Assembly: GCA_902805615.1 (NCBI GenBank)
Contig: CADCTQ010000655.1
Coordinates: 1-52,019 of the forward strand
Origin: an uncultured Cytophagales bacterium
GTDB lineage: Bacteria; Bacteroidota; Bacteroidia; Cytophagales; 172606-1
Direction: 5' to 3'
DNA: 52,019 nt
Below are positions 1-52,019 of this stretch, piece by piece (position 1 is the stretch's first letter; the number at the start of each line of letters is the position of its first letter). A program made the position numbers and the translations under genes. A model generated the notes under the pieces. That model ran no database searches. It was given only the letters and a program-made list of their open reading frames with translations, and was not told the DNA's origin.

Positions 1-85
1 TGACAGGAGCCGTGGATGGATTAGCGCAGCTGTTGGCGGATTGGAGCTGGGCGGATGATCTGCGTGGAGGGTGTAGCCACAAAGA

Positions 86-152
86 CACCAAGGCACGAAG
101 GGTCACCAAGGAAATGTCTTTGTGTTCCTTGGTGACCCTTCGTGCCTTGGTG
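86..152. repeat. Perfect 28-bp inverted repeat (dispersed palindrome family)
   Basis: The arms at 86-113 and 125-152 are exact reverse complements of 28 nt around an 11-nt loop, with a looser outer match (GCCAC at 76-80, GTGGC after the right arm). The CACCAAGGCAC core recurs in diverged palindromes at about 19667-19790 and 21490-21610, so this is one member of a dispersed family. It lies downstream of the minus-strand peptidase gene and could end or stabilise its transcript. There is no transposase. Confidence 0.85.
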
Positions 153-256
153 GCGAAAATGCTAATAACAGTCGCCGTCGTTTTCGAAAGAATCTGCGGG
201 AATCCCTCACCAACATTCACCGGGAATCACCCCAGAGAACCAAACGCACATCCATA

Positions 257-430
257 TGCGGGTTCGAATGCTTCGACAGCCACTAAAGAGCATTCGAGCA
301 AAAACGGCCCGCACCCATCTGCGGGATCAAATGCTACAACTCCTTTCAGAAATCATTCGAGCAAAAGCGGCCCGCACCTATCTGCGGGATCGAATGCTAC
401 GGCATTTCCAAAAACTCCGTCATCAATAAT
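257..430. repeat. 63-bp tandem repeat of palindromic units (about 2.7 copies)
   Basis: The motif TGCGGG(A/T)TC(A/G)AATGC starts at 257, 320 and 383, an exact 63-nt period. Each complete unit is itself an imperfect palindrome: TGCGGG and GAATGC at its left pair with CATTCGA and CCCGCA near its right end. One plus-strand frame stays open across the array and would give a 21-residue repeat containing AGSNA. That follows from a period divisible by three, and I see no convincing gene. The rest of 1-597 shows no gene that I can support. Confidence 0.75.
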
Positions 431-597
431 CAAGCGAATCAAAAATCTGCGTTCATCCGCGCCCTTATCCGCGACCATCTGCGTGAACCCCTTCCTTTTC
501 CTTTCTTCTGCCGAGATCAGCGTGAAACCCAACCCTTCTCCCGCGCAATCCCCGGGAAACCCTGCCTTTCTCCTCCCAATTTTGCCAACCCTCGAAA

Positions 598-2484
598 TCA
601 CTTCAACAACTCATCCAACGTACTCGTCGCCACCGAATGGTAGTTGGGCCGCGCCTGCGCGTAGATTGCCTTAGCCCGTTCCCGTCCTTCGGGCGTTTTG
701 GACAGCTGCGCGTACAACGACACCAGGAACTTGCGCCGCCCCACCGTCACCAGGAACTTTTCCAGCGCCGGGTACGCCGGTTCGTAGCCGTTGCGCACCG
801 CCGAGAGCAGCCACGCCGCCAGCATTTCCGCGTTGCCCGAGTCCGTAAACCCAAAGGCCGCGTCCAGTTCGCCCATTTGCGTAGGCGTCATGTTTTCGGG
901 CAACTGCCGGATGAAGTGCAGCCACTCGTGGGCACTCCAGTTCTTGGTAAAGAGCTGCCCCGGCGCCGTGCCCAGCTTCCAGGCCAGCACCGACTTTTCC
1001 ACCGCCTCGAACCGCTCCGACTTGGGGTGCAGCGCGTCGGCGGGAAAGCCCCGGCCGTACACCCACACCGGCACGTCGGCCGTGCGGTAGGCATCGGGCA
1101 GTTCCTTTTTGAGGTAATCGAGGAACCGCTCCGTGTTCATGGACTGGAAGGCAAACGCCCCGAAGTACTTCCGCACGAACCCATCCCACTGCGCGCGGCC
1201 CACCACCGCTTCGAGGCGCCGCAGGAAGGCGTTGCCCTTTTCGTAGGCAATGTCGCTCACCCCGTCGTCGGGGTCGCGGCCTTGCAGGTTGAGCCGCAGT
1301 TGCGTGTCGGGGCTGTTGGCGCCGAAGTCCTGCACCGTGTTCACCAGGTCCTGGTAGCCCAGCACCTCCAGCATCTGCGCGTAGTCCGCGCCGTAGAGTT
1401 CTTCCATGATGCGCCGTTCGAAGTACACCGTAAAGCCCTCATTGAGCCAGAAGTCGTTCCAGGTCTGGTTCGTCACCAGGTTGCCCGACCAGGAGTGCGC
1501 CAGTTCGTGGGCCACCAGGCTCGTCAGCGAACGGTCCCCGGCCAGGATCGTGGGCGTGGCAAAGGTCAGTTTCGGGTTTTCCATGCCCCCGAACGGGAAG
1601 CTCGGCGGCAGCACGATCAGGTCGTAGCGGCCCCAGGCGTAGGCCCCGTAAATGCGTTCGGCCGCCTCCAGCATCTTTTCCATTTCGGCAAACTCGTAAG
1701 CCGCCTTTTCCAGCGTGGCCGGCTCGGCGTACACCCCCGTGCGGGAGCCCACCGGGGCAAACGACACGTCGCCCACCGACAGGGCCAGCAGGTATGCCGG
1801 GATGGGCCGTTCCATCCGGAAGGCGTACACCCCCGAATCGTTTCTTGTTTGCGGGTTGTCGGCACTCATCAGGGCCAGGAGTTCCTTCGGTACGCGCACC
1901 GTGGCGTCGTAGGTAAAGCGGATGCCCGGGCTGTCCTGCACCGGCACCCACGTACGGGCCAGGATGGCCTGCGACTGCGTAAAGAGGAAAGGGTGCGTTT
2001 TGCCGGCCGTCTGTTCCGGCGTGAGCCACTGGAGCGCCGCGGCTCCCGGTCCCGTGCGGTAATGCACCGTCACCTGGCGGGTGGCCGGCGTGAGGGGTAC
2101 GTACAGCGGCCGGCCGAGGAAAGGCACTTCGTCGCCCAGCCGGTGCGCAACGGCATTGTCGGGGCCGTCCGCCGTCACCTTTTCGATGACGAGGCCGCGG
2201 GTATCGAGCACCAGCGTATCGGCGCCGGGGGCGGCCCGGACCGTCAGCGTGGCCGTGCCCGACAGCGTTTTCGACGAAAAATCCACCGTGAGGCCGAGGG
2301 AGAGGTGCGTGACGGCGGCTTCTTCGGGCCGGGCGAAGGAGTGGACGTCGCGGATGACCAGGCCGGTATCGGGTTGCGTGTTCATGGCTTGCTTTTCGGA
2401 TGCAGTGGGGTTGTGACAGGAACCAGCCGCAATGATAAGGAGGAGGCCGGTGAAAGCCCGGAAGATGGGAAAGGGATTTTGCAT
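598..2484 (-). CDS. M1 family (leukotriene A4 hydrolase-like) metallo-aminopeptidase, lipoprotein
   Basis: This 628-aa zinc aminopeptidase removes N-terminal residues from peptides. The start is the ATG at 2484, because it begins a lipoprotein signal: a hydrophobic stretch followed by AAGSC, whose Cys near residue 23 would be lipidated. A long upstream extension of the frame is antisense to the next gene and was rejected. The substrate loop GGMEN lies near residue 298. The zinc site HELAH lies near 322, with the third ligand Glu in WLNEGF 18 residues on, as in M1 enzymes. The C-terminal third resembles the helical domain of the leukotriene A4 hydrolase branch. It is probably anchored in an envelope membrane and used in peptide nutrition. 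It is transcribed away from the kinase gene at 2584. Family confidence is high; substrate preference is unknown. Confidence 0.93.
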   Translation of the reverse strand: MQNPFPIFRAFTGLLLIIAAGSCHNPTASEKQAMNTQPDTGLVIRDVHSFARPEEAAVTHLSLGLTVDFSSKTLSGTATLTVRAAPGADTLVLDTRGLVIEKVTADGPDNAVAHRLGDEVPFLGRPLYVPLTPATRQVTVHYRTGPGAAALQWLTPEQTAGKTHPFLFTQSQAILARTWVPVQDSPGIRFTYDATVRVPKELLALMSADNPQTRNDSGVYAFRMERPIPAYLLALSVGDVSFAPVGSRTGVYAEPATLEKAAYEFAEMEKMLEAAERIYGAYAWGRYDLIVLPPSFPFGGMENPKLTFATPTILAGDRSLTSLVAHELAHSWSGNLVTNQTWNDFWLNEGFTVYFERRIMEELYGADYAQMLEVLGYQDLVNTVQDFGANSPDTQLRLNLQGRDPDDGVSDIAYEKGNAFLRRLEAVVGRAQWDGFVRKYFGAFAFQSMNTERFLDYLKKELPDAYRTADVPVWVYGRGFPADALHPKSERFEAVEKSVLAWKLGTAPGQLFTKNWSAHEWLHFIRQLPENMTPTQMGELDAAFGFTDSGNAEMLAAWLLSAVRNGYEPAYPALEKFLVTVGRRKFLVSLYAQLSKTPEGRERAKAIYAQARPNYHSVATSTLDELLK

Positions 2485-2583
2485 ATTTGTTCGAAGCCAG
2501 GCGCTTAGGCGGGGAATCTTTGGAGAAACAATTGTAAATTCGTAAGTTCTACTCTTAAAATGTAAGGAAATTATTGCTTTTGC

Positions 2584-5541
2584 ATGAACGCACCTAGTGT
2601 CTTCTGGACCCACCTGTCGGAACAGGGGGTAACGCCGGACCTGCCGCCCAAACAGTACAAGAGCATCGTGCTGACCAACCAGATCAGCCTGACGGCGGCG
2701 CTGTGCTGCATTCCCTTCATCGTGTTCTACTACGGCCGCAAGCTCGACACGCTGTTTGCGGTGGCGTACCTGAGCATGTTCCTGTTCCTCATCAGCATCC
2801 TCATCAACCGCTTCGGCACGCGCAACCACCGGTACCACCAGTTTGCCAAGGGCCTCATCATGGCCGTGGTCAACGCCAACATCTTTTTTACGGCCTCCTG
2901 CCTGGGCCGGGAGAGCGGCTTTCACCTGCTGTACTTTTCGGCCTTCCTGGGCGTAGTGCTGTACTACAACTTCCACCAGCGGCTGGGCTTCCTCATCATG
3001 GGCCTCTCGCTGCCGATGGCCTGCCTGGTGGTGCTCGAAACCACCAACTACTCGCTGTTCCTCATCGAAGGGCTTACGCCGCTCATCCAGCACAAGGTGT
3101 ACCTGGGCGTGATGGCCGTCAACATCACGGCCCTGCTGCTCATTGCGTTGTACTTCAACACCCTCAACGCCCGGCACCGGCAGTCGGTGGCCGCCGCCCG
3201 GCAGGACCTTGAAACGGTGTTCGACAACTCCTACGACCCGATGGTGCTCATTGACACCCGCACCGACCAGATCATCGAATGCAACCGCAAGGCCGTGCAG
3301 CTCTTCGAGGCCGACGGCAAAGAAGGACTCATCGGGCAGTTGAGCAACGGCTTCCAGAAAAAGCCCCTTACCCCGAAGGAAAACCAGCACCTCTACCAGA
3401 GCCTGCAAAAAGAAGGCATGTGGGTGGATGAACGCGAACTGGTTTCGATGAAGGGCCGTTCGTTCTGGGGCGACCTGGGCATTACCATGCTCCACACCAC
3501 CGAACGGTCGTTCTACCTGGCCCGCATCACCGACATCACCGACAAGCGGGCCGCCAACGAACGGCTGCTGAAGAGCGAATCGGCCCTCCGGGAGGCGCAA
3601 CGCATGGCCCACGTGGGCAACTACGAATTTGACCTCGAAACCGGCAAGGGCGTGGTGTCGGAAGAAGTGTTCCGCATTTTCGAAGTGCCCGAAACGGCCG
3701 AAGTGCTGCTGGCCGACTTCATGGACCGGCTGGAGCCCGGCCAGAAGGAAGTACTCAAAGAAGCCATCAAATACACGACCCCGGCCCGCAACCAGTTTGA
3801 GGTAGAGTACGAAGCCCGGCGCGGCCACAGCGGCACCCCGCTGTACCTGCAAAGCTACGGCAAGGTGTTTTTCGACGGGGAAGGCCGCCGCATCCGCATC
3901 GTGGGCACCACCCAGGACATTACCGAACGCAAGCTCCGCGAAATCGAACTCATCAAGGCCAAGGCCCAGGCCGAACAGGCGTCCATCGCCAAACAGCAGT
4001 TCCTCTCCACGATGAGCCACGAGATCCGCACGCCGATCAATGCCATTCTCGGCCTCTCGCATTACCTGATGGACGACAGCCCCCGGCCCGACCAGGCCGA
4101 CAACCTGCGCATCCTGCACCTGTCGGCCGAAAACCTGCTTTCGCTCATCAACGACATCCTGGACCTCAACAAGATCGAGGCCGGCAAGATCGTGTTCGAA
4201 GACATTGCCTTCAACCTGCCCGAACTGGTGGAACGCATCGTGCAGCCGCTGCACTACCTGGCCTACGAGAAAAACCTGGGGTTCGAGTACCGCGTGGACC
4301 CCGACATTCCGGCCGCCCTGGCGGGTGACCCCGTGCGGCTCGGCCAGGTGCTCAACAACCTGGTGAGCAACGCCATCAAATTCACCGAGGAAGGTTCCGT
4401 GTCGGTGGAAGCCACCCTGCTGCGCGCGGAGGGCGAGGAGGTGGAAGTCCATTTCCAGGTCGTGGACACCGGCATCGGCATTGCCGACGACAAGCTCGAA
4501 ACGATCTTCGACAGCTTTACGCAGGCCAGTTCAGACACCACGCGCAAGTACGGGGGCACGGGCCTGGGGCTGACCATCACCAAACGCCTGCTCGAACTCC
4601 AGGGCAGCGCCATTCACGTAAGCAGCCGGGAAGGCGAAGGGTCGCGGTTCTACTTCACCCTGCGCTTCCGCAAACAATCGGAAGCGGCGCCCAGGCCGGT
4701 GGCCGGCACCCTGGCCGACCTGGACCGCGAACCGCTGCGGGGACGTAAAATCCTGATGGTGGAAGACAACGAGATCAACCGGCTGGTGGCCGAAAAGATA
4801 TGCGGCCAGTGGGGCATCCACCTGGAGGCCGTCAACAGCGGCGAGGAAGCCATTGCCCGGGTGCAGCAGGAGCCCTTCGACCTCATCCTCATGGACTTGC
4901 AAATGCCGCACATGGATGGCTTCGAAACCACGCGCCGCATCCGCCGGATCAAGGGGGCGTACTTCCGGAAGGTACCCATCGTTGCCATCACGGCCTCGAT
5001 GCTGTCGGACCTCCGCGAAAAGGTCAGGCGCAGCGGCATGAACGGCTACGTGACCAAGCCCTTCCAGCCCGACGACCTCTACAAAACGATGGCGGACCTG
5101 CTGGCGGCAACGCGGGTCACGGCCAAATCGCCGGCCCCGGAAGTTCCGGTCGCCGCGGAAACCCAGCCGGAGCCGCCGGCCGCCCGGCTCAACTACCAGA
5201 AGATCGTGGGGCTGACCTCGGGCAACGAGGAATTTCAGCAGTTGCTCACGGGGTCGTACGTGGGGCTGTTCCGGCAGCTCAAAGCCGATTACCGCAAAGC
5301 CCTGCTGGCGCGGGACCCCGAACAGCTTGCCTTCATCGCCAACTACATCACGCCGCCGTTCTCCTTCCTGGAAGTGACGGGCATGGGCGAGGAGATGGCC
5401 CGGGGCATGGCCCTGCTGAACGACCCGCGTACGCCCGAGAAGCTCCTGCTCCAATCAGCCGCCCACATTGACCACGGCTGCGACGCGTTGATCACCGACC
5501 TGGAGGAAAAACTACAGCAGGCCTCAAGCCTGGCGGGGTAG
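2584..5541 (+). CDS. Membrane hybrid sensor histidine kinase with degenerate HPt-like C-terminus
   Basis: This is a 985-aa signalling protein. Residues 25-200 hold several membrane segments, followed by two PAS-type sensor regions (about 205-330 and 335-460). A HisKA dimerisation domain has the phospho-acceptor His479 in MSHEIRTPIN. The HATPase domain (about 590-705) shows LVSNAIKF and a DTGIGI box. A receiver domain (about 722-845) has acceptor Asp771 in LMDLQMP. The C-terminal 110 residues have the size and helical look of an HPt domain, but the position expected to be the phospho-His is Asn920 (FIANYITPP), so a phosphorelay through it would fail. No response-regulator gene is adjacent, so the kinase is an orphan and its signal is unknown. 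Only 99 nt separate it from the divergent peptidase gene. Confidence 0.93.
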   Translation: MNAPSVFWTHLSEQGVTPDLPPKQYKSIVLTNQISLTAALCCIPFIVFYYGRKLDTLFAVAYLSMFLFLISILINRFGTRNHRYHQFAKGLIMAVVNANIFFTASCLGRESGFHLLYFSAFLGVVLYYNFHQRLGFLIMGLSLPMACLVVLETTNYSLFLIEGLTPLIQHKVYLGVMAVNITALLLIALYFNTLNARHRQSVAAARQDLETVFDNSYDPMVLIDTRTDQIIECNRKAVQLFEADGKEGLIGQLSNGFQKKPLTPKENQHLYQSLQKEGMWVDERELVSMKGRSFWGDLGITMLHTTERSFYLARITDITDKRAANERLLKSESALREAQRMAHVGNYEFDLETGKGVVSEEVFRIFEVPETAEVLLADFMDRLEPGQKEVLKEAIKYTTPARNQFEVEYEARRGHSGTPLYLQSYGKVFFDGEGRRIRIVGTTQDITERKLREIELIKAKAQAEQASIAKQQFLSTMSHEIRTPINAILGLSHYLMDDSPRPDQADNLRILHLSAENLLSLINDILDLNKIEAGKIVFEDIAFNLPELVERIVQPLHYLAYEKNLGFEYRVDPDIPAALAGDPVRLGQVLNNLVSNAIKFTEEGSVSVEATLLRAEGEEVEVHFQVVDTGIGIADDKLETIFDSFTQASSDTTRKYGGTGLGLTITKRLLELQGSAIHVSSREGEGSRFYFTLRFRKQSEAAPRPVAGTLADLDREPLRGRKILMVEDNEINRLVAEKICGQWGIHLEAVNSGEEAIARVQQEPFDLILMDLQMPHMDGFETTRRIRRIKGAYFRKVPIVAITASMLSDLREKVRRSGMNGYVTKPFQPDDLYKTMADLLAATRVTAKSPAPEVPVAAETQPEPPAARLNYQKIVGLTSGNEEFQQLLTGSYVGLFRQLKADYRKALLARDPEQLAFIANYITPPFSFLEVTGMGEEMARGMALLNDPRTPEKLLLQSAAHIDHGCDALITDLEEKLQQASSLAG

Positions 5542-5620
5542 GAGGGAAGGGAAGTATCGCTTACGCCTTGTTACACTGTAACGTAGATAGATGGGCGTTT
5601 CAAATAAGTACCCCCACGCC

Positions 5621-5730
5621 GTCATCCTGAAAGAAACTTCACGGTGAGAAGTGATGCCTGACTTGCACCACGAAGGTTCGCAAGGTAAGTTGAGCATTGC
5701 TTTTCACTACGAAGTTCCTTTCAGGATGAC
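5621..5730. repeat. 110-nt imperfect palindrome (REP/MITE-like)
   Basis: The outer arms start with GTCATCCTGAAAG at 5621 and end with CTTTCAGGATGAC at 5730, and pair over about 32 nt with a few mismatches. A second, inner stem (GATGCCTGACTTGC against GTAAGTTGAGCATT) fills the middle, so almost the whole element folds on itself. It lies between the end of the kinase gene and the end of the convergent barrel gene, where it could serve both as a terminator or mRNA stabiliser. It has no coding capacity. Confidence 0.8.
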
Positions 5731-5794
5731 GACCGAGAGGAAAAAGGCCGGTGAAATTCTTTAGGACTTACTCTCAATGCCGCAAGGCCCTCCG

Positions 5795-6877
5795 CTAAAA
5801 CCGTTGCGAAACCGTCACGTACACCGCGTAGTCGGCAAAGGCGGCGTCGCCGTGGCGGCCCGTCTTCATGTCGTACACGCTGCGGATGCGGTCCCGGACC
5901 AGGGCCACCGGCAGGTTGACCGCCACGGTGGTCTTGCCCGGCATGTACACCAGGCCCGGCTCGGCCGACACGATGTAGCCGGGGCGCCGGAAGCCATCCG
6001 ACTTCCCGATCAGGTCCCGGGCGGGAATGCCTTCCACCCGGCCGCCCAAGCTCACCGACAGGCCGCGACCCGGCAGCAGGGCGTAGTTCACGCCGGCCCG
6101 GGCCATGTACTGGTCGGGCACCGACATCACCGAGATGATGGCGCCGGCTTCCACCGAGTCGCGGCGGCCCGTTGCCACGCCGTTGGTGTTGCGGGGGTTG
6201 ATCATGTAGAAGGCATTGGCGTACACCGAGCCGTTTTCGAACACCCGCCCGAACGCCTGGAGTTCGAGGGAAGTAGCCCAGCCGCCGTCGCCGAGTTGGA
6301 TGGACTGGTCCACGAAGCGGCGCTGCGTGCCTTCGGGCCGGACGAAATCATCCTGCACCCGGTAGTTGCCCGTCGGCGCCTTGACGCCCAGGCCAATCGA
6401 AACGTTGCCGTTGAGGTGCTCCAACGGGTCGAGCAGCCAGTAACTCACCGACAGCCGCAGGTCGCCCAGGCCCCGGGACTGCGTGTGGAACCGCTGTCCG
6501 CTGCCGTTGCCCAGGTGTTCGTAGAGCGAAGAACGGTCGTTGGTGATGAACGGGAGCACCAGCGTGGCGTTGAGCCGCTGGCTCAGGGCGTACGTCACCG
6601 ACAGGTCAATGGCATGGGTGGCGTTGATCACCTCCGTGTGCTGTTCCTTGCGGTGCTTCTGTTCGTCGCGGCCCACGAAGTGCCGGTCGGAGCGGAAGTA
6701 CCGGTAGGCGGCGCTGCCCTGGAACCGGCCCTTTTGCAGCAGGGCCGACGACGAACCGGCCGTGCACGACGACATGTGCCGAACGGCCACGCAGCCCTGG
6801 CCGTAACCGGACGAGTACACGAACAAGCATAACAGAGACAGGCAGGCGGTTGCCGCAGCAGTAAAACGGGATAACAT
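5795..6877 (-). CDS. Predicted outer-membrane beta-barrel protein
   Basis: This 360-aa protein has a signal peptide (basic start, then a hydrophobic run ending near YGQG, residue 28). The mature N-terminus carries a Cys pair (GCVAVRHMSSC) that may form a disulfide. The rest is alternating hydrophobic and polar strands with many Gly, Tyr and Asn turns, and it ends in a Phe (YVTVSQRF), as outer-membrane barrels often do. It resembles the transporter-like barrel proteins related to the phenol-degradation MetA group, but I cannot name a substrate. A good Bacteroidota promoter lies just upstream (6903-6934), giving a short leader. It stands alone between a palindrome and the divergent permease gene. 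Barrel fold is fairly sure; function unknown. Confidence 0.8.
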   Translation of the reverse strand: MLSRFTAAATACLSLLCLFVYSSGYGQGCVAVRHMSSCTAGSSSALLQKGRFQGSAAYRYFRSDRHFVGRDEQKHRKEQHTEVINATHAIDLSVTYALSQRLNATLVLPFITNDRSSLYEHLGNGSGQRFHTQSRGLGDLRLSVSYWLLDPLEHLNGNVSIGLGVKAPTGNYRVQDDFVRPEGTQRRFVDQSIQLGDGGWATSLELQAFGRVFENGSVYANAFYMINPRNTNGVATGRRDSVEAGAIISVMSVPDQYMARAGVNYALLPGRGLSVSLGGRVEGIPARDLIGKSDGFRRPGYIVSAEPGLVYMPGKTTVAVNLPVALVRDRIRSVYDMKTGRHGDAAFADYAVYVTVSQRF

Positions 6878-6902
6878 GGGCGTAAGGGCTTGGAATAAGT
6901 CT

Positions 6903-6934
6903 ACAATGTATCAATTAAATGCAGGAATGTCAAA
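6903..6934 (-). promoter_or_regulatory. Bacteroidota-type promoter for the barrel gene
   Basis: Read on the minus strand, TTTG (6934-6931) is followed after exactly 20 nt by TACATTGT (6910-6903), one base away from TAnnTTTG. Transcription would begin near 6896, about 20 nt before the ATG at 6877. Confidence 0.6.
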
Positions 6935-6984
6935 AATTGGCTGCATTCGCCTATCTTCCGCCCCACATTTCCCTCTTTACCGCC

Positions 6985-8331
6985 ATGCCCGGAGCACCCC
7001 AAGCCGCCATCCAGCCGAAACTCGGCGTTTTCGACCTGACCATGATCGTCGTGAGCCTGGTGATCGGCGTGGGCATTTTCCGGACGCCGGCCCTGGTGGC
7101 CGAATCGGCCCGTACCGACACGCTGTTCTACGCCGCGTGGATCGTGGGCGGCCTGGTGAGCCTGTGCGGGGCGCTGACGTACGCCGAGATCGGTTCGCGG
7201 TACCCCGTGCCCGGCGGCTTTTACAAGGTCGTTTCCGAATGCTACCACCCGGCTTTCGCCCTCATGCTCAACTGGGTGTACGTGCTGGTGCAGGGCGCCG
7301 GGGCGGCCGGCGTGAGCATCATCGGCGCCGAGTACATCACCCCCGTCCTTTTCCCGGCCGCGTGGCAGGGCCCGGCGCTGGTCAAAGGCACGGTCATCGG
7401 CGTGGTGGCGGTGCTGTTCCTGCTCAACTACCTGGGCATCCGCGTGGGCGCCTGGGCGCAGAACATCCTGACGGTCATCAAGATTCTCATGCTGATGGCC
7501 CTGTGCCTGGCGGCGTTCGGCGGGGCGGGGCCGGCCGCTCCGGGCCCGGTGGCGGAGGCGGCAACCGGCTCCTGGTGGACGGCCTTCAGCGTGAGCCTCA
7601 TCTCCGTATTCTACACCTACGGCGGCTACCAGGGCACCATGAACTTCGGCGGCGACATTGTGCAGCCGCGGCGCACGGTGCCCCTGGGCATCCTGACCGG
7701 CATCGGGCTGGTGATCGGCTTGTACCTGCTGGTGAACGTGGCCTACGTACGCACGCTGGGCGTGGAGGGCGTCCGCGGCGCCAAGCTGGTTGCGGCCGGG
7801 GTGGCGCAGGCGTTCTTCGGCGAGTCGGGCCTGGTGCTGGTGTCGGTCGCCATTTTCATCTCCGTGCTGGGCTTTGTCAACGTCACCCTCATGCAGAACC
7901 CGCGCATGTACTACGCCATGGCCGAAGACCGCATCCTGCCGCCCGTGTTCCGGCGGGTCAACGCCCGGACGCAGGTGCAGGAGTTTGCCCTGGTGTTCTT
8001 TACGGCCGTGGTGCTGCTGTCGGTGTTTTTCCTGGGCACGTTCGAAAAGATCGTCAACTACGTGATGTTCATTGACAGCTTTTCGCTGGCGACGGTAGCC
8101 AGTACGCTGTTCGTGCTCCGGCGGCGGGCCGGCAAGGACCAGACGTACACGGGATTCAGCGTGCCGTTGTACCCGGTAGTGCCGCTGGTTTTCATCGGGT
8201 TCCTGCTGAGCGTTACCCTCAACGTGCTCATTACGGATACGGCTTCGGCGCTGGTTGGCTTTGGGTTCTTCCTGGCCGGACTGCCCCTGTACGGGGTCAT
8301 GCGCCGGCTCTACCCTAAAAAAGGACCTTGA
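6985..8331 (+). CDS. APC-family amino acid permease
   Basis: This 448-aa inner-membrane transporter should import or exchange an amino acid or a related amine. About 12 hydrophobic segments can be seen. The first contains the family motif VIGVGIFRTPALV, the unwound substrate-binding helix, and TYAEIGSRYPVPGGFY follows in TM2-3. The start is taken at 6985 (MPGAPQ) rather than the in-frame ATG at 6919, because the extra 22 residues look like untranslated leader and would overlap the divergent promoter region. It resembles the branch with conserved GGYQGTMNFGGD and is transcribed alone. Substrate cannot be told from the sequence. Confidence 0.9.
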   Translation: MPGAPQAAIQPKLGVFDLTMIVVSLVIGVGIFRTPALVAESARTDTLFYAAWIVGGLVSLCGALTYAEIGSRYPVPGGFYKVVSECYHPAFALMLNWVYVLVQGAGAAGVSIIGAEYITPVLFPAAWQGPALVKGTVIGVVAVLFLLNYLGIRVGAWAQNILTVIKILMLMALCLAAFGGAGPAAPGPVAEAATGSWWTAFSVSLISVFYTYGGYQGTMNFGGDIVQPRRTVPLGILTGIGLVIGLYLLVNVAYVRTLGVEGVRGAKLVAAGVAQAFFGESGLVLVSVAIFISVLGFVNVTLMQNPRMYYAMAEDRILPPVFRRVNARTQVQEFALVFFTAVVLLSVFFLGTFEKIVNYVMFIDSFSLATVASTLFVLRRRAGKDQTYTGFSVPLYPVVPLVFIGFLLSVTLNVLITDTASALVGFGFFLAGLPLYGVMRRLYPKKGP

Positions 8332-8366
8332 TGGGAAAGATCAGACCTTGATGGCCATGATGAAAA

Positions 8367-8407
8367 AAGGAGAGAGCGGAGGAGGATTAATTCCGGGACC
8401 TCTCCTT
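8367..8407. terminator. Candidate bidirectional terminator between convergent genes
   Basis: AAGGAGAG (8367-8374) pairs with CTCTCCTT (8400-8407) and is preceded by an A-run, so it could end transcription of both the permease gene and the small minus-strand gene. The loop is long (25 nt), which weakens the call. Confidence 0.35.
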
Positions 8408-8594
8408 ATGCTTCTTCCACGTCGCAGGAGCAGGTGAAGCCCATTTGCTTGAGGCTGCGGCGGCGCAGTTGCCGGTCGTTCATCCACTTGGGGCCTTTGC
8501 GGCTCCAGCGGAGGCGCGGCGTGTAGCAAAAAAACCCTACGGCAGTTCCGTACAACAACAGTGCGAGAAAAGCCAATACAATCGTAGCATCCAT
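8406..8594 (-). CDS. Small single-pass membrane protein, unknown function
   Basis: This encodes 62 aa with an N-terminal hydrophobic segment (about residues 3-24) and a basic tail rich in Arg and Lys that ends in CSCDVEEA. The layout suggests one inner-membrane helix with a cytoplasmic tail; the CSC pair could bind metal or form a disulfide. It is convergent with the permease gene, whose stop lies 74 nt away. I recognise no family. A plausible start and a coherent hydrophobic-then-basic layout support it, but the short length leaves doubt. Confidence 0.5.
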   Translation of the reverse strand: MDATIVLAFLALLLYGTAVGFFCYTPRLRWSRKGPKWMNDRQLRRRSLKQMGFTCSCDVEEA

Positions 8595-9064
8595 GGCAAT
8601 AAGTGTGTTTCTACGCCCATAGGATGCAAGTGCGGAAAGACAGGTTGCAGCGGTTTTGGTAAAAAATTCTGCTGCGCCCTTCCCTTACGGCTGCCTGCAC
8701 CCGGACGGGCCTTTTTCGTTTAAAATCATCCGGGTCGGAACGTCGGTTTATTGATGATGCAAAGTAAAGTAACCCGGCCCGGCGGAGATTGTACAAATCC
8801 GACGCATTGCCGTCGGGACCTGCGGCACCTCATCGCACCCCAAAAGAAAAAGGCAGCCGTTCTTGCCGACTGCCTTTACGTTAGAAGAACGGATCATTGT
8901 GGTCCGTCCGCCTGGTGTTGGGATTATACGGACACGAATCGGAGATTACGTGTTTGATTATAGACGACTCTCTGATTATCAAATAAATATCCTCAAATTA
9001 TCTTACAATCATTTCATCAGGGTCTATCCTCCGGTTCATCCGTTTAATCCTGCCCATCAAGGTA
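8595..9064. other. 470-bp intergenic region
   Basis: I see no gene here. The right half (about 8930-9060) is noticeably AT-richer than its surroundings. A terminator for the leftward gene lies at 8849-8877. A weak GC hairpin followed by a T-run near 8697-8720 might be another terminator. Short open frames on both strands lack any domain or convincing start. Confidence 0.6.
8849..8877 (-). terminator. Rho-independent terminator downstream of the LURP-one-like gene
   Basis: AAAGGCAG (8849-8856) and CTGCCTTT (8870-8877) form a perfect 8-bp stem. Read on the minus strand, the stem is followed by a T-rich tract. It is about 190 nt past the stop of the gene at 9065-9640, with no other gene between. 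Confidence 0.7.
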
Positions 9065-9640
9065 TTAGTTCTCGTTGTATACCGTGTCAATCGCCAGGCC
9101 GGCCGCCAGCAGCAGGCCCCCGGTGCCCGCGTTGGGGTTCTGGAGGTTGATCACGTAGTTGTCGGCCGAGGTGAACAGTTCCTGGGCGAAGCCGGCCCAC
9201 GATTTGGTAACCGTACCCACTTGTTTGCCCGAGTTGTCAATGAACTTGAAATCCCAGCCTTTCCAGTTGCCCTTCACTTCGGCCACTTTGTTGTCGCGCA
9301 CGTCGTACACGTGAAAGCCGCCGCCCAGCGAGAACAGCTTCGATTTGAAGTAGCCGATGGCTTCCCCTTCGCCGTTGAGGATGTCAATCCGGGCGGTGAA
9401 CGGGTTGGCGCCCCGCTTGATGCTCAGGATGGGCGGCTCGTTTTCGTGCTCGTGGACGTCAACGCGGGTCGGGAGGAGCCGCTTGTTGACGAGCAAACGC
9501 AGGACCCGGATGAAATTGCCGGGCCGTTCCACGGCAATGCCGATGTTCTCCTGGGTTTGGGGGTCCAGGATGTCGTAGGTGTCGGAGATGCGCAGCACCC
9601 TTACTCTTTCTTTGATGAAGTACGTCTGACGGTCAAGCAT
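9065..9640 (-). CDS. LURP-one/phospholipid scramblase-like (tubby-C fold) protein
   Basis: This 191-aa protein starts at MLDRQTYFIKERV, the typical opening of bacterial LURP-one-related proteins. An upstream extension of the frame has no credible start. The body is a series of beta strands with phrases typical of the family: the early strand RISDTYDILDPQ, repeated FxxxxR strands, KGNWKGWDFKFID and the closing hydrophobic helix LLLAAGLAIDTV. The fold is a 12-stranded barrel around one central helix. The biochemical role in bacteria is not established; membrane or lipid association is often suggested. It is divergent from the PLP-enzyme gene across a 247-bp gap. Confidence 0.8.
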   Translation of the reverse strand: MLDRQTYFIKERVRVLRISDTYDILDPQTQENIGIAVERPGNFIRVLRLLVNKRLLPTRVDVHEHENEPPILSIKRGANPFTARIDILNGEGEAIGYFKSKLFSLGGGFHVYDVRDNKVAEVKGNWKGWDFKFIDNSGKQVGTVTKSWAGFAQELFTSADNYVINLQNPNAGTGGLLLAAGLAIDTVYNEN

Positions 9641-9871
9641 AGAATGGATTGAATAAATTTCCCGGAAGGTAATACCGCCGGGCGGCCCGCCGAAAAGCCC
9701 GCGCCGGCAGGCACAATCTGCTGCGTAAGAAAGGGTTGTACCCCTTGCGGATTTTCCGGCCGAAGTGGCACAATGGAAGAGTTTCTGCGACCGGGCCGGC
9801 CCGTGCCGCCCGCGCGCGGAACAATGACCCGGCAGGACCACAAGTGGCGCCTATTCCCCATCTTTGCGCCC

Positions 9872-9879
9872 TAGCTTTG
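9872..9879 (+). promoter_or_regulatory. Possible -7 element for the PLP-enzyme gene
   Basis: TAGCTTTG matches TAnnTTTG exactly and ends 8 nt before the ATG, which would give an almost leaderless mRNA. No TTG or TTTG is seen at the expected distance upstream, so this is weak. Confidence 0.3.
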
Positions 9880-9887
9880 CCCCGCTT

Positions 9888-11060
9888 ATGGACCTGTCGT
9901 ACATTCTCAACGAACTCGGCGAAGACCGGGAACTGTATTTCAACGCCGTGGCCCCGCCCATCGTGCAGACCAGCAACTTCGCTTTTCCGGGCGTGGCCCA
10001 GATGCGGGCGGCGCTCAAGGGCGAATACCACCAGCACGCCTACAGCCGCGGCAACAACCCCACCGTGGAAATGCTCCGCCGGAAGCTGGCCGCCCTCGAA
10101 GGCGCCGAAGACGCCCTGGTGTTTGCCAGCGGCAGCGCGGCCATTGCGGCCACCCTCACCGCGCACGTACGGGCCGGCGACCACGTGGTTTCGGTCGCCA
10201 AGCCCTACAGCTGGACGGCCGGGCTCATGCGGGACTGGCTGCCCCGGTTCGGCGTGTCGGTCACGTTCGTGGACGGCACCCAATTAGCAAACTTCGAGGA
10301 GGCCCTGCGGCCCGAAACCCGGGTCATCTACCTGGAGTCGCCCAACTCGTTCACCTTCGAAATGCAGGACCTGGCGGCCGTGGCCGGACTGGCAAAAGCC
10401 CGGGGCATCGTGACGATGGTGGACAACAGCTACGCCAGCCCGTTGTACCAGCAGCCCCTGGCGATGGGCATTGACCTGGTGCTGCACTCGGCGTCCAAGT
10501 ACCTGGGCGGGCACAGCGACGTGGTGGCCGGGGTGGTGTGCGGCAGCACCGACCGGATGCAGCAGATTTTTGCGGGGGAGTACATGACGTTCGGGGCGAT
10601 CATTGCGCCGCTCAACGCGTGGCTGCTGCTGCGGGGCCTGCGGACGCTGCCGCTGCGGCTCGAACGGTCGGGCCAGACTGCCCGGCAGGTGATGGCCTAC
10701 CTCGAAACCCACCCCCGCATCGAACGGGTCATTTACCCGTTGCTGCCTTCCCACCCGCAGTACGAACTGGCCCGGCGGCAAATGAAAGGCGCCGGCGGGC
10801 TGTTTACGGTTGCCCTGGCGACGGATTCGGTGGAAGAGGTCGAAGGGTTCTGCAACCGCCTGAAGCGGTTCCTGCTGGCCGTGTCGTGGGGCGGCCACGA
10901 GTCGCTGGTGTTTCCCGCCTGCGCTTCCTTCGACCCGAAAACGGCCGGCAAAGGCACTGCCTTCAACCTCGTCCGCCTCTACGTGGGCCTGGAAGAACCC
11001 GAAGTACTGATTGCCGACCTCGAACAGGCCCTCAAGGGAGTATTGAGTATTGAGTATTAG
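9888..11060 (+). CDS. Cys/Met-metabolism PLP-dependent enzyme (trans-sulfuration family)
   Basis: This 390-aa enzyme is of the cystathionine gamma-synthase/gamma-lyase fold. The start MDLSYILNELGED gives normal family length. YSRGNNPTVEMLRRKLAALEG and FASGSAAI are the substrate- and cofactor-phosphate regions, VDNSYASP holds the Asp that pairs with the pyridine nitrogen, and SASKYLGGHSDVVAG carries the Schiff-base Lys (about residue 205). The reaction cannot be fixed: gamma-synthase, gamma-lyase and gamma-elimination enzymes share all these residues. The last four residues (SIEY) and the stop fall inside the left arm of a 40-bp inverted repeat, so the repeat has probably replaced the original C-terminus. 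The gene stands alone. Confidence 0.9.
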   Translation: MDLSYILNELGEDRELYFNAVAPPIVQTSNFAFPGVAQMRAALKGEYHQHAYSRGNNPTVEMLRRKLAALEGAEDALVFASGSAAIAATLTAHVRAGDHVVSVAKPYSWTAGLMRDWLPRFGVSVTFVDGTQLANFEEALRPETRVIYLESPNSFTFEMQDLAAVAGLAKARGIVTMVDNSYASPLYQQPLAMGIDLVLHSASKYLGGHSDVVAGVVCGSTDRMQQIFAGEYMTFGAIIAPLNAWLLLRGLRTLPLRLERSGQTARQVMAYLETHPRIERVIYPLLPSHPQYELARRQMKGAGGLFTVALATDSVEEVEGFCNRLKRFLLAVSWGGHESLVFPACASFDPKTAGKGTAFNLVRLYVGLEEPEVLIADLEQALKGVLSIEY

Positions 11061-11247
11061 GTATTGAGAGAACTGAACCGCAAAGGGCGCAGAGAAGACG
11101 CAAAGGCCGCAAGCAGGATCAGGATTCACAGGATGGAAGGATGACCAGGATTTAGGCGGAGACGAAGAGAACGCGTATTTCTTTGCGCCCTTGCGTCTCC
11201 ATTGCGATTCAGTTCTCTCAATACCTAATACTCAATACTCAATACTC
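11038..11247. repeat. Long inverted repeat with perfect 40-bp outer arms
   Basis: Bases 11038-11077 are the exact reverse complement of 11208-11247. The arms are built from a (GAGTATT)n-like heptamer run plus AGAGAACTGAA. Inside them, a second imperfect pairing joins CCGCAAAGGGCGC near 11078 with GCGCCCTTGCG near 11186. The left arm encodes the end of the PLP enzyme; the right arm ends 41 nt before the stop of the convergent symporter gene. The near-perfect arms suggest a recent insertion or active correction. Confidence 0.9.
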
Positions 11248-11288
11248 AACACTCCCCTCCCTTTTCCTATGGAGTGTTGAAGCACGAC

Positions 11289-13010
11289 CTACTTCCCGGT
11301 CCCGGCCCCCGTGGCGGCTACGGGTTGCCTTTTGCCGCTGAACACGCTGAACAGCAGGGCAATGGTCAACACCAGCACGCAGCCGATGAGGTTGTACCAC
11401 AGAAAGGCGATTTTGCTGAAGGCAAAGAGGACAAAAATGATGGCCTGCGAGAGGATGGCCGCGTAGAACACGGCCGAGCCGCGAATCCGCTTGACGAAAA
11501 AGGCGCACAGGAAAATGCCCAGGATGACGCCGTAAAAAAGGGAACCCAACTTGTTGACGGCCACCAGCAGGTTGCCCACCCGGCCCGAAAACAGGGCCAC
11601 CGCGATGCAGAACACGCCCCAGCCCAACGTAATCCACTTCGACATTGTCAGGTAGTGTTCGTCGGTGGCGTCGGGCCGCACGTTGCGCTTGTACACGTCC
11701 ACGATGGTGGTGGAGGTAAGCGAACTGAAAGCCCCGGCAATTGAGCCCATTGAGGCCGAAAACACCACCGCGATCAGCAGCCCGACCAGCCCGGCCGGCA
11801 GGTAGTTGGTCACGAACGTGAGGAAGATGTAATTGGTATCGTTGGTGTCGGCGGCGGGGTTGTTCTGCTGGATCACCTCCACGGCCTGTTCGCGGATGGC
11901 CCGGCCCTGGTCGTCGGTGGCATTGAGTTGCGCCTGCGCGTCGGCGATCCGGGACTCGTTGCCGCCCCGCAGCGCACCCAAGAGCCCATCCACGGCCTGT
12001 TGCCGCGCCTTGAACACTTCGGCCTGCTGCGCCTCCAGCGCCTCGTACTGGGGCCCGTAGCGGCCGGCCTTGACCTTTGCCACCTCCACGTTGTTGAAAA
12101 AGATGGGCGGCGGCGTAAACAGGTAGAACACGAATACCATGGCCCCGATGAACAGGATGGCAAACTGCATGGGCACCTTGATGAGGCCGTTGAAGAGCAG
12201 CCCCAGCCGGCTCTGCCCGATCGAACTGCCCGACAGGTAGCGGCCCACCTGCGACTGGTCGGTGCCGAAGTACGACACCGACAGGAAAAAGCCGCCGATC
12301 AGGCCCGACCACACGTTGTACTCGTTGTCCGGGTCGAAGGTAAAGTCTACGGCGTTGAGCTTGCCGGCCTTGCCCGCCACCCGCACCGCGTCGAGGAACG
12401 AAATGTGCTCGGGCAGGAACTGTACCGTGAGGATGCCCGCCAGCGCCATGCCCGTCAGGATCACCGTCATCTGGCCCATCTGCGTGTGGCTCACCGCCTT
12501 GCTGCCGCCCGTCACGGTGTACACCAGCACCAGCACCCCGATCAGGATGCTCGTCAGGCTCGTGTTCCAGCCCAGGATGGTGGACAGGATGATGGCCGGC
12601 GCGTAGATGCTTATGCCCGTGGAGATGCCCCGCTGCACCAGGAACAGGAACGCGGCCAGCGAACGGGTTTTGAGGTCGAACCGGCCTTCCAGGTACTCGT
12701 AGGCCGTGTACACGTTGAGCCGGTGGTAAATGGGCACCAGCGTCACGCACAGCACCACCATGGCCACGGGCAGCCCGAAGTAAAACTGCACGAACCGCAT
12801 GCCGTCGGAGTACGCCTGGCCGGGGGCCGACAGGAACGTGATGGCGCTGGCCTGGGTCGCCATGATGGAGAGCCCCACGGTGTACCAGGGCATGGACCGG
12901 TTTGCGAGGAGGTATTCTTTGATATTGGTGTTCTTTCTGCCCTTCCAGACCCCGTAGATCACGATAAAAGAGAGGCTGCCCACCAATACAATCCAGTCAG
13001 TCAGAGTCAT
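11289..13010 (-). CDS. SSS-family sodium/solute symporter
   Basis: This 573-aa inner-membrane protein couples Na+ entry to uptake of an unknown solute. It has the SSS opening (a first TM, then NTNIKEYLLANRSMPWY), TM2 LSIMATQASAITFLSAPGQAYSDG and about 13 hydrophobic segments. A charged, Gln- and Ala-rich insertion at about residues 315-395 lies between two TM segments and probably forms an extra loop; it departs from the usual short loop. GSIAGAFSSLTSTTIVDVYKR is the conserved sodium-site TM8 region. It lies 111 nt downstream of the gene for a 45-aa membrane protein on the same strand, its probable operon partner. The gene is convergent with the PLP enzyme across the inverted repeat. Confidence 0.9.
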   Translation of the reverse strand: MTLTDWIVLVGSLSFIVIYGVWKGRKNTNIKEYLLANRSMPWYTVGLSIMATQASAITFLSAPGQAYSDGMRFVQFYFGLPVAMVVLCVTLVPIYHRLNVYTAYEYLEGRFDLKTRSLAAFLFLVQRGISTGISIYAPAIILSTILGWNTSLTSILIGVLVLVYTVTGGSKAVSHTQMGQMTVILTGMALAGILTVQFLPEHISFLDAVRVAGKAGKLNAVDFTFDPDNEYNVWSGLIGGFFLSVSYFGTDQSQVGRYLSGSSIGQSRLGLLFNGLIKVPMQFAILFIGAMVFVFYLFTPPPIFFNNVEVAKVKAGRYGPQYEALEAQQAEVFKARQQAVDGLLGALRGGNESRIADAQAQLNATDDQGRAIREQAVEVIQQNNPAADTNDTNYIFLTFVTNYLPAGLVGLLIAVVFSASMGSIAGAFSSLTSTTIVDVYKRNVRPDATDEHYLTMSKWITLGWGVFCIAVALFSGRVGNLLVAVNKLGSLFYGVILGIFLCAFFVKRIRGSAVFYAAILSQAIIFVLFAFSKIAFLWYNLIGCVLVLTIALLFSVFSGKRQPVAATGAGTGK

Positions 13011-13121
13011 TCGTCAGTGCGGAAAATCAATTGCAATTTCCACGAAAAAAAGAGGAATGTGTCAATTGCTTGCGGGTAATGTGATAAACGGCCGCAAATT
13101 AAGGGAGAAGGGCCCGGGCGG

Positions 13122-13259
13122 CTAGGCAAAGTACCGGGTAAAGGCGTAGAAAAGGAGGATGAGTACCAGCAGGTTTACCAGCACGGCCGCGTACATTTTC
13201 CGCCACGTGTTGAGCAGCGGCGGCAGTTCGTGGGCGTCCTGGGTATCTTGGGTGAACAT
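13122..13259 (-). CDS. 45-aa single-pass membrane protein, likely partner of the SSS symporter
   Basis: This short gene has an acidic, polar N-terminus (MFTQDTQDAHELPPLL), a basic and aromatic hinge (NTWRKMY), then one strongly hydrophobic helix (AAVLVNLLVLILLFYAFTRY) ending at FA. That is the layout of small accessory subunits encoded beside SSS transporters. It is the first gene of a two-gene minus-strand unit with the symporter, 111 nt apart. The sequence TACCTTGC, close to the -7 consensus, ends only a few nt upstream of its ATG. No longer frame competes on either strand. Confidence 0.7.
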   Translation of the reverse strand: MFTQDTQDAHELPPLLNTWRKMYAAVLVNLLVLILLFYAFTRYFA

Positions 13260-13499
13260 AAGGCAAGGTACGGATAAGGGGAAACAGATGGTAAGATTCC
13301 GGGAAAAAAATGCGTATTTTTTCTGCCAACGGCCCCTGTAGGGGGTAATTTTTTCAACCGAACCGCCGGGATGGGGTAGAAAATTTCCGTCAAACTAATG
13401 TGCACCCACCCGTGTTGCTAAGGCAAACGCCCTTAGGGTTACCGCGCTGCGGACCTTCCGTGGCCCTTCACTTTCCAGTGTCCATTTTACATTTCCTAC

Positions 13500-15380
13500 A
13501 TGGCAATAGCTTCCAGCAACGGCACCCCTCCGGCCGGGCGACCCCAGACCCGGGCCGCCCGAAGGGGCGAAGAGGCCCCCCTTACATTCCGCGAACGCCT
13601 CCAGGCCCTGCGCAACCTGCCGGCCTTTTTCCGGATGGTGTGGCAAACCTCCCCGGCCATGGCAACGGCCAACATCGTGCTCCGGCTCATCCGGGCGGCC
13701 ATCCCGCTCCTGGTGCTGTACCTGGCCAAACTGATCATTGACGAGGTGGTGGTCATCACCCAGACCCCGCCGCCGCACGACCTGCGCTACCTGTGGATGC
13801 TGGTGGGGGCCGAGTTTGGGCTGGCCGTGCTCTCCGACGCCCTCAGCCGCGGCCTTTCGCTGCTCGACAGCCTCCTCGGCGACTTGTTTGCCAACCGCAC
13901 GTCCATCCAGATCATGGAGCACGCGGCCACGCTGGACCTGGACCAGTTCGAGGACTCCACCTTTTACGACAAGCTCGAACGGGCCCGCCAGCAGACCATC
14001 GGCCGGACGGTGCTCCTGTCCCAGGTGCTGGGACAAGTTCAGGATACGGTGACGATGGGCTTCCTGGCCGTGGGCCTGGTGGCCTTCAACCCCTGGCTCA
14101 TCCTCTTGCTGCTGCTGGCCGTGGTGCCGGCGTTCCTGGGCGAATCGTACTTCAACGAACGGTCGTACTCCCTGGTGCGGGGCTGGACGCCCGAGCGGCG
14201 CGAACTCGATTACCTGCGCTTTACGGGGGCCAGCGACGAAACGGCCAAGGAGGTGAAAATCTTCGGCCTGTCGGGCTTCCTGATCGGGCGGTTCCGGCAG
14301 CTTTCGCAGAAGTACTACTCGGCCAACCGCAACCTGGCCGTCCGGCGGGCCTCCTGGGGCAGCCTGTTTGCCACCATCGGCAGCGCGGGCTACTACGGGG
14401 CCTACGTGTACATCATCATGCAGGCGGCGGCCGGCCGGCTCACCATCGGCGACCTCACCTTCCTGGCGGGTTCGTTCCGGCAACTGCGGGGACTGCTCGA
14501 AGGCATCCTGGGCCGCTTCTCCAGCGTGTCGCAGGGGGCGCTGTACCTGCAAGACCTCTTCGATTTCCTGCAAATCCAGCCCCGCATCTTTACGCCGGCC
14601 GCGCCCCGGCCGTTTCCCAAGCCCATCCGCGAGGGGTTCGTGTTCGAAAACGTGGGCTTCAAGTACACCAACTCGGAGCGGTGGGCCAACCGGCACCTCA
14701 GCTTTACGCTGCGGGCCGGCGAGAAGCTGGCCCTGGTGGGCGAAAACGGGGCGGGCAAAACCACGCTGGTGAAGCTGCTGGCCCGCCTCTACGACCCGGA
14801 GGAGGGCCGCATCCTGCTCGACGGCCACGACCTGCGCGAGTACGACCTGGCCGAACTGCGGCAGAACATCGGCGTCATCTTCCAGGATTTCGTCAAGTTC
14901 CAGATGACGGCCTCGCACAACATCGCCGTGGGGCGCATTGACGAGGAGGTGAACCGCCCCCGCATCGAACACTCGGCCCACCAGAGCCTGGCCGACACGG
15001 TAATCGAAAAGCTGCCCGCGCAGTACGACCAGATGCTGGGCCGCAAGTTTGCGCAGGGCGTGGAACTGTCGGGGGGCGAATGGCAGAAGGTGGCGCTGGG
15101 CCGGGCCTACATGCGCGACGCCCAGGTGCTCATCCTCGACGAGCCCACGGCCGCCCTCGACGCCCGGGCCGAGTACGAGGTGTTCCAGCGGTTTGCCGAC
15201 CTGACCAAGGGCAAAACGGCCGTGCTCATCTCGCACCGCTTCTCCACGGTGCGCATGGCCGACCGCATCCTGGTGCTCGAACACGGCCAGTTGCTCGAAG
15301 TCGGCAGCCACGAAGAACTGCTGGCCCGCGACGGCCGCTACGCCGAACTCTTCCGCCTCCAGGCCCGCGGATACCAGTAA
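13500..15380 (+). CDS. ABC exporter, fused permease and ATPase (type I)
   Basis: This 626-aa half-transporter would work as a homodimer in the inner membrane. Residues 50-340 form the six-helix export domain. The ATPase follows: Walker A GENGAGKTT (about 413-421), Q-loop in IGVIFQDF, signature LSGGEWQK (about 522), Walker B VLILDEPTAALD and H-loop LISHRFSTV. It resembles the lipid/multidrug exporter group; the cargo cannot be read from the sequence. The N-terminal 40 residues are basic and probably cytoplasmic. It ends against a 41-nt direct repeat, and no neighbouring gene suggests a pathway. It differs from the SyrD-type exporter at 32514-34178. Confidence 0.92.
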   Translation: MAIASSNGTPPAGRPQTRAARRGEEAPLTFRERLQALRNLPAFFRMVWQTSPAMATANIVLRLIRAAIPLLVLYLAKLIIDEVVVITQTPPPHDLRYLWMLVGAEFGLAVLSDALSRGLSLLDSLLGDLFANRTSIQIMEHAATLDLDQFEDSTFYDKLERARQQTIGRTVLLSQVLGQVQDTVTMGFLAVGLVAFNPWLILLLLLAVVPAFLGESYFNERSYSLVRGWTPERRELDYLRFTGASDETAKEVKIFGLSGFLIGRFRQLSQKYYSANRNLAVRRASWGSLFATIGSAGYYGAYVYIIMQAAAGRLTIGDLTFLAGSFRQLRGLLEGILGRFSSVSQGALYLQDLFDFLQIQPRIFTPAAPRPFPKPIREGFVFENVGFKYTNSERWANRHLSFTLRAGEKLALVGENGAGKTTLVKLLARLYDPEEGRILLDGHDLREYDLAELRQNIGVIFQDFVKFQMTASHNIAVGRIDEEVNRPRIEHSAHQSLADTVIEKLPAQYDQMLGRKFAQGVELSGGEWQKVALGRAYMRDAQVLILDEPTAALDARAEYEVFQRFADLTKGKTAVLISHRFSTVRMADRILVLEHGQLLEVGSHEELLARDGRYAELFRLQARGYQ

Positions 15381-15477
15381 AAGGAGACCGCAGACCGGAA
15401 GAAGGGAGACCGGAGGAGGATCGGGAACGGAACTGGAAAAGGAGACCGCAGACCGGAAGAAGGGAGACCGGAGGAGG
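15379..15477 (+). repeat. Perfect 41-nt direct repeat, two copies
   Basis: The copies at 15379-15419 and 15437-15477 are identical (AAAAGGAGACCGCAGACCGG...), offset 58 nt. The first copy begins inside the stop codon of the ABC exporter gene. Confidence 0.9.
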
Positions 15478-15710
15478 CGTGCCCATGCAACGCATGGATG
15501 CGGGACGGATTTGGGCGAGGCGCCGGTACGGGTTGGTGATGAAATGGGAAAAGGGGGAAGGGAAAAAGGGAGGTTCGCAGAACATCCGGATGCACCAAAA
15601 AATCCTTTTTCCTTTCTCCCTTTTGGTCCAACCGGTTCGCGCTACCACCCATTCTCCGCATTGCACAGGCACGCCTCCTCCGGTCTCCTTTCCTCCGGTC
15701 TGCGGTCTCC
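15441..15710. repeat. Large imperfect inverted repeat
   Basis: Bases 15441-15483 match the reverse complement of 15668-15710 with only two mismatches over 43 nt. Pairing continues inward more loosely (GGGAAAAAGGGAGG against CTTTTTCCTTTCTCCCTTTT), and CATCCGGATG forms a small central palindrome. The whole 344-bp gap between the ABC exporter gene and the TPR gene is therefore repeated or self-complementary DNA. No gene is seen in it. Confidence 0.85.
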
Positions 15711-15724
15711 CCTTACCGATATCC

Positions 15725-16459
15725 CTACCTAACGACTAAGACCTGGTGCTGGCGGACGTAGGCGGTGCGGCCGTTCCATTCGGTTTTGAGCCAGATGTCC
15801 TGCCGGCCGCTGATGGCGAGGCGGTTGCCTTTGGGTACGATGTGCACGAGGCGGGCCCCGGCGGAAGGGGCGTTCATGAGGTAGGCGCCGTCGTGGTGCA
15901 CAATGGCCTGGCTCGCGCCGGAGTGGAGGTTGAGCACCGCCACGTTGAGCAGCAGGATGAGGATCAGTCCCACCCCGTGCCGGATGAGCACGAACCGACC
16001 CATCCGCTTTTTGCGTGCCGCCAGGGCCAGCAGCAGGAAACTGAGCAGGAGCAGGCCGGCCATCAGGTAGTCGTAATAGCGGTCGTACCAGATGAAGAAG
16101 AAGTCGAGGTCGCTGAACTGGTAGCCCGAGAGGTTGTGGCGGGCGGCAATGTCTTCCATCTTGATGGCAACGGCCTGCCGGGGGTGGCGGCGGTAGTACA
16201 GGTTGAGGTAGTACAGCGCCTCCGTGTACTGGCCCAGGCCCTCCTCAATGAACGCCATGCGCAGCAGCATGGCCGGCGTCGCCTGGCCCGACCCGTGCAG
16301 AATTTGCTCGTATTTAACCAGCGACTCCGGGTAGCGCCGGGCCCGGAAAAGCGTGTCGGCCTGGTGCAGCAGCGCCTCGGCGGTCTGGCCCAGCATACTG
16401 CCGCTCCACAGCAGGAACGGCACCAGAAGCAACATTTTTTTTGTAAGGTTCGTTTGCAT
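15725..16459 (-). CDS. TPR and SH3-like domain membrane protein
   Basis: This protein of 244 aa has a signal peptide (LLLVPFLLWSGSMLGQ), two or three TPR-like helices (about residues 25-110, with ADTLFRARRYPESLVKYEQIL and EEGLGQYTEALYYLNLYYRR), two membrane helices (about 130-150 and 160-178) and a C-terminal SH3-like strand region (about 185-244). The ATG at 16459 is preferred over an in-frame GTG at 16465. The layout resembles the C-terminal TPR/SH3 proteins of Bacteroidota Bat (aerotolerance) loci, but no Bat genes are near. Its start overlaps the -33 element of the divergent tRNA promoter, so expression of the two may interfere. Confidence 0.75.
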   Translation of the reverse strand: MQTNLTKKMLLLVPFLLWSGSMLGQTAEALLHQADTLFRARRYPESLVKYEQILHGSGQATPAMLLRMAFIEEGLGQYTEALYYLNLYYRRHPRQAVAIKMEDIAARHNLSGYQFSDLDFFFIWYDRYYDYLMAGLLLLSFLLLALAARKKRMGRFVLIRHGVGLILILLLNVAVLNLHSGASQAIVHHDGAYLMNAPSAGARLVHIVPKGNRLAISGRQDIWLKTEWNGRTAYVRQHQVLVVR

Positions 16460-16484
16460 TATCACCCTCTAGTACCTACATTTG
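16453..16484 (+). promoter_or_regulatory. Promoter of tRNA-Lys
   Basis: TTTG (16453-16456), 20 nt, then TACATTTG (16477-16484), an exact match to TTTG-N19-20-TAnnTTTG. Transcription should begin near 16490, about 40 nt before the tRNA. The -33 box overlaps the first codons of the divergent gene. Confidence 0.8.
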
Positions 16485-16529
16485 CACCGCCTTTAAGGAA
16501 AACCCGGACGGCGCACAAAAATACGGTTT

Positions 16530-16605
16530 GATTTGGTAGCTCAGTTGGTAGAGCAATACACTTTTAATGTATGGGTCCTGGGTTCGAATCCCAGCCAAAT
16601 CACCA
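16530..16605 (+). tRNA. tRNA-Lys (anticodon UUU)
   Basis: This is a full 76-nt cloverleaf. The acceptor stem GATTTGG pairs with CCAAATC, the D-loop is AGCTCAGTTGGTAGAGC, the anticodon stem ATACA/TGTAT encloses loop CTTTTAA with anticodon TTT, and the T-arm CTGGG-TTCGAAT-CCCAG is regular. Discriminator A and the CCA end are encoded. Promoter and terminator are both clear, so it is a single-gene transcription unit. Confidence 0.97.
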
Positions 16606-16612
16606 AATAAAC

Positions 16613-16648
16613 AAAAAAGCCTCTAAATTCAGTTTTAGAGGCTTTTTT
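16613..16648 (+). terminator. Rho-independent terminator of tRNA-Lys
   Basis: A perfect 15-bp stem (16613-16627 with 16634-16648) encloses a 6-nt loop; the stem has A6 on the left and T6 on the right around GCCTCTAAA. It begins 8 nt after the tRNA 3' end and could also stop transcription arriving from the right. Confidence 0.93.
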
Positions 16649-17151
16649 GCTTTGTAGGGGCACCTTCCGGGGTAAGTACATCCGGCGTTGGTGATCCGGT
16701 AAACGCCGGAAAGCTGATCTTCCCGCCGGGGAGTTGTCAGGGCGGCACGGGGCGGTTTGGTGCTCGACTCCGCGCAAAATCAACCATGATCCCTGCTGGT
16801 AATATTGCACTATCTTTTGGAGAAGCATCCGTGCCGCCAAGCCATTTGCACGGCTTCTCCGCACGTGATCACCGCGGCTGGGTCTGGTTGGCGCGTGGCG
16901 GGGATACGTAAGAGAATCAAATCAGTGGGTTGATCCCTTTTTATCTGTTTACCAGACAGGACCATGCAACCGACGGTTTTGCGTCCGTTCTTGATCCGTT
17001 GTCTCCTCATCAACAGGTGGCCGGTAACATGATCGTTCGGGAGGAAGCAAAGCAATCCGGGGGGATTTTTTTCAGCCCTTCGGCTGCCCCGTACCGGTCG
17101 CCGGTCAGTCTTTCCCGCAACGGCGACGCCCGTTGGCAGAAAGCAGACGTT

Positions 17152-17192
17152 GCTTATGAAAGCCCAACCGGGACTCTCAGACTTTCATAAGC
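17152..17192. repeat. 11-bp inverted repeat upstream of the LytTR promoter
   Basis: GCTTATGAAAG (17152-17162) pairs exactly with CTTTCATAAGC (17182-17192) across a 19-nt spacer. A flanking GACG/CGTC-like match extends it with a bulge. It sits about 95 nt upstream of the -33 box and could be an operator, perhaps for LytTR autoregulation. It lacks a T-run on either strand. Confidence 0.45.
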
Positions 17193-17287
17193 GTCAAACT
17201 AATTGTATAGTTGAAAAGAAAGCGGCCAGCGCCCCGGCGGCAAAATTTTTTTGCTCATTATTTTTAAACAACTGTCGGCGTTAATAG

Positions 17288-17317
17288 TTGTAAATAAATG
17301 AGTTATAAATAAATTTG
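17288..17317 (+). promoter_or_regulatory. Promoter, probably of the LytTR regulator gene
   Basis: TTG (17288-17290), 19 nt, TAAATTTG (17310-17317) fits the Bacteroidota consensus and sits in an AT-rich patch. Transcription would start near 17323, leaving about 370 nt of leader before the ATG at 17696. Confidence 0.7.
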
Positions 17318-17695
17318 TGTGGTACGACACGATTGTGCTCCCGCTTTTACAGAAGGCGTTTTCTACCAACGAAGCACTACTTTCCAGCGAAAAGTAAAGC
17401 AGCGTAAAGGCATGACTGTGCGGCTGCGCCCTGGTTGCGCCCGGAGATTCTGCTGCTTTTCGGGTCAACCCCCCAGCAGAAATACCCCTTTGGCATACAC
17501 GCAATTGGCTTTACCAATATGAGTAGTACTAAGCATGGCCACCAGTACCCATTCGGCTCAACCTGCCCGTATTCAGTCAGCGATACCGCCCTTCACCCTC
17601 CGGCGTCCCCTCCCTAAAGGTTGTTCATTCCCCCCAGGCCCGCTTTTCGGGTCCGCCCGCTGCTTTACACCTCCATTCCAGATTCCACTAAGCCT

Positions 17696-18718
17696 ATGAA
17701 TGAAGTTTTACCACATGAGAAACACCTTGGGCAGAGCATAAAGCAAGAAAGACTGAAACAGGTAGGTACGATTTGCATCCACGTACTCATCGTTTATTGT
17801 TTGTTAAACTGGGTGTACAATGTCCTGAACGCGCAAAACCTTACCGTAAGCGGCAATCGCTGGGTTCAGGGACTGCAGGTAGTGATACAGTTGATGATCC
17901 CTGAATTGTTCAACTGGGCCATCATCATTCTGCTGGTCAGCCTGTTTCGGAAGCGGTTCATCCAAAAATCCTGGTCAGCTGCGGGGGAGAAAATGCCGCT
18001 CTACCGGCTGTACGCTTTGCCGGTTCTGCTGGCGGGCTACCTTTGCTACGCCCTGGTATCGGTTCACTGTATTTTCTTATTGAGTGAATTTCCCAACTAC
18101 TCGTACGATACGTACCTCAATGAATACGTGTACGGGGGCGTGATCAAGCCGGAGAACTACCTGAAATACCTGGCCTTTGCTTCGGTTTACATGCTGGCCG
18201 TCTTCCAGGCCCCCTGGTCCGCCCCGGAAACCTACCCCGGGCACGAACCGGAGCAGGCAGGGGATACGGAAATGGATGAGGAACCCGGTTGCGCCGCGGA
18301 AGAAGACTTCGATGCCCGGGAGGAATATCACCCCTTTGGTGCGGAAGGCCGGCCGCGTGACTGGAGTTACATGACGCACATCAAGGGGCGGAATGCGCAG
18401 GGAGAGTTGATTCTGCCGGTCAATGAGTGTTACTGGTTTGAAACGGCGGACGGTACCGGCAATTACTTCGTGATCCATCCCCGGGGCAGGTACCAGATCA
18501 GCACGTCGTTGAACAAGCTGGAACAGGAAGTGGACCCCACCGTCTTTTTCCGCATCAACCGCCGGCAGATCATCAACCTTAGCTTTCTGGAGAATTATTC
18601 TTACTGGGAAAAGGGCAAATACATCGTGCGGCTGGAAGTAATGAACGTTAAAAAGGAGTTTCTCATGCCGAGAAAACGCCTGCAAACCCTCAAACAAAGC
18701 CTGGCCGGTAAAAAATAG
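17696..18718 (+). CDS. Membrane-bound LytTR-type transcription regulator
   Basis: This 340-aa protein starts at MNEVLPHEKHLG; an in-frame extension to 17621 lacks support. The first 180 residues hold four hydrophobic helices (for example ICIHVLIVYCLLNWVYNVL and LYALPVLLAGYLCYALVSV). An acidic linker (about 185-225) follows. The C-terminal 100 residues are a LytTR DNA-binding domain, with YWFETADGTGNYFVI, the strand GRYQISTSLNKLEQE, FFRINRRQIINLSFL and the closing LMPRKRLQTLKQSL. There is no receiver domain, so the membrane part is probably the sensor. The gene is convergent with the GT8 gene and may regulate the biosynthetic genes to its right, though nothing in the sequence proves that. Confidence 0.88.
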   Translation: MNEVLPHEKHLGQSIKQERLKQVGTICIHVLIVYCLLNWVYNVLNAQNLTVSGNRWVQGLQVVIQLMIPELFNWAIIILLVSLFRKRFIQKSWSAAGEKMPLYRLYALPVLLAGYLCYALVSVHCIFLLSEFPNYSYDTYLNEYVYGGVIKPENYLKYLAFASVYMLAVFQAPWSAPETYPGHEPEQAGDTEMDEEPGCAAEEDFDAREEYHPFGAEGRPRDWSYMTHIKGRNAQGELILPVNECYWFETADGTGNYFVIHPRGRYQISTSLNKLEQEVDPTVFFRINRRQIINLSFLENYSYWEKGKYIVRLEVMNVKKEFLMPRKRLQTLKQSLAGKK

Positions 18719-18748
18719 CCTTGCCCGGACGGGGTTTTCCGCAACGGT

Positions 18749-19570
18749 TCAAGTCCGCAACGCATACCGGCCGTACGACCGGTTCAGCGACGACTGGCCC
18801 TCCAGCAGTTCGCTCAGGCAGGCATGCCACAGCCGGAAAGCCTTCCCGTACTGGCCCGTGAAATCCTGGTAACCCGTTGCCTCCCAGGGTTTCACGTTCC
18901 CCTTGAAGTGAACGGCTTTGATGGTCGCCCCGTCGCGGCCCGCGTTGTCTTCGGTGAACCGGTAGTCATACAACTGGCAGTACCGGTCCAGGTGCCCGAC
19001 GCAAAGATTGTAGCCCAGGTCCAAATGCAGGTTTTTCCGCTCGTACCATTCGGGAAAATACCAGGGTAAAAACGCGCCCTCCGGGGCGTCGCCGGCGGAT
19101 AATGGGGGCGTTTTCCCGGAAAAGGCTTCCCGGGCGGCATCCGCCGGTTCCAGCACCAGCAGCCCCGAATCGTAGTCAATCCAGTGGTGTACCTGCGACA
19201 AGAGGCCGCCCGCGTTCACGGCCGAACCGTGGTCCCTGGCAAAAAGGTCGTCAATGTTGTGGCACACGAGCATGTCGGCGTCCAGGTAAACCACTTTCCG
19301 GTAGTGGGTCAGGCCGAATGCCTGTAGCTTGTTGCAATTGCTGCCGTAGCGGCCGGCCGGGCGCGGATGCGGCGGTTCACAGACCAGGTCCAGCTTCCGG
19401 GTTTCGATGTGCAGGTCCGCCAGCGTCCGGAAAACGTGTTCGGGCAAAGCAGCAGCGGCCAGCACGAGCAGCGCCGCCTTTGACTTCACCCGCTTGAGGG
19501 AATGATCCAGCACCAGCACGCCCGCCAGGTAGCGCTCCGAAGAAAGAATAGTTGCGTAAGTAAAAGCCAT
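18749..19570 (-). CDS. Family 8 (glycogenin-like) glycosyltransferase
   Basis: This 273-aa transferase of the GT-A fold uses a nucleotide sugar and a metal ion. The N-terminus (MAFTYATILSSERYLAGVLVL) is the family's nucleotide-binding strand, YLDADMLV (near residue 96) carries the DxD metal site, NAGGLL follows, FLPWYFPEWY is an acceptor-side insert, and VHFKGNVKPW (near 230) is the third metal/phosphate motif. It resembles glycogenin and galactinol-synthase-like bacterial enzymes. It is the last minus-strand gene before the LytTR regulator. Its place next to a free-standing condensation protein makes glycosylation of a peptide product possible, but it is separated from that gene by 244 nt with a palindrome and may be unrelated. 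Confidence 0.88.
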   Translation of the reverse strand: MAFTYATILSSERYLAGVLVLDHSLKRVKSKAALLVLAAAALPEHVFRTLADLHIETRKLDLVCEPPHPRPAGRYGSNCNKLQAFGLTHYRKVVYLDADMLVCHNIDDLFARDHGSAVNAGGLLSQVHHWIDYDSGLLVLEPADAAREAFSGKTPPLSAGDAPEGAFLPWYFPEWYERKNLHLDLGYNLCVGHLDRYCQLYDYRFTEDNAGRDGATIKAVHFKGNVKPWEATGYQDFTGQYGKAFRLWHACLSELLEGQSSLNRSYGRYALRT

Positions 19571-19666
19571 TGTTTGCGCGGTTTATACCAGGATGAACAT
19601 GATTAGACGGGTAAAGCGGACGGTATTTATTTGATAGCCAGATGGTTGTTATCAACCAAATGCGTA

Positions 19667-19790
19667 ATTACATACTGCGGGCCATTTTCTGAATTGCCAC
19701 CAAGACACGGAGGCACAGAGGTTCACTACGAGCTTTCCTTGGTGTCTTGGTGACTTTGTGGCGATCCTGGTACCGCAGTATAGCGTAATC
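19667..19790. repeat. Imperfect dispersed palindrome (CACCAAGACAC family)
   Basis: ATTACATACTGCGG at the left pairs with CCGCAGTATAGCGTAAT at the right. Inside, GCCACCAAGACAC pairs with GTGTCTTGGTGACTTTGTGGC. It shares its core with the elements at 86-152 and 21490-21610. It fills the gap between the GT8 gene and the condensation gene, and may attenuate read-through. Confidence 0.7.
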
Positions 19791-19814
19791 TCCCTTCCAT
19801 GCCGGTATGCTTGG

Positions 19815-21323
19815 TTAAGCGGGGATTGGGTTGCCGGCCGCGGGCCGCAGTGCCGAAGCCGGCAAGCCGGGGTGGCAGGCCAGTTGCGAAAACACGCCGA
19901 GCAGTTCGCGGTGCAGGTACTCCATTTGTTCCGGCCGGAGAATGTCTTTTTTGTATTCACAGATGATCTCGATCCCGTTCTTCTGCTCGTTGACGTGAAC
20001 GTCCAGGTCAAAGTAGCCCGTGCGGAAGGTGTCGTCCAGGTGCCCGGCCGTGAAGTCTTTGATGAAGGAGAGTTCACCCTTGTTTTTGTTGGGCATATTG
20101 ATGAACACCTTGCTCACGCTTTCGAAAGCCAGGTCAAAGTCATCCATGATCCTTTCGAAAGGGTAGAACGTAAAGTCCAGCGCGTCGAGCAGGGCGTCTT
20201 TGGTGGCGGCAAGCCCGGCCGCCAGGGACGCCGACGGCACGACTTCGTTCCGGATCAGGACCGTATTGACCATAAAGCCGATCAGGTTTTTCAGGTCTTC
20301 GTTGTTGCGCGTGGCTACGTTCACGCCGATGATCGAATCCCGGCTGCCCGTCAGCCGGTAGATGAGCAGGTTGAAGCCGTACAGGATCACGTTGAACAGC
20401 GTGGCGCCCATCGCCAGGGCCAGCTCCTTCAGCCGTTCGTGGGTGGCCGCATCCACCACGAACCGGAACGCGGCGCTTTCTTTCATTTCCACTTTGCCGA
20501 TCACCCCGAAAAAAAGCGCCTCTTCGTCGGCGCGCATGGGCTTGAGGTGCTCCCGGACCTGTTCGATGAGCCTTTCCCGGTAGGAGGCCGCGGCCGGTTG
20601 CCGGGCGGAGAAAAACGAACTCAGGTCGTACTCGGGCAGTTTGCGGCTGGTGTAGCGAAACCAGTATTTTTTGAAGCTCGCCGGCATTTCTTTGCTGTAG
20701 AGGGCTTTGTGCCAGTACACGTAGTCGGTGAACTGGATCCGGGGCGGGGGCAGCGACAGCGGCGCGTTCCGGGCGCAGCAACGGTACAGCTCGAATATCT
20801 CCTGCCGGATCACCGCGTTCGACCAGGCGTCGGTCAGTACGTGGTGCATGTTGAGCAGGAAAATGAAGTTGTCGCGGGTCTGCACCACTTTGATGTAAAA
20901 AAGCGGCCCGGTGCGGAAGTCGAACGGGTAGTCGCGGGCCTCGCGGGTCAGGCTTTCAACCACCGCCGGGGCCGCCTCACCGGTGCGCGGCTCGAAGGTG
21001 ATGCTGGCCGCAAATGCCGCCGGGGCGTGGATCTGCTGTTTGGGCACGCCGTCCACGTTGACGAACGTACTCCGGAAAAGGCTGTGCCGGGCAATCAGCG
21101 TGCGCCCCGCCTCCAGCGCCGCGTCCACGCGCATGAAGGGCAACTGTTCCAGGATGAGGGAGTTGAACGGTCCCGGGTTTTTCAGGTAGCTGTACATGAG
21201 CCAGTGGCCGGCCTGGGCGTTGGAAAGGTCGTAGTACGGCTGGTCTGCCACCAGCGGGATGGTTTGCAGAAACGAAGGCACGCCGCCGGCTTCCTTCAGT
21301 TGGTCTTCTTCCAGGGTAATCAT
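19815..21323 (-). CDS. Free-standing NRPS condensation-domain protein
   Basis: This 502-aa protein is one condensation domain without adenylation or carrier domains. The start MITLEEDQLKEAGG is chosen; the upstream in-frame extension looks random. The active-site motif HHxxxDxW is intact as MHHVLTDAW (His near residue 160 and the next His). Other C motifs are visible: YDLSNAQAGHWLMYSYL near the start, RHSLFRSTF, DYPFDFRTGPLFYIK, and GVNVATRNNEDLKNLIGFMVNTV late. Such proteins can form an amide or ester to a carrier-bound chain, or release and cyclise a peptide. The big NRPSs to the right lack a thioesterase, so chain release is a plausible but unproven job. The gene ends next to a palindrome, and another palindrome lies in its 299-nt upstream gap. 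Confidence 0.9.
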   Translation of the reverse strand: MITLEEDQLKEAGGVPSFLQTIPLVADQPYYDLSNAQAGHWLMYSYLKNPGPFNSLILEQLPFMRVDAALEAGRTLIARHSLFRSTFVNVDGVPKQQIHAPAAFAASITFEPRTGEAAPAVVESLTREARDYPFDFRTGPLFYIKVVQTRDNFIFLLNMHHVLTDAWSNAVIRQEIFELYRCCARNAPLSLPPPRIQFTDYVYWHKALYSKEMPASFKKYWFRYTSRKLPEYDLSSFFSARQPAAASYRERLIEQVREHLKPMRADEEALFFGVIGKVEMKESAAFRFVVDAATHERLKELALAMGATLFNVILYGFNLLIYRLTGSRDSIIGVNVATRNNEDLKNLIGFMVNTVLIRNEVVPSASLAAGLAATKDALLDALDFTFYPFERIMDDFDLAFESVSKVFINMPNKNKGELSFIKDFTAGHLDDTFRTGYFDLDVHVNEQKNGIEIICEYKKDILRPEQMEYLHRELLGVFSQLACHPGLPASALRPAAGNPIPA

Positions 21324-21489
21324 GGGGAGGGGGTTAAGGGTGCTGCTTGGAAAGAGAGCGGAAACGCGCAACCGGCGGCAGGGAAAAGCCGGTCATTCCG
21401 CCAGGGTGCATCTGGGAAAGTATTTATTTGCCGTCCGTCCGTTGCCGGGGGAGTCGTTTTTCAATGGATCATCCGTCAAAACCCACCTG

Positions 21490-21610
21490 CGGTACGGCCG
21501 ACCATTTTCCGGGTGCCGCCAGGACACAAAGGCACAAAGTTTCACGATGACCTTATCCCTGGTGCTTTCTTAGCGTCTTGGTGACTTCGTGGCAATCCTT
21601 ATCCCGCAGG
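21490..21610. repeat. Diverged dispersed palindrome (CACCAAGACAC family)
   Basis: CCTGCGG on the left and CCGCAGGA on the right frame an imperfect pairing of GCCGCCAGGACACAAAGGCACAAAG with TCTTGGTGACTTCGTGGC. The arms are more diverged than in the copy at 86-152. It lies between the AraC gene and the condensation gene. Confidence 0.6.
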
Positions 21611-21622
21611 ACAAGTGCCTGC

Positions 21623-22786
21623 TTACGCCTGGTGCGGAGCCGGCACCGCCGGTTGCGGCGTCTGGGTGTCGAGGTATTCCCGCGGGGTCATCCCCGTCGC
21701 CTTTTTGAAAGCCCGGTTAAAGGTGGCTTTGGAGTTGAACCCGCAGTTGAGGGCAATCCCCAGGAGCGTAAGGTTCCGGTTTTTTTCTTCCCGGACCTCC
21801 CTCTTGAACCGTTCGACGCGGCACTCGTTGATCAGGTCGTTGAAGTTTTTGCCCAGCCCCGTATTGATCGCCTGCGAGAGGGTCGCGTTGCTCACTTTGA
21901 GGGATTTGGCCAGGTCGCCCAGCGTCAGTTCGGGGTTCAGGTACGGCTTCTCATCCCGGAGCACCTGGGTGATCCGGTGCGTCCAGGCGGCGATGTCGGC
22001 GTTGTTTGCCGGCCCGGATCTGGCGGTTTCTTCCGTTTTGGCCGCCTGGGTGAACAGCAGCCGCCGGGTCGGCGTCTGGGCGTAGCCGACAAAGGCCACA
22101 AAGTACACCGCCACGCTGATGATGAAGTACTCCCACCAGTTCTGGGTGTAGCTCAGGTTCAGGCCCAGCAGGTTGAGCAGGTTGAAAACCCACGACAGCG
22201 TGATGCTGAAAGCCACCATGTACAGGTAGTTGCGGTACCACGAAAAGCTGATCTTTTCAACGTCGGAATACTGCGTTTCGATCCAGCGCCGGTACTGGTG
22301 GTAGTACCGGATGGAACGGTAAAGGTAGTAGTAGTTCGAAACCAGGGTTGCGGCCTGGAACGCGACCGACAGGTAGGGCAAGTCTACGTTTGCCATCCAC
22401 CGCTGGGTAAAGTCCCGGCCCTGCGCAAACACGGCCAGGTGGTACAGGCAATACACCCCGAACGGCACGGCGTGCCGGAGGTCCTGCCGCCCGAACCGGA
22501 AGTCGCTGTTGGTCTGGGCCACCAGGTAGAAGTAGATGATCGGGCCGATGAGCAGGGCCGGATCCGCCGGGAAGAAGAGCAGCTCGTTCCACATCACCTG
22601 GATGCCCATGAAGCCCAGCATGTAGGGCAGGATCAGCAGGCAACTGGCCAGCAGCAGCAGGCTCAACAGGTAATCCGAAAGCCGCCCCCGCTGGTAGCCC
22701 CGGACCACCAGCAGCACGGCGCAGACGATTCCCTGCAGAAAACCGATGAGCAGCGGGACGGAATAGAGGTTCAGGTTGATCGGCAT
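21623..22786 (-). CDS. Membrane-bound AraC-family transcription regulator
   Basis: This 387-aa protein begins at MPINLNLYSVPLLIGF; a longer frame reading back into the next gene was rejected. Residues 5-245 contain about seven hydrophobic helices typical of Bacteroidota AraC proteins with a membrane sensor half. The C-terminal 100 residues are a double helix-turn-helix: LTLGDLAKSLKVSNATLSQAIN and LTLLGIALNCGFNSKATFNRAFKKATGMTPREYL. There is no ligand cupin or receiver domain. It lies 44 nt downstream of the DUF2807 gene on the same strand, so they are probably co-transcribed. It may control the receptor or the biosynthetic genes. Confidence 0.9.
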   Translation of the reverse strand: MPINLNLYSVPLLIGFLQGIVCAVLLVVRGYQRGRLSDYLLSLLLLASCLLILPYMLGFMGIQVMWNELLFFPADPALLIGPIIYFYLVAQTNSDFRFGRQDLRHAVPFGVYCLYHLAVFAQGRDFTQRWMANVDLPYLSVAFQAATLVSNYYYLYRSIRYYHQYRRWIETQYSDVEKISFSWYRNYLYMVAFSITLSWVFNLLNLLGLNLSYTQNWWEYFIISVAVYFVAFVGYAQTPTRRLLFTQAAKTEETARSGPANNADIAAWTHRITQVLRDEKPYLNPELTLGDLAKSLKVSNATLSQAINTGLGKNFNDLINECRVERFKREVREEKNRNLTLLGIALNCGFNSKATFNRAFKKATGMTPREYLDTQTPQPAVPAPHQA

Positions 22787-22830
22787 GGCACTGGGTAAAA
22801 GACCGGGGCGGGGCGGCGTTGCGGCAGTCG

Positions 22831-23754
22831 TCAGAACAGTTTCACCGTCTTGTCCCGGTCCTCCGTCCTGAGGGTATACAGCAGCTTTTTCTTTTCCCCG
22901 TCCGCCACCAGGTAAACTTCCGTACCCACCGGAAAGTTTTCTTCTTTTCGCTGGAGCGGCACCAGGGAAGTGCCGTACCCGAACCGCTTGGCAGCCGGCC
23001 CTTCGATCCGCAGGTTGGCCTTGGAGAGGCTGTTGTTGTAGAGCCTGAACGTGACGTATTGCAGCGCCGCCTGCGCCTGCTGGTTGGCGGCCGCGGCGGC
23101 GGCCGAAACCACTTCGCCCGAGCCCGTTGCGTTTTGCCGGATTTGCTGCGGCTTGCCCGAATAGATGACCCGCCCTTTGCCTTCCAGGTTGCCCGTAAGC
23201 GTGCCGCTGACGTTCACGTACACGTCGCCCTTGCCGGTAATGTCCACCCTGGCGTCGCGGGCGGCCAGTTTGGCCGCGTTCACCACGCCCGAACGGTTGA
23301 TCACCGTCAGTTCCTTGACTTGTCCCACCAGCACCACGTCGGCCACCTCGCCCTCGTAAGTGAACGCAAACCCGTCGAGGCCCTGGATGAAATATTCGCC
23401 GTGCCCCGACGACTGGAGGGCCGTGATGAAGGGAACGTCCACGGAGACCTGGATCTTCTGCGAGGGTTCCAGCCAGCCCGTCCGTTCGATGACCAGCACC
23501 TGGTCTACGGTATAGGTTTTTATGGAACCGAACAGGTTGGCGTCGGCGGTCACTTCCACCGACTGCATCAGGCCGCAATCCACCCGCAGGTCGAGCGGCA
23601 TGTCGGCCCGGATCCTGGTAAATGCCCCCACCGCCCGGGTTCTGCTCTCAATGACGCCGTTGCCGTTGATGCGGGTGTTGCGCTGGGCAAACCCCGCCGG
23701 CCCCGCAAGGCCCGCCAGGAAAATCACCGCGAGAAATACAATGCTCTTTTTCAT
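22831..23754 (-). CDS. DUF2807 (head-GIN type) secreted protein
   Basis: This 307-aa protein has a signal peptide (KKSIVFLAVIFLAGLAGPAGFAQ). It then shows the DUF2807 pattern: NGNGVIESRTRAVGAFTRIRADMPLDLRV, strands with VEVTADANL, and a repeated right-handed beta-helix-like stretch (SGHGEYFIQGLDG, GEVADVVLVGQVKEL, AARDARVDITGKGDVYVNVSG, LEGKGRVIYSG). The C-terminal 80 residues, after an Ala-rich linker, are a separate beta domain. Family members are envelope proteins of unknown function. It lies between a receptor gene (130 nt upstream) and the AraC gene (44 nt downstream). Confidence 0.85.
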   Translation of the reverse strand: MKKSIVFLAVIFLAGLAGPAGFAQRNTRINGNGVIESRTRAVGAFTRIRADMPLDLRVDCGLMQSVEVTADANLFGSIKTYTVDQVLVIERTGWLEPSQKIQVSVDVPFITALQSSGHGEYFIQGLDGFAFTYEGEVADVVLVGQVKELTVINRSGVVNAAKLAARDARVDITGKGDVYVNVSGTLTGNLEGKGRVIYSGKPQQIRQNATGSGEVVSAAAAAANQQAQAALQYVTFRLYNNSLSKANLRIEGPAAKRFGYGTSLVPLQRKEENFPVGTEVYLVADGEKKKLLYTLRTEDRDKTVKLF

Positions 23755-23784
23755 CTTAACGATCAATTAAATATCCCCCAATTC

Positions 23785-23820
23785 ATTCATCCATTCATCC
23801 ATTCATCCATTCATCCATTC
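23785..23820. repeat. Octamer tandem repeat (ATTCATCC, 4.5 copies)
   Basis: Four and a half perfect copies of ATTCATCC, preceded by an extra ATTC, lie in the 130-nt gap between the receptor gene and the DUF2807 gene. Further short repeats (ATCATGGCCATC, CCCATCAAGG-like) follow to 23884. Copy number could vary by slippage and alter the spacing between the two genes. Confidence 0.85.
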
Positions 23821-23884
23821 AATCATGGCCATCCATTCATCAGTTCGATCATGGCCATCAAGGTCCATCAAGCCCATCAAGGTC

Positions 23885-26314
23885 CTATTTGCCCTGTTTG
23901 ATCCTTCCCTGCTCGTCTTCGCCGGCAAAACTGCGGTTGCGGGCTCCTTTCACGTCGGCCCCGCCGAACCGGTAACTGAAGTTGACCGTAAACTGCTGGC
24001 TTTCCCAGGTCCGGAGCACGTCGAAACGCATGTTGCCGAAGTTGACGTTTGATCTCCACCGCTGCGTTTTGAGCAGGTCGTTGTAGCCCAACTTGAGGTA
24101 AGACTTCCCGTTCAGCAGCCGCATCCGGACGCCCACGTTGAGGCTGCCCGAGGCGGCATCGTTGAAGATGACCTTCTTGGTGGGTGCGTCGTACACGCCC
24201 GATATTTCCGCCCCCCACGTTTTGTTGATGGTAAAGTTGTGGTTCATGTACCCGTGGAACCCCCACTGCGTGACGTCAAGCGGCCCCTCCGGGAGGTTGC
24301 CGGCAAAGGTGTTCCGGAAGGCGCCCAGCCAGGTGTAGCAGAACCACCACTTGGCAATGGGCACCGGCAGGTTCAGGTTGATGTTCATGTTGCCGAACGA
24401 ACCGATGTTTTCGGTGGTCAGGTACACCTGGTTCCCCGTCTGGTGGGTGATCAGGCTGAAAAAGTCGTTGGTTTTGGCGTACGAGAACGTGAGCGTCGCC
24501 CCCTCCATGTAGGCATACGTGATTTCGTAATTGTTCACGTACTGCGGCTTCAGGTACGGATTGCCCCGTTCGCTGGTGTACTGGTCAATGAAGTACTCGA
24601 ACGGGTTCATGTCCTGGAAGCTGGGCCGGTTGATGCGGCGGCCGTAAGCCAGCTTGAGCAGGTGGTTCTGGGCCAGGTCGTAGGTGAAAAAAGCCGAAGG
24701 AAAGAGATTGGTGTAGGACGAGTCGGGATTGTTGATCCGGTTCTCGGAAACGTCCCGCGAAACGCCTTTTACCCGGGTATTCTCAACCCGCAGCCCCGCC
24801 TGGAAACCGAATTTGTTCAGCTTGAACGCGTAGCTGGCGTACGCCGCGGCCACGTTTTCGTTGTAGTTGAACCGGTTGGCCTGCTCCCGGTAGGTGTCGT
24901 AATTGCTCACGCCCCGGAAGTGGTTGTCGGTGTCCACGAAGTACGTCTTGAAGCCCGTCTCGAATTTGGCCTTGCTCGGGAACGTTTTGATGAAATCGCC
25001 CTTCAGCGTGTAAATGCCGATCCGGTTGCGGGTCGTGAACAGGTTGGTGTTGGTCTTGTACGCCTGCTCCTCGCGGTTGAAGAAGTTGTTGGTCAGGTTG
25101 TTCTCCGTCGTTGACGCAAACAGGGAATAGTCCGTGTTGAGGTTGATTTCGATGCCCGTGCTGTCGAGGTACTGGTAATTGAGGTTGTAGGTGTTCCACC
25201 GGCGGTTTTCGGGCAGGGCGTTGAAGGCCAGCAGGCTGGAGTCGCTGCCCGGGCCGCCGTTGCTGAACAGGATGCGGCTGAAATTAGTGCCTTCGTTGTT
25301 GCTGTAAAAGCCCGTGGTCAGGAAGCCCAGGGTGCTTTTGCGGCCCAGGAATACGTCGGCGCCGGCCCGGAAGTTGGGGCTCCGCCAGTTTTCGATGCGC
25401 CGGCTGTTCTGGTCGAAGATCACTTCGCCCGCGCTGCCGTCCACGTACCGGTTGATGCGGTCGTCGGTCTGGTACTTGCCCACCGAGCCGCCGGTCGAGC
25501 CGTACACGTGGTAGCTTTTGGCCCGGTGGTTCAGGCTCACCGACGAGTTCCACACCGAGTGGATGTCCCGCTGGAACCGGAGGTTGAAGTTGCCGTTGGT
25601 CCCCAGGGACTTGTCCTTCTTGAGGCGGATGTTGAGGATGCCGGCGTTGCCCTGGGCGTCGTACCGGGCCGACGGGTTGGTGATGACTTCGATCTTTTCA
25701 ATGGCGTCGGCCTGGATCGTTTTGAGCAGGTTGCCCAGTTCCTGCGCGGGCAGTTGGGTGGGCTTGCCGTCAAGGTAGATCACCACGCCCGGCTTGCCGT
25801 TCATGCTGATGCGGTCATTCTGATCCACCACCACGCCCGGGGCCAGCCGCAGGATTTCCAGCGCATTCGCCCCCTCCGCCATGATCGTCCCCGCCACGTT
25901 CACCACCGTCATGTCAGTCAGTTGTTCCACGAGTGGTTTGCGGCCCGTCACCACCACCTCCCGGAGCACCCGGGCCTCGGCCGGCGGCAGGGCGACCGGA
26001 TCGAGTACCTTCGTTTCGCCGGCGGCCACCCGGAAAGGCGCACCCGTCACGGTGGCGTATCCCAGGGCGCTCACTTTGATCAGGTACGTTCCCGCCGGCA
26101 CGTCCGGCACCGAGAAGCCCCCCTGTTCGTCGGCAATGCTTCCTTTAATAAAGAGCGAGTCGCCGGATTGCAGCAGCTTGACCACGGCAAAAGGCACGGC
26201 GGCCCGCACGCTGTCGAGCACCTGGCCGGTAATCCGGGCCTGGCTGCCCTGGGCGATGGCCCCGGTGGTTGCCCAACCCAGGAGCAGGCAAGCGAGTAAA
26301 ATTTCTTTTTTCAT
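23885..26314 (-). CDS. Outer-membrane beta-barrel receptor (TonB-receptor-like)
   Basis: This 809-aa protein has a signal peptide (MKKEILLACLLLGWATTGAIAQ), a carboxypeptidase-like regulatory Ig domain (about 27-105, ITGQVLDSVRAAVPFAVVKLL), a plug-like domain (about 115-225, with LRLAPGVVVDQNDRISMNG and IEVITNPSARYDAQGNAGIL) and a long barrel to the C-terminus. It matches the Bacteroidota outer-membrane receptor group with a short plug (OMP_b-brl_3 type). The substrate is unknown; a peptide or siderophore is possible given the nearby NRPS genes. It is 187 nt past the hydroxylase gene, a larger gap than inside the biosynthetic run, so it may have its own promoter. Confidence 0.9.
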   Translation of the reverse strand: MKKEILLACLLLGWATTGAIAQGSQARITGQVLDSVRAAVPFAVVKLLQSGDSLFIKGSIADEQGGFSVPDVPAGTYLIKVSALGYATVTGAPFRVAAGETKVLDPVALPPAEARVLREVVVTGRKPLVEQLTDMTVVNVAGTIMAEGANALEILRLAPGVVVDQNDRISMNGKPGVVIYLDGKPTQLPAQELGNLLKTIQADAIEKIEVITNPSARYDAQGNAGILNIRLKKDKSLGTNGNFNLRFQRDIHSVWNSSVSLNHRAKSYHVYGSTGGSVGKYQTDDRINRYVDGSAGEVIFDQNSRRIENWRSPNFRAGADVFLGRKSTLGFLTTGFYSNNEGTNFSRILFSNGGPGSDSSLLAFNALPENRRWNTYNLNYQYLDSTGIEINLNTDYSLFASTTENNLTNNFFNREEQAYKTNTNLFTTRNRIGIYTLKGDFIKTFPSKAKFETGFKTYFVDTDNHFRGVSNYDTYREQANRFNYNENVAAAYASYAFKLNKFGFQAGLRVENTRVKGVSRDVSENRINNPDSSYTNLFPSAFFTYDLAQNHLLKLAYGRRINRPSFQDMNPFEYFIDQYTSERGNPYLKPQYVNNYEITYAYMEGATLTFSYAKTNDFFSLITHQTGNQVYLTTENIGSFGNMNINLNLPVPIAKWWFCYTWLGAFRNTFAGNLPEGPLDVTQWGFHGYMNHNFTINKTWGAEISGVYDAPTKKVIFNDAASGSLNVGVRMRLLNGKSYLKLGYNDLLKTQRWRSNVNFGNMRFDVLRTWESQQFTVNFSYRFGGADVKGARNRSFAGEDEQGRIKQGK

Positions 26315-26501
26315 GGGGGAGAGGCTTTAAGGTTGGGTTCGGGGTGTGGGGGTAAAATTGCGGGATGCGGGGGGAGCAATCGCCTCAAAAAGCGCCGTGA
26401 GACGTGTCAAAACCGATTTTGAGCCCCCAAAAGGCGGCAATGAGGCGGTTGGGGGCCGGCGGGTAGCGCAACGGATGCCGCGCCGGGGGCCGGTTGCCGG
26501 C

Positions 26502-28142
26502 TTACAGGTAGGCCGGCTCGGCCAGCTTTGCCTCTGCTTCTTCGGCGCCGGAAGCGTACAGCAGTTCTTTCTCCCCGAACAGGCGTTCGGCAATTCGTCC
26601 CGACTCCCGGCAGTAGGCGATCAGCTTGTTGGAGGCGATGATGGGGTTGGAGGCTTCGGTGTACTGAATGCTGCTGATGAACTTGAGCCAGGGCTCCATC
26701 CCCATCGCGTACACGTACACTTCTTTGGGGTGAAACGTATCCACGAGCTTTTTACCCCTTTCGTAATCCGACCCGGCCAGCCGCCGCGAGCCGTCCTTGT
26801 CGCGGGCCAGTTCTTCGGTGAGCAGCGGGCCGTACAGCCAGGTGAGCGGGGCGCCTTCGCATTCCATGCCCAGGAACACCACGTCCACGTCGCCCACCTG
26901 CTTCTGCACGTGCTCGTATAGCCGGGCTTCCAGGTTGCAGGCGTCGGCCACGAAAAGGATTTTGAATGCCCCGATCTGCACGTGGTAACACAACTTGGAG
27001 TGGATGTTGAGGTCGCTGTGCTCGCCGATGAAGGGAATGCCCCGGATGCGGCAGTCCCGGAACGCGATCAGCTCCATCTCCCCGAGTTCGGTCACGTTGG
27101 GAAACCCGATGTGGTTGAACATCAGCTTCAGGTTGGGGTCTTGCAGGGCGCCCGAAGTCGTGCGGGGTACGATGATGTTTTTGACCTTGTGCCGGAGCGG
27201 CAGCAGGGTTTCGAATAAAATGTGGTCCTGGTGGTTGTGCGTAATGAGCACGTAGTCAATGGTGTCGGGCAGGTCCGCGTCCGAGAACCGCGACACGTCG
27301 TGGGCGTACCCGTAGTAACTGATCAGCGGGTCCACCAGGATGCTTACCTCGCGGGTTTCGATCAGGATGCAGGCGTGCCCGAAGTAGCGCATCCGCACTT
27401 TGTCGCCCTGGTACTTCTGGTAGGCCGGCGGCGGCGTGGTGGTAAAAAACGTTTCGAACAGGGCCTGGTTCGCTGCGCCGGCCGGCAGCAGGCGGCGCAC
27501 GTCCGACAGCAGCCCGGGGGTGCGCTTCATCCGGCTCACCGCGTCAATGAACGGGTGCCCGAACGGAATGTCCAGGTGCAGTACCTCGTCGTCGTCCACC
27601 CGCGGCGTGCTGAGCACGAAGGGCCGGTCGTCGTTGTCGGTGAGCCACAGGGCCACGCTCTGCATGGACGGGTCGTAGTGTTCGCCCCCGTACAGCAGGG
27701 CTTCGAAAAACCGGAACGACGGGTTGTTGTTCAGGTCGTAGGTCAGCTCCACGTAGCCTTTCAGCGGCTCGGGCACCTGTTCGTAGAGCCCGTCCATCGA
27801 GTACCCCTTGGGGTGCTTTTTGAGCAGGCCGTCCAGCGCCTTGATCGCCTCCGACAGCCCGACCAGGCTTTTGCGTTCGGCCAGGGTCTTGTCGCGCAGT
27901 TGCCGCACGGCTTCCTTTTTCCCGATGGGGATGTCCATGAACGGCCCCCCGAGCATTTTGGGGTTGCGGACGGCGCCGGCGTGTACGTGCGGCGCCTGGA
28001 GGTAAGAACCCATGATCTTGAGGTGGCGGCCGGTGATGTTCATGGCCGCAGTGGCCGGCGAAATGAGGTGACTCCAGGCGTACCACCGGTCAATCAGCGG
28101 CTCAATGACAACGTTTGGCTTCAGGTATACCAGTTCTTCCAT
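26502..28142 (-). CDS. CmlA-type di-iron beta-hydroxylase acting on a carrier-bound amino acid
   Basis: This 546-aa protein has a metallo-beta-lactamase fold C-terminal half and a 240-residue N-terminal domain, the layout and size of CmlA of chloramphenicol biosynthesis. CmlA beta-hydroxylates an aminoacyl group while it sits on an NRPS carrier domain, using an oxo-bridged di-iron centre. The metal motif HxHxDH is present as HNHQDH near residues 300-306, the extra Glu that marks oxygenases rather than hydrolases is in IGEHSDL near 372, and the later Asp ligand is in FVADACN near 398. These positions closely match those that I recall for CmlA (305-310, 377, 403). It is the last gene of the NRPS run, 32 nt after the monooxygenase gene. 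Which module it serves is unknown. A plain MBL hydrolase is unlikely because of the Glu and the N-terminal domain. Confidence 0.85.
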   Translation of the reverse strand: MEELVYLKPNVVIEPLIDRWYAWSHLISPATAAMNITGRHLKIMGSYLQAPHVHAGAVRNPKMLGGPFMDIPIGKKEAVRQLRDKTLAERKSLVGLSEAIKALDGLLKKHPKGYSMDGLYEQVPEPLKGYVELTYDLNNNPSFRFFEALLYGGEHYDPSMQSVALWLTDNDDRPFVLSTPRVDDDEVLHLDIPFGHPFIDAVSRMKRTPGLLSDVRRLLPAGAANQALFETFFTTTPPPAYQKYQGDKVRMRYFGHACILIETREVSILVDPLISYYGYAHDVSRFSDADLPDTIDYVLITHNHQDHILFETLLPLRHKVKNIIVPRTTSGALQDPNLKLMFNHIGFPNVTELGEMELIAFRDCRIRGIPFIGEHSDLNIHSKLCYHVQIGAFKILFVADACNLEARLYEHVQKQVGDVDVVFLGMECEGAPLTWLYGPLLTEELARDKDGSRRLAGSDYERGKKLVDTFHPKEVYVYAMGMEPWLKFISSIQYTEASNPIIASNKLIAYCRESGRIAERLFGEKELLYASGAEEAEAKLAEPAYL

Positions 28143-28174
28143 GAGAGGGTAGGGTTAGGGGGTAAGTAATCGGG

Positions 28175-29572
28175 TCATTGGGCAAGCGCCGCCGGCGGGC
28201 CGGCGGCGGCGGACAGACTTTCCCGGTGTTTGCGCAGCAGCGACGGGTAGTCGAGGTGCGGCCACCGGCTCTCAATGTTTTCCAGGCCGGCAATCTGGTC
28301 GAGGAACTTGTCGTTGGTTTCGCTCAGGGCCAGCGCCTCGGCGTACGGTGCGTTGCTGAAGGACACCAGGCTGTAGGCGGAGGTCCACCAGCCGGGGTAC
28401 TGCCGGCAGAGGTGCGCCTCGATCTGTTTGCGCAGCAGAAACGCGGCATCGGCCGTTTTCTGGCTCATTTCCAGGAAATTGCGGTAAGAGAGTTCGGCAA
28501 TGGCGTTGGCGTCGGGCCGGCGGATCTGCTCGAAGCGGCCCAGGGCCCGGCCCCAGTCGGCGGCGTCTTCGGCCAGCAGCCGGCCGAGCAGGTGGCAGTC
28601 TTCAAACCCGGCATTCATGCCTTGCCCGTAGAAGGGCACCATGGCGTGGGCGGCATCGCCCAGCAGCACGGCCTTGCCGCCGTAGGTCCACGGCGCGCAG
28701 CGCACGGAGGTCAGCGACGTTTCGGGATTGCTCCGGAATTCCCCGGCCAGGTCCGGCATCAGGGGCAGCGCATCCGGGAAATGCCGGTCGAAAAAGGCTT
28801 CGGCCCGGTCGTCGGTCCGCAGGCCCGCAAACGCGTTTTCCCCTTCCCGGTTCATGAAAAGCGTACAGGTGAACGAGCCGTCGGCATTGGGCAGCGCAAT
28901 CATCATGAAGGCGCCGCGCGGCCAGATGTGCAGGGCGTTGGGCTCCAGTTGCCACTGGCCGCCGGCCGCCGGGATGGTCAGCTCTTTGTAGGCCAGTTCC
29001 AGGTTGCTGCGCCGGCACGTAAAGGCGGGGCAGGTCTGCTCGAACGCATGCCGCAGCGCCGAGGCAATGCCGTCGGCGCCGATCACCAGCCGGCTGCCGG
29101 CCTGCTCGGGCAACCCGGTGCGGGCGTTGTGGAAGTCGAGCCGCAGCGCTTCCAGGTCAACGGCCGTGCATTGCCGGTCGAAGTACAGGCGCAGGTTGGG
29201 CTCGGCTTCCGCCTGGTCGAGCAGCAGCCGGTTGAGCAGGGACCGGGAAACGGAGAAGATGGATTCGCCCTCCCGGCCGTAGGGCTGGAAAGAGCGCCTG
29301 CCGCCGGCCGCGTGAATGGCTCTGCCGTACATGGGAATGGCGGCCTGCCGGATGGTGCCGTCGAGGCCGACGGCGGCCAGGGCGTTCCAGCCGCGGCAAC
29401 TGAGCGCCAGGTTGATGGAGCGGTTGCCGGCCGGGCTGCCCTCGCGCGGGTCTGCCCGCCGTTCGAACAGGTTTACCGAAAGGCCCTGCCGGGCCAGCAT
29501 CATGCCGATCATGGGGCCAACCAGGCCGGCGCCCAGCACGCAAACGTCAGCGGGGTAGGGAGGTGTGTTCAT
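28175..29572 (-). CDS. kmo: Kynurenine 3-monooxygenase homologue (FAD-dependent)
   Basis: This 465-aa flavoprotein has an N-terminal FAD fold (VCVLGAGLVGPMIGMMLA), the family phrase RSINLALSCRGWNAL, VIGADGIASALR, the active-site strand MMIALPNADGSFTCTLF and the FAD ribose motif GDAAHAMVPFYGQGMNAGFEDC. These are features of kynurenine 3-monooxygenase, which makes 3-hydroxykynurenine with NADPH and O2. The C-terminal 90 residues keep the helical region but are not clearly membrane-spanning. No other kynurenine-pathway gene is in the window, and the gene is embedded in the NRPS run. It probably prepares a hydroxylated aromatic building block or tailors the peptide, rather than serving NAD synthesis; that is an inference. 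Confidence 0.85.
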   Translation of the reverse strand: MNTPPYPADVCVLGAGLVGPMIGMMLARQGLSVNLFERRADPREGSPAGNRSINLALSCRGWNALAAVGLDGTIRQAAIPMYGRAIHAAGGRRSFQPYGREGESIFSVSRSLLNRLLLDQAEAEPNLRLYFDRQCTAVDLEALRLDFHNARTGLPEQAGSRLVIGADGIASALRHAFEQTCPAFTCRRSNLELAYKELTIPAAGGQWQLEPNALHIWPRGAFMMIALPNADGSFTCTLFMNREGENAFAGLRTDDRAEAFFDRHFPDALPLMPDLAGEFRSNPETSLTSVRCAPWTYGGKAVLLGDAAHAMVPFYGQGMNAGFEDCHLLGRLLAEDAADWGRALGRFEQIRRPDANAIAELSYRNFLEMSQKTADAAFLLRKQIEAHLCRQYPGWWTSAYSLVSFSNAPYAEALALSETNDKFLDQIAGLENIESRWPHLDYPSLLRKHRESLSAAAGPPAALAQ

Positions 29573-29618
29573 GGGATCAATGGGGGGTGGGGGTACGCTG
29601 CAAGGGGGGAGGCGCCGG

Positions 29619-30605
29619 CTACTTTACCTGGTCGAGGTACCGGCTGTCGGTGAGGGCCTTCATGAATTCCACCATGTCGGCAATCTCCCCTTCGTCCAGG
29701 GGCCGGGTGCGCTGGGCCTTCAGCAGGTGGTGCACGTTGCTCTCGATGGGAAAATTGTCCATGTCGTTGTAGAACACCACCACTTCCCGGAGCGTCCGCT
29801 GGGAACCGTCGTGCATGTAGGGCGCCGTCACGGCCACGTTCCGCAGGGGCGGGGTCTTGAAGCGGCCGCGGTCTTCGGGCTTGCCGGTGCGCGAAAACAA
29901 CCCGGGGTCGGCCGGGCTGTGGATGCCCAGGCTCACCAGGGAGTCGGAACTGAAGTCCGGCCCGGCGTGACAAGGTTCGTTGGCGCAGGTGTTCTCCTTG
30001 AAGAACAGCCGCAGCCCGCGCAGGGCCGATTCGCTCAGGGCATTTTCGTCGCCGGCCAGGAACCGGTCGTAGGGCGAGTCGTACGCCGTGAGGGTGCGCT
30101 CAAAGTCGGCAATGGCCCGGCAGATGTACATCGAATCGGGCGCCGCGCCGAACACGCCCCGGAACGCCTGCCGGTAGAACGGGTCTCGCTGCACCCGCAC
30201 CACGGCCTCCCGCATGGACAGGTTCATCTCGTGGGGGTTGGTGATGGGGCCGGCGGCTTGTTCTTCGAGCGACTTGGCCCGGCCATCCCAGAAGAAATGC
30301 AGGCGGTTGGCGCTGTAGGTCACCGACGGCGAGTTGCGGAGCGTAGGCACGCCGCCGGTGCCCATGCTGAAGGCCTGGTTGTCGGCAAAGGCCAGTTCGG
30401 GCTTGTGGCAGGAAGCGCAACTCAGGGTGCTGTCGCCCGACAGGATCGGGTCTTTGAAAAGCCGCTCCCCCAACTGGACCGAAGTCTTGGGCAGCTCTTC
30501 GGCGGGCGACAGCACCTGGTACCCCGTGGAGACGAGAAACGCAACCAGTGCGATCAACGCCATTCCGGCCGGGCGCACCGGGCCGGGCATGCAAATGTTC
30601 TTCAT
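29619..30605 (-). CDS. Di-heme cytochrome c peroxidase/MauG-family protein with CX4CH haem site
   Basis: This 328-aa periplasmic protein has an N-terminal hydrophobic segment (MALIALVAFLVSTGYQVL) for export or anchoring. The first haem site is CASCH (near residue 62). The second is CANEPCH (near 205), which has four residues between the Cys pair instead of two; the codons are unambiguous. FFWDGRAKSLEEQA, the conserved MHDGS late in the chain and overall size fit the CcpA/MauG family. Members reduce peroxide or, as MauG does, oxidise aromatic side chains. In this cluster an oxidation of the peptide or of a kynurenine-type ring after export is conceivable. It starts 61 nt after the beta-helix gene. 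Confidence 0.88.
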   Translation of the reverse strand: MKNICMPGPVRPAGMALIALVAFLVSTGYQVLSPAEELPKTSVQLGERLFKDPILSGDSTLSCASCHKPELAFADNQAFSMGTGGVPTLRNSPSVTYSANRLHFFWDGRAKSLEEQAAGPITNPHEMNLSMREAVVRVQRDPFYRQAFRGVFGAAPDSMYICRAIADFERTLTAYDSPYDRFLAGDENALSESALRGLRLFFKENTCANEPCHAGPDFSSDSLVSLGIHSPADPGLFSRTGKPEDRGRFKTPPLRNVAVTAPYMHDGSQRTLREVVVFYNDMDNFPIESNVHHLLKAQRTRPLDEGEIADMVEFMKALTDSRYLDQVK

Positions 30606-30666
30606 ACGGAGGGTGGTAAGCGGGTTTTTTTGGATGAGCAGGCAGGTTGCCGCGAACGGGGCGGGG

Positions 30667-32460
30667 CTATTTTCGCTGGGCAAAGACCCAGGGCAGGAAC
30701 TCGGGCACGTCGCGGGTGATCGTATTCCAGCATTTTTTTCCCGTATCGGGAAACTCCTTGAACTTCACTTTGGCGCCGGCCACGCGCAGGTCGGCCATGA
30801 TCAGGCGCTGGTTGCGCTGGCTGAGCCACTCGTCGGAATCGCCCCACACCACGTACATGGGTACTTTGGCGGCCTGTTTGGCCGACAGGGCGGTGAACCG
30901 GAAAAAGCCCCCCATCGGGACCAGCGCGGCAAACTTCTCGGGGTAGTCGAGGGCCAGGTCCCACACGGCGCTGCCGCCGGTGCCCGCGCCCATCGCGTAT
31001 ACCCGGCCCGGGTCAATCTGGTGCGTGGCGATCAGCGAATCCACCAGGTCCACGCAGCTTTGCAGCGACCAGGTGAAGGCGAAGTTGTAGCGGCTTTTCC
31101 ACTGGTCCTCGTGGGGCGGCAGTTGCGGCGCCACAATGTAGCAGGGAAACTTTTCGCGGTTTTCGGGGGTGGCCAGTTGCCACAGGAAGTGCCGCAGTTG
31201 CCGGGTGTTGTCGTCGCCCCGGTCTTCGTAATCGTGCAGGAACACGATGAGGGGATACTTTTCGCCGGGGTTTGGGCGTTGCGGTGCCACCAGCCGGTAC
31301 TGGAGCGAATCGCCCCGGTCGTTGGTGAAGCGGCCGGCCTGCGTCAGCGACAGGTTGTTGTAGAGCAGGTCGTAGTCCATGCCCGCCGCCCGCAGGCCGT
31401 CCACCACCACGTTCTTTCTTTCGGCAATCGCCACCGTGTCGTTGCCCGCCAGGCGGACCTCATTCGCGTCGGCCAGGAAAGCCGGGTTGCCCTCCGTCAG
31501 GAACACCCGGGTGTCGGTGATCTCCAGGCGTTTGCCGGCGGCGGCCCGGGTCCGGGCGGGTTGGTTGACGGCAATGCCGGCGTGGTCGGTCACCCGGAAC
31601 ATGGCCTGGCTGCCGTCGAGGGTCATGCCGTCGGCCACCAGGTAGCCGTTCTGGCGGAAGTTGTCGGTGGGCTTGTCGTTGAGGCGGCAATGGGCGATCA
31701 CGCAGTTTTCCGAGGCCGTCACGTTGATGCTGCCCACCGTTTTCCAGGGCCACCGCTCCATGCCGTGGCCGGCGTCCACCTGGTGCCGGGTCGGAATGGC
31801 CGGGTCGGGCAGGACGGCGTTGTTTACCTTCAACCCGAGCAGGATGAGGTTTTTGTGCAGTTGGCCGGCCCGGGGCATTGGCGCGCCGAAGGGCTTGTTG
31901 ACCAGGCTGACCGTGGCCCGGTTGATGTCGAGGTATACCAGGCCGGTGTTTTTGAGCGGCGCCTGGGCGGTGCGGATCACCTTGGGGTACGACACGGGCA
32001 GGAGCCCTTTGTCGGTGGCTTCGGGCACGTACGCCCCCGCCGCCCGTACGTCGTATTTGGGGAACACAAACCGGGTGGGCAGCTCAAACCCGTCCGTCCG
32101 CGCGTCGGCGTTGCCGGCCGGTGCGTCGCCCCGGAGCACGACGCCCTCCCGGAGTTGCAGGTCGTAGTGCAGGTAGTACGTACCGGCCGGGAAGTAGAGC
32201 ACCCCGCCGCCCTGGGCGGAAAGCCCCTCCAGGGTGGCCGACAGCTTTACCGAATCCACCACGCCGTACGTCTTTACCAGGCCCTCCACCTGCCGGGCGT
32301 TCACCACCTGGTCCCAGCGGATCTGCTGCGTCCAGTGCGCACCCGCGCCGGGGTACCGGGTCTGGTAAGGGTTGTCGGTGGGCTGGGCCGTCAGCCCGCC
32401 CGCGGCGACCAGGGCTACTCCCGCGAGGAGCCACGCCGAAAGAACACGTATTTTTTTCAT
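30667..32460 (-). CDS. Beta-helix domain fused to a degenerate alpha/beta-hydrolase
   Basis: This 597-aa exported protein starts at MKKIRVLSAWLLAGVALVAAGGLTAQ; a longer frame was rejected. Residues 35-370 resemble a pectate-lyase-like beta-helix, opening with VNARQVEGLVKTYGVVDSVKLSATLEG and GGGVLYFPAGTYYL. Residues 385-597 match the PHB-depolymerase-like esterase fold (YPLIVFLHDYEDRGDDN, DLVDSLIATHQIDPGRVYAMG). The nucleophile elbow GxSxGG is replaced by GAGTGG, and the usual catalytic His region (GHxSW) reads GKKCWN. Both Ser and His are lost, so hydrolysis by the normal triad is not expected. It may bind polysaccharide or peptide. It is co-oriented with the exporter gene and sits inside the NRPS run. 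Confidence 0.8.
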   Translation of the reverse strand: MKKIRVLSAWLLAGVALVAAGGLTAQPTDNPYQTRYPGAGAHWTQQIRWDQVVNARQVEGLVKTYGVVDSVKLSATLEGLSAQGGGVLYFPAGTYYLHYDLQLREGVVLRGDAPAGNADARTDGFELPTRFVFPKYDVRAAGAYVPEATDKGLLPVSYPKVIRTAQAPLKNTGLVYLDINRATVSLVNKPFGAPMPRAGQLHKNLILLGLKVNNAVLPDPAIPTRHQVDAGHGMERWPWKTVGSINVTASENCVIAHCRLNDKPTDNFRQNGYLVADGMTLDGSQAMFRVTDHAGIAVNQPARTRAAAGKRLEITDTRVFLTEGNPAFLADANEVRLAGNDTVAIAERKNVVVDGLRAAGMDYDLLYNNLSLTQAGRFTNDRGDSLQYRLVAPQRPNPGEKYPLIVFLHDYEDRGDDNTRQLRHFLWQLATPENREKFPCYIVAPQLPPHEDQWKSRYNFAFTWSLQSCVDLVDSLIATHQIDPGRVYAMGAGTGGSAVWDLALDYPEKFAALVPMGGFFRFTALSAKQAAKVPMYVVWGDSDEWLSQRNQRLIMADLRVAGAKVKFKEFPDTGKKCWNTITRDVPEFLPWVFAQRK

Positions 32461-32513
32461 GGGTACATTGAAGTTTAGGGTTGAAGCAGGGCGGAGACGG
32501 GCAGCGGGCCCGG

Positions 32514-34178
32514 CTACCCCTCGGTGGCGACCAGCGTGGATTGCCGGGCGTAAACGTCCTTGGCGATGTAGCCGTCGTGGAAGGTGACCACGCGGTCGGC
32601 GTACTCGAAATAATGGTCGTCGTGCGTAACGGCCACCACCGTTTTGCCCATGCTTTTGAGGAGGGGGAGCAACTGCCGGTAAAAATAGGCCCGGAAAGCA
32701 GGGTCCTGCTCGGCCGCCCATTCGTCCAGCAGGAACACCTGCTTGTTTTCCATCAGGGCGTACATCATCATCAGCCGTTTCTGCTGGCCCTTCGAGAGCT
32801 TGGAAGTGGCCCGCTGGGTTTCGTCGTCGAAGCGGACCACGTCGGTCATCCGCAGCATCTCCAGGTATTCCCGCCACGGGCCGGCCTGGGCATTGATGTT
32901 GAAATCGTCGTAGTGCTCATTGAACAGGTAGGCGTCCGTGAAGATGGCCGAGAGCTTGTCGCTGTAGGAAGGGTAGTTCTGGGGCAGCACGGGGCACTCG
33001 TTCACGTAGATGTGCCCGCCTTCCGGCTGGATCAGGCCGGCCAGCAGCAGCATGAAGGTACTCTTGCCGCTGCCGTTTTCCCCCACCACGAAAACGGTTT
33101 CTCCCCGTTGGATGGTCAGGTTGATGGGGCCGAGGGTGAACTTGCGCTTCAGCCGTTCGTCGTGGTACGAATAGGTGATGTTTTCGAAGCGGATGCTGGT
33201 AATCGCTTCCTCCGGCATGAGTTCCCCGTAGCCGTCGGACTTGCCCAGGTAGGAGTTCATTTCCTTTTCGAAGTTTTCCATCCGCTCCAGGGAAATGTTG
33301 GCCCGCGTCAGGAAGGGAAAGGCGTTCATGATCATGCTGATCGGGCTCATCAGGTAGAGGATCACGATCACGAAGGTGGTGGTCTGGGCCAGGTTCACCG
33401 GGTAGATGCCGGGGAGCAGGAACACGATCACGCCCAGGATGATGTACCAGCTGTAGCTGCCGAACAGTTCGTTGTTCATGTAGCGCACCGACGTGCTGAT
33501 TTCGAGGTGCTTGGCGCCCATCCGGTTTTTCCGCAGGAACCGGGTGAAGAGGTTCTCGTTGCGCCGCATGCTCATCTTGATCTCCTTGAAGCCGTGCAGC
33601 AGGTCCTGGAGGTAGCGGTAGTAGTCGTTTTCCAGGTCGCGCAGCAGGTTGAGGTCGCGGGCAATGGCCCGGTTGCGCAGGAAGTAGTAGATGACCAGCA
33701 CCGAGGTGACCAGCATGGTGATCAGCGCGGTCACCGGCGAGGTCCAGCAGAGGTACACCAGCCCGCACAGGATCACGATCATGGCGTTGGTGGAATCCAC
33801 GAAAAACCGCGGGATCTGCGAGAGCACCTTGGCGTCGCCGATGGCCGTGTACACTTTCTGCACGCCCAGCTTCTGGAAAGTTTCGTACGTGGCGAACCGG
33901 ATCTTCTGGAGGATGGACAGCTCGAAGTCGAAGAGCATGTCGTTGGCAAAGGTGATGAGGGTGCCCTGGAAGTAGCGGCGGCACGCAAACGATACCACCA
34001 GCAGCACGATGAAGGCCGCCCATTCGTAGCCGTTCAGCCACGTAAACTCCTTTTCGGCCCGGATGTTGTCGTTGATCAGGATCAGAATGCTGCTGTAGAG
34101 GGCGCTGTTGAGAATGCCCAGCGCGATGATGAGGAAGAAGAATTTGCCTTTTCCGCTCAGGAACCTTAAAATAGTCAT
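32514..34178 (-). CDS. SyrD/PvdE-type peptide-export ABC transporter
   Basis: This 554-aa fused permease-ATPase has the length and sequence style of the cyclic-peptide/siderophore exporters SyrD and PvdE. Six membrane helices occupy about residues 10-300. The ATPase has Walker A GENGSGKST (about 364), the signature LSKGQQKRL (about 458), Walker B VFLLDEWAAEQDP and a switch His in VAVTHDDHYF. The variants LSKGQ and DEWAAEQDP are typical of this family and unlike the multidrug-type exporter at 13500. It should carry the finished or near-finished peptide across the inner membrane. It lies 31 nt after the M28-like gene. Confidence 0.92.
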   Translation of the reverse strand: MTILRFLSGKGKFFFLIIALGILNSALYSSILILINDNIRAEKEFTWLNGYEWAAFIVLLVVSFACRRYFQGTLITFANDMLFDFELSILQKIRFATYETFQKLGVQKVYTAIGDAKVLSQIPRFFVDSTNAMIVILCGLVYLCWTSPVTALITMLVTSVLVIYYFLRNRAIARDLNLLRDLENDYYRYLQDLLHGFKEIKMSMRRNENLFTRFLRKNRMGAKHLEISTSVRYMNNELFGSYSWYIILGVIVFLLPGIYPVNLAQTTTFVIVILYLMSPISMIMNAFPFLTRANISLERMENFEKEMNSYLGKSDGYGELMPEEAITSIRFENITYSYHDERLKRKFTLGPINLTIQRGETVFVVGENGSGKSTFMLLLAGLIQPEGGHIYVNECPVLPQNYPSYSDKLSAIFTDAYLFNEHYDDFNINAQAGPWREYLEMLRMTDVVRFDDETQRATSKLSKGQQKRLMMMYALMENKQVFLLDEWAAEQDPAFRAYFYRQLLPLLKSMGKTVVAVTHDDHYFEYADRVVTFHDGYIAKDVYARQSTLVATEG

Positions 34179-34209
34179 AAGCCGTGTAGTTGGGTTGGAG
34201 GGGTAGCGA

Positions 34210-35523
34210 TCAATAATTGGCTTCGGTGAAACTGCGCTGGTACACGGTGGCGTGGACGGGGAGGGCCAGCCGGGCCACCGACGCCAGCGCGGCCCGGGTA
34301 ATGTTGGCCATGAAGGCGGCGTTGATGCGGGCCGGGGTGTCGTCCTTGGAATTGTGGCCCGAGTTGCGGCTCATGCCCCCGTCGGTGATGTAGAGGGCCG
34401 GGTATTTGCGGTACCAGAACGCGGCGTGGTCGCTGTCCATGAGGAAGAAGGTGGATTCCCCGTACCCGGACGCCTCCATGGGAATCACTTTCAGGCCCTG
34501 CACGTGTTGCCGGGCCGACTGCATGAACAGGCCGGCCAGGGGTTTGGAAGCCGTATTGGAGATGCTGGCCACGAAGTCGCCCCGGAACTGGTTTGCCGCA
34601 ATGGCCTGGTAGGCTTCGGGCACGGTCTTGCCCCAGTCTTCGGGCACCTTGTGGGTGTTGAGCGAATCGCGGTACGTGCCGATGGCGTCGAGGATGAGGG
34701 CGGCCTGTACCCGCTCCTGCCGGCGGATGCCCCCGTGGAACACGAAGTAGTTGCTGCCCCGGTACTCCTCCACCGACAGGTCGAAGCCCACCCCGGCGAT
34801 GGTGTTGCGGAAGTGGTGCCCCGACAGCACCCGCATGATCTCCAGCATGGCCGCCAGCCCGGTGGCGTTGGCGTTGGCCCCGGGGCTGCCCCGCACGGCG
34901 TCGAAGTGCGCCCCCACGATCACCAGGTTCTTTTCGTCGGTTTGCCCCGGGTGCCGGCCGATCACGTTCTGCCCCGCCACGCCGGCGTACTCAAAGTCCT
35001 GCCGCACCGCCTGCAACTGCGCCCCGCCGAACACGGATTCGATCATCGCCTTGGTGGCGGCCAGGTGCCGCTTGCCCTTCTTGGTTTCGTGGTTGCGTTC
35101 CCCGCTGATGAGCAGCAGGTCTTTCATCATCCGGGCCGTATCCACCTCCCCCAGCAGCTCTCCGACGTTGACCGGGTACCCGTCGTCGGCGATCAGCTTG
35201 AAGTGCGCCTTTTTGTAATCAATGCCCGTGCCGGCGTAGGACCACTCGATCTTGCGGGCGTTGCCCACGGCAACCGCGCTGCCCACGTCGCCCGTGGCGC
35301 CGGCCGTGTTCACGGCAAAAGGCAGCGCCGGGGCCGGCGCCACGCGGAAGGCGATTTCCACCCGGGCGTCTTCCGGGTCGGCAAGGTCGTAGGTGATGCG
35401 TACCCGTTTGGCAACCGTGTCGGCGGAGACGGTCACGTTTTCAAGGGCCGGTGGCCGGTTCTGGGCCGGCGCCAGGTGCGCGGCGCAGCACCCCAGCCAA
35501 AGGGCAATGTGGTTGAATTTCAT
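34210..35523 (-). CDS. M28-like peptidase with altered metal site
   Basis: This 437-aa exported protein has a short signal peptide (ALWLGCCAAHLAPAQ), a fibronectin-like N-terminal domain (about 24-125, PPALENVTVSADTVAKRVRI) and an M28 domain. First metal ligand: His in VGAHFDAV (near residue 202). Catalytic Glu pair: DLSVEEYRG. Later ligands: Asp in LILDAIGTY and His in NSGHNSKDD. The bridging Asp of the usual GADDxASG is missing; the segment reads GANANATG. Normal di-zinc chemistry is therefore doubtful, and it may be a one-metal enzyme or a binding protein. Placed between the last NRPS and the exporter, it could trim, release or bind the peptide. Confidence 0.82.
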   Translation of the reverse strand: MKFNHIALWLGCCAAHLAPAQNRPPALENVTVSADTVAKRVRITYDLADPEDARVEIAFRVAPAPALPFAVNTAGATGDVGSAVAVGNARKIEWSYAGTGIDYKKAHFKLIADDGYPVNVGELLGEVDTARMMKDLLLISGERNHETKKGKRHLAATKAMIESVFGGAQLQAVRQDFEYAGVAGQNVIGRHPGQTDEKNLVIVGAHFDAVRGSPGANANATGLAAMLEIMRVLSGHHFRNTIAGVGFDLSVEEYRGSNYFVFHGGIRRQERVQAALILDAIGTYRDSLNTHKVPEDWGKTVPEAYQAIAANQFRGDFVASISNTASKPLAGLFMQSARQHVQGLKVIPMEASGYGESTFFLMDSDHAAFWYRKYPALYITDGGMSRNSGHNSKDDTPARINAAFMANITRAALASVARLALPVHATVYQRSFTEANY

Positions 35524-35575
35524 GGTCTTGGTGATTTTGTGAAGGGGATGAGACGGGAATGGAGAACCGGGCCGC

Positions 35576-38500
35576 TTACTGCCCGACGGCAACCAGCGGG
35601 TCGCCTTCCGCCGGAACGGTCCCGGCGCTGGCGGCTTCCGGCCGGATGGCTGCGCCGGCCGCCGGCTGGCGGGAAGCCAGGTAATGGGCCAGGGCCTGGA
35701 GCGTGGGCCGCGCAAACACCTCTTTGATCGGTACTTCGATGCCGAAGCGGCGGTAGAGCATTGCCTGCATGCGGATGGCCTTGAAGGAGTGCCCGCCTTT
35801 TTCGAAAAAGTTGTCTTCGGCGCCGATGTCTTCTATACCCAGCACTTCCTGCCAGATTTCGCCGAGGGCCGTTTCGGTGTCGTTGAGGGGCGGGCGGCTG
35901 GTGCGGACCGCCACGGCCTCGTCGAGGGCCAGCGCCATGAGCGACTTGCGGTCAATCTTGCGGCTGACGGTGAGGGGAAACTGCGCCAGCACGAAGACGT
36001 GGCCCGGCACCATGTAGGCCGGCAGGAACCCGGCCACGCTCTTTTTGATTTCGGCCGGCGCCGCCTGCGCCCCCGCGTGGAGGGTGACGTAGCCGCACAG
36101 GTGCTTTTTGCCTTTCGCGTCCTCCTTCACCAGCACCACGGCTTCTTTCACCGCCGGCAGCCGGTAGAGCGTTTGTTCCACTTCCCCCAGTTCGATGCGG
36201 TGCCCGTACAGCTTCACCTGGGTATCTTTGCGGCCCAGGAATTCGAGGGTGCCGTCGGGCAGCCACCGCCCCAGGTCGCCGGTGCGGTACATGCGTCCGC
36301 CCCGGAAAGGGTCTTCCAGGAAGACCTCCGCCGTTTTGGCCGGCTCTCCCAGGTAGCCGCGCCCGACGCCGGTGCCGGCCAGGTACAGCTCTCCCTTTAC
36401 GCCCACCGGGCACAAACGCTGCTGCCCGTCGAGTACGTAGATGCGCATGTTGCGGACCGGCTTGCCGATGGAGACGGTAGCGGCGGCCGGCGGATGCTGC
36501 ATGAGGTAGTGCGAAACGCCGTCCGACGCTTCGGTGGGGCCGTAGGTGTTGGCCACCTGGGTGAAAAGGAATTTGCCGAACCAGGCTTCCACCACCGACC
36601 GGTGCAGCACTTCGCCCACGACGGCCAGGTATTTGAGGTGCGGCGCCATCACCTCCACCCGGAAGGCTTCGAGGGCGTCGAGCAGTTCGGCCAGGTACGA
36701 GGGCACCACCTGCATCACGGTCACTTCGTCGTAATCCACCTGGCGCATCAGGCCGGCCGGGTCCAGCACCACTTCGCGGGTGTACACCAGGGTGCATCCG
36801 CCCACCACCAGCGCCGCCAGCGACTGCCACACCGACACGTCGAAACTCTGCGAGGCGGTCTGCGCCACGATGCTGCCGGCGTCCAGGCGGAAGTCTTCGA
36901 TCTTGGCGTACAGGTGGTTGAGCATGCCCTGGTGCTCGATCATGACGCCTTTGGGCTGGCCCGTGGAACCCGAAGTGAAAAGAATGTAGGCCAGCATGCC
37001 GGGGGTCACGTTCCGGGCCGGGTTTTCCGCCGGCTGGCTCTCGAACAACTGGTGGTTGCCCTGGATGGAGATGTAAGGATAGCCGCTCACCAGGGGGGTG
37101 ATGCCCTTGCCGATGAACACCAGTTTGGGGCGGGCCTGCGCCAGGATGTATTCCACCCGTTCGGCCGGCAGACCGGGGTCAACGGGCAGGTACACGCCCC
37201 CCGCCTTCATAATGCCCAGCATGCCGATCACGAGCCACTCGGAGCGTTCCAGGTACAGGCACACGGCCTCCTCGGGCTGCACGCCGTACACGGTGCGCAG
37301 GAAGTGGGCGATCCGGTTTGCCTTGCGGTTCAGCTCGTCGTAGGTATACAGGCGGTTTTCGCAGCGCAGGGCAACCGCCCCGGGGGTTTTTGCCGCCTGC
37401 TCCTCGAAGCGGGAGACGAACGTGGCGCCGCCGGCAACGGGCACGGCCGTGTCGTTGAACGTATCCAGGAGCTGGTGCCTTTCGGCTTCGGCCAGCAGGG
37501 GCAGTTCCTGCAACGCGGTATCGGCCAGGTCCAGGGTCGCCTCCAGGATCAGGTTGAAATGCCGGGCCAGGCGCCCGATGGTCTCGCTTTTGAACAGGTC
37601 GGTGTTGTAAATGATGTTGCCGGTGATCCCGTTTTCGTACTCGTTGAACGTGAATTCGAGGTCGAACCGCGTCGAAACCACGTTTTCGAGGGCGAACGTA
37701 TCCACTTCCAGGTCGCGCATGGCGGGCAGGGCCGCTGCCGCCGAGCCCACGTTCTGGTGGGAAAGCAGCACGTCGAACAGGGCCGAGCGGCTGATGTCGC
37801 GCGGCAGGTTCAGCGAATCCACCAGGAAGTCGAAGGGGTACGCCTGGTGGCGGAAGGCGCCCAGCACGGTCTGCTTCACCTGGCCGAGCAGTTCGCGGAA
37901 CGTACGCTTGCCGTCGAACTGCGTCCGCAGGGCCAGCGTGTTGACGAAAAGGCCCACCTGGTCGTCCAGGTCGGGGTGGTCGCGGCCGGAGATGGGCGAG
38001 CCGACCACCAGGTCCGTCTGCCCGGTGTACCGGTACAGGAGGGTCTTGAGGGTAGCCAGCAGCCACATGTAGATGCTCGCGTCGTTTTCCGGCGCCAGCG
38101 TACGCAGCCGCCGCAGGGTGTCGCCGCCGATGGCGAAGGGGTGGCTGGCCCCGTGGTAGGTTTTTACCAGGGGACGGGGAAAATCCGCCGGCAGGTCCAG
38201 CACGGGAATGTCGCCGGCAAACCGGCCCGTCCAGTATTCCTGGTGGCCCGCCCGGGCCTGGGTGCCCAGCTCGCCGAGCTGCCAGGCGGCGTAGTCCTTG
38301 TACTGGATGCGCAGCGGGGGCAGCGCCGGCGTGGCCTGTGCGCAGCGGGCGTTGTACGCCGCCGTGATCTCCCGGAAAAGCACCTGCATGGACCAGCCGT
38401 CGGAGACGATGTGGTGCAGCGAAAGCATGAGCAGGTGTTGTGCTTCGGCCACCCGCACGAGCTTGACGCGGTACAGCGGCCCGGCCGTCAGGTCAAAGGG

Positions 38501-41500
38501 CTCTTTTCTTTCCAGGCGGAACATGTCCCGCAACGCGGCATCCGACACCGCGCCGTCGCCGGGAAAAAGGTATTCCACGATCCCGCCGGCCGGCCGGGCC
38601 GGGTGGATGCACTGGCGCAGTTCGCCCTCGGCCGCCGTAAAGGTGGTGCGCAGGCTGTCGTGGCGGGCCACCACCTGCCCGATGGCGTCTTCCAGGGCCT
38701 GGCGGTGCAGCGGCCCCGTCAGCCGGTAGGCCACCGTAATGTTGTACACGCTGGCCGAGTGGTCGAAGTGGCTGATGACCCAGATCCGCTTCTGGGCGGG
38801 CGACGCCGCGTAGCCGGGGGCTTCGGCCACCCGCGCAATCTCCGCGTAGCGGGTATCGGCCAGGGCGGCGAGCACGGCCGACAAGCCTTCCACGGTCGGG
38901 TGGTCGAACACGTCGTTCAGCTCCACCTTCTTGTTGAAGTCGCGGTAAATGCGGGACACCAGCTTGGTCGCCCGCAGCGAATGGCCGCCGATCTCGAAGA
39001 AATTGTCCCGGATGCCGACCGGCTCCCGGTCCAGGATCTCTTCCCAGATTTTCGCCATTTTTTCCTCGCCGGGGGTTGAGGGCGGCACGTAGGCGTACCC
39101 GTCCAGCTGCGCCTTGTCCACGGGCGGCAACGCGTTGCGGTCCACCTTGCCGCCGGCATTGAGCGGGAAGGCGTCCAGCACCGTAAAGTAGGCGGGAATC
39201 ATGTAGTCGGGCAGGTACTTGCCGGCGAATCCGCGCAGCGTGCCGGCCGGGAGCGGCTGGGAGCTGCACACGTAGGCCACCAGGTACACGCCCTGGTCTT
39301 CGTGCCGGGCCAGCACCAGGGCGTCTTCCACGGCGGGGTGCTGCCGCAGCACGCTTTCGATTTCCTGCACTTCCACCCGGATGCCCCTGATCTGCACCTG
39401 CTCGTCGAGCCGTCCCCGGTATTCGAGTTCCCCGTGGTCATTCCAGGCGCCCACGTCGCCGGTGCAGTAGAGGGTATCTTCCTCCGGGCCGTTCCCGTAC
39501 GGGTTGGGCACGAAGCGGGCGGCCGTCAGCCCGGGGTTGTTGAGGTACCGGCCGGCCACCCCGATGCCCGCCACGCAGATTTCGCCGGGCAGCCCGTAGG
39601 GCAACAGCCGTTTCCGGTGATCGAGCACGTACACGCGGGTGTTGGCGAACGGCTTGCCGATGGGGATGGTTTTGCGGCGCAGGTATTCCTCCTGCCGGCC
39701 GGCCTCCACCCGGTGAAAGGTGGCGCCGATGCACGTTTCGGTGGGCCCGTAGCCGTTGTAAAACTCCTTCAGCCCGGCGTAGTGCACCGACTCCTGCAAC
39801 GTGGCGGCCTCGCCGGTGGAGATGATCTTGCGCAGCGTGGGCAGCGGGTGTTTGTTGAGGATTTTGAGGTAGGCCGGCGGCAGGATGGCTACGCTCACCT
39901 GCTCCGCCTGGAGCAACTGGAGCAGCAGGTAGGTGTTGTTTTTGGCCGGGGCGTCGGCGATGCACAGGCAGCCGCCCGCCAGGTGCGCCATGCCGATTTC
40001 CACCAGCGACGCGTCGAAGTGCAGGGCGGCCAGGTGCAGCACCGCGTCGGCAGCCCCGAGCCGCAGGTGCCCGATGTGGTACAGGATGCGGGCGGCGATG
40101 CTTTCGTGCCGGATCGGCACGCCTTTCGGGTGGCCCGTGGTGCCGGAGGTGTAGATCACGTAGGCCGGGTCCCGGGGGTCGTTCGTTTCGGGCAGGTTGC
40201 CGGTTTGCTCCGGCAGCATGTCCAGCTCCACGTCAATCACCAGCAGGTGGCCCGTAAAGTATTCTACGCCCAGCATGTAATCCGAATGCGTAATGAGCAC
40301 TTCGGCGCCCACGTCCCCGAGCAGGTGCCCGATGCGGGCGGCGGGGGAATGCGGGTCTACCGGCACGTACACGCCCCCGGCCTTCAGCACGGCCCAGCAT
40401 GCAACCACCGAATGCGCCGACCGGTCGAGCATGACTGCCACCGGCGCGCCCGGCCGCACGGCGAGGGCGTCGCGCAGGTGCGCGGCCACCGTGTTGCACC
40501 GGGCGTTCAGTTCCGCGTAGCTCCACCGGGCGTCCGCCGCGGCGATGGCCGGGGCATCGGGCGTCTGCCACACCTGTTGTTCGAAAAGGTGGTGGAAGGA
40601 AGCCGGCTGCGGCCCGGGGGCGTCGCTTCCTGACAAGTCCAGCAACTCGTCGCGTTCGGCGGCCGAAAGCATGCCCAGGTCGTCGGCCAGTCCCTCCGGG
40701 TCGGCCGTGATGCCTTCGATCAGCTGGCCGAAGTGACCGGCGAGCCGGCGGATGAATTCGGGCCGGTACGCGTTGGCGTTGTAGTTGAAACGGATGAGCA
40801 GGTCTTCCCGCGGGTTGACGTGGATGCTGAAGTCGTAATTCACCTGCTCGAAACTGTCCACGTCCCGGATGGAAATGTCGGGCGCCGCTTCCTGGCCCGT
40901 ACCGGCCTGCTCGATCTGGTCGGCCACGGGGTAGTTGCCGAACACGAAGATGTGGTCGAGCAGTTGCTGTTTGAGCACGCTGCCCGCCTGGATGTCGGCC
41001 AGGGAGTAGTGCTGGTGCGTTTCGCCCGCCAGGTGTTGCCGCTGCACCTGCTGCGCCAGGCTGCCGAAGGTGGTGTCGGCGGCGTACCGGATGCGCACGG
41101 GAATGGTGTTGATGAACAACCCGATCATCGTGTCAATGCCCTCGATTTCGGCCGGACGCACCGTAACCACCGTACCGAACACGGCATCGCGGCTGTTGTT
41201 GTACCGGGAAAGCTGGATGCCCCAGGCCGTCTGGAGCAGCGTGTTCAGCGTCACCTTGTACTGGGTCGCCAGTGCGTTGAGCCGGGCGGCCTGCCCGGCC
41301 GGGAGCACCAGCTGGAATTCCCGGTTGTCGAAGGGCTGGTGGGCCGGCGCCGGCAGGCGGTCGGCGGGTACGGTGGCGCTCCGGGCGTACTCGTGCAGGT
41401 ACTGCCGCCAGTAGCCGGCCGCCGCCACGCGGTCCTGCCGCTCCAGCCATTTGATGAACGTGCCGTACTGCCCCGTAGGGGGCAGCTCGGGGGTGCGCCC

Positions 41501-42001
41501 CTGCCGGAGGCGGTTGTAGATGTAGTTGTACTCCTGCACCAGGATGCCCGTGCACCAGCCGTCCATCAGGATGTGGTGGTGGCTCCAGATGAACTGGTAC
41601 TCGGCTTCGCCCAGCCGGAACACCATGACCCGGAAGAGCACGTCCTTGCCCAGGTCAAACAGCCGTTTCCGGTCTTGCTGCCGGAAGGCGGCCAGGTACG
41701 CGTCCTGCTCCCGGCCGGGCAGCGCGCCGAGGTCTTCGTAGTAAAAGTCGGCTTCCCGTTCCTTGAGCACTACCTGGAAAGCCCGGTTCAGCCCTTCGTA
41801 CACGAAGGCCGTGCGCAGGATGTCGTGCCGCTTGAGCAGTTCGTTCAGGCTCCGCCGCACGGTGCCGGGATCGAGCTTGCCGTGCAGGCGGTACGAAGCC
41901 TGGATGAAATAAGCCGACGACGTTTTGTCGGCCACCGAATGGTACAGCAAACCTTCCTGCAAGGGGGTAAGCGAGTAGAGCGTCTGCGTATTGTCTTTCA
42001 T
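35576..42001 (-). CDS. NRPS, two modules: C-A-T-C-A-T
   Basis: This 2141-aa synthetase has no epimerization or thioesterase domain. C1 (1-440) starts LTPLQEGLLYHS and has HHILMDGW near residue 140, like C domains that accept a D-residue donor. A1 (about 460-970; YTSGTTGHPKG; FDASLVE near 662) gives the binding-pocket code DAVIITGIGK. T1 (GGHSLRA, Ser near 1007). C2 (about 1040-1470) starts SPAQKRIWV with HHIVSDGW near 1196, an L-donor type. A2 (about 1490-1990; FDVSVW near 1720) gives DVWQAVTDGK. T2 (GGHSFKA, Ser near 2069) is followed by a short Ala- and Pro-rich tail. I cannot assign either code to an amino acid. C1 subtype fits the upstream enzyme, which ends in an E domain. It probably carries the last two residues; release must be done by another protein. 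Confidence 0.95.
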   Translation of the reverse strand: MKDNTQTLYSLTPLQEGLLYHSVADKTSSAYFIQASYRLHGKLDPGTVRRSLNELLKRHDILRTAFVYEGLNRAFQVVLKEREADFYYEDLGALPGREQDAYLAAFRQQDRKRLFDLGKDVLFRVMVFRLGEAEYQFIWSHHHILMDGWCTGILVQEYNYIYNRLRQGRTPELPPTGQYGTFIKWLERQDRVAAAGYWRQYLHEYARSATVPADRLPAPAHQPFDNREFQLVLPAGQAARLNALATQYKVTLNTLLQTAWGIQLSRYNNSRDAVFGTVVTVRPAEIEGIDTMIGLFINTIPVRIRYAADTTFGSLAQQVQRQHLAGETHQHYSLADIQAGSVLKQQLLDHIFVFGNYPVADQIEQAGTGQEAAPDISIRDVDSFEQVNYDFSIHVNPREDLLIRFNYNANAYRPEFIRRLAGHFGQLIEGITADPEGLADDLGMLSAAERDELLDLSGSDAPGPQPASFHHLFEQQVWQTPDAPAIAAADARWSYAELNARCNTVAAHLRDALAVRPGAPVAVMLDRSAHSVVACWAVLKAGGVYVPVDPHSPAARIGHLLGDVGAEVLITHSDYMLGVEYFTGHLLVIDVELDMLPEQTGNLPETNDPRDPAYVIYTSGTTGHPKGVPIRHESIAARILYHIGHLRLGAADAVLHLAALHFDASLVEIGMAHLAGGCLCIADAPAKNNTYLLLQLLQAEQVSVAILPPAYLKILNKHPLPTLRKIISTGEAATLQESVHYAGLKEFYNGYGPTETCIGATFHRVEAGRQEEYLRRKTIPIGKPFANTRVYVLDHRKRLLPYGLPGEICVAGIGVAGRYLNNPGLTAARFVPNPYGNGPEEDTLYCTGDVGAWNDHGELEYRGRLDEQVQIRGIRVEVQEIESVLRQHPAVEDALVLARHEDQGVYLVAYVCSSQPLPAGTLRGFAGKYLPDYMIPAYFTVLDAFPLNAGGKVDRNALPPVDKAQLDGYAYVPPSTPGEEKMAKIWEEILDREPVGIRDNFFEIGGHSLRATKLVSRIYRDFNKKVELNDVFDHPTVEGLSAVLAALADTRYAEIARVAEAPGYAASPAQKRIWVISHFDHSASVYNITVAYRLTGPLHRQALEDAIGQVVARHDSLRTTFTAAEGELRQCIHPARPAGGIVEYLFPGDGAVSDAALRDMFRLERKEPFDLTAGPLYRVKLVRVAEAQHLLMLSLHHIVSDGWSMQVLFREITAAYNARCAQATPALPPLRIQYKDYAAWQLGELGTQARAGHQEYWTGRFAGDIPVLDLPADFPRPLVKTYHGASHPFAIGGDTLRRLRTLAPENDASIYMWLLATLKTLLYRYTGQTDLVVGSPISGRDHPDLDDQVGLFVNTLALRTQFDGKRTFRELLGQVKQTVLGAFRHQAYPFDFLVDSLNLPRDISRSALFDVLLSHQNVGSAAAALPAMRDLEVDTFALENVVSTRFDLEFTFNEYENGITGNIIYNTDLFKSETIGRLARHFNLILEATLDLADTALQELPLLAEAERHQLLDTFNDTAVPVAGGATFVSRFEEQAAKTPGAVALRCENRLYTYDELNRKANRIAHFLRTVYGVQPEEAVCLYLERSEWLVIGMLGIMKAGGVYLPVDPGLPAERVEYILAQARPKLVFIGKGITPLVSGYPYISIQGNHQLFESQPAENPARNVTPGMLAYILFTSGSTGQPKGVMIEHQGMLNHLYAKIEDFRLDAGSIVAQTASQSFDVSVWQSLAALVVGGCTLVYTREVVLDPAGLMRQVDYDEVTVMQVVPSYLAELLDALEAFRVEVMAPHLKYLAVVGEVLHRSVVEAWFGKFLFTQVANTYGPTEASDGVSHYLMQHPPAAATVSIGKPVRNMRIYVLDGQQRLCPVGVKGELYLAGTGVGRGYLGEPAKTAEVFLEDPFRGGRMYRTGDLGRWLPDGTLEFLGRKDTQVKLYGHRIELGEVEQTLYRLPAVKEAVVLVKEDAKGKKHLCGYVTLHAGAQAAPAEIKKSVAGFLPAYMVPGHVFVLAQFPLTVSRKIDRKSLMALALDEAVAVRTSRPPLNDTETALGEIWQEVLGIEDIGAEDNFFEKGGHSFKAIRMQAMLYRRFGIEVPIKEVFARPTLQALAHYLASRQPAAGAAIRPEAASAGTVPAEGDPLVAVGQ

Positions 42002-42061
42002 AGGGGACGTGATCGTTTAGGCCGGGGTAGAACGGATGGCGGGTTGAAAAGGGGAGTGGGC

Positions 42062-45000
42062 TTACCGGAACAGGGAGTTGATGGCGTCCAGGTCTTCCAC
42101 GCTCAGGTCGTGGTAGCCGAAGTCGCTCGGCGTGCGTTCCCGTTCCTCCTTGCCGGCGCAATGCCCGATGAGGCGTTTGAGGAAGTACTGGTAGCGGAAG
42201 CACAACTCCTCCACGCACGGATAGGCGTGTTTTTCCGGGTCGAACCGGAAATCCATTTGCAGGCGGCCCCCCGTGATCATGCCGACCACCGATAGCTCGA
42301 ACTGCGGTGGCTGGGCGGGGTCCTGCGTGTGCCCGTGCGGCTCTTCGGCAACCCGGAGTGCGGTGTTTTCCACGTCCCGGTCAAACTGCCCCAGGTAGTT
42401 GAAGACGATCTGCGGGGAAACGAACGGAACCTGCTCCCGGAATTCGGGGTCGGAGAGGTGCGCCAGCAGGCCGTAGCCGATGCCTTCGTGGGGCACCTGG
42501 TGCAGGGTCTCCTTGGTCGCCTTGAGCTGCACCGACAGGTCGGGGTGGTCGTGGCAACTGAGCAGCACGGGGTACATCGCCGTGAACCAGCCCACGGTGC
42601 GGGAAACGTTCACCCCGGGCAGCACTTCTTCCCGCCCGTGCCCTTCCAGCATCACCCATGCCTTTTCGGCCAGGAATACCTCCCGTACCGCCAGGCCCAG
42701 CGCCGCCAGCAGGATGTCCTTGATGGTGGTGCCGTAGGCCTGGTTTACCCCGGTCAGGAGCCGGGCCGTATCATCGGCGTCGAGCTGCATGCGCACGGCC
42801 GTGGCCGGGAAAGGGGTGGGCGGAGTGGTCTGGGTGGGCGGCAGGGGCGGCACGGGCTCCCGGAGCAGCTTTTTCCAGTACGGGACCTCGGCCCGGAAGG
42901 CGGTTGAATTGGCGTACGCGACCAACCGTTCGGCCCAGTACTGGAAGCTGTCCGTTTTAAGCGGCAGTTCCAGGATTTCGCCCCGTACCGCCTGCGCGTA
43001 CAGCGTGCCCAGGTCTTCCATCAGAATCCGGAACGACACGCCGTCTACCACCAGGTGGTGTACCGCCAGGAGCAGCCGGTCGCCGTCGTCCAGCCGGAAA
43101 ACGGCCACTTGCATGAGCGGCCCCGTGGCCAGGTCAAAGCCGGCCTGGAGGCGGTCGGCTTCGGCGGCCATCTGCTCCGGTCCGTCGGGGAGGCCCCGGT
43201 AGTCGGATACGGTGAGCGCCAGGGGCAGTTCATCCCCCTGGTTGACCTGCCGGATGCCGCCGGGGGTGCGTTCAAACCGGGTCCGCAGCGCGTCGTGGTG
43301 CCGCTGGATGCGGGTAAACACGCGGCGCAGGATGGCTTCGTCGAACCGCGCCTCGCTGTGGAGCAGCAGCGCCTGGTTGTAATGGTGCGGCTGGGCGAGG
43401 TTGCGGGCGAAAAAGGCGTGCTGGATGGGGGTAAGAGGCGCGGCCCCGGTGATCACGCCCTGTTCGGCAAGCCGGCTCCGGGGTTGTACGCGGGCGGTCA
43501 CCTGGCCGATCAGCGGGTAGTTGAACAAGTCGCGTACTTCCAGGCGGTAGCCCTCCCGGTACAGGCGCGACACGATTTGCAGGGCCCGGATGGAGTCGCC
43601 GCCAATGGCGAAGAAGTCGTCTTCGGGGCGCACTTGTTTTACCCCCAGCACTTTGGCGAACACTTCCGCCACCAGGGCGGCCAGGGGAGAGGCCGGAACT
43701 TCCGCAGGCGCGGCCGGGGCGACGGCAACTTCCGTGGGCGCAACCGGGGCGGGGGCCGCTTCGGTGACCGGCGGCAGGGCGTTGCGGTCGGTCTTGCCGT
43801 TCTCGATCAGGGGGAATGCCTCCATCGCCACGAGGTGCGCCGGGACCATGTAGTCGGGCAGGCGGTCTTTGAGGTACTGGCGCAGTTGCGCCGGGTCGAG
43901 CGGCGCGGCGGGCACGAGGTAGCCCACCAGCACGGGGTGCCCTTCCTGGAGCCGGGCCACCACTACGGCGTCGGCTACGTGGGGGTGGGTGCGCATCACC
44001 TGCTCGATTTCGCCGGGCTCGACGCGGTACCCCTTGATTTTGACCTGGTCGTCCATGCGCCCGATGTATTCCACCACGCCGCCGGGCAGCCAGCGGGCCA
44101 GGTCGCCGGTGCGGTACAGCCGCTGGCCGGGGGCAAAGGGCGAGGCGATGAATTTTTCGGCCGTCAGGCCGGGCTGGTGCAGGTAGCCGAGGGCCAGCCC
44201 GGGGCCGCCGATGCAAAGCTCACCGGCCATTCCCATGCCCGCCGGCTGCCCGTCGCCATCCAGCACCCAGGCCTGGGCGTTGAAAATGGGCTTGCCGATC
44301 ACCGGCCGTTCGCGGAACGCGGCGATGTCCATGCCTTCGCCCGTACCAGGCCGGGGGGCAACGGGCTGCGTGATCACGCCGACGGTGGTTTCGGTAGGTC
44401 CGTAGTGATTCACGAACAGGGTGTCGTGGCCCTTCGCCTGCCAGTACTGTTCCAGGTCGCGGGGCTTTATTTTTTCCCCGCCCAGGAAGATGAGCCGCAG
44501 GGCGAGCGACGGGGCCAGCCGCGCAAAACCCGGCGCGTTGACGAGCAGGTTGAAGAGGGTAGGCGTCGTTTTCAGGAGGGTGATCCGGTCGCCAACGAGT
44601 TGGGTCAGCAGCGCCTCCACGTCCACGTAGGGCGTTTCGGGCAGGATGAACAGTTCGCTGCCGGCGGCAAGGGCGGGCCAGATGCTCGTGTAGCTCAGGT
44701 CGAAGGCCACCGAGGAAAGCAGCAGGCTGCGGTCCTGCGGCCCGAACCCGTACGCCTGCCGGATCGCGCAGGCGTAGTTGGTCAGCGCCCGGTGGGGGAT
44801 CAGTACGCCCTTGGGCGTGCCGGTGGAGCCGGAAGTATAGATCAGGTAGAGCGCCGCTTCGGGCGCGATGGGTACGCCGGGGCGGTGGGCGGGCAGCCGG
44901 GAGAGGTCCACCTGCGCGAAAAGGATGGCCGGAACGACGGCGGCGGCCGGGGGCAGGGGCGCATCGGTCACGACGGCCCGCGCGCCGCTGTCGCGGAGCA

Positions 45001-48000
45001 CGTACGCCACCCGCTCCGGCGGCACGTTCCGGTCAATGGGCAGGTAGACGGCGCCGGTCTTCATGATCGCCAGCATGACGGTGAGCAGGTCGGCGGAGCG
45101 TTCCATGCGGAAAGCGACCACTTCGCCCCTTTGCAGCCCGTACCCGGTGAGCAGGTAGTGGGCAAACCGGTTGGCCCGGTCGTCGAGGGCGGCGTAGGTA
45201 AGCCGCGCATCCCCGTGGGCCACCGCCGCCGCACCCGGCCGGCGGTCCACCTGCTCCTCGAACAGGTCCACCATGGTCCGCCGGGCGGGGAAGTCGAACC
45301 GGGTCTGGTTAAAGGCCCGCATCAGCCGCAGTTCGGCCGCATCCACGACCGGCGTTTCGGCCACCCGGGCGTGCGGATTGCCGAGCACGTTCCGGGTCAG
45401 TTCCCCGAACCGGTCCAGCAGTTGGCGGACCAGCGATTCGGAGTACACCAGCGCGTTGTACTCCAGCTTGAGCGACAGCTCGTCGGTGGGATGGATGATG
45501 GCGACCAGGTCGTATTGCGTATGCTTGTAGGCCCGCACGTCCTCCACCTCCCAGTCCACCCCGAACCCGTCCGCCGCGGCCGCCGTTGCCGGGGGCAGGT
45601 TTTCGAACACGATCACGTGGTCGAGCAGTTGCTGCTTCAAAGGGCTGGCCGCCTGTACGCGGGCCAGTGAGCAATACTGGTGGGTTTCGGCCGCAACGGC
45701 ATCTTCCTGTACCTGCCGGAACAGGCCGGCAAACGTCGTCTGGGCGTCGTACCTCACCCGCACGGGAACGGTGTTGATGAACAACCCCGTCATGGTCTCG
45801 ATGCCCGCTACTTCCCCGGGCCGGCCGGAAACGGTTTTGCCGAACACCACGTCCCGGGCGCGGGTGTGCCGGGCCAGCAACACGCCCCACAGGGCCTGGA
45901 TGAAATTACCGGGGGTGACGCCCAGTTGCCGGCTCAGGTCTTTCAGCTCCCGGGTCTCCTGCCGCGACAGCCGGGCAACGGCCGCCGCCGGGGCAAACCC
46001 TTCCGCGGGCTGGCCGGTCACGGGCCGGTCCTTCAAAAAGCTGGCGCTGGTGTGGTAGCCGGCCAGGTACTCCTGCCAGTATTGCACCGTGCGGGCGGCA
46101 TCCTGCTTCTCCAGCCACTGGATGTAACTGCTGAAAGGCTTTACGGCCGGCAGGTGCAGCGGGGCCCGGCGGGCAAAACCGGCGTACAACGCCACGAATT
46201 CCGACATGAGTACGCCCATGCACCAGCCGTCCATCAGAATGTGGTGGCTGGTCCACACCAGCAAATGATCGGCAGGGCTGCTTTTCACCACGGCAATCCT
46301 GACCAGCACGCCGCGGCCCAGGTCAAAGGGCGTGGCCCGGTCGCGCTGCAAAAATGCCTCGGTCTCCGCCGACTGCCCGGCCCCGTCGTAGCCGCTTACG
46401 TCCAGCACGGCAACGGCCGGACTGCGTTCCCGCAGCACAACCTGCACGGGGCGGTCGGTTAGCTGGTGATAAAACACGGTCCGCAGGATGTCGTGGCGGG
46501 CCACCAGGGCCTGCATGCTTTTTTCAACCAGCGCCGGGTCCAGCGCCCCCTTGATCCGGTAGGTCACCTGGTAGTGGTACGCATCGGAAAGGGGGGCCAC
46601 CAGGGACTGGAACAGCATGCCTTCCTGCATGGGGGAAAGCGTGTAAACGTCCTGCACGGCGGCTTGCAGGTGCGTGGCGGTGTCGGCCTGCAACGATTCC
46701 AACTGGGGGATGGAAAGTCCTTTGAAGGTGAGGTCAGCGGGGGTAAGGGTGGTGTGGGGCCGGCTCAGGCAGTGGTCCACCAGGTCGAGCAGGCTCTGCC
46801 GGTAGGCTTGCGCCCACCTCTCCATGAGGACCGGCTCGAACGCCTCTTCCTGGTACTGGAGGCGGACCGAGAGCACCCCGGCCGCTACCATCACCGACAC
46901 CTTCAGCGTGCCGTCGGCGGCGCCTCCCCCGGCCGTGTCTTCGCCCTTGTCCAGTTGGCTGATCTGCCAGTCTTCCCCCCCGTCGGCTTCCTGGAACTGG
47001 CCCCAGTAGTTGAACACCACCGAAGGGGCCGGCAGGCTGCGTTCGGCTTGCGGATGGGACTCGTCCTGGGAGTTGGGTTGTTCTTGCAGGTAGCGTACGA
47101 TGCCGTAGCCCAGGCCCTGGTCGGGCACGGCCCGCAGCGACTCCTTGACCCCCACCAACTGGCGGCCGGCCGGCTCCTGGCAACTCAGCCAGTAAGGGTA
47201 CAGGCTGGTGAACCAGCCCACCGTGCGCGAGACGTTCACCCCGGCCAGCACCTCCTGGCGGCCGTGCCCCTCCAGCAGCAGCAGCACCTTGGGGCAGTCC
47301 CAGAGCTTGCCGATGGAGAGGCCCAGTCCGGCCAGCAGCACTTCCTGGGGCTCGTTGCCGTAGGCCAGCGGCGCCTCCAGCAGCAGCTGGCTGGTTTGTT
47401 GGGGGCTCAGGCTGAAGAGCAGTTGCACCAGTCGGCTTTCGCTGCCTTGGGGCAGGGGCTTGGCCAGGGGTCCCTGCCGGGGCCACTGCTGGGATAGCCA
47501 GTACTGGCGCTGGGCCTGCATGGCGGGGCTTTGGGCGTAGTGAGTGAGTTGTTGGGCCCAGCGCTGGTAGCTGTCGGTCTTGGGGGGCAAAAGCAGGTTT
47601 TGCTTTGCGCAGGCGGCCGGGTAGAGGCTCTTGAAGTCCTCCAGCAGGATGCGCCAGGAGACCCCGTCTACGACCAGGTGGTGGACCACCACCAGGAGGC
47701 GGTCACGGTCGGGGCAGCGCAGGAGCAGGGCCCGCAGCAGGGGCCCCTCTTCGAGCCGGAAGCTTTCATGCTCTTGCTGGCAGTGCGCACGCAGCTGGTC
47801 CTGCCAGCGGGGTTGTCCGGAGAGGTCCGCTGCCTGGGTCAGGTCTACCACCCGGAGGGAAGGTTGGAGTCCCTGGGGCTGGTTGAGTTGCTGCCAGCGG
47901 CCGTGCTGCCGGGAGAAGCACATGCGCAGGGCGTCGTGGTGGTCGAGCAGGGCCTGCAAGACCAGGGTGAGGGCGGGGAGTTCGATGCGCTGGGGGCAGT

Positions 48001-51000
48001 CGAGCAGCACCGACTGGTTGTAGTGGTGGGGCTTTTTGAGGGCCAGTTCGAAGAAGGCGTGCTGGATGGGGGTGAGGGCGACGGGACCGCTCACGGGCAG
48101 TTGGGGGGGCAGTTGCTGCAAGGGCTGCACTTGCTGGGCCAGGTCCAGCAGGCGGGGGAAGCGGAAGACCTGGCTGACCTGGAGCAGGTAGCCCTGCCGG
48201 TAGAGCCGGGAGACGAGTTGGATGGCCTTGATGGAGTCACCGCCCAGGCGGAAGAAGTCGTCCTGGAGGCCCACGGCGGGTTTGGCCGAGAGGGCGGCCA
48301 CGATCAGGCAGAGGGCTTGCTGGGCGGGGCTGGCGGGAGGCAGGAAGTCTTGTTGGGGGAGTTGGTCCTGGGGCAGGGGCAGGCCGAGGCGGTCCACCTT
48401 GCCGTTGGGGGTGAGGGGCAGGCTTTCCAGCACCACCACCTGGCCCGGCACCATGTAGGCCGGCAACTGCTCCAGCAGGTAATCACGGATTCCCTCGGCG
48501 TTCACCTGGTCCGTGCCCACCACGTACGCGACCAGGCGGGTTTCTCCCGCTCCCTGGACGGCGTGCACGAACACGTCCTGGACACCCTCGATCTGCCGGG
48601 TGCGCCAGGCAATCTCGGAAGGCTCGACCCGGATGCCGCGGACCTGGATTTGTTCGTCGAGCCGGCCGGCGTATTCCAGTTCGCCGTCTTCCGTCCACCG
48701 CCCCCGGTCACCCGTGCGGTAGAGGGTTTTTTCGTCGTCGCGCCGCGCCGCGGGGTTAGGCAGAAACTTTTCGGCGTTCAAGTCCGGCTTTTGCAGGTAG
48801 CCTTCCGTGAGGCCGACGCCCGCCACGCAAATTTCCCCGGTGACCCCTTTCGGCAGGAGCCGCTGGCGGCTGTCCATCACGTACACGGCGGTATTGGCGA
48901 ACGGCTTGCCGATGGGAATGCTGCCGGACCGGTGGTAGCCGCCGGCCCGCCCGACGTCTACTTTGTGAAAACTGGCCCCGATGCACGCCTCGGTGGGTCC
49001 GTAGCCGTTGTAGAGGTCTTTGGTGCGGGCGTAGTGCAATGCCTCGGGCATCAGGATGGCCTCGCCCGTGGAAATGATCGCCCGCACGGAGGGCAGCGCA
49101 TCCCGGGCCAGCAGCTTGATGTAAGCGGGGGGGAAAATGGCGACCGTCACGCCCTCCTCGGCGAGCAGCCGGACCAGCAGCCCGGTATTCTCCTTGACCG
49201 GCGGACCGGCCACCACCAGGGTGGCGCCCGCGCCCAGGCCCATCAGCATTTCAACGATGGAAGCGTCAAAGGCCACGGAAGCGAAGGAAAGCACTTTGTC
49301 GGCGGGCGTAACGTTCAGGTAGTCAATGTGGTATTTGACCCGGTCCACGATGCTCTCGTGTCGGATGGGTACTCCCTTGGGCGTACCGCTCGTGCCGGAG
49401 GTGTAAATCACGTACGCCGGGCTTTTCGCCGAAGCCCGCACCGGCGGGGTGTAGGTGGGCGGGGCTGCCTCGCGCAGGGCTTCGTCCATGCCGACGACCC
49501 GCACGCCCGGCCCGAAAGGCTGATCCGTATGGGGCGGCCGGGCAATCACCACCGTGGCGCCGGTGTCGTGCAGCAGCCCTTTGATGCGTTCAATGGGGGT
49601 GGCGGGTTCCAGGGGCAGGTACGTTCCCCCGGCTTTGGCAATGGCCAGCAAGGCGATCACCGCGTGGTACGAACGGTCCAGGCAGACGGCTACGCAGTCG
49701 CCGGGGGCAATGCCGGCCCGGTGTACCAGGTGAAAAGCCAGCGTGCCGGCCAGCCCGTCGAGCTGCGCGTAGGTCAGCCGAACGTCCCCGTCCACCAGGG
49801 CGGTTGCCTGCGGCGTGGCCCCGACCCACGCTTCGACCAGGGCATTGAGGGGCGCGTCGCGGGGGTAAGCCACGGCGGGACCGCACAAGCCCAGCAGTTC
49901 GTCTTCTTCCGCCCGGGAGAGGAGCGAATACGCGCTTACCGGGCGTTCCGGCTGCGCAATGACCTGTTGGATGAGACTTTGCAGGTGGCCGCCCAGCCGG
50001 GTGATGAACGGGGTTTCGTACACGGCGCCGTTGTAGTTCAGCCGGACCAGCAGTTGCCGCCCGGGCAGAAAAATGACGTTCAGGTCGTAGTTGGTCTGCG
50101 AGAAGGAGTCCGACAGGGCGGTTTCCGCCTCCCGGGGCTGGTTCCCGGCGGGAGCCTCCCCGATCTGTTCGCTCAGGGGATAATTCTCGAAAATGAACGT
50201 GTGGTCCACCAGGCGCTGTTTCACCGGGCTTAACGCCTGGATTTCGGCCAGTGAAAAGTACTGGTAAGGCCCCTGCTCCAGGTTCTGCTCCTGCAACGCG
50301 GAGGCAAGGGCGATGAACGGGGTCTCTTCCGAATAGTTCACGCGGACCGGCACGGTATTGATGAGCAGGCCCAGCATGTATTCCACCCCCGCAATCTCGG
50401 CGGGACGGATGGTCGCTACCGCCCCGAAAACCACGTCCTGCGTATCGTTGTACCGGCCCAGGACAATGCCCCAGACGGCCCGCATCAACGCGTTGACGGT
50501 CACTTTGTACTGCTCGGCCAGTTGGTTCAACCCGTCCGTCAGGCCGGCGGGCAGCACCCACTCCCAGTCGCGGTTTTCGTAGCTTTTGCCGGCAAGGGCG
50601 GGCCGCTGGAGCGACGGGATGCCCGTGGGCTGTTCGAAGCCGGCCACGTAACCCGTCCAGTACTGCCGGGCGTCGTCCCGGTTCTGCTTTTCCAGCCAGG
50701 TAATGAACGACTTGTACTGGGCCGCGTAGGGCAGAACGGGCTGCCTGCCTTTCGACAAACTCCCGTAAATGTGGCTGTACTCCTGCAAGAGTACGCTCGT
50801 ACACCAGCCGTCCATGAGTACGTGGTGGTAACTCCAGACAAACTCGTATTCGGCGTCGGCCAGCCGGAACACCTTCACCCGCATCAACGGGTCCCGGGTC
50901 AGGTCAAAGCCCCGCTGCCGGTCCTGTTCGCGGAAAGACGCCAGGAATGCCAGTTGGCGCGGCCCCGGCAACTGCCGGAGGTCTTCCGTACCGAAATCGG

Positions 51001-51256
51001 CATCCCGCTGCCGGAGCACGACCTGCAATACGGCGTCCGATTTTTTATGGTTGAAGACCGTACGCAGGATGTCATGCCGCTGCACGAGCACATTCAGGCT
51101 TTTTTCCACCAGCGGCAGGGTGAGGGGGCCGCTGTAGCGGTACGCCACCTGGGAAAAATAGCCCAGGGCGTTTTCTTCCAGCAGGGAGTGGAAGTAAATG
51201 CCCTCCTGCAAGGGGGAAAGCTTGTAAATGTCTTGAATGTTTTTGCTGGTAAGCAT
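42062..51256 (-). CDS. NRPS, two modules: C-A-T-E-C-A-T-E
   Basis: This 3064-aa synthetase uses the ATG at 51256 (MLTSKNIQDIYKLSPLQEG); a non-ATG extension was rejected. C1 (HHVLMDGW near 143). A1 (FDASIVE near 663) with code DAVIITGIGK, identical to A1 of the next NRPS. T1 (GGDSIKA near 1007). E1 (HHLVVDGVSWR near 1190, EGHGRQE, FNYWGQF). C2 (LSPMQEGMLFQS; HHILMDGW near 1670). A2 (FDLSYTS near 2183) with code DLTKFGHVGK, close to known Asp codes. T2 (GGDSIRA near 2552). E2 (HHLVVDGVSFR near 2732, EGHGREE, FNYLGQF) to the end. Both T domains have the GGDSI form expected before E domains. Expected contribution: D-X then D-Asp. T1-E1 is unusually rich in Gln and Leu, and E1 is nearly identical to the E domain of the neighbouring NRPS. 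Confidence 0.95.
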   Translation of the reverse strand: MLTSKNIQDIYKLSPLQEGIYFHSLLEENALGYFSQVAYRYSGPLTLPLVEKSLNVLVQRHDILRTVFNHKKSDAVLQVVLRQRDADFGTEDLRQLPGPRQLAFLASFREQDRQRGFDLTRDPLMRVKVFRLADAEYEFVWSYHHVLMDGWCTSVLLQEYSHIYGSLSKGRQPVLPYAAQYKSFITWLEKQNRDDARQYWTGYVAGFEQPTGIPSLQRPALAGKSYENRDWEWVLPAGLTDGLNQLAEQYKVTVNALMRAVWGIVLGRYNDTQDVVFGAVATIRPAEIAGVEYMLGLLINTVPVRVNYSEETPFIALASALQEQNLEQGPYQYFSLAEIQALSPVKQRLVDHTFIFENYPLSEQIGEAPAGNQPREAETALSDSFSQTNYDLNVIFLPGRQLLVRLNYNGAVYETPFITRLGGHLQSLIQQVIAQPERPVSAYSLLSRAEEDELLGLCGPAVAYPRDAPLNALVEAWVGATPQATALVDGDVRLTYAQLDGLAGTLAFHLVHRAGIAPGDCVAVCLDRSYHAVIALLAIAKAGGTYLPLEPATPIERIKGLLHDTGATVVIARPPHTDQPFGPGVRVVGMDEALREAAPPTYTPPVRASAKSPAYVIYTSGTSGTPKGVPIRHESIVDRVKYHIDYLNVTPADKVLSFASVAFDASIVEMLMGLGAGATLVVAGPPVKENTGLLVRLLAEEGVTVAIFPPAYIKLLARDALPSVRAIISTGEAILMPEALHYARTKDLYNGYGPTEACIGASFHKVDVGRAGGYHRSGSIPIGKPFANTAVYVMDSRQRLLPKGVTGEICVAGVGLTEGYLQKPDLNAEKFLPNPAARRDDEKTLYRTGDRGRWTEDGELEYAGRLDEQIQVRGIRVEPSEIAWRTRQIEGVQDVFVHAVQGAGETRLVAYVVGTDQVNAEGIRDYLLEQLPAYMVPGQVVVLESLPLTPNGKVDRLGLPLPQDQLPQQDFLPPASPAQQALCLIVAALSAKPAVGLQDDFFRLGGDSIKAIQLVSRLYRQGYLLQVSQVFRFPRLLDLAQQVQPLQQLPPQLPVSGPVALTPIQHAFFELALKKPHHYNQSVLLDCPQRIELPALTLVLQALLDHHDALRMCFSRQHGRWQQLNQPQGLQPSLRVVDLTQAADLSGQPRWQDQLRAHCQQEHESFRLEEGPLLRALLLRCPDRDRLLVVVHHLVVDGVSWRILLEDFKSLYPAACAKQNLLLPPKTDSYQRWAQQLTHYAQSPAMQAQRQYWLSQQWPRQGPLAKPLPQGSESRLVQLLFSLSPQQTSQLLLEAPLAYGNEPQEVLLAGLGLSIGKLWDCPKVLLLLEGHGRQEVLAGVNVSRTVGWFTSLYPYWLSCQEPAGRQLVGVKESLRAVPDQGLGYGIVRYLQEQPNSQDESHPQAERSLPAPSVVFNYWGQFQEADGGEDWQISQLDKGEDTAGGGAADGTLKVSVMVAAGVLSVRLQYQEEAFEPVLMERWAQAYRQSLLDLVDHCLSRPHTTLTPADLTFKGLSIPQLESLQADTATHLQAAVQDVYTLSPMQEGMLFQSLVAPLSDAYHYQVTYRIKGALDPALVEKSMQALVARHDILRTVFYHQLTDRPVQVVLRERSPAVAVLDVSGYDGAGQSAETEAFLQRDRATPFDLGRGVLVRIAVVKSSPADHLLVWTSHHILMDGWCMGVLMSEFVALYAGFARRAPLHLPAVKPFSSYIQWLEKQDAARTVQYWQEYLAGYHTSASFLKDRPVTGQPAEGFAPAAAVARLSRQETRELKDLSRQLGVTPGNFIQALWGVLLARHTRARDVVFGKTVSGRPGEVAGIETMTGLFINTVPVRVRYDAQTTFAGLFRQVQEDAVAAETHQYCSLARVQAASPLKQQLLDHVIVFENLPPATAAAADGFGVDWEVEDVRAYKHTQYDLVAIIHPTDELSLKLEYNALVYSESLVRQLLDRFGELTRNVLGNPHARVAETPVVDAAELRLMRAFNQTRFDFPARRTMVDLFEEQVDRRPGAAAVAHGDARLTYAALDDRANRFAHYLLTGYGLQRGEVVAFRMERSADLLTVMLAIMKTGAVYLPIDRNVPPERVAYVLRDSGARAVVTDAPLPPAAAVVPAILFAQVDLSRLPAHRPGVPIAPEAALYLIYTSGSTGTPKGVLIPHRALTNYACAIRQAYGFGPQDRSLLLSSVAFDLSYTSIWPALAAGSELFILPETPYVDVEALLTQLVGDRITLLKTTPTLFNLLVNAPGFARLAPSLALRLIFLGGEKIKPRDLEQYWQAKGHDTLFVNHYGPTETTVGVITQPVAPRPGTGEGMDIAAFRERPVIGKPIFNAQAWVLDGDGQPAGMGMAGELCIGGPGLALGYLHQPGLTAEKFIASPFAPGQRLYRTGDLARWLPGGVVEYIGRMDDQVKIKGYRVEPGEIEQVMRTHPHVADAVVVARLQEGHPVLVGYLVPAAPLDPAQLRQYLKDRLPDYMVPAHLVAMEAFPLIENGKTDRNALPPVTEAAPAPVAPTEVAVAPAAPAEVPASPLAALVAEVFAKVLGVKQVRPEDDFFAIGGDSIRALQIVSRLYREGYRLEVRDLFNYPLIGQVTARVQPRSRLAEQGVITGAAPLTPIQHAFFARNLAQPHHYNQALLLHSEARFDEAILRRVFTRIQRHHDALRTRFERTPGGIRQVNQGDELPLALTVSDYRGLPDGPEQMAAEADRLQAGFDLATGPLMQVAVFRLDDGDRLLLAVHHLVVDGVSFRILMEDLGTLYAQAVRGEILELPLKTDSFQYWAERLVAYANSTAFRAEVPYWKKLLREPVPPLPPTQTTPPTPFPATAVRMQLDADDTARLLTGVNQAYGTTIKDILLAALGLAVREVFLAEKAWVMLEGHGREEVLPGVNVSRTVGWFTAMYPVLLSCHDHPDLSVQLKATKETLHQVPHEGIGYGLLAHLSDPEFREQVPFVSPQIVFNYLGQFDRDVENTALRVAEEPHGHTQDPAQPPQFELSVVGMITGGRLQMDFRFDPEKHAYPCVEELCFRYQYFLKRLIGHCAGKEERERTPSDFGYHDLSVEDLDAINSLFR
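46721..47400 (-). repeat. Copy A of a duplicated epimerization-domain segment
   Basis: This part of E1 in the C-A-T-E-C-A-T-E NRPS matches 51361-52019 almost base for base. Over 47083-47400 against 51702-52019 I count four mismatches in 318 nt. Similarity falls and small in-frame indels appear in the left half, and it ends near TTTGAAGGTGAGGTC at 46721. The match probably continues rightwards beyond the window for the other copy. Confidence 0.95.
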
Positions 51257-51321
51257 AGAGGAGGCGGTTATGAAGGGAGGAAGGGGTGGCTTTTGGGGCA
51301 AAGGGCGGCGGAAGGGCCGTG

Positions 51322-52019
51322 CTAGTCAAAGAAGGTTTCCAGGTCTTCCATCGAGAGTTCTTTAAAGGTGAGGTCAGCGGGGGTAAGGGTGGTGTGGGGC
51401 CGGCTCAGGCAGTGGTCCACCAGGTCGAGCAGGCTCTGCCGGTAGGCTTGCGCCCACCCCTCCATGAGGGCCGGCTCGAAAGCTTCCGCCTGGTACTGGA
51501 TGTGGACCGAGAGCACCCCGGCCGCTACGATCACCGACACCATCAGCGTACCGTCGGCGCCCTCTCCGGCCGTGTCTTCGCCCTTGTCCAGGGGGCTGAT
51601 CCGCCAGTCTTCCCCCCCGTCGGCTTCCTGGAACTGGCCCCAGTAGTTGAACAGCACCGAAGGCACCGGCAGGCTGCGTTTCTCCGGCCGGTCCGATTCC
51701 GCTTGCAGGTAGCGTACGATGCCGTAGCCCAGGCCCTGGTCGGGCACGGCCCGCAGCGACTCCTTGACCCCCACCAACTGGCGGCCGGCCGGCTCCTGGC
51801 AACTCAGCCAGTAGGGGTACAGGCTGGTGAACCAGCCCACCGTGCGCGAGACGTTCACCCCGGCCAGCACTTCCTGGCGGCCGTGCCCCTCCAGCAGCAG
51901 CAGCACCTTGGGGCAGTCCCAGAGCTTGCCGATGGAGAGGCCCAGTGCGGCCAGCAGCACTTCCTGGGGCTCGTTGCCGTAGGCCAGCGGCGCCTCCAGC
52001 AGCAACTGGCTGGTTTGTT
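51322..52019 (-). CDS. NRPS, C-terminal part only (epimerization domain), cut by window edge
   Basis: The last 231 or so residues of an NRPS lie here; the rest is outside the window. They form the second half of an epimerization domain, with the motif EGHGRQEVLAGVNVSRTVGWF, YGIVRYLQ and VLFNYWGQF, then the typical end LTFKELSMEDLETFFD. The protein therefore ends with an E domain and hands a D-configured chain to the C1 domain of the next NRPS, 65 nt downstream. Nothing can be said of its adenylation domains. Its DNA is nearly identical to E1 of that next enzyme. Confidence 0.93.
   Translation of the reverse strand, partial: QTSQLLLEAPLAYGNEPQEVLLAALGLSIGKLWDCPKVLLLLEGHGRQEVLAGVNVSRTVGWFTSLYPYWLSCQEPAGRQLVGVKESLRAVPDQGLGYGIVRYLQAESDRPEKRSLPVPSVLFNYWGQFQEADGGEDWRISPLDKGEDTAGEGADGTLMVSVIVAAGVLSVHIQYQAEAFEPALMEGWAQAYRQSLLDLVDHCLSRPHTTLTPADLTFKELSMEDLETFFD
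51361..52019 (-). repeat. Copy B of the duplicated epimerization-domain segment
   Basis: Second copy of the segment at 46721-47400, offset by 4619 nt at the right end and 4640 nt at the left (a net 21-nt in-frame length difference). It runs off the window, so its full length is unknown. Confidence 0.95.

Follow-up and report, generated by a model that had tools for sequence, protein, structure and literature searches.

The window, i.e., the whole stretch of 52,019 nt that was analysed, is probably the second half of a hybrid PKS-NRPS cluster of ~70 kb from a Bacteroidota family, the product of which would be a secreted, periplasmically matured PK-NRP bearing two kynurenine-type residues. The sequence shows which parts are present, to which families they belong and how they are conserved; the substrates, the order of the steps and the product are deduced from it. 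Five clusters of different Bacteroidota, one of which is cultured, combine two kynurenine-type positions with a dedicated enzyme for tryptophan oxidation and an exported di-heme oxidase.

Gene content of the window

The window corresponds to the full length of contig C655, from a Bacteroidota draft genome that measures 8.77 Mb. Its minus strand carries nine co-oriented genes, with intergenic gaps of 32, 46, 61, 53, 31, 52, 60 and 65 nt: two complete NRPSs and an NRPS fragment, an M28 peptidase, a PvdE/SyrD-type exporter, an esterase-like secreted protein (protein F), a MauG/MbnH-like di-heme protein, a KMO homologue and CmlA (Table 1). Gene coordinates and domain profiles thus bear out the initial annotation, which had counted nine genes in one orientation, 31-65 nt apart. 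The span that it had given (26502-52019) holds for the nine genes and not for the whole cluster, which extends left to ~18.7 kb and is truncated at 52019. By comparison with the Lewinella cluster (see below), this left extension comprises a TonB receptor, an AraC regulator and a stand-alone condensation domain, the GT8 gene being tentative.

A transporter gene flanking the cluster (11289-13010) shows 83% identity to a same-genus genome; contig C655 is thus host DNA, and contamination is ruled out as the origin of the window. A tRNA-Lys gene is localized at 16530-16605, ~2 kb off the left edge of the cluster.

Table 1. Position and assignment of the cluster genes in the window.
Feature	Position	Strand	Evidence
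NRPS fragment, C-terminal E-domain part, cut by contig end	51322..52019	-	Condensation-family match, positions 237-446; motif RTVGWFTS; aligns with Lewinella NRPS residues 3983-4179
NRPS B, C-A-T-E-C-A-T-E	42062..51256	-	Domain profiles
NRPS C, C-A-T-C-A-T, without thioesterase	35576..42001	-	Domain profiles
M28-family peptidase, secreted	34210..35523	-	PF04389, 74 bits; signal-like N-terminus; homologue in 5/5 clusters
ABC transporter for cyclic-peptide export, PvdE/SyrD type	32514..34178	-	TIGR01194, 306 bits
Protein F, secreted: pectate-lyase-like N-terminal part + alpha/beta-hydrolase	30667..32460	-	GAGTG, GXSXG serine absent; homologue in 5/5 clusters
Di-heme protein, MauG/MbnH type, secreted	29619..30605	-	CASCH; CX4CH; Tyr279 replaces peroxidase Met ligand
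Kynurenine 3-monooxygenase (KMO) homologue	28175..29572	-	Second copy besides KMO on contig C520
CmlA-type di-iron beta-hydroxylase	26502..28142	-	PF18456, 301 bits, + metallo-beta-lactamase domain
TonB-dependent outer-membrane receptor	23885..26314	-	PF14905, 316 bits; adjoins CmlA in Lewinella cluster too
AraC-type regulator, membrane-bound	21623..22786	-	PF12833, 63 bits; homologue in Lewinella and Saprospirales clusters
Stand-alone condensation domain, proposed release enzyme	19815..21323	-	PF00668, 175 bits; HHVLTDA intact
GT8-family glycosyltransferase, cluster membership tentative	18749..19570	-	PF01501, 34 bits; homologue directly behind MauG in Fibrella C64

Reconstruction of the cluster and its relatives

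With the CmlA protein as query, 411 relatives were found in public genomes, of which the best 80 were kept with their flanks. MauG and protein F are also found beside CmlA in only 3 of these best 80 of 411 loci. In one of these three, a Lewinella MAG, the whole cluster lies on one contig (97.7 kb). Its genes encode (i) a PPTase, SbnA, SbnB, a TDO homologue, PKS and luciferase-like proteins, five NRPSs and a carbamoyltransferase; (ii) an M28 peptidase, an exporter, a type II thioesterase, protein F, MauG, CmlA, a TonB receptor, an AraC regulator and a stand-alone C domain. The domain order of the last two Lewinella NRPSs is that of NRPS B and NRPS C of the window.

Contig C182, from the same genome as the window, matches the first half of the Lewinella cluster in gene order and A-domain codes. 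It carries SbnA (376 bits, above the cut-off of 350), SbnB (300 bits, slightly below the cut-off of 327), the TDO homologue (34349-35296), a carbamoyltransferase and PKS parts. One Lewinella NRPS spans both contigs: its residues 2137-3621 align with C182 (51%) and its residues 3983-4179 with the NRPS fragment of the window, leaving a gap of ~1 kb between the two. No exact overlap of the window end with C182 was found; C182 and the window would form one cluster, joined by synteny across this gap. Two other contigs were considered as the missing neighbour and rejected: C279, with a C domain at its end, has no overlap and another domain type, and C523, which ends in a C-family domain, has codes that do not fit the Lewinella order.

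The same gene set is present in four other genomes, i.e., the Lewinella, Saprospirales and Spirosoma MAGs and the cultured Fibrella aquatilis HMF5036. It is spread over several contigs in the Saprospirales MAG, over C261 and the L024 contig in Spirosoma and over C14, C39 and C64 in Fibrella; from their content, the separate contigs appear to be one cluster in each of these. All five clusters have in common the TDO homologue, MauG, protein F, CmlA, the M28 peptidase, the carbamoyltransferase and exactly two kynurenine-type A domains. Four of the five have a closely related exporter, Fibrella having a different ABC protein. Since the same set recurs in four other bacteria, the proposal is open to testing.

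The host genome contains a second large NRPS cluster (contig C208, L171-L175; 87 kb), with two CmlA genes, a carbamoyltransferase and a NusG-like gene in first position. UpxY-type antiterminator genes are localized near the starts of long clusters (L116:14829-15365, L123:17629-18153, L128:4866-5372, Fibrella C14 26603-27073 and G000 C208 730-1203). The three tested are above the NCBIfam cut-off and the others were recognised by tblastn. It is as if long Bacteroidota NRPS operons were read with dedicated antitermination.

NRPS modules and A-domain codes

The NRPS core motifs are present, in frame, in the C-A-T modules of the window. The codes of the A domains are DAVIITGIG (kynurenine-type, at 49426) and DLTKFGHVG (Asp-type, at 44860) for NRPS B, DAVIITGIG (kynurenine-type, at 40174) and DVWQAVTDG (at 37000) for NRPS C. 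As a control, the GrsA sequence gave the textbook code DAWTIAAIC.

Each of the five clusters contains exactly two A domains coded DA[VI][IV]ITG[VI]G, with one variant (DSVIITGIG). Within a set of 122 domains, these ten group as one clade with a support of 1.0. Their tail, TG[VI]G, is absent from the remaining 111 A domains of these genomes and from the 161 A domains beside the best 80 of 411 CmlA genes. The published kynurenine codes are DAWTTTGVGK for daptomycin and DAWTTTGVAK for taromycin (PMC9113097). The kynurenine-type code of the window matches the daptomycin code at 5 of 9 positions (6 of 9 for one Spirosoma domain), the tail TG[VI]G being common. If our reading is right, DA[VI][IV]ITG[VI]G could serve to flag kynurenine modules outside actinobacteria.

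One module separates the two kynurenine-type modules (Kyn-X-Kyn) in the window, Lewinella, Saprospirales and Spirosoma clusters; in the Saprospirales case the modules are on different contigs, the order of which is taken from the relatives. The kynurenine-type residue would occupy the fourth-last and second-last positions, i.e., Kyn-X-Kyn-Y, the first one being epimerised. The earlier suggestion of an exported peptide with D-residues agrees with the E domains, of which NRPS B has two and the fragment a truncated one. For the beta-hydroxylated residue that had also been proposed, an Asp-type module and CmlA are both present: CmlA combines the CmlA_N domain (PF18456) with a metallo-beta-lactamase-fold di-iron domain, the motif of which is HNHQDH (HXHXDH).

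TDO and KMO homologues

The cluster TDOs form a clade (100/99) apart from the other TDOs of the family, with one further member in Lewinella C101. The other TDO of the host, a fragment on C35, pairs with a same-genus genome outside this clade. Two His (H75 and H262, comprising the distal and the heme-ligand one), the substrate-binding Arg (R137) and the TGG motif (T281-G283) are invariant in all six members. The cluster TDO homologue is above the Pfam cut-off (91 vs. 34.9 bits), and the other TDOs of the family score equally low with the Pfam model; it is far below the cut-off of the NCBIfam equivalog (98 vs. 391 bits), thus its reaction could differ.

A different substrate is a rival reading: the special A domains would take another aromatic or ortho-amino acid, and the product of the TDO homologue would be other than N-formylkynurenine, as is known for other heme oxygenases of the TDO superfamily. 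The low scores, the incomplete code match and the occurrence of the TDO clade in one cluster without the code are in its favour. We consider it quite unlikely, given that the catalytic residues listed above are kept in six of six TDOs, that the sole TDOs found in other family genomes, also KMO-bearing, are equally divergent, and that the code tail fits the kynurenine code and not those of Phe, Tyr or Trp.

In Lewinella C101 (L166, ~63000-65600) the TDO of the cluster clade adjoins CmlA in a large NRPS cluster that has no kynurenine-type code; the product or substrate of that cluster may differ.

The KMO homologue of the window gives 319 bits against the Pseudomonas KMO 5fn0 and 46-50% against Bacteroidota KMOs. 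The KMO motifs (GRxxH, QPYGR, N and YS(M/L)V) are kept, together with the FAD fold and the kynurenine-binding residues of solved KMOs; the kept Arg, Tyr, Asn and Tyr correspond to the substrate-binding residues of the Pseudomonas KMO. An ordinary KMO is encoded elsewhere in the genome (C520), thus the cluster KMO is an extra copy. Three of the five clusters (window, Spirosoma, Fibrella) contain a KMO. Since it is absent from the other two, 3-hydroxykynurenine cannot be a general feature. In the family tree the branches are too long to tell whether the cluster KMOs have a single origin. This cluster showed no kynureninase gene, and the A domains, being internal, suggest an intact amino acid rather than an acid unit.

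The possible hydroxykynurenine-type ring of the initial annotation is, as far as kynurenine is concerned, much strengthened by the TDO homologue on C182 and by the two daptomycin-like A-domain codes, here and in four relatives.

Di-heme protein and protein F

The di-heme protein has a signal-like N-terminus and matches CCP_MauG with 180 bits. Its scores are below the curated cut-offs of both MbnH (TIGR04039, 211 vs. 363 bits) and MauG (TIGR03791, 191 vs. 444 bits); it is thus named MauG/MbnH-like, not MauG or MbnH. Alignments to 1iqc, 1eb7 and 6e1c reveal two c-type heme sites, Tyr279 at the Met-ligand position and no distal peroxidase His. A Tyr for the Met ligand and a lost distal His are features of MauG and MbnH, and the known members of this type oxidise aromatic residues of proteins. 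Three of the five cluster proteins have CX4CH as their second heme motif, the other two CXXCH.

Since the TDO accounts for kynurenine before assembly, the di-heme enzyme is likelier to act later, on the kynurenine-type side chains or on another aromatic group. Most likely, the MauG-type enzyme would oxidise, and possibly couple, the two kynurenine-type side chains. A more precise version is that it acts on the exported nonribosomal peptide and cross-links or ring-fuses the two kynurenine-type residues at i and i+2; where KMO is present, the pair would be 3-hydroxykynurenines and the result a phenoxazinone bridge within the peptide. Stated so precisely, this coupling is improbable. We know of no earlier small-molecule role of the MauG-type enzyme class; if true, the coupling would be the first one, and a new route to peptide macrocycles.

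In four of the five cluster copies of protein F, GXSXG has another residue in place of its nucleophile serine (GAGTG, GIDIG, GAGVG, GLDWG); in these F is probably no normal esterase, and a function as active esterase was discarded. The serine is intact in the Spirosoma F and in a second F copy of the host genome, on C420. A fold search (model of mean pLDDT 71) gave mainly esterases and DPP4-like hydrolases, which fit the C-terminal half. In a wide survey of 395 sampled genomes, the hydrolase domain of F by itself is common in Bacteroidota, and full-length F turned up in no genome but this one. Our guess is a binding or scaffold role beside MauG.

A partner protein could also be the substrate, as in MbnH/MbnP: the di-heme enzyme would modify, e.g., a Trp of protein F, and the peptide would be completed without it. 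F and MauG co-occur in five of five clusters, F has invariant Trp residues, and the nearest solved relative of the di-heme protein, the di-heme enzyme 6e1c, is MbnH. Moreover MopE, which is a partner protein in a similar system, contains a kynurenine derived from Trp, possibly the product of a MauG-like peroxidase (PMC3621798). Nevertheless, this genome (G000) has no match to MbnP (TIGR04052), which rules out an MbnH-MbnP pair proper; an F-type protein occurs on C420 of the same genome without a MauG gene on the contig; and the co-occurrence of MauG with the two kynurenine-type modules is equally complete. We consider modification of a partner protein unlikely.

Positions 4600-9838 of contig C420 (L176) contain a stand-alone C domain, an M28 peptidase and the F with intact GXSXG. 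This is a related release/maturation set of another cluster.

Proposed pathway

The following order is proposed for the kynurenine peptide: (i) the TDO of C182 would convert tryptophan to kynurenine before assembly, and KMO would convert kynurenine to 3-hydroxykynurenine in this cluster; (ii) SbnA/SbnB may provide diaminopropionate; (iii) the NRPSs would insert the kynurenine-type residue twice; (iv) CmlA would beta-hydroxylate a carrier-bound residue, Asp or another; (v) the stand-alone C domain would free, and perhaps cyclise, the chain; (vi) the PvdE/SyrD-type exporter would carry the peptide into the periplasm; (vii) there, the MauG-type di-heme enzyme, the M28 peptidase and protein F would complete it.

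The stand-alone C domain is proposed for release because the last NRPS has no thioesterase. It has a gene of its own in the window, Lewinella and Saprospirales, and in Fibrella and Spirosoma it follows the final T domain in the same protein; the existence of both forms suggests chain release in trans. The exporter is above the cut-off of TIGR01194 (306 vs. 286 bits). Pyoverdine is likewise completed after its export by PvdE, by periplasmic oxidation and peptide trimming.

Against the overall reading stand the 5/9 code match, the low TDO score, the member of the TDO clade without the code in C101, the absence of KMO from two of five clusters and the fact that the link to C182 is one of synteny. 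If it is right, the clusters define a peptide class with paired kynurenines and a non-protein substrate for a MauG-type enzyme.

The same building blocks are compatible with a siderophore or metallophore, in which beta-hydroxyaspartate (and o-aminophenol in KMO-bearing strains) would bind iron, the TonB receptor would re-import the peptide and the periplasmic enzymes would take part in maturation. Such a function is possible but somewhat unlikely. The TonB receptor and AraC regulator adjoin the cluster, Asp-type modules accompany CmlA, and the Chitinophaga chitinopeptins, with beta-hydroxyaspartate, bind iron (PMC9248904). On the contrary, no TonB homologue was found in the Fibrella contigs examined (C14, C39, C64), and the receptor is of the OMP_b-brl_3 kind, which has no known siderophore specificity.

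Comparison with known systems

No product of the cluster was found in the open literature searched, and the paper on NRPSs of activated sludge (PMC10681181) has no kynurenine content. No described cluster with this combination was found in the open-access literature searched (as distinct from a MIBiG or antiSMASH comparison), in agreement with the initial annotation. Each part is of a known kind; it is their combination that appears new to the open literature searched.

The chitinopeptin clusters of Chitinophaga (PMC9248904) are alike in being Bacteroidota NRPS clusters with a CmlA-type hydroxylase, an ABC transporter, sbnA/sbnB and a peptidase gene. They differ by an S8 peptidase (M28 here) and a separate thioester-reductase gene, and no TDO, KMO or MauG is described in them; tryptophan or kynurenine is nowhere mentioned in that paper.

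The daptomycin and taromycin clusters are actinobacterial, have one kynurenine (two here) and contain no KMO, CmlA, MauG-type enzyme or periplasmic maturation. They resemble the present clusters in the kynurenine-type A-domain code, with its common tail, and in a dedicated tryptophan dioxygenase (dptJ in the case of daptomycin).

MbnH/MbnP and MauG have in common with the di-heme protein the two heme motifs, the Tyr for the peroxidase Met ligand, the loss of the distal His and the export signal. They act on proteins, whereas here the gene belongs to NRPS clusters without MbnP and the second motif is CX4CH in three of five cases.

Pyoverdine maturation is a functional analogy, i.e., a PvdE-type exporter clustered with genes for a secreted oxidase and peptidase; no Pvd maturation enzyme is recognised here, and the peptide and the organisms are others.

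Finally, homologues of TDO and KMO also occur together in the NRPS clusters of actinomycin, pyrrolobenzodiazepines and sandramycin. In these, the amino acid is cut or cyclised to an acid unit (3-hydroxylated anthranilates or quinaldates).
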